Source of the DNA: a virus
Virus record (IMG/VR): IMGVR_UViG_3300029268_000129
Location: 1 to 24,697 of that record
Strand: one strand, 5' to 3'
Length of the DNA stretch: 24,697 bases
Shown here piece by piece: positions 1 to 24,697 of this stretch. Each line of letters opens with the position of its first letter. Positions within the stretch are counted from its first letter, which is position 1. The translations under genes and the position numbers were made by a program. Under the pieces are notes generated by a model, which worked only from the letters and a program-made list of their open reading frames with translations, searched no databases and was not told the origin of the DNA.

Positions 1-474
1 AGCAGTGGAACCTGTTATTGGATTAGCAACACCAACTCCACCAGCAGTAGCATCATTTCCTCCAACTGCTCCAGCACCACCTCCAGCTCCAGCAGGACTA
101 CATCCAGTACCACCAGTATTTCCACCATTATAACCTTGTGAACCAGTACCACCAGTGTAACCTTCACCACCATCATTAGCTCCAGCTCCACCTCCACATC
201 CACCATTTCTACCATTTCTATTACCAACAGTACCACCGCCACCTCCTCCACCCCCAACAGCAGTTATTGTATCAAAAACTGAATTATCTCCATCATCACC
301 AGCATTAAGACTTGAAGCAGGATTTTGAGAACCACCATTACCAACAGTTACGGCATAAGTTTTTTTGGTTACAGTTAAAGCAGCGTTATATTGATACCCA
401 CCAGCACCTCCGCCAGAACAAAGACCTCCAGCTCCTCCACCTCCAACAACTACAACTTTAGCGGTTAATGCCAT
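1..474 (-). CDS. Glycine-rich tail/adhesin protein, partial (C-terminus beyond left edge)
   Basis: The frame opens with ATG at 474 and stays open to position 1, giving 158 visible residues without a stop. The N-terminus MALTAKVVVVGGGGAGG, followed by many GGG and GG runs interspersed with Asn, Thr and Ala, is typical of the glycine-rich domain found in phage tail fibres and tip adhesins, where polyglycine-type sandwiches can present variable receptor-binding loops. A short non-glycine stretch (about residues 28-70, with a TKKTYAVTVGNGG segment) looks like the beta strand that usually starts this domain. It is the last gene of the adhesin cluster, after the fibre protein gene at 567-1388. Receptor binding is inference. 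The strongly biased composition also creates a spurious open frame on the same strand at 15-257. Confidence 0.75.
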   Translation of the reverse strand, partial: MALTAKVVVVGGGGAGGLCSGGGAGGYQYNAALTVTKKTYAVTVGNGGSQNPASSLNAGDDGDNSVFDTITAVGGGGGGGGTVGNRNGRNGGCGGGAGANDGGEGYTGGTGSQGYNGGNTGGTGCSPAGAGGGAGAVGGNDATAGGVGVANPITGSTA

Positions 475-475
475 A

Positions 476-559
476 TTATTTTTTACAACTTCCACACAAA
501 AAAGCCATTATTTTGTGTCTTAGTATGAACATAAATGATTGATAATTAAAATTTTTCAT
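476..559 (-). CDS. Possible 27-aa Cys-containing peptide
   Basis: This small frame starts with ATG at 559, a few bases after the fibre gene's stop (567-569), and ends TAA just before the glycine-rich gene's ATG at 474. The peptide begins MKNFNYQSFMFIL and ends FLCGSCKK, with a CxxC pair near the C-terminus. It fills the only otherwise non-coding gap at this end almost exactly, which fits the tight packing elsewhere. Its length is too small to be convincing, no Shine-Dalgarno sequence is visible and I recognise no family. The gap could equally be a plain spacer. Confidence 0.25.
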   Translation of the reverse strand: MKNFNYQSFMFILRHKIMAFLCGSCKK

Positions 560-566
560 TATGTTA

Positions 567-1388
567 TTAGAAATTATTTAAAACCGCTAACAAATCCCAT
601 TTAGTATCTGTAAGGTTAAATATAAATCCCATATATAAAGTCTTTCCTAATACAGTTGTACTTGGTAAAGCCAAATCACTTGAAGCTCTAAATTGGGTAT
701 CATAAGTTAAGGCTCTAGCTGTTCCATCATCTTTAATTCTGATGATTAATTTTTGTCCAGCCACAGGAGTTCCCCCTGGATTGTTAAATTTCAAAGCACC
801 AGCTTGTGCAGTAACTTGAAAGACATCAGCAGTAGCGACAGTCAAAGAAGTTCCAGTGTCAGTTGTATAAGAAGCAGCAGTAATTAGTCTTGGTTCAATT
901 CTTTTATTAGTAAGAGTTTGAGTAAGAGAATCAAAATATGTTTTTAAAAATGCTTTTACATTGGTCCAAGTTATCTTTTTAAGAATACCAGCAGCAGTTA
1001 AAGAAGTAGCAACAAAATCAGTATCATTTGGAGTAGCATCATCAGCACCACCAATTAAAGCACCAATTCTAGTGGCTGTTTCATCTCCAGTATTAGTGTT
1101 TGAAGTATTTCCAATGACCACTAATTGAGCCGCAGTCACAAAATTTTGATCAGCAGTAAAGTTTATAGAAGCAGTTGTGTGTTTATGGCCAGGGTTAATA
1201 CTTAATGGATTTTTAAGAAGGTAATCAATTGAAGTGGCAATAGCCGATCCATCAACACCAAGTTTAGTTTCAATAGCGATAACATTATCATTAAGATAGC
1301 CAATAATTACATCAAGAAAAAAACCTGAATCATCAAGAAAGGTATTTTCTGTAGGATTACCTTGTGAATAGATTGTACTTGGATACAT
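567..1388 (-). CDS. Tail fibre / receptor-binding-like protein
   Basis: The 273-residue product has no signal peptide or membrane segment. Its composition (Thr, Ala, Asn and Asp rich, short beta-type segments) is that of a trimeric phage fibre. The N-terminal part (about 1-70) contains a short helical segment with GYLNDNVIAIETKLG and a GHKHTT patch of the kind seen in fibre shafts. The middle has an NTNTGDETATRIGAL segment, a pattern common in fibre proteins, and LTNKRIEPR near residue 160 begins a C-terminal beta-rich head domain ending in WDLLAVLNNF. The gene follows a copy of the 19-bp element with a 28-bp gap and has no Shine-Dalgarno sequence, so it probably starts its own transcription unit. 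Receptor binding is inferred from composition, motifs and position. Confidence 0.6.
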   Translation of the reverse strand: MYPSTIYSQGNPTENTFLDDSGFFLDVIIGYLNDNVIAIETKLGVDGSAIATSIDYLLKNPLSINPGHKHTTASINFTADQNFVTAAQLVVIGNTSNTNTGDETATRIGALIGGADDATPNDTDFVATSLTAAGILKKITWTNVKAFLKTYFDSLTQTLTNKRIEPRLITAASYTTDTGTSLTVATADVFQVTAQAGALKFNNPGGTPVAGQKLIIRIKDDGTARALTYDTQFRASSDLALPSTTVLGKTLYMGFIFNLTDTKWDLLAVLNNF

Positions 1389-1416
1389 GTTTTAATTATG
1401 ACTTAGATACCTATAT

Positions 1417-1435
1417 TAAAAGTATTAGATAATTA
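1417..1435 (-). promoter_or_regulatory. 19-bp intergenic element, copy 1 (candidate phage promoter)
   Basis: The minus strand reads TAATTATCTAATACTTTTA, identical to the copies at 4778-4796 and 9541-9559. Its first three bases are the TAA stop of the 57-aa gene. It ends 28 bp before the ATG of the fibre gene at 1388. Confidence 0.6.
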
Positions 1436-1606
1436 TAATTTAATCCAAGAAGTAGATGTTTCAACTTTTTCAGTCCAAATAGTAGGAACTTCAATTTTTT
1501 GTGTCCAAGCAGTAGGTGTCTCAATTTTTTGGGTCCATACAGAAACTTTACCTCTATAAGTATAATGACTTCTATATTTAATATGACTTCTATAAGTTAT
1601 TGCCAT
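1433..1606 (-). CDS. 57-aa protein with Trp-led 10-residue tandem repeat
   Basis: ATG at 1606 lies two bases after the stop of the 949-aa adhesin gene, and the frame ends TAA at 1433. The N-terminal third has a Tyr-Arg repeat (YRSHIK, YRSHYT, YRGK). Residues 24-53 are three imperfect copies of a 10-residue unit, WTQKIETPTA, WTQKIEVPTI and WTEKVETSTS, followed by a fourth Trp. The DNA shows the same 30-bp period, but third-position differences between copies suggest they are maintained as protein. From memory, similar small Trp/Thr repeat proteins occur beside tail adhesin genes in metagenomic phages; no function is known to me. The gene is probably cotranscribed with the 949-aa protein and may be a small virion or fibre accessory protein. 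Confidence 0.7.
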   Translation of the reverse strand: MAITYRSHIKYRSHYTYRGKVSVWTQKIETPTAWTQKIEVPTIWTEKVETSTSWIKL

Positions 1607-1608
1607 AG

Positions 1609-4458
1609 TTAGACTTCAATCAATGATATTGGAACAGTAGCCCCTGAACTATCTTCTTGATTGATAACCCAAGAACCTTCATCAATACTATGAAATAAAA
1701 CAGTGTGAGAAGTTCCATCAATATCTACAAAAGTATGTAGTCCTGGATCTTCTATTAATGCTTCTAATTCAGCCCTCATTTCTTCACCAGTTCTAGTATC
1801 AACAGTTTCATCAGCTAATTTCATTGGAGATTTACATTTAATCCTTAAATTCCACATATATTTAACTACTGGGAATAAAGTATACCTCATAATTGTTTCT
1901 CTAATTACTGGGGTTATTATAGAATTAGTAGTTGATAAAACTATTTTAAATGAAATTTTATTTGATGATACTTGATTTGGAAATGGATATATAGTTGAAG
2001 TTGAATTAACTACTACTATTGGATTTGCCACTATTTCAACCCAAGCATCAGACTCTTTAAATCTATAATAAACTTGAATACTAGTTCCAGTTATTAAAGG
2101 GTCATGGTTAATAGTAAATTGATTCCAAAGTTTAGGAATACTTGGAAGGTTAGCATCATAATAAGAAGTTTGCATCCAACCAGTCGCCACATATTGGGAA
2201 GGATCTTGCTTATAAATATAACCATCATTTCCAGTTCCAATCATTAATATATTATTAACTTGTTCAATCGTAGTAATTCCTGTTACTGAACTTGGTAATG
2301 AGTTAAGCATTGACATACCATGTCTTTCAAAAACCCAAAGACCAATGTTAGTATCATTAGAATCAGTTTGTGGGTAAAGTCCTAAGAACAATTTATCATC
2401 AAAATACTTTTGACAAGAAACTTGTTGTAAATAATTATAATCATCTCTGTAAGAAAACAATGGATCTAAATATGAAGTGTTATAAGTATAAGTTTGACCA
2501 TGATAAGTTCCAAAGAAAAGAAAAGCATCATAGAATTCTGCACTCTTAATAACAGTATGGTCAAATGGATAAAGGCTTTGCCATAATGTTCCATTATAAA
2601 CAAAAGCAAATCCACCATAATTCTTAGTTGGAAGGAACTCAGGAGATCCGCCAGCTGCAATAAGTTGAGAATTGTATTCTTTTAAGACATAAACATAACC
2701 TGGTTTTTGAGGAAAATCTATATCTTTTGAAAGAGTATAGGTTGACAAATCAGCAGTTTCATAAACTCTGGCTTGTGGACCAACACCAACGTAAACTTTA
2801 CTACTAAATTCACAAATAGAAGTTACTTGAGATTCAGTTGGAGCAGTTCCAAAAGTTTTATTAACAGCCCAAGTAGTCCCATCAAAAGAAACTATTTTAG
2901 CTTCAGCATTAGTAACACTAGTAAGATTTCCAATTCCAAATAATGCTTTTTGAGTTCCTCCAACAGAAGTAATTATGGCACAATTGACAGAACCAGTAGC
3001 AGTATAAGCTAATGTCCAAGTAACATTACCATCCCAAGAATATATTTTTCCGGTATTAGTTCCAACATAAAGAGTAAATGATGAAGATGGTGGTTGAGTA
3101 GTAGCTTCGGTACCTGCTGAGGCTGTTAATAATCCAATATCAGCTCCTGAAAAAGAAGTTCTCGCTACATTATCATATCTAATATGTTGTAAATATAAAT
3201 CTAAATTATCTGCACCAATTTTTAAAAATGAAGTAGCATTACCTCTCATTCCACTAGTAGTAAATGTTGAAGTTGTTATTAAAACATTATTTCTATAATA
3301 TTTTACTGTTTGTGCTCCATCATAAACAATTGCATAGTTATACCAATTTGTAAAATCGGGAACAACAGCAACAGAGGTAGTTTGATTTTCATCTGCACCA
3401 CTAACCCATTTATTAAAATTTAATGTACCATTAGAATTTACTCTAATTCTAAATTGTGTTCCATCTGATGTTGGAGAATCAGATAAAAATAAATCATCTC
3501 CATTTGCTGAATTAAATTTAGCATTAAATTGTAAACTAAAAGAACCTACTGTTAATTCAGCAGTGGCAGCAGATTTCCATGCTTGGCTTGAATATAATCT
3601 CATTGCTCTACCAAATTGACCTGTATTTATCCAACTTGATGAACCAGCATATATTGTTTGATCATTAGTAGAATCACTGTCGACTAAAGTATTACCAGAA
3701 CCTTCATTACAATGCCATAAAGCTAAACAATAAGTATCATCAATTTTTGGATAGTAAGTTGCATTCCATTCAGCATCGGTGGTTGGTTGTTTACTGGTTG
3801 ATTCATCTGATTTTCCATAATAAACATAATAATTATTTTCAGTTGTTCCTGGGGAAATTGTATTTTGAGTTCCAAAAAAAGTTGTAGTCGTATCAATATA
3901 ATCTCTAGAAAGATCAACCCATGTACTTCCATTCCAATAAACAACTCTCCAATCTTTACGATCACTTCTAACCTTAGAGGCGGTTTGTAAAGCGGCAGTA
4001 TCTATATCAATTTTAATTGGATATCCAACAGGAATAGTTGTCGAAACAGGGGCAGTAATTGTTAATTGTTTTCTATAACCGTAATCTTCATTCCACCAGT
4101 TTTGAGAGGTTCTCCAAGCAATTTGACAGGTAATTTTAGCACCTGCTTCAACTTGACCTGCTGATACTAAAAGTTTAGAAAGTTTTAATTGTTCAAGTTG
4201 TGAGACATCAACATCAGATGATTTCCAAAACTTTCCACCATCTCCCCATTTCTCTTGCTTAGCACCATTTCTCCAATTGATTTGAGCCCAAAATTGCCAG
4301 AAATTAGCATCACGATAAGAAGAGTCACCAGATCCAAATTTATTAACAAAGGCTGGAGCCATTTTCTTTTGATAAGCATAAATAGCTTTCCCTCCACGAT
4401 CAAGAATATAACCTTTACTATCTAAACCTATGTGAAATTTTGAATTATATGCAGTCAT
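1609..4458 (-). CDS. 949-aa virion adhesin: DUF2341-like, LamG-like and beta-propeller modules
   Basis: Domains can be read from sequence patterns. Residues 1-120 are a Trp-rich N-terminal region (FWQFWAQINW, KWGDGGKFW). Residues about 120-225 match the DUF2341 pattern (WWNEDYGYRKQLTI, then YYVYYGKSDES). Residues about 241-440 look like a LamG/concanavalin-type lectin domain (CLALWHCNEGSG, WYNYAIVYDGAQTVKYYRNN). About 455-800 carry repeated short beta units with Trp/Tyr/Phe (LYVGTNTGKIYSWDG, KVYVGVGPQARVYE, NILMIGTGNDGYIYKQ), consistent with a beta-propeller. The last 100 residues are a small mixed domain. DUF2341 and LamG modules bind or display carbohydrate in other proteins, so a host-glycan-binding tail protein is likely. 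The ATG at 4458 lies one base beyond the upstream gene's stop. No Shine-Dalgarno sequence is evident. Confidence 0.75.
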   Translation of the reverse strand: MTAYNSKFHIGLDSKGYILDRGGKAIYAYQKKMAPAFVNKFGSGDSSYRDANFWQFWAQINWRNGAKQEKWGDGGKFWKSSDVDVSQLEQLKLSKLLVSAGQVEAGAKITCQIAWRTSQNWWNEDYGYRKQLTITAPVSTTIPVGYPIKIDIDTAALQTASKVRSDRKDWRVVYWNGSTWVDLSRDYIDTTTTFFGTQNTISPGTTENNYYVYYGKSDESTSKQPTTDAEWNATYYPKIDDTYCLALWHCNEGSGNTLVDSDSTNDQTIYAGSSSWINTGQFGRAMRLYSSQAWKSAATAELTVGSFSLQFNAKFNSANGDDLFLSDSPTSDGTQFRIRVNSNGTLNFNKWVSGADENQTTSVAVVPDFTNWYNYAIVYDGAQTVKYYRNNVLITTSTFTTSGMRGNATSFLKIGADNLDLYLQHIRYDNVARTSFSGADIGLLTASAGTEATTQPPSSSFTLYVGTNTGKIYSWDGNVTWTLAYTATGSVNCAIITSVGGTQKALFGIGNLTSVTNAEAKIVSFDGTTWAVNKTFGTAPTESQVTSICEFSSKVYVGVGPQARVYETADLSTYTLSKDIDFPQKPGYVYVLKEYNSQLIAAGGSPEFLPTKNYGGFAFVYNGTLWQSLYPFDHTVIKSAEFYDAFLFFGTYHGQTYTYNTSYLDPLFSYRDDYNYLQQVSCQKYFDDKLFLGLYPQTDSNDTNIGLWVFERHGMSMLNSLPSSVTGITTIEQVNNILMIGTGNDGYIYKQDPSQYVATGWMQTSYYDANLPSIPKLWNQFTINHDPLITGTSIQVYYRFKESDAWVEIVANPIVVVNSTSTIYPFPNQVSSNKISFKIVLSTTNSIITPVIRETIMRYTLFPVVKYMWNLRIKCKSPMKLADETVDTRTGEEMRAELEALIEDPGLHTFVDIDGTSHTVLFHSIDEGSWVINQEDSSGATVPISLIEV

Positions 4459-4459
4459 A

Positions 4460-4750
4460 TTAAGTTATATCTGTTGCCTGGATTACGCCAGCATTAGTAA
4501 TAGTAATCATATATTTTTTAGTTCCATCATCAGAGTAAAGTACAAACCCAGAAGAAGGGAAATACCCTATTAAGTCTTGAAGTTTTAACCGAACACTTCC
4601 ATTTCCACTATGGGTATGAAGTTGAACATTTCTAACAGCAGAAAATAAAGCAGGGGATAAATGGACAAAATCAATTTCACCAGCACCTATTGAGGAACCT
4701 TCTGAAACTGCCTTTGGAGTAAATCCGAATTTTTTATAATCACCAGACAT
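4460..4750 (-). CDS. 96-aa fibre-like virion protein
   Basis: The small product has an N-terminal segment beginning MSGDYKKFGFTPK, a central HLSPALFSAVRNVQLHTHSG stretch and a C-terminal beta-type segment (FVLYSDDGTKKYMITI, then NAGVIQATDIT). The HTHSG sequence and the closing hairpin-like strands resemble the ends of phage fibre and adhesin proteins, where His-containing motifs can bind metal on a trimer axis. It is preceded by a copy of the 19-bp element 27 bp before its ATG and is followed after one base by the 949-aa adhesin, so both probably share a transcript. It could be a collar, a chaperone or a short fibre subunit. Assignment is from context and weak motif similarity only. Confidence 0.5.
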   Translation of the reverse strand: MSGDYKKFGFTPKAVSEGSSIGAGEIDFVHLSPALFSAVRNVQLHTHSGNGSVRLKLQDLIGYFPSSGFVLYSDDGTKKYMITITNAGVIQATDIT

Positions 4751-4777
4751 ACTCAGAGTATCGGGAAAAAACTAAGG

Positions 4778-4796
4778 TAAAAGTATTAGATAATTA
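4778..4796 (-). promoter_or_regulatory. 19-bp intergenic element, copy 2 (candidate phage promoter)
   Basis: Exact copy of TAATTATCTAATACTTTTA on the minus strand. Its first three bases are the TAA stop codon of the Ser/Thr/Pro-rich gene (4794-4796), and it ends 27 bp before the ATG at 4750. Confidence 0.6.
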
Positions 4797-5534
4797 AATC
4801 TTAGTAGCTTTTCTACCACCGTATTTCATAGATTCTATACCTTTGTTTAGAGTAGATCTAGAGATAAAGGTTCCAAGTCCTAACATTAATCTGCTTAATA
4901 AAGAACTAGCACCTACTCCACCACCTGCAGAGGCAGCTTTTTGAGTATTACTAGTACTATAACCTTGTTTTATACTTCCACTATTAGCTATTACATTTTT
5001 TAATTTATCATTAAATGCTGAAGGCATTAAAGGTTTGGTTGCTAAAGAAGTTGCAGGTTGTTTAGAACCAACATTAAGATTTCCACCACTTGGAAGGTTA
5101 AAACTAGGAGTTGCAGTAGGATTATTATTGATTGGAGAAGTTGTTGAAGTAGAAATAGGAGATTTACTAGAAGTAGGAGCGGTAATTTTATTTTCAATTG
5201 AAGGAGATGAAGGTATTTGGATATTAGTTGGCCCAACAACAGTTGGGCTACCAGCAGCAGCAGCACTAACTCCCATAGGTGTAGGGCTAACCACATTATT
5301 AGGAGCAACTGGGCTAGGAGTTTCCTGAGATGGATTTAATTCAGGTTTCATAGAAACAACCTTTTCAGAACCTACTGCTTCTGGGGCATCTATTGGTCCT
5401 TGAATTTGAGCTCTAATAGGAGATGCTTCACCAGCTGCCTGAGGAACTCTAGCTGGATTAGATAGTGTTTCCTCTTGCATCTTTCTTAAAAGAGAACCTA
5501 ACGCTGATTGTCCTTGACTTGATCCGTATATCAT
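4794..5534 (-). CDS. 246-aa Ser/Thr/Pro-rich disordered protein
   Basis: The product begins MIYGSSQGQSALGSLLRKMQEE, a short amphipathic helix. About residues 30-185 are almost entirely Pro, Ser, Thr, Ala, Asn and Val with no predicted globular core. The C-terminal 40 residues contain a glycine-rich stretch, a hydrophobic segment (SLLSRLMLGLGTFISRS) and a basic tail (MKYGGRKATKI). I recognise no family. A long disordered linker between two short ordered ends would suit a virion linker or accessory protein. A copy of the 19-bp element lies inside the end of the preceding LysM gene, 26 bp before this ATG. GAGG in the same stretch is a weak, rather distant ribosome-binding site. Real coding use is likely because the frame fills the interval between two well-placed genes. 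Confidence 0.6.
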   Translation of the reverse strand: MIYGSSQGQSALGSLLRKMQEETLSNPARVPQAAGEASPIRAQIQGPIDAPEAVGSEKVVSMKPELNPSQETPSPVAPNNVVSPTPMGVSAAAAGSPTVVGPTNIQIPSSPSIENKITAPTSSKSPISTSTTSPINNNPTATPSFNLPSGGNLNVGSKQPATSLATKPLMPSAFNDKLKNVIANSGSIKQGYSTSNTQKAASAGGGVGASSLLSRLMLGLGTFISRSTLNKGIESMKYGGRKATKI

Positions 5535-5543
5535 ATTTTTAGT

Positions 5544-5876
5544 TTATTCCTCATCTTCTAAATTAGTATCAGATAACTTTTTAACGAAGTGTCTAGGAAT
5601 TTTAATTTCTCTACCTTCATAGAGAGTATCATTAGGTGTAAATTTAGCATTGAAGTCTTGGAGTTCAGTACCATCACAATCATATTTTTCAGCAATATCC
5701 CACCAATCTTCACCTTTTTTAACTTCGTGAGTTAAGTAGTCTCTCTTTGAAGAGGCTGAAGAATTAATCATTTGATCATTAATAGTTCCTTTCTTTGTTT
5801 CAACTGCCACATTACCAAATCTCTTCATTGAAGAAGGCTTAAAATCTTGCATATCTATGGTTAATGAGAATTTCAT
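5544..5876 (-). CDS. 110-aa LysM-domain protein
   Basis: Residues about 48-94 form one LysM module: LTHEVKKGEDWWDIAEKYD, a middle helix with LQDFNAKF, then YEGREIKIP, which is the usual two-helix, two-strand pattern of a peptidoglycan-binding LysM. The first 45 residues are a polar leader without a signal peptide, and the C-terminus is acidic (NLEDEE). LysM modules bind N-acetylglucosamine-containing polymers; in tail clusters they also appear in small connector-like proteins of myoviruses and siphoviruses, without catalytic activity. With no catalytic domain, this is likely a structural or cell-wall-binding virion protein. It follows a divergent copy of the 19-bp element by 26 bp, and its own 3' end carries another copy serving the next gene. 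Confidence 0.8.
   Translation of the reverse strand: MKFSLTIDMQDFKPSSMKRFGNVAVETKKGTINDQMINSSASSKRDYLTHEVKKGEDWWDIAEKYDCDGTELQDFNAKFTPNDTLYEGREIKIPRHFVKKLSDTNLEDEE
5561..5579 (-). promoter_or_regulatory. 19-bp element, copy 3, embedded in LysM coding sequence
   Basis: The minus strand reads AAGTTATCTGATACTAATT; the core TTATCTGATAC matches the consensus with A to G at one base. It lies within the codons for residues near 100-106 of the LysM protein (KLSDTN) yet keeps a 26-bp gap to the next ATG at 5534, the same as the intergenic copies. Confidence 0.45.
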
Positions 5877-5902
5877 AATTAGTTTTAACTCTTGATTAGA
5901 TT

Positions 5903-5921
5903 AAATTGTATTAGATAATTA
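5903..5921 (-). promoter_or_regulatory. 19-bp element, copy 4 (candidate phage promoter)
   Basis: The minus strand reads TAATTATCTAATACAATTT. The first 14 bases match the consensus exactly and the tail differs. It ends 26 bp before the LysM gene's ATG at 5876. Confidence 0.55.
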
Positions 5922-5943
5922 TTTCTTTTTACCACCTTCACAT

Positions 5944-6933
5944 TTATTCATAAAATAATTTAGTATTACAATTAGCACCATTTTTAACTAGATAAAGTCC
6001 AGTTACAAACTGTTCTCCTGTATTAAATGTTATTGTAAGCGGAACTGTTTGATTTGACATTGAACCAGTTGACCATATTTTAGTTCCTGCGGTAGTTAAA
6101 CCATCATAAATATCAACATTGGCTGTATTTGTTACCCCAGAAATGACTATACTATGTACAGAACCTATGCCATATTTAAGTAAAACACCTGCTGTTTGAC
6201 CTTCATGATAATGAGATTTTGGTTGGGTATGGATATTTCCCCAAGTTAGCATACTTAATACTTGGGTATAAAGATGAGCCACACCTCCAACACCTGTATT
6301 AGCATTGCGTAGAAAAGGTCTTAAATGGCGAGTACCACAAATAGGAGCAGTTGTTTGAGTAAGTGTATGAACTAAAATTTTGTCTATATAAAATTGAATA
6401 CGTTTATTAGTAAATAAAATTTCCCAAGTATGAAAAGTATCAGTCATTGGGTATGTTTTTCGGTCTCCATTAAAAAATCCATTATCAACTTTAATTTGCG
6501 ATAACCCCGTAGTGTTAGCAACGATTGAAAATGTAGTACCTGATAATTGAAAATAAAAGGAATCAGCTAAGTCTGCTAAGGCAGTACAACCTATTTGACG
6601 AGTGTTATTAGCCACACCTGTATCTCCAACCCTAAAAATTCCTCTTAAATGATTCATACTTCCACCAATGTATCTTCCAACCGTGTTGGTATAAACTAAC
6701 GCACTTGAATCAGCATCAGTGGTAGTAGCTAAATCTAATACAGAATTTGAAATAGTAGTAGTTGCATTAGCGTTTATTACCGTTGTATAAAAGTTAGTAT
6801 CAGGAGTTGTTCCATTAAATACACCACCAGCTACACGGTTCTTTTCCGATACCATTAGTTCATCAATCATGGTAGCACCTATTTCATCACCCCAAGAATC
6901 TGCTATTGTTAGTAATTGTTTTCCTATTTGCAT
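5944..6933 (-). CDS. 329-aa lectin-like virion protein
   Basis: No signal peptide is present. The N-terminal 35 residues (MQIGKQLLTIADSWGDE) look helical. About residues 40-215 form a beta-rich region whose end, FHTWEILFTNKRIQFYIDKILVHTLT, is the signature of concanavalin-type lectin sandwiches (the 'trivial curvature' strand of LamG-like folds). The last 80 residues (GVLLKYGIGSVHSIVISGV to the C-terminus) form a second small beta domain with VDIYDGLTTAGTKIWS, a module I have seen at the ends of phage structural proteins. The ATG overlaps the stop of the 47-aa gene by ten bases, so translation is probably coupled. A carbohydrate-binding or decoration role is inference. Confidence 0.65.
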   Translation of the reverse strand: MQIGKQLLTIADSWGDEIGATMIDELMVSEKNRVAGGVFNGTTPDTNFYTTVINANATTTISNSVLDLATTTDADSSALVYTNTVGRYIGGSMNHLRGIFRVGDTGVANNTRQIGCTALADLADSFYFQLSGTTFSIVANTTGLSQIKVDNGFFNGDRKTYPMTDTFHTWEILFTNKRIQFYIDKILVHTLTQTTAPICGTRHLRPFLRNANTGVGGVAHLYTQVLSMLTWGNIHTQPKSHYHEGQTAGVLLKYGIGSVHSIVISGVTNTANVDIYDGLTTAGTKIWSTGSMSNQTVPLTITFNTGEQFVTGLYLVKNGANCNTKLFYE

Positions 6934-7067
6934 AGTTCTTTTAGCTTTACTTCCGTTTCAGCTATCAAAATGTTAAGCGTATTAATTATTTCTAAATTAT
7001 TAACTAATTTAGCTTCAACCAATTTTTTATTACATTCTTCTATGATTTCTTGTAGTTGTTTTTCCAT
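6924..7067 (-). CDS. 47-aa coiled-coil peptide
   Basis: ATG at 7067 shares one base with the TAA stop of the kelch-like gene (TAATG junction), and the frame ends TAG at 6924, overlapping the next gene's ATG by ten bases. The product starts MEKQLQEIIEECNKKLVEAK and ends TEVKLKELCK. It is rich in Glu, Lys, Leu and Ile with heptad-like hydrophobic spacing, so it is probably a single amphipathic helix or coiled coil. Both junctions are typical of translational coupling, and without this frame the 133 bp here would be the longest non-coding stretch of the tail block. The function is unknown; a small oligomerising virion peptide is plausible. Confidence 0.65.
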   Translation of the reverse strand: MEKQLQEIIEECNKKLVEAKLVNNLEIINTLNILIAETEVKLKELCK

Positions 7068-8479
7068 TAGTAGAGCATAATTCTGCGAACAACAGAACTA
7101 GTATTTAATACATAATATAACCAAGCAACACTACCAGTAGCGTCTAGTAATTTAATCCAAAGTTTATCTCCAATTACGGCGGTAGATTGAGTGTAAGTAT
7201 CAGAGAAGAAACCTTGAACATAATTACCAGGGATATTAAATTGGAATAATTTTCCAGTGGCGTTTTGCATTAAGTAAAGATTATCTTTGTAAACTGTCAT
7301 TGAAGAACCAGTTGTAAAAGTATCCGTTATTCCAGTAGTAACAGTTTCCCATGTATTTCCAGGAATGTTATATCTAGTTAAAGTTGAAGTTGCAGCACCT
7401 CTTGGAGAATAAATCCACTTTCCATCTTGAATAGTATTTTCTGTTCCCCAACAAGTATTTCCTGTCACTCCTACCCAATTTGCTAACATTGCAGTTGTTG
7501 GAGTACCAACACGAGCTGCTACTGGTGAAACAGTTGCCCAAGTATTAGTAGAAATTGTGTAAGTATACATTGTAACTGCACCATTACCCATCAAATATAT
7601 TCTGTCTTCATTACCCTCAATAGAATACTGCGAAGTGTTATCTATAGTTGCTCCCGTAGCGAAAGTTAAACTTGTCGCATCGCTGTCAGTAATAACCCTA
7701 ACTTGACCTTTTCCTGTACCCGCTGTAATTCGGACTTGATAACCAATCCATTGATCTACCGTCCATGCCTTAGCACTATTTACTAACGTAGTAGCACTAC
7801 CACTTGTAGCTGTCCCTGTGGCAAAAATATCAAAACGTGTATAAGGTAAAACCATTTGGCCTGATGTTGCCCAAGCTGCTGGAAGTCCAGAAGTAGCTAA
7901 ACCAGCTTGCCAAGTCATAGTACAAATATCAAAAACTTTCCAAACATTAGCAGCCAAAGCAGTATAAGCATTTAAAACAAAAAATCTACCAGTATTTAAT
8001 TTAAAGGTATCATTATTAGCAACACTAGTAACAGTTGTGTCTAGTGTTAACGTAGCGGTTGTGCCAGAAATACAAAAACCAGTAACATTACATCTAGTAC
8101 CGATGTTAGCAGCTGTCCCTGATAAAAATTCAATTACTGAACCAACACAAATTCCCGTCATTGGGAATGCTGCCATATTAACTGTGACCGTAGTAGTAGA
8201 ACCACCATTAGCAGTGTAATTTATTGACCAAGGATGAGCTACACCCGTTGCTCCAACAGCGAATGTTCCTGCCAAAGCACCTGATGGAATTAAAGTATAA
8301 CCATCGTCATCATGGTTATATAAATACATTGCTGTTGCCGAAGTTACCCATAAGGCATAAGTTTTAGCTCCTGAAATTGGAGCAATCATAAAAAGTCCTG
8401 CTGCCGAAGCAACTGGAACTGGACATAGTGTTTGAGCTTCTTTTTTGTGTAGTAAAACTACGTTATTTTGTGCTGTCAT
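7067..8479 (-). CDS. 470-aa kelch-like beta-propeller tail protein
   Basis: The product has no signal peptide. The N-terminal third is Thr/Ala/Gly-rich beta sequence. Around residues 215-290 there is a module with ATSGSATTLVNSAKAW, GYQVRITAGTGKGQVRVI and SQYSIEG, which recurs in phage tail proteins. The C-terminal half has kelch-type repeat units: YTYTISTNTWATVSP, LTRYNIPGNTWETV and LFQFNIPGN, each a 'name of quantity, then NTW' strand pair typical of propeller blades. Kelch-type propeller proteins after the adaptor gene are usual in podovirus-like metagenomic phages and may form the tail nozzle or hub. The exact role is inferred from position. The start lies one base beyond the upstream stop, without a clear Shine-Dalgarno sequence. 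Confidence 0.7.
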   Translation of the reverse strand: MTAQNNVVLLHKKEAQTLCPVPVASAAGLFMIAPISGAKTYALWVTSATAMYLYNHDDDGYTLIPSGALAGTFAVGATGVAHPWSINYTANGGSTTTVTVNMAAFPMTGICVGSVIEFLSGTAANIGTRCNVTGFCISGTTATLTLDTTVTSVANNDTFKLNTGRFFVLNAYTALAANVWKVFDICTMTWQAGLATSGLPAAWATSGQMVLPYTRFDIFATGTATSGSATTLVNSAKAWTVDQWIGYQVRITAGTGKGQVRVITDSDATSLTFATGATIDNTSQYSIEGNEDRIYLMGNGAVTMYTYTISTNTWATVSPVAARVGTPTTAMLANWVGVTGNTCWGTENTIQDGKWIYSPRGAATSTLTRYNIPGNTWETVTTGITDTFTTGSSMTVYKDNLYLMQNATGKLFQFNIPGNYVQGFFSDTYTQSTAVIGDKLWIKLLDATGSVAWLYYVLNTSSVVRRIMLY

Positions 8480-8480
8480 T

Positions 8481-8888
8481 TTAAATTAAAGAGATATTCT
8501 CTTGATTTGCTAATATATAAGTCATATTTGCGATATTAGGGACTATTTGTATGGCTGGATTGCCTCCTAAGTTTGTTATACCGGTAACGGTAGTAACCGT
8601 AGTAACTACCCCAGATAATAAAGTAACTCTTAAATCAGCAGCAGTTCCAATTACTGACCTAATAGCTGAAATAGCGTTATTGAGTTGAGTTAGAGTTTCT
8701 TCAGTAGAAAAATCTACATTAGTATTAGTTTGATCAACTATCTGTGTCTTTTGTGAACCATCAATTTGATTAGAGGAAGTGGCTAATGAACTTTTGTCAA
8801 TTAAAATTTCTCCACTAGAATTGACTCTAGCTTTTTTTTCATAATTTGTTCCTTGTTCAAGAAAACAAGGGTTTAATTCACCACTCAT
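8481..8888 (-). CDS. 135-aa tail-associated protein
   Basis: The N-terminal 30 residues include a Gly/Asn-rich beginning (MSGELNPCFLEQG) and RVNSSGEILID. A helical segment (STEETLTQLNNAISAIRSVIG) is followed by LRVTLLSGVVTTVTTVTGITNLGG, a Val/Thr-repeat pattern that I recall from many small phage tail and fibre proteins, and a hydrophobic C-terminus. There is no transmembrane segment with flanking charges. It sits between the adaptor and the kelch-like protein with gaps of only a few bases, so all three are likely to be made from one mRNA. It may be a tail-tip or fibre-attachment subunit. No firmer family assignment is possible by eye. Confidence 0.55.
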   Translation of the reverse strand: MSGELNPCFLEQGTNYEKKARVNSSGEILIDKSSLATSSNQIDGSQKTQIVDQTNTNVDFSTEETLTQLNNAISAIRSVIGTAADLRVTLLSGVVTTVTTVTGITNLGGNPAIQIVPNIANMTYILANQENISLI

Positions 8889-8890
8889 AA

Positions 8891-9514
8891 TTATCCAATT
8901 AAATCAATAAATCGTGGTTTAGGAACAAACCTAACCGCTGAAAGAATTTCTTTATATTCTGTTTTTATATCCCTAATCCAAGATTGAACTTGCTGCATGG
9001 AGATACCATCAGGTTTAGCATTATAATCCCAATTTTTAAGATCAACAAAATATCCCATTAATTTTGAATAAGCTCTTAATACAGTACCTAAAACTAAAAC
9101 TTCAATTTTAGCATCTGGGATATCTAAGGCTTGACCTTCTGTAAGATCAGCAATTGGAGTAAATGATTTTTTAATTGAAAGTCTTAATGGATAAACTGCA
9201 ATAGTTCTTTGAGGTAAATAAAGATTTCCAGCAAAAGTATCCCAACCTTTAATTTCATTGTAATCATCTTCATTAGTTGAGTTTAAATCATTTATTTCTA
9301 CTTTTTCAACTTTAATAGTTCCAGTAGGTAATGGATATGTTCTTTTATCAACAACAGTATTTGATTCCCAAACCTCTTCTTTATAAACATTCTTAGCAGG
9401 AAGAGTTCTTAATTCTTCATCAGCAAAATCATCTAACTGAGTATCTGTCCAAAGATCAGCAGTAGATTCATCTAATTTTTCTCTAATAAGAGTTCTAAAA
9501 GCACTTTTAATCAT
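8891..9514 (-). CDS. Head-tail adaptor (phage SU10-type adaptor family)
   Basis: The 207-residue product begins MIKSAFRTLIREKLDES, then LWTDTQLDDFADEELRTLP, the N-terminal pattern (Arg-rich helix, W-[ST]-D-x-[EQ]-[IL]-x-x-[FW]-x-[DN]-E) that I associate with the SU10-type phage adaptor family. The middle is a beta region (YPLPTGTIKVEKVEIND), and the C-terminal half is helical with a motif around IPDAKIEVLVLGTVLRAYSKL. In podoviruses this protein forms the ring joining portal to nozzle. It starts the tail block after a perfect copy of the 19-bp element 26 bp upstream and has no Shine-Dalgarno sequence. The family assignment is from memory of its N-terminal motif and its position. Confidence 0.75.
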   Translation of the reverse strand: MIKSAFRTLIREKLDESTADLWTDTQLDDFADEELRTLPAKNVYKEEVWESNTVVDKRTYPLPTGTIKVEKVEINDLNSTNEDDYNEIKGWDTFAGNLYLPQRTIAVYPLRLSIKKSFTPIADLTEGQALDIPDAKIEVLVLGTVLRAYSKLMGYFVDLKNWDYNAKPDGISMQQVQSWIRDIKTEYKEILSAVRFVPKPRFIDLIG

Positions 9515-9540
9515 ATCTTGATTTTATTTAAGATAGACTT

Positions 9541-9559
9541 TAAAAGTATTAGATAATTA
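9541..9559 (-). promoter_or_regulatory. 19-bp element, copy 5 (candidate phage promoter)
   Basis: Exact copy of TAATTATCTAATACTTTTA. Its first three bases form the TAA stop of the methyltransferase gene (9557-9559), and it ends 26 bp before the adaptor ATG at 9514, separating the glycan cassette from the tail block. Confidence 0.65.
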
Positions 9560-10198
9560 AATTGGTTGTGGATAAGGCTTCCTAGTGGCTATTATCGTGA
9601 TGTTTTTACCATCATTATGGGGTTGAACTTCAACTGCAAAGAAACCTACATATCTTAAAAGATATTCAATAGTTTGTGAAGAATAAGCATTAATATATCT
9701 AGGATCAACTTTCCATTTTCTAACTTCTGATTCATTATCAGGATTTGGAATTTGTAGAATTAAAATTCCACCTCTTTTAAGTTGTAATCTAGCTAATCTA
9801 AAAAATTCATATATGTAACCAATATACATATATTGTAGGTTATGGATGCAAGTAATGGCTTTATAGGTTGTTCTAACATAACTTAATCTTTCTATAGCTG
9901 ACATCCACATAGTTGATAATCTTTTTTTACTACAAATTTCAAGATGAAGTCTTATTTCATCAATACCATAACTTTTTTTCTTAGGAAGAATAGTTTTAAA
10001 AATTTCCAACATTTCCCCTCTACCACAACCTATATCTAAAAATACTCCATACCTAACTTCTTTTTTTACTCGTTCTAAATCAGGAATATAGCGTTCAATA
10101 TTTCTTTTAAAAGTTTCTTCACTACCAATTATTGAATTTCTTATTTCAAAAAGAATTTGATCTGGGAGAGTATTAATGACATTAAAGTTCTCTATCAT
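9557..10198 (-). CDS. Class I SAM-dependent methyltransferase
   Basis: From ATG at 10198 (213 aa), motif I FLDIGCGRGEM lies at residues 53-63, followed by an acidic post-I residue (GID, Asp80), and a late strand GGILILQIPNP. This is the Rossmann-type fold of small-molecule methyltransferases. The open frame extends upstream to an ATG at 10243, but that would place 62 bases inside the zinc-protein gene, so the internal Met is preferred; no Shine-Dalgarno sequence distinguishes them. Its place at the end of three glycosyltransferase genes suggests O-methylation of a sugar or of a glycan precursor rather than DNA methylation; no DNA-methylase DPPY-type motif is visible. The substrate is unknown. 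Confidence 0.8.
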   Translation of the reverse strand: MIENFNVINTLPDQILFEIRNSIIGSEETFKRNIERYIPDLERVKKEVRYGVFLDIGCGRGEMLEIFKTILPKKKSYGIDEIRLHLEICSKKRLSTMWMSAIERLSYVRTTYKAITCIHNLQYMYIGYIYEFFRLARLQLKRGGILILQIPNPDNESEVRKWKVDPRYINAYSSQTIEYLLRYVGFFAVEVQPHNDGKNITIIATRKPYPQPI

Positions 10199-10373
10199 CT
10201 GGGTAAAAGAATATTTTCTTTTTAACTCGTAAACCAGTACCATGGCATAAATGACAGGGAATATTTTTTACTTCTTGATCTGGACCATTAGTAATATAAA
10301 AGGCTGATTTACCATTGCCACCACAAAAATCACACTTAATAAAATTCTCCACTATTTTTCTTACTCTTTTCAT
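10182..10373 (-). CDS. 63-aa DnaJ-type CxxCxGxG zinc protein
   Basis: Two CxxCxGxG motifs are visible: CDFCGGNG from Cys14 and CHLCHGTG from Cys40, separated by 22 residues including a short hydrophobic strand. Together these four cysteines can bind one zinc in the manner of DnaJ zinc-finger modules, which usually recognise polypeptides or RNA. There is no J domain. The start ATG overlaps the stop of the preceding glycosyltransferase (ATGA), so expression is coupled to the glycan cassette. Similar isolated zinc modules are known from phages and plasmids as small proteins without an assigned role. A role in glycosyltransferase stability or in folding of a target protein would be guesswork. Confidence 0.75.
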   Translation of the reverse strand: MKRVRKIVENFIKCDFCGGNGKSAFYITNGPDQEVKNIPCHLCHGTGLRVKKKIFFYPDDREL

Positions 10374-11077
10374 ATCCTTAAATTAAAATTACTAATGTTT
10401 GAAAGATTAAAAGAATCGTGATTTTTATCTACATATTGTTTCAATTCATTCCAAAATTCTGGAGTGGTATAAGTTCCTACTTCACCTATATTAGTTACTC
10501 TACTAACAACAGGATAAACTTCTTTTAAATTTTTTCCATTAATATAATTTCTTTGAATTTGAGTATCCCAAGAAACATTAGTGTCATTATTAAAATTAAT
10601 TGAATTCCATCTATCTTTCCAAGTAGCCCAACCCCAGCAATTAAAAGCTGGTCTTGTTTTACAAATATCATTAAAATCAGAAAAATCAGCAAAATCATCT
10701 TTATCATTAAACCATCCACTTAGATTAAAAATATCTTTATTATCTTTAAATTCTTTGTTTCCCCATAAAATAAAATTAAGAAAATCACTTGATGGAACAA
10801 CATCTTCTTCAAGAATACAAACAAAATCATAATCATTAAAAGCATCATTTATAGCAGTTATGGTATTTTTATTGCATCCAAATTTTTCTGGTCTTATGGT
10901 TCTTTTGATTTCAATAAAATCAACATTAGAAAACAATTTTTGATTTTCTTCACATCCAGGTTCTTCGGCTGTTAATAAAATGAATTTATCTAAATTATCA
11001 TTTTTACTTAATCCTTCTAACACTTTCTTTAAATATTCAGGTCGGTTATGAGAAGTCATTACAATTGGAATTTTCAT
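10370..11077 (-). CDS. GT-A-type glycosyltransferase (GT2/GNT-I-like)
   Basis: The 235-residue product begins MKIPIVMTSHNRPEYLKKVL, the nucleotide-binding first strand of GT-A enzymes with the SHNRP segment at residues 9-13. An acidic metal-binding triplet EED is at residues 90-92 (FVCILEEDVVPSSDFL), like the EDD of the GNT-I group. A conserved-looking WGWATWKDRW at 148-157 is typical of small bacterial and viral sugar transferases. The C-terminal region is Asn-rich and less defined. There is no membrane segment, so it is cytoplasmic. ATG overlaps the stop of the upstream glycosyltransferase (ATGA). The sugar donor and acceptor cannot be told from sequence. The family class is fairly sure; the specificity is not. 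Confidence 0.8.
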   Translation of the reverse strand: MKIPIVMTSHNRPEYLKKVLEGLSKNDNLDKFILLTAEEPGCEENQKLFSNVDFIEIKRTIRPEKFGCNKNTITAINDAFNDYDFVCILEEDVVPSSDFLNFILWGNKEFKDNKDIFNLSGWFNDKDDFADFSDFNDICKTRPAFNCWGWATWKDRWNSINFNNDTNVSWDTQIQRNYINGKNLKEVYPVVSRVTNIGEVGTYTTPEFWNELKQYVDKNHDSFNLSNISNFNLRI

Positions 11078-11769
11078 ATTTTATCTAACCAACTTTTAAC
11101 TTCACCTGAAAAATTATGATCTCTGTAATTAATCTTCTCTATATTACCACCAGCCCAATGAAGCATTTTTACTTTTCTCCCTTGACACCAAAGCCTATCG
11201 TCTTTAACTATTATTTGTTCCCAACGATCTAAAATTGAAACTCCCCAAAAAGGATTATTAATATCTTCATCTAAAACTAAAACATTAAAACCACCATAAA
11301 AAGCACATTGGTTCATTAAATCTTGTTCAACTAAATTATTATATGACCAATACATTTTAGACATTTCTTTCCATAGAGTTACAAACCTCTCACTCTTAAT
11401 TGCGTGAAACCCTGCATTCATATATTTATGTTCTGGAATACTACCAGTAACAGAATGATACCAACCACAATTATTTTGGGCAGCTGCTATGTCATAATCC
11501 AATTCTAAAAGTTCATATAAATTATCAGTAATTATAATATCAACATCTAAATGAATTATTGTTTTATATTCTTTAATTAATTTATCTGCAAAATAAGGGA
11601 ACCAAGTTCCGCTAGGAAAACCATTATTAGCAGCTTCTTGAATATCTTCGTCCCCAAAAACAATTAACTCATCATTTGGATGAAATTTTTTAAATGACCT
11701 ATTCATTAAGTCAAAATATCTTCTATATTGGCTACTACAAACTGTCCAAAAACAATAATCTTTTTTCAT
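11074..11769 (-). CDS. GT8-like glycosyltransferase (GT-A fold, DxD)
   Basis: From the ATG at 11769, which overlaps the upstream TGA (ATGA), the product has 231 residues. The frame is open upstream to 11820, but the overlap geometry and the typical N-terminus (MKKDYCFWTVCSSQYRRYFD) favour this start. A DVD metal-binding motif lies at 75-77 (IIHLDVDIII), MNAG at 117-120, EQD at 148-150 and a late His in KMLHWAGG at 201-208, the order seen in GT8-type enzymes (glycogenin and LPS galactosyltransferase group), where the last His helps hold the metal. No membrane segment is seen. It presumably transfers one sugar from a nucleotide-sugar to a glycan built by this cassette. Confidence 0.8.
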   Translation of the reverse strand: MKKDYCFWTVCSSQYRRYFDLMNRSFKKFHPNDELIVFGDEDIQEAANNGFPSGTWFPYFADKLIKEYKTIIHLDVDIIITDNLYELLELDYDIAAAQNNCGWYHSVTGSIPEHKYMNAGFHAIKSERFVTLWKEMSKMYWSYNNLVEQDLMNQCAFYGGFNVLVLDEDINNPFWGVSILDRWEQIIVKDDRLWCQGRKVKMLHWAGGNIEKINYRDHNFSGEVKSWLDKI

Positions 11770-12848
11770 AAAGTTTTTATAATATCTAACATATCTTTTG
11801 CACAACATTCCCATGTCCATTTTTTGTGCATTTCTTTTGATGCTAATTTTCCCTTGGCAAAAGCCTCTTCTTTATTTTCGTAAACATGTCTCATCCAATA
11901 CATAATCTCTGCCACATCAAGCCTAGCCATAAAACCAGGTTGTTCAGGTCGGTTATCAGGGTAATCTATTGCCACAGGGGCGATTGGATAGTTAAATTTA
12001 GGGTCACAAACCTCAGCCAATCCTTGATAGTCAGTAAGGATACATGGTGCTCCAGTTGCCATCGCTTCGCGTGCAGGTAAACCACTCCCCTCCCCTCTCG
12101 TAGTAAACATGAAACAATCGGTTAATTGATACATTTTGACCATCTCTGAGTTAGTAAAAGTCTTTTCAATTATTTTAATTCTTGGATCATTTGGAATTTG
12201 ATAACCAAAATGAGGACAACTATTTTTTAATAAAAGTTCTACTGGTTCTTCGGGGGAGAACTCAGAAGTAAAGGCTCTAACTACATCATCCCAGTTTTTT
12301 CTAGCATCTAAAAATCCAGCTAATGTAAAAGTAAAAATTGGTTTGTTAATATCTCTTTGAAAAAATTTATATTGCTTTGGGTTAAAACCTTGACGAACTA
12401 AAGAGATTGGAACCGTAACTCCACAGTCCTTAAACGATTGTAAATTGAGAGGGTTTGGAACAAAAATATGATCCATTTCATTGCACAACTTTACCCAATT
12501 TTCTCCAATTTTAGTGTTCTCAATCATAGTAAAACCAATGCGATATTTTGAAGTATTGTGTTTGAATAAATCTGGAGTTGATTTTATAATTCCAATTCTT
12601 TCTTTCTTAAATTTTCTTTTCTGCATTTCCTTTAAACGATTCGGTAATTGATCCCATAAATAAGGATCCTGTTCTCTTGTCCTTCTCTCCCAACCAATAG
12701 ATACTCCACCATCAGTTAATTTATCAAGAGCACATGCCCATTCAATATTTGCCCTACCATAGCCACTAGCGAACATAAACCACCCATACCAATTTATTTT
12801 AATATCTTTATAAGGATTATTTGAATGGATCATAAGTATTTTGAACAT
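11766..12848 (-). CDS. GT-B glycosyltransferase (GT4-like)
   Basis: From ATG at 12848 the product has 360 residues. A good Shine-Dalgarno AGAGG sits five bases upstream (12854-12858), deciding this start over the more distal ATG at 12872, which would overlap the previous gene by 56 bases. The N-terminal half has the GT-B acceptor-side pattern (ILMIHSNNPY, then FTMIENTKIGENWVKLCNEMDHIFVP at about 106-131). The C-terminal half carries the donor-site EX7E pattern GEGSGLPAREAMATG at 252-266, with Glu253 and Glu261, as in GT4 retaining enzymes. It opens the three-transferase series. The donor sugar is unknown. It is probably the enzyme that starts or extends the glycan. Confidence 0.85.
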   Translation of the reverse strand: MFKILMIHSNNPYKDIKINWYGWFMFASGYGRANIEWACALDKLTDGGVSIGWERRTREQDPYLWDQLPNRLKEMQKRKFKKERIGIIKSTPDLFKHNTSKYRIGFTMIENTKIGENWVKLCNEMDHIFVPNPLNLQSFKDCGVTVPISLVRQGFNPKQYKFFQRDINKPIFTFTLAGFLDARKNWDDVVRAFTSEFSPEEPVELLLKNSCPHFGYQIPNDPRIKIIEKTFTNSEMVKMYQLTDCFMFTTRGEGSGLPAREAMATGAPCILTDYQGLAEVCDPKFNYPIAPVAIDYPDNRPEQPGFMARLDVAEIMYWMRHVYENKEEAFAKGKLASKEMHKKWTWECCAKDMLDIIKTL

Positions 12849-13056
12849 AAAAACCTCTAACTTTATTAACATCTCTTAAAATCATCCATGCTTCTCTGGA
12901 AATTTCCACTTCTTCATTTAATGGATAAAAATAATTATTATCACCGACCCCAACAAATACTCCTTTATCACAATTACCTTGTATAAATGTAACTTTAAAT
13001 GGATGACAACATTCCTCTAATTCTAAAACTTTCTTATTAGACCTCATTCTTTCCAT
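12817..13056 (-). CDS. 79-aa small protein, first gene of the accessory operon
   Basis: The open frame reaches an ATG at 13110, but that ATG lies within the terminator hairpin and upstream of the promoter at 13062-13089, so ATG at 13056 (MERMRSNKK) is preferred; ATG at 13047 is an alternative. This gives 79 aa with a compact beta pattern: FKVTFIQGN, FVGVGDNNYFYPLNEEVEIS, then AWMILRDVN and RGFYVQNTYDPF. Small proteins with a 'v.v.g..y.i..g..v.v....a.iL.d' layout are often found next to phage capsid genes, and this might be such a head-associated or internal structural protein. That comparison is from memory and weak. The gene overlaps the start of the GT4-like gene by 32 bases. Confidence 0.6.
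   Translation of the reverse strand: MERMRSNKKVLELEECCHPFKVTFIQGNCDKGVFVGVGDNNYFYPLNEEVEISREAWMILRDVNKVRGFYVQNTYDPFK
12854..12858 (-). promoter_or_regulatory. Shine-Dalgarno AGAGG of the GT4-like gene
   Basis: AGAGG lies five bases before ATG at 12848 on the minus strand, one of few clear ribosome-binding sites in the window; it decides the start of the first glycosyltransferase. Confidence 0.65.
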
Positions 13057-13061
13057 AATTA

Positions 13062-13089
13062 AATTTACAACAATCAAAAATATTGTCAA
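13062..13089 (-). promoter_or_regulatory. TTGACA-type promoter of the accessory (glycan) operon
   Basis: On the minus strand a perfect TTGACA (13084-13089) is followed after 16 bp by TAAATT (13062-13067, four of six matches to TATAAT, preceded by TG). It lies just after the GC-rich terminator. The ATG at 13056 begins five bases after the -10 hexamer, so transcription would start at or next to the ATG, giving a leaderless mRNA. Confidence 0.5.
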
Positions 13090-13098
13090 GTCCAATAA

Positions 13099-13124
13099 AA
13101 AAGCCCCCATTTCTGGGGGCTTTT
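13099..13124 (-). terminator. Intrinsic terminator after the major capsid gene
   Basis: A perfect 11-bp inverted repeat (AAAAGCCCCCA with TGGGGGCTTTT) encloses a four-base loop, and T residues follow on the minus strand (TTTTTTATT). It lies 15 bases after the capsid stop at 13140 and could also act on plus-strand transcripts because the repeat is symmetrical. It is the strongest hairpin I see in the window and marks the end of the packaging/head operon. Confidence 0.9.
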
Positions 13125-13139
13125 ATCTAATTTAATCTA

Positions 13140-14093
13140 TTAGACATAGCTAGCATCTCTAGCAGATTCAATTCTCACCATAGCCAAATCTTCAAGGATA
13201 ACAGCTTTCATAGCAGCTTTCCAAGTTAATTTATGCTTGTTTTTCCATTCATCACCATGACCACCTGGTGCGGTATAGATAATGTCAAAGTCAGAGAACA
13301 TAATTTTGGAGACACCGTAAGCACCTTCACCAAAAACTAAGGTTTGATCAACAGTAGCGACACTAGAAGCAGATCCAGCTAAGCTAACAGTTGGGGCATA
13401 TTGAGACATCCAGAAATCAACACCACCAAGAGTACCGATTCGTCCAGCAAATAAGTCCTGTGCTCGGCTATGTTCAACCAAATCTCTGAAGGTAGAATCC
13501 ATCAAAAGAGTCAATTGAGTAATAGGGGAGATAACAGCACAATATTTACCGAATTTAGCAACTGGTTGAGCTCCATTAGTTTGGAGTTTAGCAGCAGCTC
13601 GGAAAATATCTTTCATAGTAATAACGTGAGTAGACAATAAATCTTGACGTGCAACTATATTAGTACCAGAATAAATTACTTGAGTACCAGTAATTAACAC
13701 AGTTCGGATTCTTTTATCAATAGCTTCAGCAGCTTGAACTGACAAATTCTTTCTCATGTTTTTAGGAATATCAGACCATGAAGTATATTCACGAGCAGAG
13801 TTCCATTCAACACCATTACCAAAAAGGTAATCAGGAGTACAAGTAATTGGAGCAGTAGAGATAGAATCAGGAGTCCAGGTTGGGGAATCTCCAGTTACAT
13901 TGGCGGTATAGCCAGTGTCACTATCAAATTTTGTAAATTTAATCCAGCTAAAAGAATTACCTTCAGAACGAGGCATTTCATCTTCTTGACCAAATTTGTT
14001 AAAAACTAAGTTATATTCCATTATAGGAAGAGCTTCCTTCATATAGTGGGCTTTATTTAACCCAGTTGTATTGCTTATATTAGCAGCAGCCAT
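13140..14093 (-). CDS. Major capsid protein, N4-gp56 family
   Basis: The 317-residue product begins MAAANISNTTGLNKAHYMKE and has the layout of N4-gp56-type HK97-fold capsid proteins: an early segment with YNLVFNKFGQEDEMPR, then a beta region matching the 'G-x-S-F-x-W-x-K-F' type strand, P-domain-like YLFGNGVEWNSAREYTSW, a helix with AEAIDKRIRTVLITGTQVIYSG around residues 125-150, and a C-terminal Trp/Lys region (WKNKHKLTWKAAMKAV). The size is normal for this family. It sits between the scaffold-like gene and the terminator. No Shine-Dalgarno sequence precedes the ATG. The lack of an N-terminal prohead-type extension fits use of a separate scaffold. Family membership is from recognisable motifs, so fairly sure. 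Confidence 0.85.
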   Translation of the reverse strand: MAAANISNTTGLNKAHYMKEALPIMEYNLVFNKFGQEDEMPRSEGNSFSWIKFTKFDSDTGYTANVTGDSPTWTPDSISTAPITCTPDYLFGNGVEWNSAREYTSWSDIPKNMRKNLSVQAAEAIDKRIRTVLITGTQVIYSGTNIVARQDLLSTHVITMKDIFRAAAKLQTNGAQPVAKFGKYCAVISPITQLTLLMDSTFRDLVEHSRAQDLFAGRIGTLGGVDFWMSQYAPTVSLAGSASSVATVDQTLVFGEGAYGVSKIMFSDFDIIYTAPGGHGDEWKNKHKLTWKAAMKAVILEDLAMVRIESARDASYV

Positions 14094-14110
14094 ATTTTTT
14101 AAATTTTAAA

Positions 14111-14851
14111 TTATAATAAACCCATTTTTTCTGCCATCGCTAAAGCCTTATCAAATGTTTTCTGATCAACCTCTCGGTCGCTCAGTCTTGCAAATGCGGT
14201 ATTAATACCAGCTTTAGTTTTAAAGAGTTCCAATAGTTGATTTACTTTTGGATCTCCACTAGCAGATACACCACCATTGTTTCCAACAATAGCGAATTCT
14301 TTAGGTTTTTGAGGAGCCTTTGGAGCTTCTCCTTGGGAGATATTTGATATGTAGTCTTCAATGTCGAGGAGAGCATCATCAACATATACAGTGCCTGGTT
14401 TTACAAATCCTCGGGGATTTGCTCTAATTGCCTTGACTAACTCTGGAGAAATGTTTGGATAATCCGCTAGGACATCCTCCAAACCTTCCTTCATTTCAGT
14501 CTCTGCTGCTTTAAGAAGTAATTCTTGACTCATAGGGTTTTGAGCCCATTTAGCCAACGCATCAGGATCGTCAGGTATATTTGAACCACTATCACTACCA
14601 GCTACATTTCTAAGTTTTTCATAGCGAGCCAACCTTTTTGAAATGGTTGACTGACCAGATCTCAGCCTCTCGTTCTCTTGTTCTAACTTCTCCCAATGTG
14701 ATTTGGGTTTTCCCAAGACAACTTCTTCTTCAGGGGCTGCCTCAGATGGTGTGCTTGCATCCTCAGATTGAGAAGGATCTACTTCAACAGGAGCTTCCTG
14801 TGGAATTTGACCTTCTGAACCTGGAATGACAACTTTGTCATCTTCGTTCAT
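14111..14851 (-). CDS. Capsid scaffolding protein (inferred)
   Basis: The 246-residue product starts with an acidic, Pro/Ser/Glu-rich 50 residues and then a coiled coil (HWEKLEQENERLRSGQSTISKRLARYEKL). The middle includes an acidic helical segment (ALAKWAQNPMSQELLLKAAE), and the C-terminal 30 residues form a charged helix ending EKMGLL. The composition, helical coil and position directly upstream of the capsid gene fit a scaffold; no protease domain is seen. A divergent copy of the 19-bp element lies 65 bp before the start, and no Shine-Dalgarno sequence is visible. No enzyme motif is present. It might instead be a head decoration or assembly chaperone, but scaffold is much the likelier choice. 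Confidence 0.7.
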   Translation of the reverse strand: MNEDDKVVIPGSEGQIPQEAPVEVDPSQSEDASTPSEAAPEEEVVLGKPKSHWEKLEQENERLRSGQSTISKRLARYEKLRNVAGSDSGSNIPDDPDALAKWAQNPMSQELLLKAAETEMKEGLEDVLADYPNISPELVKAIRANPRGFVKPGTVYVDDALLDIEDYISNISQGEAPKAPQKPKEFAIVGNNGGVSASGDPKVNQLLELFKTKAGINTAFARLSDREVDQKTFDKALAMAEKMGLL

Positions 14852-14916
14852 ACTTGTTTGTTAAATTGTTAAAGTATCTATTACTAGACACCTCAATAAT
14901 GAATGTTTTCTATAAC

Positions 14917-14935
14917 AATAAGTATCAGATAATTT
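14917..14935 (-). promoter_or_regulatory. 19-bp element, copy 6 (divergent)
   Basis: The minus strand reads AAATTATCTGATACTTATT, sharing the TTATCTGATAC core with copy 3. It follows the 799-aa gene's stop by eight bases and lies 65 bp before the scaffold ATG, so spacing differs from the others. Confidence 0.4.
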
Positions 14936-14943
14936 AAGATAAA

Positions 14944-17343
14944 TTATTCACCAGAAGTTAATGCTTTTAACTGAGTTTGAAAATTTCTTTGAATTTCTCT
15001 TATCCTTTTATTTCTTTCTCTTTCATCTTCTATCTTTGAAGCCTTTTTCATAAGTGAACTCATTCCAGATTGTAAATCTCTAATTTCATATTGTTTAGAA
15101 GTACTAAATTTACCAATATCAAAGTCGTAGACATTTAATCCTAGGTTACCAAGAATACTTTGACTTGTAGTTTTCTTTGAAGATGGTAATAATGTTTTTG
15201 AAACAACAGAAGGAAGTAATGTTTGAGCTACAGATTTTGCCTTAGCTTTTGTGACATCAGATTTTATAAATGAATCTGAAACTTTAGAATCGTAATAAGG
15301 GTCATAATTATTAACAACTTTACTATATAAATCAGCTGCAGGGATATTCATTCCAAAAGGTAATTTAGACTCACCTAAGAAACCACCAAATGGATAAAGA
15401 TAATCAAGTGACGCATATTTACCTTTTGTTCCAGGTACTCTAACAGCATTCTTTAAATAAGAAGGTAACATTTTTCTTTCACCCTCTCTTTCAGGAGTCA
15501 TATTATTAATAGCTGTTTGAGCCTTATTAAAAACAGAAATTCTATTTGGGTTTTTAATAGCAGTTTCAGCAGTAAGAGGAATTGCTTTACGAGTAAAAGT
15601 ATAGAAAGGAACAATTCTTTTTAATACATTCTTTTCAAATGGAGTTAAATCTCCATAATTAAAGAGAGCTTTTTCAGCAAGGTCTTTAGCTTCTTCAGCT
15701 GTTTTACCTTTACCTCTTTGATAGATAAATTGTTGAAGTTTAGAAATTTCTTCCTCTTTATTTTGGATACCACCACCAACATCAATTGCTTTATTCCAAG
15801 CACCTTTAATCTTTTCAAGAGATTTCTTTAAAACTCCATCAGTTGATTGACTTGGTAATAATTTATTAATTTCATTTATATTAAAACCACCAGCAAAAGT
15901 TCCAGCTTTTTTAGCTTCTTGGTAAAGAAGACCTTTTGTTTTGTATTCTTTTTTAGCCACACTTCTTTTTAATAAAGGACCAACACCACCAGTCATATAA
16001 TTTAAAATTGGATTAGATGTTTTATTTCTAATAAGTTGAGATGGTGAAAGAACTGTTTTACCAGCTTTCCAAATAGATTGAACCTTATCAAAATTCTTAA
16101 AGAAATTATCAACTCCAGTTCCGAAATCACCTGGTCTAATTCCACCAGCACCCATTATATCTTGGGCAATATAATTTGGAATATATTTACCAGCTAATTT
16201 ACCATAAGATGCAGAACTAGGAATTTGTTTGAAACCTTCTTCTGCTGTGTCCTTAGCCCAATTTTTATTTACTTGTTCAAAGAATTTACCCACTTCTACA
16301 TTTTTACCTTCTTCTGCTAGACCTCTACCAGCACGATAACCAGGTTGTTGTACAAATTTTTCCCAATCAGTAGAAACTGTTCTCTTTTTAAATCTATCAA
16401 CACTTAATTTATTGCTTCCAATTTTACCAATTTGTTCTGTTTTTTCTTTTAAATATGAAGGTAAATAACCACCTTTATATTTTTCAAAAACTTCTTTTCC
16501 TGCTTGTTTTGTTCTAACTAATTCTTGACCAGCTTTTTGAAAACCTTCTTTAATAGGATTAGTTAAACTTGCTAATGCTTCATTCATTGTTATTCCACCA
16601 GGACCACCAGTACCAGCACCTTCAAGTAATTGAGTAATTCTTTTTTGAATAACATCAGGAATTTCTTGACCCTTTTTAATTACATATTTTCCATAAGTAA
16701 AATCAATAGGGGATTTAGTTATGTTTTTTCCAAGTTCAGTAGCATTTTCTACGACATTACTAACACCTTGTTTATATTTTTCAAATGCTTTTAAGTAATC
16801 AGTATTTCCAGCAACTCTAAATTTATTAGAAACTAACCCTCCAACATTTTGGAGAACAGGCATCTTCTTAACTAAATTTTCAACTTTTAAAACATCATCA
16901 ATTTTATTAATTCCTTTTGCTAAACCTGGTATTTTCTTAAGTCCAGCTTTAATAGCACTTCCACCAATATAAGTAGTAGGATCCAATAAGATATCGCCAG
17001 CAAAACCACCAATTGCTTTTACATACTTATTGGTTACACCTAAATCACCGAGAACATCTGAATAAGATTGACGATTACTAACACCTTCTTTCATCCCTTT
17101 AAAGATATTTCCACCTTTAACTAATGAACGAGCTAAACCAGCCGAAGCATATTGAGGAGTTGATAATATATCAAAAAATTTCTGTAATCCAGAACCACTC
17201 ATATATTTACCACGATTAGTGTCACCACTAACAGTAGGTGTTTGAACTGGAGATGGAGTAGAAACTTTTGGAATAGTTGTTTGAGTTGGAACAGTTGTTT
17301 GTCCAGATCTCATTGCTCTAAGTTCTTCTAATGTATGAGCCAT
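14944..17343 (-). CDS. 799-aa probable internal virion / DNA-ejection protein
   Basis: No signal peptide is present. The first 45 residues are Thr/Pro-rich, followed by a repeated Gly/Ala helix region (LQKFFDILSTPQYASAGLARSL) and GFAGDILLDPTTYIGGSA near residue 110. Around residues 561-590 lies YGDLTPFEKNVLKRIVPFYTFTRKAIPL. From memory, variants of this segment recur in very large proteins of metagenomic podovirus-like phages, where they are regarded as internal or ejection proteins. The C-terminal 60 residues form a basic charged coil (MSSLMKKASKIEDERERNKRIREIQR). It follows the 811-aa gene with overlapping ends, one base shared. No catalytic motif is seen. Its size, helical content and position between portal and capsid genes support an ejected core protein. 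Confidence 0.6.
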   Translation of the reverse strand: MAHTLEELRAMRSGQTTVPTQTTIPKVSTPSPVQTPTVSGDTNRGKYMSGSGLQKFFDILSTPQYASAGLARSLVKGGNIFKGMKEGVSNRQSYSDVLGDLGVTNKYVKAIGGFAGDILLDPTTYIGGSAIKAGLKKIPGLAKGINKIDDVLKVENLVKKMPVLQNVGGLVSNKFRVAGNTDYLKAFEKYKQGVSNVVENATELGKNITKSPIDFTYGKYVIKKGQEIPDVIQKRITQLLEGAGTGGPGGITMNEALASLTNPIKEGFQKAGQELVRTKQAGKEVFEKYKGGYLPSYLKEKTEQIGKIGSNKLSVDRFKKRTVSTDWEKFVQQPGYRAGRGLAEEGKNVEVGKFFEQVNKNWAKDTAEEGFKQIPSSASYGKLAGKYIPNYIAQDIMGAGGIRPGDFGTGVDNFFKNFDKVQSIWKAGKTVLSPSQLIRNKTSNPILNYMTGGVGPLLKRSVAKKEYKTKGLLYQEAKKAGTFAGGFNINEINKLLPSQSTDGVLKKSLEKIKGAWNKAIDVGGGIQNKEEEISKLQQFIYQRGKGKTAEEAKDLAEKALFNYGDLTPFEKNVLKRIVPFYTFTRKAIPLTAETAIKNPNRISVFNKAQTAINNMTPEREGERKMLPSYLKNAVRVPGTKGKYASLDYLYPFGGFLGESKLPFGMNIPAADLYSKVVNNYDPYYDSKVSDSFIKSDVTKAKAKSVAQTLLPSVVSKTLLPSSKKTTSQSILGNLGLNVYDFDIGKFSTSKQYEIRDLQSGMSSLMKKASKIEDERERNKRIREIQRNFQTQLKALTSGE

Positions 17344-19778
17344 TATCTTTTAAATAAACCAGTAATTTTGTCCCAAAGAGAAGATTTCTTTTGTTGAATA
17401 ACTGGAGGAGCATAATTTTGACCCAAGTTAATTTTTGTTCCACTTGGGTTTGGAATTGAAACCGGAGTTGCCAATTTAAGAGTTTGAGCTGTTTTATTTG
17501 CAGTATCTTGTTGAGTTTTAATAACTGAAGGATTAGTTGTTGGAGTAATCGTCTGAGGAATACTAGTGATAGCTTTATTTATTGAAGCACCAGCAGTTAT
17601 ATTTTGTTGTGGAGTTAAATTAAGTGGAGTTTGTTGACTAGCAAAAGTTGGTTTAACAATAGTTGGAGTTATAACCTCGGTTGAATCTAATGGCATATTA
17701 CCATTAATAGATACATTACCAGGAACAGGATTTGTTCCAGTTTTAGAAATTGTTTCAGGAAGTATATTTAATTTTGTAGCTCCAACAGGAGTTTTATTTT
17801 CCCCAACTAAACCTAGTTGTCTAGGTTCATTAGCTTTCTTTTCAATTAAAGTTTGTTGTTCTGATATTTTTTGATCTTCAACTTGTTTATTAATATTTTC
17901 AGTTTGCTTAGACAAACTTAATAAAGAAACTATCCCATTAACACCAGCAGATTTATACTCTTCATTAATATCTTGTTCACCATTTAATTGAACTGATTTA
18001 ATAGTGTTATCATTATTTATCCAATATCTCAAAAATTGTCCAGTAGTTGGATCTTTTATATCAACATACTTATCATTTATTTTTTGATAACCACCACTAG
18101 TGGTATCAAATTTATAATTTTTTTGTTCTTCTGGTTTTAAATTAGAATAATTTACACCATCAATAAATTCATTACTCTTAATTTCATTAATTTTATGGTT
18201 GATTCCATTTTCATCAGCGATATAATTTTCATTCATCCCTGGTAGTTTTCTAATAACTAAAGGAGTTGCTTGACTACCAACCGCAGAAAATCCCCCAGTA
18301 GTTAAAGCATCTGTCATAACAACTGTTAGATTACCTGGATTTTGAGAAACTTCATTATAAATATCATTAATACCAACTTTAGCATAATCTGGAGCATCAA
18401 CACCAAGTGCGGAAGTCCAATCATCATTTAATTCTTTATTTATAGATTCAATAACATTTGAAATTTTTTGATTTGAACCATTATAATAAACTTTTGAATT
18501 TTGATTTTTACCACTTAAAATTCCTAATCTATAATCAAGATCATCTTTTCTATCAGCTAATACAGTAGACAAATCTGATAAATAATCAGTAGAGCTAATT
18601 GATCCAGAGGATAATTCATTATTTAATTGAGTAATTGAATCTTTAAAAGTTTTATCTTCTATATCTGGAGATTGATGTTGTGTAGTGTCCTGCTGAGTTG
18701 GTGGACCACCAGCATTAGGTAAAATAACTCCATTATTTTGAGTTGTTCCACCACCAGTACTAATACCTCCACTACCACCGCTTGATGATCCACCACCACC
18801 ACCAGTACCCTCAACTAAGTTTCCATAAATATCATAAGTAGCAGAACCAGTTCCTACTCCTGGTCCTTTAATTCTATCTCCACCTCTATCCCAGGCTTTA
18901 CCATATTGAACATCTTCCCTAACATCATTACCCCAAGTATTTAAATCTTTTAATAAATCAGTATGCCCACTACTTACAGCGGTAGATTGAAATTGATCTA
19001 ATATACCAGAAAATTCCTGTGGTGATATTTCATTATTTACATAAGAATTTATAGCTAAATTAATTTTGTCAATTAAATTAGCTTTTTCTTGTTTTGTATT
19101 TGCAGTTTGGAGAGTTTCTTTAGCTTTGTCTGTTTCTATTTTATATTCACCAGCTTTGGTCAAATAATCATTTGCTTCATCAGTTAATCCAGCAACATTA
19201 GCTTTATTTGACATCTCTCTATAAAGATTTTCATATCCAGCATATTGAGAAGTAGTATCTCCTAAATTTGAAATTCTAGCTGCTTCACTTTTAAAGTAAG
19301 TGTTTAAATCTTCTTTTGATGCAGCTTTTTTCAATTGTTCAACATCAGTTGAGAGTGAATCATATAAAGCAGAACCTTGGTTTACCCCAGTTAATCTATT
19401 TTGTTTATAAGCTAAATATTGTTTCGCAGTAATAGCCCCTGAGTTATATTTATCAGCATAATCATTATCAGTTTTTTTGTTGTTCATCTGTCCAACAGTT
19501 TGCATTAAAAGTTTTTTATCTTCATTACTTAACCAAGCTCTATTAGATGTCTTAGTTAAATACTGAATCATCTCATCAATTCCAATTTCACCATTTTCAT
19601 ACTTATTTTGCATTATCTGATCTTCTTTATCAGCATTATTTTTTTGTAATGACATTGTATATCCACCTAAGGTTCCACCATATCCTGATAATACACGACC
19701 TCTTCTATTATAAACACGAGTCATTCCGCCTGTTTCTGCTGCTTGATTTTTGAGTCTTTCTGATACTGCTGTTGCCAT
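17343..19778 (-). CDS. 811-aa probable internal virion protein with disordered C-terminus
   Basis: The N-terminal 300 residues are helical and polar with many Lys, Glu, Asn and Gln residues. A glycine-rich linker at about 325-345 (GGGGSSSGGSGGISTGGG) separates them from a mixed region, and the last 150 residues are Thr/Pro/Gln-rich, ending in an amphipathic SSLWDKITGLFKR. That ending resembles the N-terminus of the neighbouring transglycosylase (MGFFDKIISKFTKK). There is no membrane span and no catalytic motif. A usable Shine-Dalgarno GAGG lies about ten bases before the ATG at 19778. Location directly between the transglycosylase and the 799-aa protein suggests that the three are made together as an ejection/internal set. 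Confidence 0.55.
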   Translation of the reverse strand: MATAVSERLKNQAAETGGMTRVYNRRGRVLSGYGGTLGGYTMSLQKNNADKEDQIMQNKYENGEIGIDEMIQYLTKTSNRAWLSNEDKKLLMQTVGQMNNKKTDNDYADKYNSGAITAKQYLAYKQNRLTGVNQGSALYDSLSTDVEQLKKAASKEDLNTYFKSEAARISNLGDTTSQYAGYENLYREMSNKANVAGLTDEANDYLTKAGEYKIETDKAKETLQTANTKQEKANLIDKINLAINSYVNNEISPQEFSGILDQFQSTAVSSGHTDLLKDLNTWGNDVREDVQYGKAWDRGGDRIKGPGVGTGSATYDIYGNLVEGTGGGGGSSSGGSGGISTGGGTTQNNGVILPNAGGPPTQQDTTQHQSPDIEDKTFKDSITQLNNELSSGSISSTDYLSDLSTVLADRKDDLDYRLGILSGKNQNSKVYYNGSNQKISNVIESINKELNDDWTSALGVDAPDYAKVGINDIYNEVSQNPGNLTVVMTDALTTGGFSAVGSQATPLVIRKLPGMNENYIADENGINHKINEIKSNEFIDGVNYSNLKPEEQKNYKFDTTSGGYQKINDKYVDIKDPTTGQFLRYWINNDNTIKSVQLNGEQDINEEYKSAGVNGIVSLLSLSKQTENINKQVEDQKISEQQTLIEKKANEPRQLGLVGENKTPVGATKLNILPETISKTGTNPVPGNVSINGNMPLDSTEVITPTIVKPTFASQQTPLNLTPQQNITAGASINKAITSIPQTITPTTNPSVIKTQQDTANKTAQTLKLATPVSIPNPSGTKINLGQNYAPPVIQQKKSSLWDKITGLFKR

Positions 19779-19782
19779 ATTA

Positions 19783-20583
19783 TTATGACCTCACAAAATC
19801 TGTGCAGTCTATTAAATTTTTAACATTTTTACCTCTATCTGCTTCTCCAGAATTATATTGTTGAAGAATTGCATCCCAATCAGGTTCTAAACCTTTATTT
19901 GTATACACTTTTGCTTCTTTAGAAAACTTCTTAGCCATCCACTCAGCTGATTTCCACATATCTTTGGCATCATCAGGTGTTATATATAAATCACCTGGTT
20001 TACGACCTAATTCAAGAGCCTTAGGCCCAAACCATCTCATATTAATTTGACCAGGGCCATATGATTCTTCACCAGTATTTTTCTCAGCATTCCACCAAAC
20101 ATTATCTACATATTTACCTTCATTCCAACCTGGATTATTTCGGTGTTCCCATCTTGAATTAGCCAAAATAATTTCCTTAGGAACTCCCATAGCAGCACCA
20201 TATTTTTCAGCAGCATCATAAAAATCACTAGGAACCATTTCTTGTTTTTTAGTTTCTCCAATACCTAATACCTTAGGAGTAAGTGTTTTACCTATACTAA
20301 CATTTTTCATTTCACTTGGCATTAAACTTGGAGTTGCCATTTGTGTTTTTCTTAAATCATTTGGAAATTCTGGAGTTGTATACCCATATAATTCATTTGA
20401 TCTTTTTTTTTGTCCCTCATTATTTAAATTTGAATAAACACCATTTGAAACTTTAGTTAAACCATCTACATCTGTTTGCCCTATTTTTAAAACTTTATCT
20501 CTCTGATTAAAATCCATAGATTTTAAATTAGGAGTAGATGATTTTTTTGTAAATTTACTAATTATTTTGTCAAAAAATCCCAT
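19783..20583 (-). CDS. Virion-associated lytic transglycosylase (SLT/GH23-like)
   Basis: The 266-residue product carries the lysozyme-like order of motifs: a catalytic-Glu candidate at 146 in RWEHRNN (in place of the usual ES motif), GPGQIN at 177-182 region (the family's GxxQ-type signature), and QYNSG at 242-246 (as the AYNxG signature). These lie in the C-terminal half; residues 1-110 are a polar, mostly disordered leader starting with amphipathic MGFFDKIISKFTKK. No signal peptide and no holin neighbour argues for a virion enzyme that opens the cell wall locally during infection rather than for lysis from within. It follows portal, with an AGGGGG-type ribosome-binding site in the portal's last codons. 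Confidence 0.75.
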   Translation of the reverse strand: MGFFDKIISKFTKKSSTPNLKSMDFNQRDKVLKIGQTDVDGLTKVSNGVYSNLNNEGQKKRSNELYGYTTPEFPNDLRKTQMATPSLMPSEMKNVSIGKTLTPKVLGIGETKKQEMVPSDFYDAAEKYGAAMGVPKEIILANSRWEHRNNPGWNEGKYVDNVWWNAEKNTGEESYGPGQINMRWFGPKALELGRKPGDLYITPDDAKDMWKSAEWMAKKFSKEAKVYTNKGLEPDWDAILQQYNSGEADRGKNVKNLIDCTDFVRS

Positions 20584-20584
20584 A

Positions 20585-22402
20585 TTATGCCCCCTGTGCT
20601 CCTAAATTTTGAGCTGCTTTATTAATTAAACCTTGACCTGAAGTATATGAAGTTGTTCCACCAGAAACTGACATTGGTTTTTTATTACCTTGATTTTCAC
20701 TTGATACCAATGTTGGACTTGGAGTATTAATTTGTGGAGCACCAAGAGTTGTAGTTGGAGCCTGTGTAGCCGCCATAGCTTCCTGTTGAGCTTGAACACC
20801 ACCCTTCATAAAGTTGTACATTTTTGCACGATATTCAACTAATACAGGGTCTTCAGCTTCTTGTTTCATTATTTCCATAATAGCCTTAGGATCCTTATAA
20901 CCAAGTTCATCAAATGTAGTTTCAAATGGAAGTCCCATTTGGAATTTATTCATTATGTTTACAATTTTGTCTGAGGCTGAAATTGGCATTACGTCTTCCC
21001 AGCTAAATTCAATCATTCTAGTTTCAAATTCTTCAGTATCAGCATTATTCCAGAAATCAACACCTGAAAAATATTTATGACCAAGTATTTGAATTCTTTC
21101 TATAATTCCATCTAATACTAATTCCCAAGCATCTCTTAAATCAGTAGTCACATCCAAAATAGTTTGATAATCAATTGCAGATTTTCTACCAGAATCAGAA
21201 CCACTACTTCCAAAACCAACTTCAGGAACTAACATATCGTGGATAAACGATTTAGTTGTCTGAACATAAGTATCCACTGGATAAGTATTTACTGTTTGAG
21301 TTAAGGTTGAAAAATCAGATTCAGGTCCATCAATAAAAATAACCTGTCCGCTTCCTGGCTTAATGCTTTCAGGATCAAAATCACTCATATTTTTAGCAAC
21401 ATATTTAGCATTTGAAGCGGTTCTAATATAATCACGAGCATCATTTCTAACTTCATTAAGTTCAATATTTGGACTCATTAAATCATCAATATATGATTTA
21501 CTCCAAGGTTTACCTGGCATATGGAGAGAATGACCAATCACCCAAGGGTTAAAACCCCATTCGTGTTTGATATATTGACAGAGAGTATCTCCAATAACTA
21601 TTGCGTAAATTTCGTCAGTACAATATTCAGTAACAGTTGCCATTGGTTGAGTTGAATAATCCTTAGTACCTATTGGGCTATTAACTGATGATTTATTATC
21701 AACACTCCATTCATCACCATGTTGACCACTTTTACTACCCCCCTTATTATCAATCTCTGGTTTAACCTTAATTCCCCATTCATTATTAATGAAATCAATA
21801 CTCATCATTGATGTATGAGCTACCCAATCATATTGTAAAGCATCATCACTTCTCCATCCAACTAAAAGATTCTCAACCTTTTCAGCTTGAGTAACTTTAA
21901 TTTCTTTTGTAGATGAATCGTAGTAAACCTTAACACCAAAATCTCCAATAACTACCTGATTCATAACTGCTCGTTTGTACCCTTGTTTCCACCATTTATT
22001 TCTCCAAAAAACTCTATCAACAAAATCTTCAACACTTTGAGCTCTTAATCCTTCAATTTGATTTGTTCTACTTAATGGTAATGTTTTAATATTAGGTGGA
22101 TTATTTCCAACTGAATGATAGATTTTAACTGCACTTCGACCAACATAATTAACCACTTGATCAGCATGACCTTGTTTAGATTTTTGAGTTAATCCAATAA
22201 TGTTAGTGTAACCTTCTTGATGACCTGCTACAAAATCTCTTCTCTTATCATACATTCTTTTTCTTTCATCTTTGTCAGGATTGGCACCACTAATATCTGC
22301 CAAAATTTCTTTTTCAATCTTTTCTCTAATCTTATCATCATCTTTTAATTCAATTTTGAGATTTGAGTTAGTTAGATCTACTTTGTCATCATTTTGTATC
22401 AT
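20585..22402 (-). CDS. Portal protein
   Basis: The usable start is ATG at 22402 (605 aa); the open frame can be extended to a TTG at 22417, which lacks a ribosome-binding site. The N-terminal stretch has RKRMYDKRRDFVAGHQ and a helix with DQVVNYVGRSAVKIYHS, then NNPPNIKTLP, characteristic of podovirus-like portals. The core includes WVIGHSLHMPGKPWSKSYID and a long helix with NEVRNDARDYIRTASNAKY. The C-terminal region has VGFGSSGSDSGRKSA and then a Gln/Ala/Thr-rich tail, typical of portal crowns. Portal directly after large terminase is the usual order. A copy of the 19-bp element and a short palindrome lie upstream. Confidence 0.85.
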   Translation of the reverse strand: MIQNDDKVDLTNSNLKIELKDDDKIREKIEKEILADISGANPDKDERKRMYDKRRDFVAGHQEGYTNIIGLTQKSKQGHADQVVNYVGRSAVKIYHSVGNNPPNIKTLPLSRTNQIEGLRAQSVEDFVDRVFWRNKWWKQGYKRAVMNQVVIGDFGVKVYYDSSTKEIKVTQAEKVENLLVGWRSDDALQYDWVAHTSMMSIDFINNEWGIKVKPEIDNKGGSKSGQHGDEWSVDNKSSVNSPIGTKDYSTQPMATVTEYCTDEIYAIVIGDTLCQYIKHEWGFNPWVIGHSLHMPGKPWSKSYIDDLMSPNIELNEVRNDARDYIRTASNAKYVAKNMSDFDPESIKPGSGQVIFIDGPESDFSTLTQTVNTYPVDTYVQTTKSFIHDMLVPEVGFGSSGSDSGRKSAIDYQTILDVTTDLRDAWELVLDGIIERIQILGHKYFSGVDFWNNADTEEFETRMIEFSWEDVMPISASDKIVNIMNKFQMGLPFETTFDELGYKDPKAIMEIMKQEAEDPVLVEYRAKMYNFMKGGVQAQQEAMAATQAPTTTLGAPQINTPSPTLVSSENQGNKKPMSVSGGTTSYTSGQGLINKAAQNLGAQGA

Positions 22403-22422
22403 ATCAAAATATATCAACAGCT

Positions 22423-22437
22423 AATAATACTATTATT
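22423..22437 (-). repeat. 15-bp palindrome upstream of portal
   Basis: AATAATA and TATTATT are perfect inverted arms around one base. It lies between the 19-bp element (copy 7) and the portal start and might be an operator or chance AT-rich symmetry. Confidence 0.3.
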
Positions 22438-22455
22438 ATGAAACCAACCCCAATT

Positions 22456-22474
22456 CAAAAGTATTAGATAATTC
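22456..22474 (-). promoter_or_regulatory. 19-bp element, copy 7 (candidate phage promoter)
   Basis: The minus strand reads GAATTATCTAATACTTTTG, 17 internal bases identical to the consensus. It is one base from the terminase TAA (22476-22478) and lies 53 bp before ATG at 22402. Confidence 0.55.
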
Positions 22475-22475
22475 T

Positions 22476-24167
22476 TTAATAACTTACTGCCCTAGTATGT
22501 CTTTCGTAAGGACAAACATCACCCTTAGGCCATTCTCTATCGTCCTTAACCATACTTCTCAAAAAATCAATACTAACAGCTCTATTATGACTTTGTTTTG
22601 GTCGTCTCATCATCAACCAATCAACCGCCATCATTAACATCATCACACAATCAGTTCTAAGTTTTTTATCTGCAAAAGCATAATTAGTTAATTCTCCAAT
22701 TAATTCAGGTATATTAGGAACTCTAATTAAGCCCCAATTCTTATTTAAATCTTTTCTAACACCATCCTTAGTAATTATCAATTTTCTATTTAAAAGTACA
22801 TTACCAGTTCCATCCATAGCTGATTTCAAATTAGCCAATCCTTGTGCTTTTTTAGATCCTCCACTTCCTGTTGGTCCCGCATCAAAATTAATAGGGTAAA
22901 TATCTCTAAGAAATGCCTGAGCATTTTTACCTCCTGGTCCAGAAGCATCTATAATTACTTTCCCTCTAAATTTTCTGCTTAAATCTCTAATCATTTCATA
23001 TTGCAATGGAACTGGAACATCCTTAGCCTTCATTCTAATAAACTTCACCAATTTCCAAGGTTCTTCTGTATAATCAAAAACCCCAATAACTGTATAATCT
23101 GCCCAAAGTGAATTTCCGCTAGCGAAATCAGCTGATACTAAATACATCCTTCCTGGAATTCCTTCTTCTATTACCTTTAATTCTGGATCAATCATATTCC
23201 TTACCCTCTCATGCCCAAAGAATTTTTCCCCCACATTAACGAATTCTCCATCAATAATCTGCCTTCTTAATTCAGGATCAGCTACTGATTCAATCTGTCT
23301 AATGAATGTTCTATCCAAATAGATATTGTCATACATACTTCCTCTCTGCACATAATAAAGCCCCTGACTATCCCAGTTTGGCCGCTTCATTTCTTCCTCA
23401 GCAGTTTCAATCATCCTCTGATAATCAAAACCATTTGGTTGTGGCGTTCCAACAAAATGGATACTTCCCTTATAACTCGCTAAACGAGGTAATAATGTGT
23501 TCGTTGTAAATGTATACAATTCCTGCACATCAGAACATTCATCCCCAGTTATAAAAGCCAAAGCCTTCATCTTAAAACTTTTACCCATGTCATCAAAACT
23601 TCTCCCTAATGTCTGCGATTTATTGAACCAAGTAATTCCAGGCATCAACTGAGCTGACGATTTATCATCCTCAATTGCCCATCCTTTTAATGAAGAATCA
23701 TTAACTCTATATTTAGCATTTTTAAATTTATACCCACAATGTAAACAATTGAATATCTTATCTTTAGCAGTTCTCTTATGGATTTTATGACTATTACAGT
23801 TTGGGCAACACTGTATATTTAAATTTCCCTCAACCATATCAACCATTAATCTTAATACTTCTCTACTTTGTTCATATTGTGGTCCGAAAATCAAAGTATC
23901 ATATGGTATTCTTAACCACTCATCTTCTGACCACACTTGTCCAGTTCTTCTAGGTTTTATAGTGGCTTCCCAAATATGGAGTATTGCTTCTCCTAATGTC
24001 TTTCCCCATCTATTTCCAGGTCGCAGAAATGATATTAACCTTTTGCTACTCTCTCTAATCCATTTCTGTTGCCCAGGATGAGGCCATATTCCCAACATCT
24101 TATCTGCGAATTCTAGTGGATCATTTCTAACTGCCGAACTTAATTCAATATTATTTAGATCTGACAT
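22476..24167 (-). CDS. terL: Terminase large subunit with inserted zinc ribbon
   Basis: Walker A RPGNRWGKT lies at residues 49-57, and Walker B with catalytic Glu (FITGDE) at 205-210, with Asp209-Glu210. A coupling-type VGTP follows at 239-242. The nuclease acidic residues fit Asp347 (VSADFASG), Asp407 (VIIDASG) and Asp506 (RTDC). Between the Walker motifs a treble-cleft or zinc-ribbon insert has Cys121-x2-Cys124 and Cys141-x2-Cys144, probably binding zinc. The size (563 aa) is normal for a phage large terminase. ATG is preceded by a GGAG ribosome-binding site, and the upstream stop lies one base before. The role is ATP-driven packaging and headful or site cutting of phage DNA. Confidence 0.9.
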   Translation of the reverse strand: MSDLNNIELSSAVRNDPLEFADKMLGIWPHPGQQKWIRESSKRLISFLRPGNRWGKTLGEAILHIWEATIKPRRTGQVWSEDEWLRIPYDTLIFGPQYEQSREVLRLMVDMVEGNLNIQCCPNCNSHKIHKRTAKDKIFNCLHCGYKFKNAKYRVNDSSLKGWAIEDDKSSAQLMPGITWFNKSQTLGRSFDDMGKSFKMKALAFITGDECSDVQELYTFTTNTLLPRLASYKGSIHFVGTPQPNGFDYQRMIETAEEEMKRPNWDSQGLYYVQRGSMYDNIYLDRTFIRQIESVADPELRRQIIDGEFVNVGEKFFGHERVRNMIDPELKVIEEGIPGRMYLVSADFASGNSLWADYTVIGVFDYTEEPWKLVKFIRMKAKDVPVPLQYEMIRDLSRKFRGKVIIDASGPGGKNAQAFLRDIYPINFDAGPTGSGGSKKAQGLANLKSAMDGTGNVLLNRKLIITKDGVRKDLNKNWGLIRVPNIPELIGELTNYAFADKKLRTDCVMMLMMAVDWLMMRRPKQSHNRAVSIDFLRSMVKDDREWPKGDVCPYERHTRAVSY

Positions 24168-24168
24168 A

Positions 24169-24618
24169 TTATTCTGTCTCCGCAGTGAGCTTTCCTGTTT
24201 TTGGAGGTTCTATAAATCCCCCCAAGAACTTAGCAATTGATAATTTCAAAGCATCCTGCCCCATTTGTAATTTTCTACCTTCTAAATCAATCTTTTTAAG
24301 TGTCCCAGCTAATTTAAGTTTCTTCTCAGGTGAAAGGAATTCTAATGTTTCGTCATTCATTCCATCTTGTAAAAGCTTCTCAGCAGCTGTGTCATAGGTG
24401 TGTATCTTTTTAAGTTCTCCACCTGTATTAATTATTGTACTAACATTCATATGTTTTTTCTTTTTATGTTCTTTAAGTATCTCCCATAACTGTCCTTTTC
24501 TACATTTCAATATCCTGAAATATTTCTCCGCAATTAATTCTAGATTAACTTCACTTTTAATTAAATTATCTATTTCTTTTTTAATTTCACTTTTACAGAT
24601 AATACAAGTAGTTGTCAT
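24169..24618 (-). CDS. Putative small terminase subunit, zinc finger/HTH
   Basis: The 149-residue product begins MTTTCIICKSEIKKEID, with Cys5-x2-Cys8 and His51/His56 in LKEHKKKKH at the end of a helix-turn-helix-like region (NLELIAEKYFRILKCRKGQLWEIL). This is the common 'CxxC, then HTH, then HxxxxH' arrangement of small phage DNA-binding proteins. A helical C-terminal part (LSPEKKLKLAGTLKKIDLEGRKLQMGQDALKLS) could form a ring-oligomer interface. It precedes large terminase by one base, so function as TerS (recognition of the packaging site) is well supported by position, though the motif alone would also suit a transcription factor. The ATG at 24618 may be leaderless, right behind the promoter. 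Confidence 0.7.
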   Translation of the reverse strand: MTTTCIICKSEIKKEIDNLIKSEVNLELIAEKYFRILKCRKGQLWEILKEHKKKKHMNVSTIINTGGELKKIHTYDTAAEKLLQDGMNDETLEFLSPEKKLKLAGTLKKIDLEGRKLQMGQDALKLSIAKFLGGFIEPPKTGKLTAETE

Positions 24619-24623
24619 ATCAA

Positions 24624-24652
24624 AGATTATTCTAATTAAAAGGTTTTGTCAA
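24624..24652 (-). promoter_or_regulatory. TTGACA-type promoter of the packaging/head operon
   Basis: A perfect TTGACA (24647-24652) is followed after 17 bp by TAATCT (24624-24629); with 15 bp spacing AATAAT (24626-24631, five of six) is an alternative -10. ATG at 24618 follows the TAATCT by five bases, the same geometry as at 13.06 kb. Confidence 0.45.
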
Positions 24653-24657
24653 ATAAA

Positions 24658-24693
24658 AGCCCCCAGTCTATCATTCCTAATAAACCGAGAGCT
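24658..24693 (-). terminator. Possible terminator of the upstream unit
   Basis: On the minus strand AGCTCTC (24687-24693) can pair with GGGGGCT (24658-24664) with two wobble pairs and a 22-base loop, followed by TTTATTT. The right arm is the same sequence as the right arm of the capsid terminator, so a stronger left arm may lie outside the window. Confidence 0.35.
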
Positions 24694-24697
24694 CTCT

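Follow-up and report, generated by a model that had tools for sequence, protein, structure and literature searches.

In phage T4, the late promoters served by gp55 carry a box (TATAAATA) that is the -10 element itself, and the repeat of the late promoters of phage P1 is centred near -22. In the middle promoters of T4, which depend on MotA and AsiA, the -35 gives way to a phage box, with the sigma70 -10 retained (PMC2988021); the centre of this MotA box, (a/t)(a/t)(a/t)TGCTTtA, is at -30, and 12 +/- 1 bp separate the box from the -10 (PMC2988021). The 11 late promoters of P1 share a 9-bp inverted repeat and are served by the activator Lpa (PMC10695390). Few model systems are known in which a phage activator replaces the -35.

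Here we describe a series of putative promoters in an uncultured phage, in which a short box, TTATCTRATAC, stands before late genes. Like the MotA/AsiA promoters, they keep a sigma70-type -10 and have what appears to be a phage box for the -35, with a spacing that varies by 1 nt either way; unlike them, they have the core 19-21 nt from the -10 and its centre near -38, they serve late genes, and most of their transcripts are predicted to be leaderless. With the Lpa promoters of P1 they share the use of a short common box at many late promoters and a phage activator, here a proposed one, but a good inverted repeat is present in 2 of the 7 copies rather than in all promoters, and the box lies near -38. 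Like the late promoters of T4, they combine a late-specific box before structural genes with the lack of a -35, but they have a separate -10 downstream of the box. No relative of MotA/AsiA or of Lpa was recognised in the visible part of the incomplete phage genome. As judged from these features, the box promoters belong to neither the MotA nor the Lpa type, since both the sequence and the spacing differ and the inverted repeat is good in so few copies.

The box and its seven copies

The window, by which we mean the whole stretch of 24,697 nt analysed (IMG/VR record IMGVR_UViG_3300029268_000129), is a late region with nearly all genes on the minus strand, among them terminase, portal-like, major capsid and tail-type genes. 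A sibling contig, IMGVR_UViG_3300029286_001866, is near-identical to window positions 8762-24697 and adds 12.1 kb, which encode a primase/helicase, a single-strand binding protein, an exonuclease, a helicase, a DNA methyltransferase and a helix-turn-helix protein. Together, the two contigs give 36.8 kb of visible sequence from an incomplete genome.

The original prediction had pointed to a 19-bp element at seven gene boundaries, and a mismatch-tolerant match together with a search for the core confirmed all of its sites, as well as the gaps to the following ATG (28, 27, 26, 26, 26, 53 and 65 bp). Specifically, with copies named by the first position of their 19-mer, the element is exact in copies 1417, 4778 and 9541, has two mismatches at 22456-22474 and three in copy 5903, and all of these lie on the minus strand; at up to three mismatches, five were found in the window against 0.11 expected. 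The core TTATCTRATAC occurs exactly seven times in the window, copies 5561 and 14917 included, always on the minus strand and always preceding a late-gene start (Table 1). An unsupervised k-mer search upstream of starts recovered the same motif from seven upstream regions, with seven occurrences in total. Further, a weight matrix applied to the 36.8 kb scored the seven copies at 20.9-25.9 and the next best matches at 16.1 and 14.4, both on the opposite strand and within genes. The first of these, AAATTATCTATTTCTTTTT at window 24569-24582 (+), is antisense inside the gene before terminase and probably reflects chance.

The 19-mer of each of the three exact copies opens with the TAA stop codon of the upstream gene, and copy 5561-5579 sits within the coding end of the upstream ORF 5544-5876. 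The leaders are mostly unrelated, with 3-15 identities per 26 positions, and this, along with the copy kept in the coding end of another gene, makes the boxes look selected rather than recently copied. Two forms of the box occur: the G form (2 copies), TATC-T-GATA, is a 9-bp inverted repeat with 8 of 9 symmetric positions, and the A form (5 copies) has 6 of 9.

A -10 hexamer downstream of the box

All seven boxes are followed, 19-21 nt past the last base of the core, by a sigma70-like -10 hexamer (Table 1). When a fixed E. coli -10 matrix was slid downstream of each 19-mer, the summed best scores peaked 15-17 nt past the 19-mer, at 22.8, versus 11.8 for the next independent offset, which takes in the ATG itself. 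The peak was significant over all offsets under mononucleotide shuffling (P 0.0016; 20,000 shuffles) and dinucleotide shuffling (P 0.001; 1,000 shuffles), and its score was not equalled in any of 20,000 sets of windows drawn at random from the minus strand; the test was prompted by inspection, and its null spans all offsets. Two of the seven hexamers (TAAAAC and CATTAT) are weak. The long-gap copies, 22456 and 14917, keep the hexamer at a spacing of 20 nt, and hence the signal is not due to the nearness of a start codon.

Table 1. Boxes, -10 hexamers and comparison elements in the window, with predicted start points
Feature	Position	Strand	Remarks
Late box TTATCTAATAC	1422..1432 (19-mer 1417-1435)	-	exact match; 21 nt to -10
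-10 CATAAT	1395..1400	-	ends 6 nt before ATG 1388; predicted start point 1388
Late box TTATCTAATAC	4783..4793 (19-mer 4778-4796)	-	spacer 20 nt
-10 GATACT	4757..4762	-	ends 6 nt before ATG 4750; predicted start point 4750
Late box TTATCTGATAC	5566..5576	-	inside coding end of ORF 5544-5876; spacer 19 nt
-10 TAAACT	5541..5546	-	ends 6 nt before ATG 5534; predicted start point 5534
Late box TTATCTAATAC	5908..5918 (19-mer 5903-5921)	-	spacer 20 nt
-10 TAAAAC, weak	5882..5887	-	ends 5 nt before ATG 5876; predicted start 5875-5876
Late box TTATCTAATAC	9546..9556 (19-mer 9541-9559)	-	spacer 19 nt
-10 TAAAAT	9521..9526	-	ends 6 nt before ATG 9514; predicted start point 9514
Late box TTATCTGATAC	14922..14932	-	before gene preceding major capsid gene; spacer 20 nt
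-10 CATTAT, weak	14896..14901	-	predicted start 14889; leader ~38 nt to ATG 14851
Late box TTATCTAATAC	22461..22471	-	before portal-like gene; spacer 20 nt
-10 CATAAT	22435..22440	-	predicted start 22428; leader ~26 nt to ATG 22402
Sigma70-type promoter TTGACA-15-AATAAT	24626..24652	-	7 nt before ATG 24618; gene before terminase; comparison
Sigma70-type promoter TTGACA-16-TAAATT	13062..13089	-	5 nt before ATG 13056, at head of glycosyltransferase cassette; comparison
Terminator-like hairpin, GC-rich stem then T run	13099..13124	-	after major capsid gene; 11 pairs, picked up by scan on + strand

At the right distance from the seven -10s, no TTGACA-like -35 was found, the best candidate scoring 0.0 bits, compared with 7.3 bits in the TTGACA promoters of the phage, which suggests that the box, centred near -38, occupies the -35 region and stands in for it. 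The 19-bp block had been taken for a promoter; on the present evidence it would be part of one, namely the upstream half, with the sigma70-type -10 lying 19-21 nt past its core. In the mechanism that we favour, and consider moderately likely, host RNA polymerase with its main sigma factor would read the ordinary, imperfect -10 hexamer, and TTATCTRATAC with a short A/T tail would replace the TTGACA -35. An early-made phage factor, either an activator or a protein that remodels sigma, would attach to the box and bring in or redirect the polymerase, thereby switching on late genes at the seven internal boundaries. At five of them transcription would run from the start codon, giving leaderless mRNA, and at the other two the leaders would be ~26 and ~38 nt long.

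An unlikely alternative holds that the box is itself a -10-like core for a phage late sigma factor or a single-subunit RNA polymerase, of the T4 late or T7 type, with transcription starting a few bases downstream and a leader of about 20 nt. The length of the conserved block, its restriction to late genes and the lack of a -35 upstream of the box would all agree with such a core, but the -10 signal 19-21 nt downstream and the fixed 6 nt to the ATG would be left unexplained, and leaders of ~20 nt would be without Shine-Dalgarno sites. Nor was a gene for such a polymerase or sigma factor found, in an incomplete genome and with a polymerase search that had no positive control. A scan for a -35 farther upstream, with the box as the -10, gave no signal (P 0.11), and the box itself is probably not a -10. 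It is quite improbable that the box instead serves as a -35 for a phage sigma factor or an alternative host one, used with the sigma70-like -10. This would draw on the same -10, and the spacer does vary by only 1 nt either way, as for boxes read by sigma factors; however, a near-invariant 11-bp box at 19-21 nt is longer and farther away than the usual -35, and profiles detected no phage sigma factor in the visible sequence.

Start codon geometry and predicted leaderless transcripts

The regular distance between the element and the ATG had been part of the original prediction; the distance from the -10 to the ATG appears to explain it better. In the five copies with gaps of 26-28 bp, the hexamer ends 6, 6, 6, 6 and 5 nt before the ATG, and the differences between gaps (28, 27, 26 and 26) are absorbed by the spacer (21, 20, 19 and 19), so that the distance from -10 to ATG is held constant. 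Given the usual 6 nt from hexamer to start point, a hexamer that ends 6 nt before the ATG predicts the A of the ATG as +1, and the mRNAs of these five copies should hence be leaderless. A -10 score of at least 2.4 at exactly 6 nt occurs at 4 of the 7 boxed starts versus 1 of 37 others (Fisher P 0.001, in a test not independent of that on the -10 offset), and the sole unboxed start of this kind has a perfect TTGACA at a spacing of 17. In the TTGACA promoters that the phage has at gene starts, the -10 lies 5, 6, 7, 7 and 10 nt from the ATG.

In leaderless bacterial genes, TANNNT lies some 12 bp ahead of the start (PMC3160421), and those of Deinococcus have the -10 6-7 bp upstream of the ORF (PMC12340547). 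The feature of a -10 next to the ORF is seen in five of our copies and is lacking at 22456 and 14917. Thus, the phage resembles the leaderless genes of Deinococcus-Thermus and Actinobacteria in having a TANNNT-like hexamer 6-7 nt before the start codon (PMC12340547, PMC3160421), but it is a low-GC phage, and its seven cases are coupled to a phage-specific upstream box. Most late genes have no Shine-Dalgarno site, and several early genes have AAGGAG; leaderless mRNAs would fit the absence of such sites at the boxed genes.

The near-constant distance to the ATG in five copies and the late genes without Shine-Dalgarno sites would also be expected of an RNA signal, placed ahead of the start codon in the mRNA and acting in processing or translation, which the original prediction had named as its alternative. 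That reading fits worse and seems very unlikely to us: two copies are 53 and 65 nt away with the spacing from box to hexamer unchanged, the leaders have no common sequence, and no copy is present at other late genes that lack Shine-Dalgarno sites, the major capsid gene among them.

In the early region of the sibling contig, at 1959-2060 (+), a near-consensus TTGACA-17-TATTAT promoter has its -10 7 nt before the ATG of a 19-codon ORF, which overlaps the start of the next gene by ATGA; that gene has AAGGAG. The short ORF is a possible leaderless leader peptide.

Early and late promoter classes

The core has 0 copies in the 12.1-kb early and replication region of the sibling contig, which, for the part of the genome that is known, confines the element to the late region. 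The search of the remaining genome that the original prediction had proposed thus turned up no scattered copies, and the seven known ones all stand before starts. The early promoters are sigma70-like (TTGACA-17-TATTAT), and the phage has two promoter classes with the same -10 geometry, for which the simplest account would be the host sigma70 holoenzyme in both. The TTGACA class serves early genes, the gene before terminase and the glycosyltransferase cassette, and the box class serves the seven late boundaries. Neither stands before the majority of the other late genes, the major capsid gene among them; these must be read through from upstream.

Promoters of Bacteroidota have the form TTG ... 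TAnnTTTG, with TAnnTTTG as the -7 element. A promoter of this kind was considered and rejected: the early promoters resemble those of sigma70, AAGGAG is found at several early genes, and a TAnnTTTG-like sequence, TACTTTTG, is present in the 22456 copy only, the other copies being different.

Other features of the two contigs bear on their organisation. Window 9557-13124 comprises the hairpin after the major capsid gene, a TTGACA promoter, glycosyltransferase and methyltransferase genes and, as its end, late box 9541, and has the appearance of an accessory cassette that was inserted and carries a host-type promoter of its own. Within the early region, 18-bp repeats form long arrays at sibling contig positions 11147-11713 and 12697-13054. 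The protein encoded by the first (11068-11919) is made up of GI-x-AG-x hexapeptide repeats; the contig stops within the second, a possible reason for the break in the assembly at this point. A candidate regulatory switch lies at sibling contig 7461-7553, where divergent TTGACA promoters separate the primase gene from a small helix-turn-helix (HTH_17) gene.

Candidate readers of the promoter

A phage-specific promoter read by a phage-encoded or phage-modified polymerase or sigma factor had been predicted, and the two halves of this proposal fared differently. The seven boxes, all of them late, give good support for a phage-specific promoter class restricted to late genes, but the visible 36.8 kb of the incomplete genome yielded neither an RNA polymerase nor a sigma factor of the phage. 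Specifically, a T7-type RNA polymerase had no match in either contig, in a search in which control genomes gave no match either, and the Sigma70_r2 profile had none while its controls worked, with part of the genome missing and gp55-like factors being divergent. Among the early proteins scanned, many of which are orphans, no MotA/AsiA-like transcription factor was recognisable in the incomplete genome. Two orphan early proteins were structure-predicted as candidate activators. For one, of 92 aa (sibling contig 3690-3968, minus strand), the model is beta-beta-alpha-beta-beta-alpha-alpha at medium confidence (pLDDT 64), and it has no significant fold match in the PDB or in a viral library.

A bound factor could also silence rather than activate, and short asymmetric sites at gene boundaries, all oriented with transcription, recall the repressor or stoperator sites of mycobacteriophage L5. 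Such silencing of the late genes is extremely unlikely here: lacking a -35, the promoters to be repressed would be weak unaided, the early region is without a copy, and neither an integrase nor a repressor was recognised in the visible sequence.

Relatives and host

Within IMG/VR, the exact 19-mer occurs in 7 stretches, and more than two cores are present only in the contig of this phage; the repeated element is private to it there. A 16-mer of the motif matched at least 120 stretches, with at most two cores in each and 106 not before a start, and was dismissed as chance. Used as queries, the capsid, terminase, 799-aa protein, portal and helicase brought up no close relative other than the sibling contig, and distant capsid relatives (Pagevirus, MW202801, gut contigs and a Bacteroides phage; 23-28% identity) have no comparable repeated element; neither these nor the 19-mer matches in IMG/VR yielded a divergent relative carrying the box. 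A search by the helicase found no host, and the relatives of the methyltransferase are scattered over phyla and uninformative on this point. For the core sequence, no phage paper was among the literature matches listed.

Implications for phage late transcription

Our results amount to a prediction, made at the level of sequence, of the late switch of an uncultured phage, with start points given to the base, and suggest a phage-specific late switch that makes leader-free messages. In the activator-dependent arrangement that we favour, promoter and translation start would be combined in a minimal intergenic unit of 42-44 bp. A limited literature search found no series of start-codon-aligned phage late promoters giving leaderless mRNAs. 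A further-reaching idea, which we hold to be doubtful, is that the late programme of this lineage consists of activator-dependent promoters starting exactly at the start codon, with a set of late proteins made from leaderless mRNA. If this were true, the phage could shift translation towards leaderless initiation late in infection.
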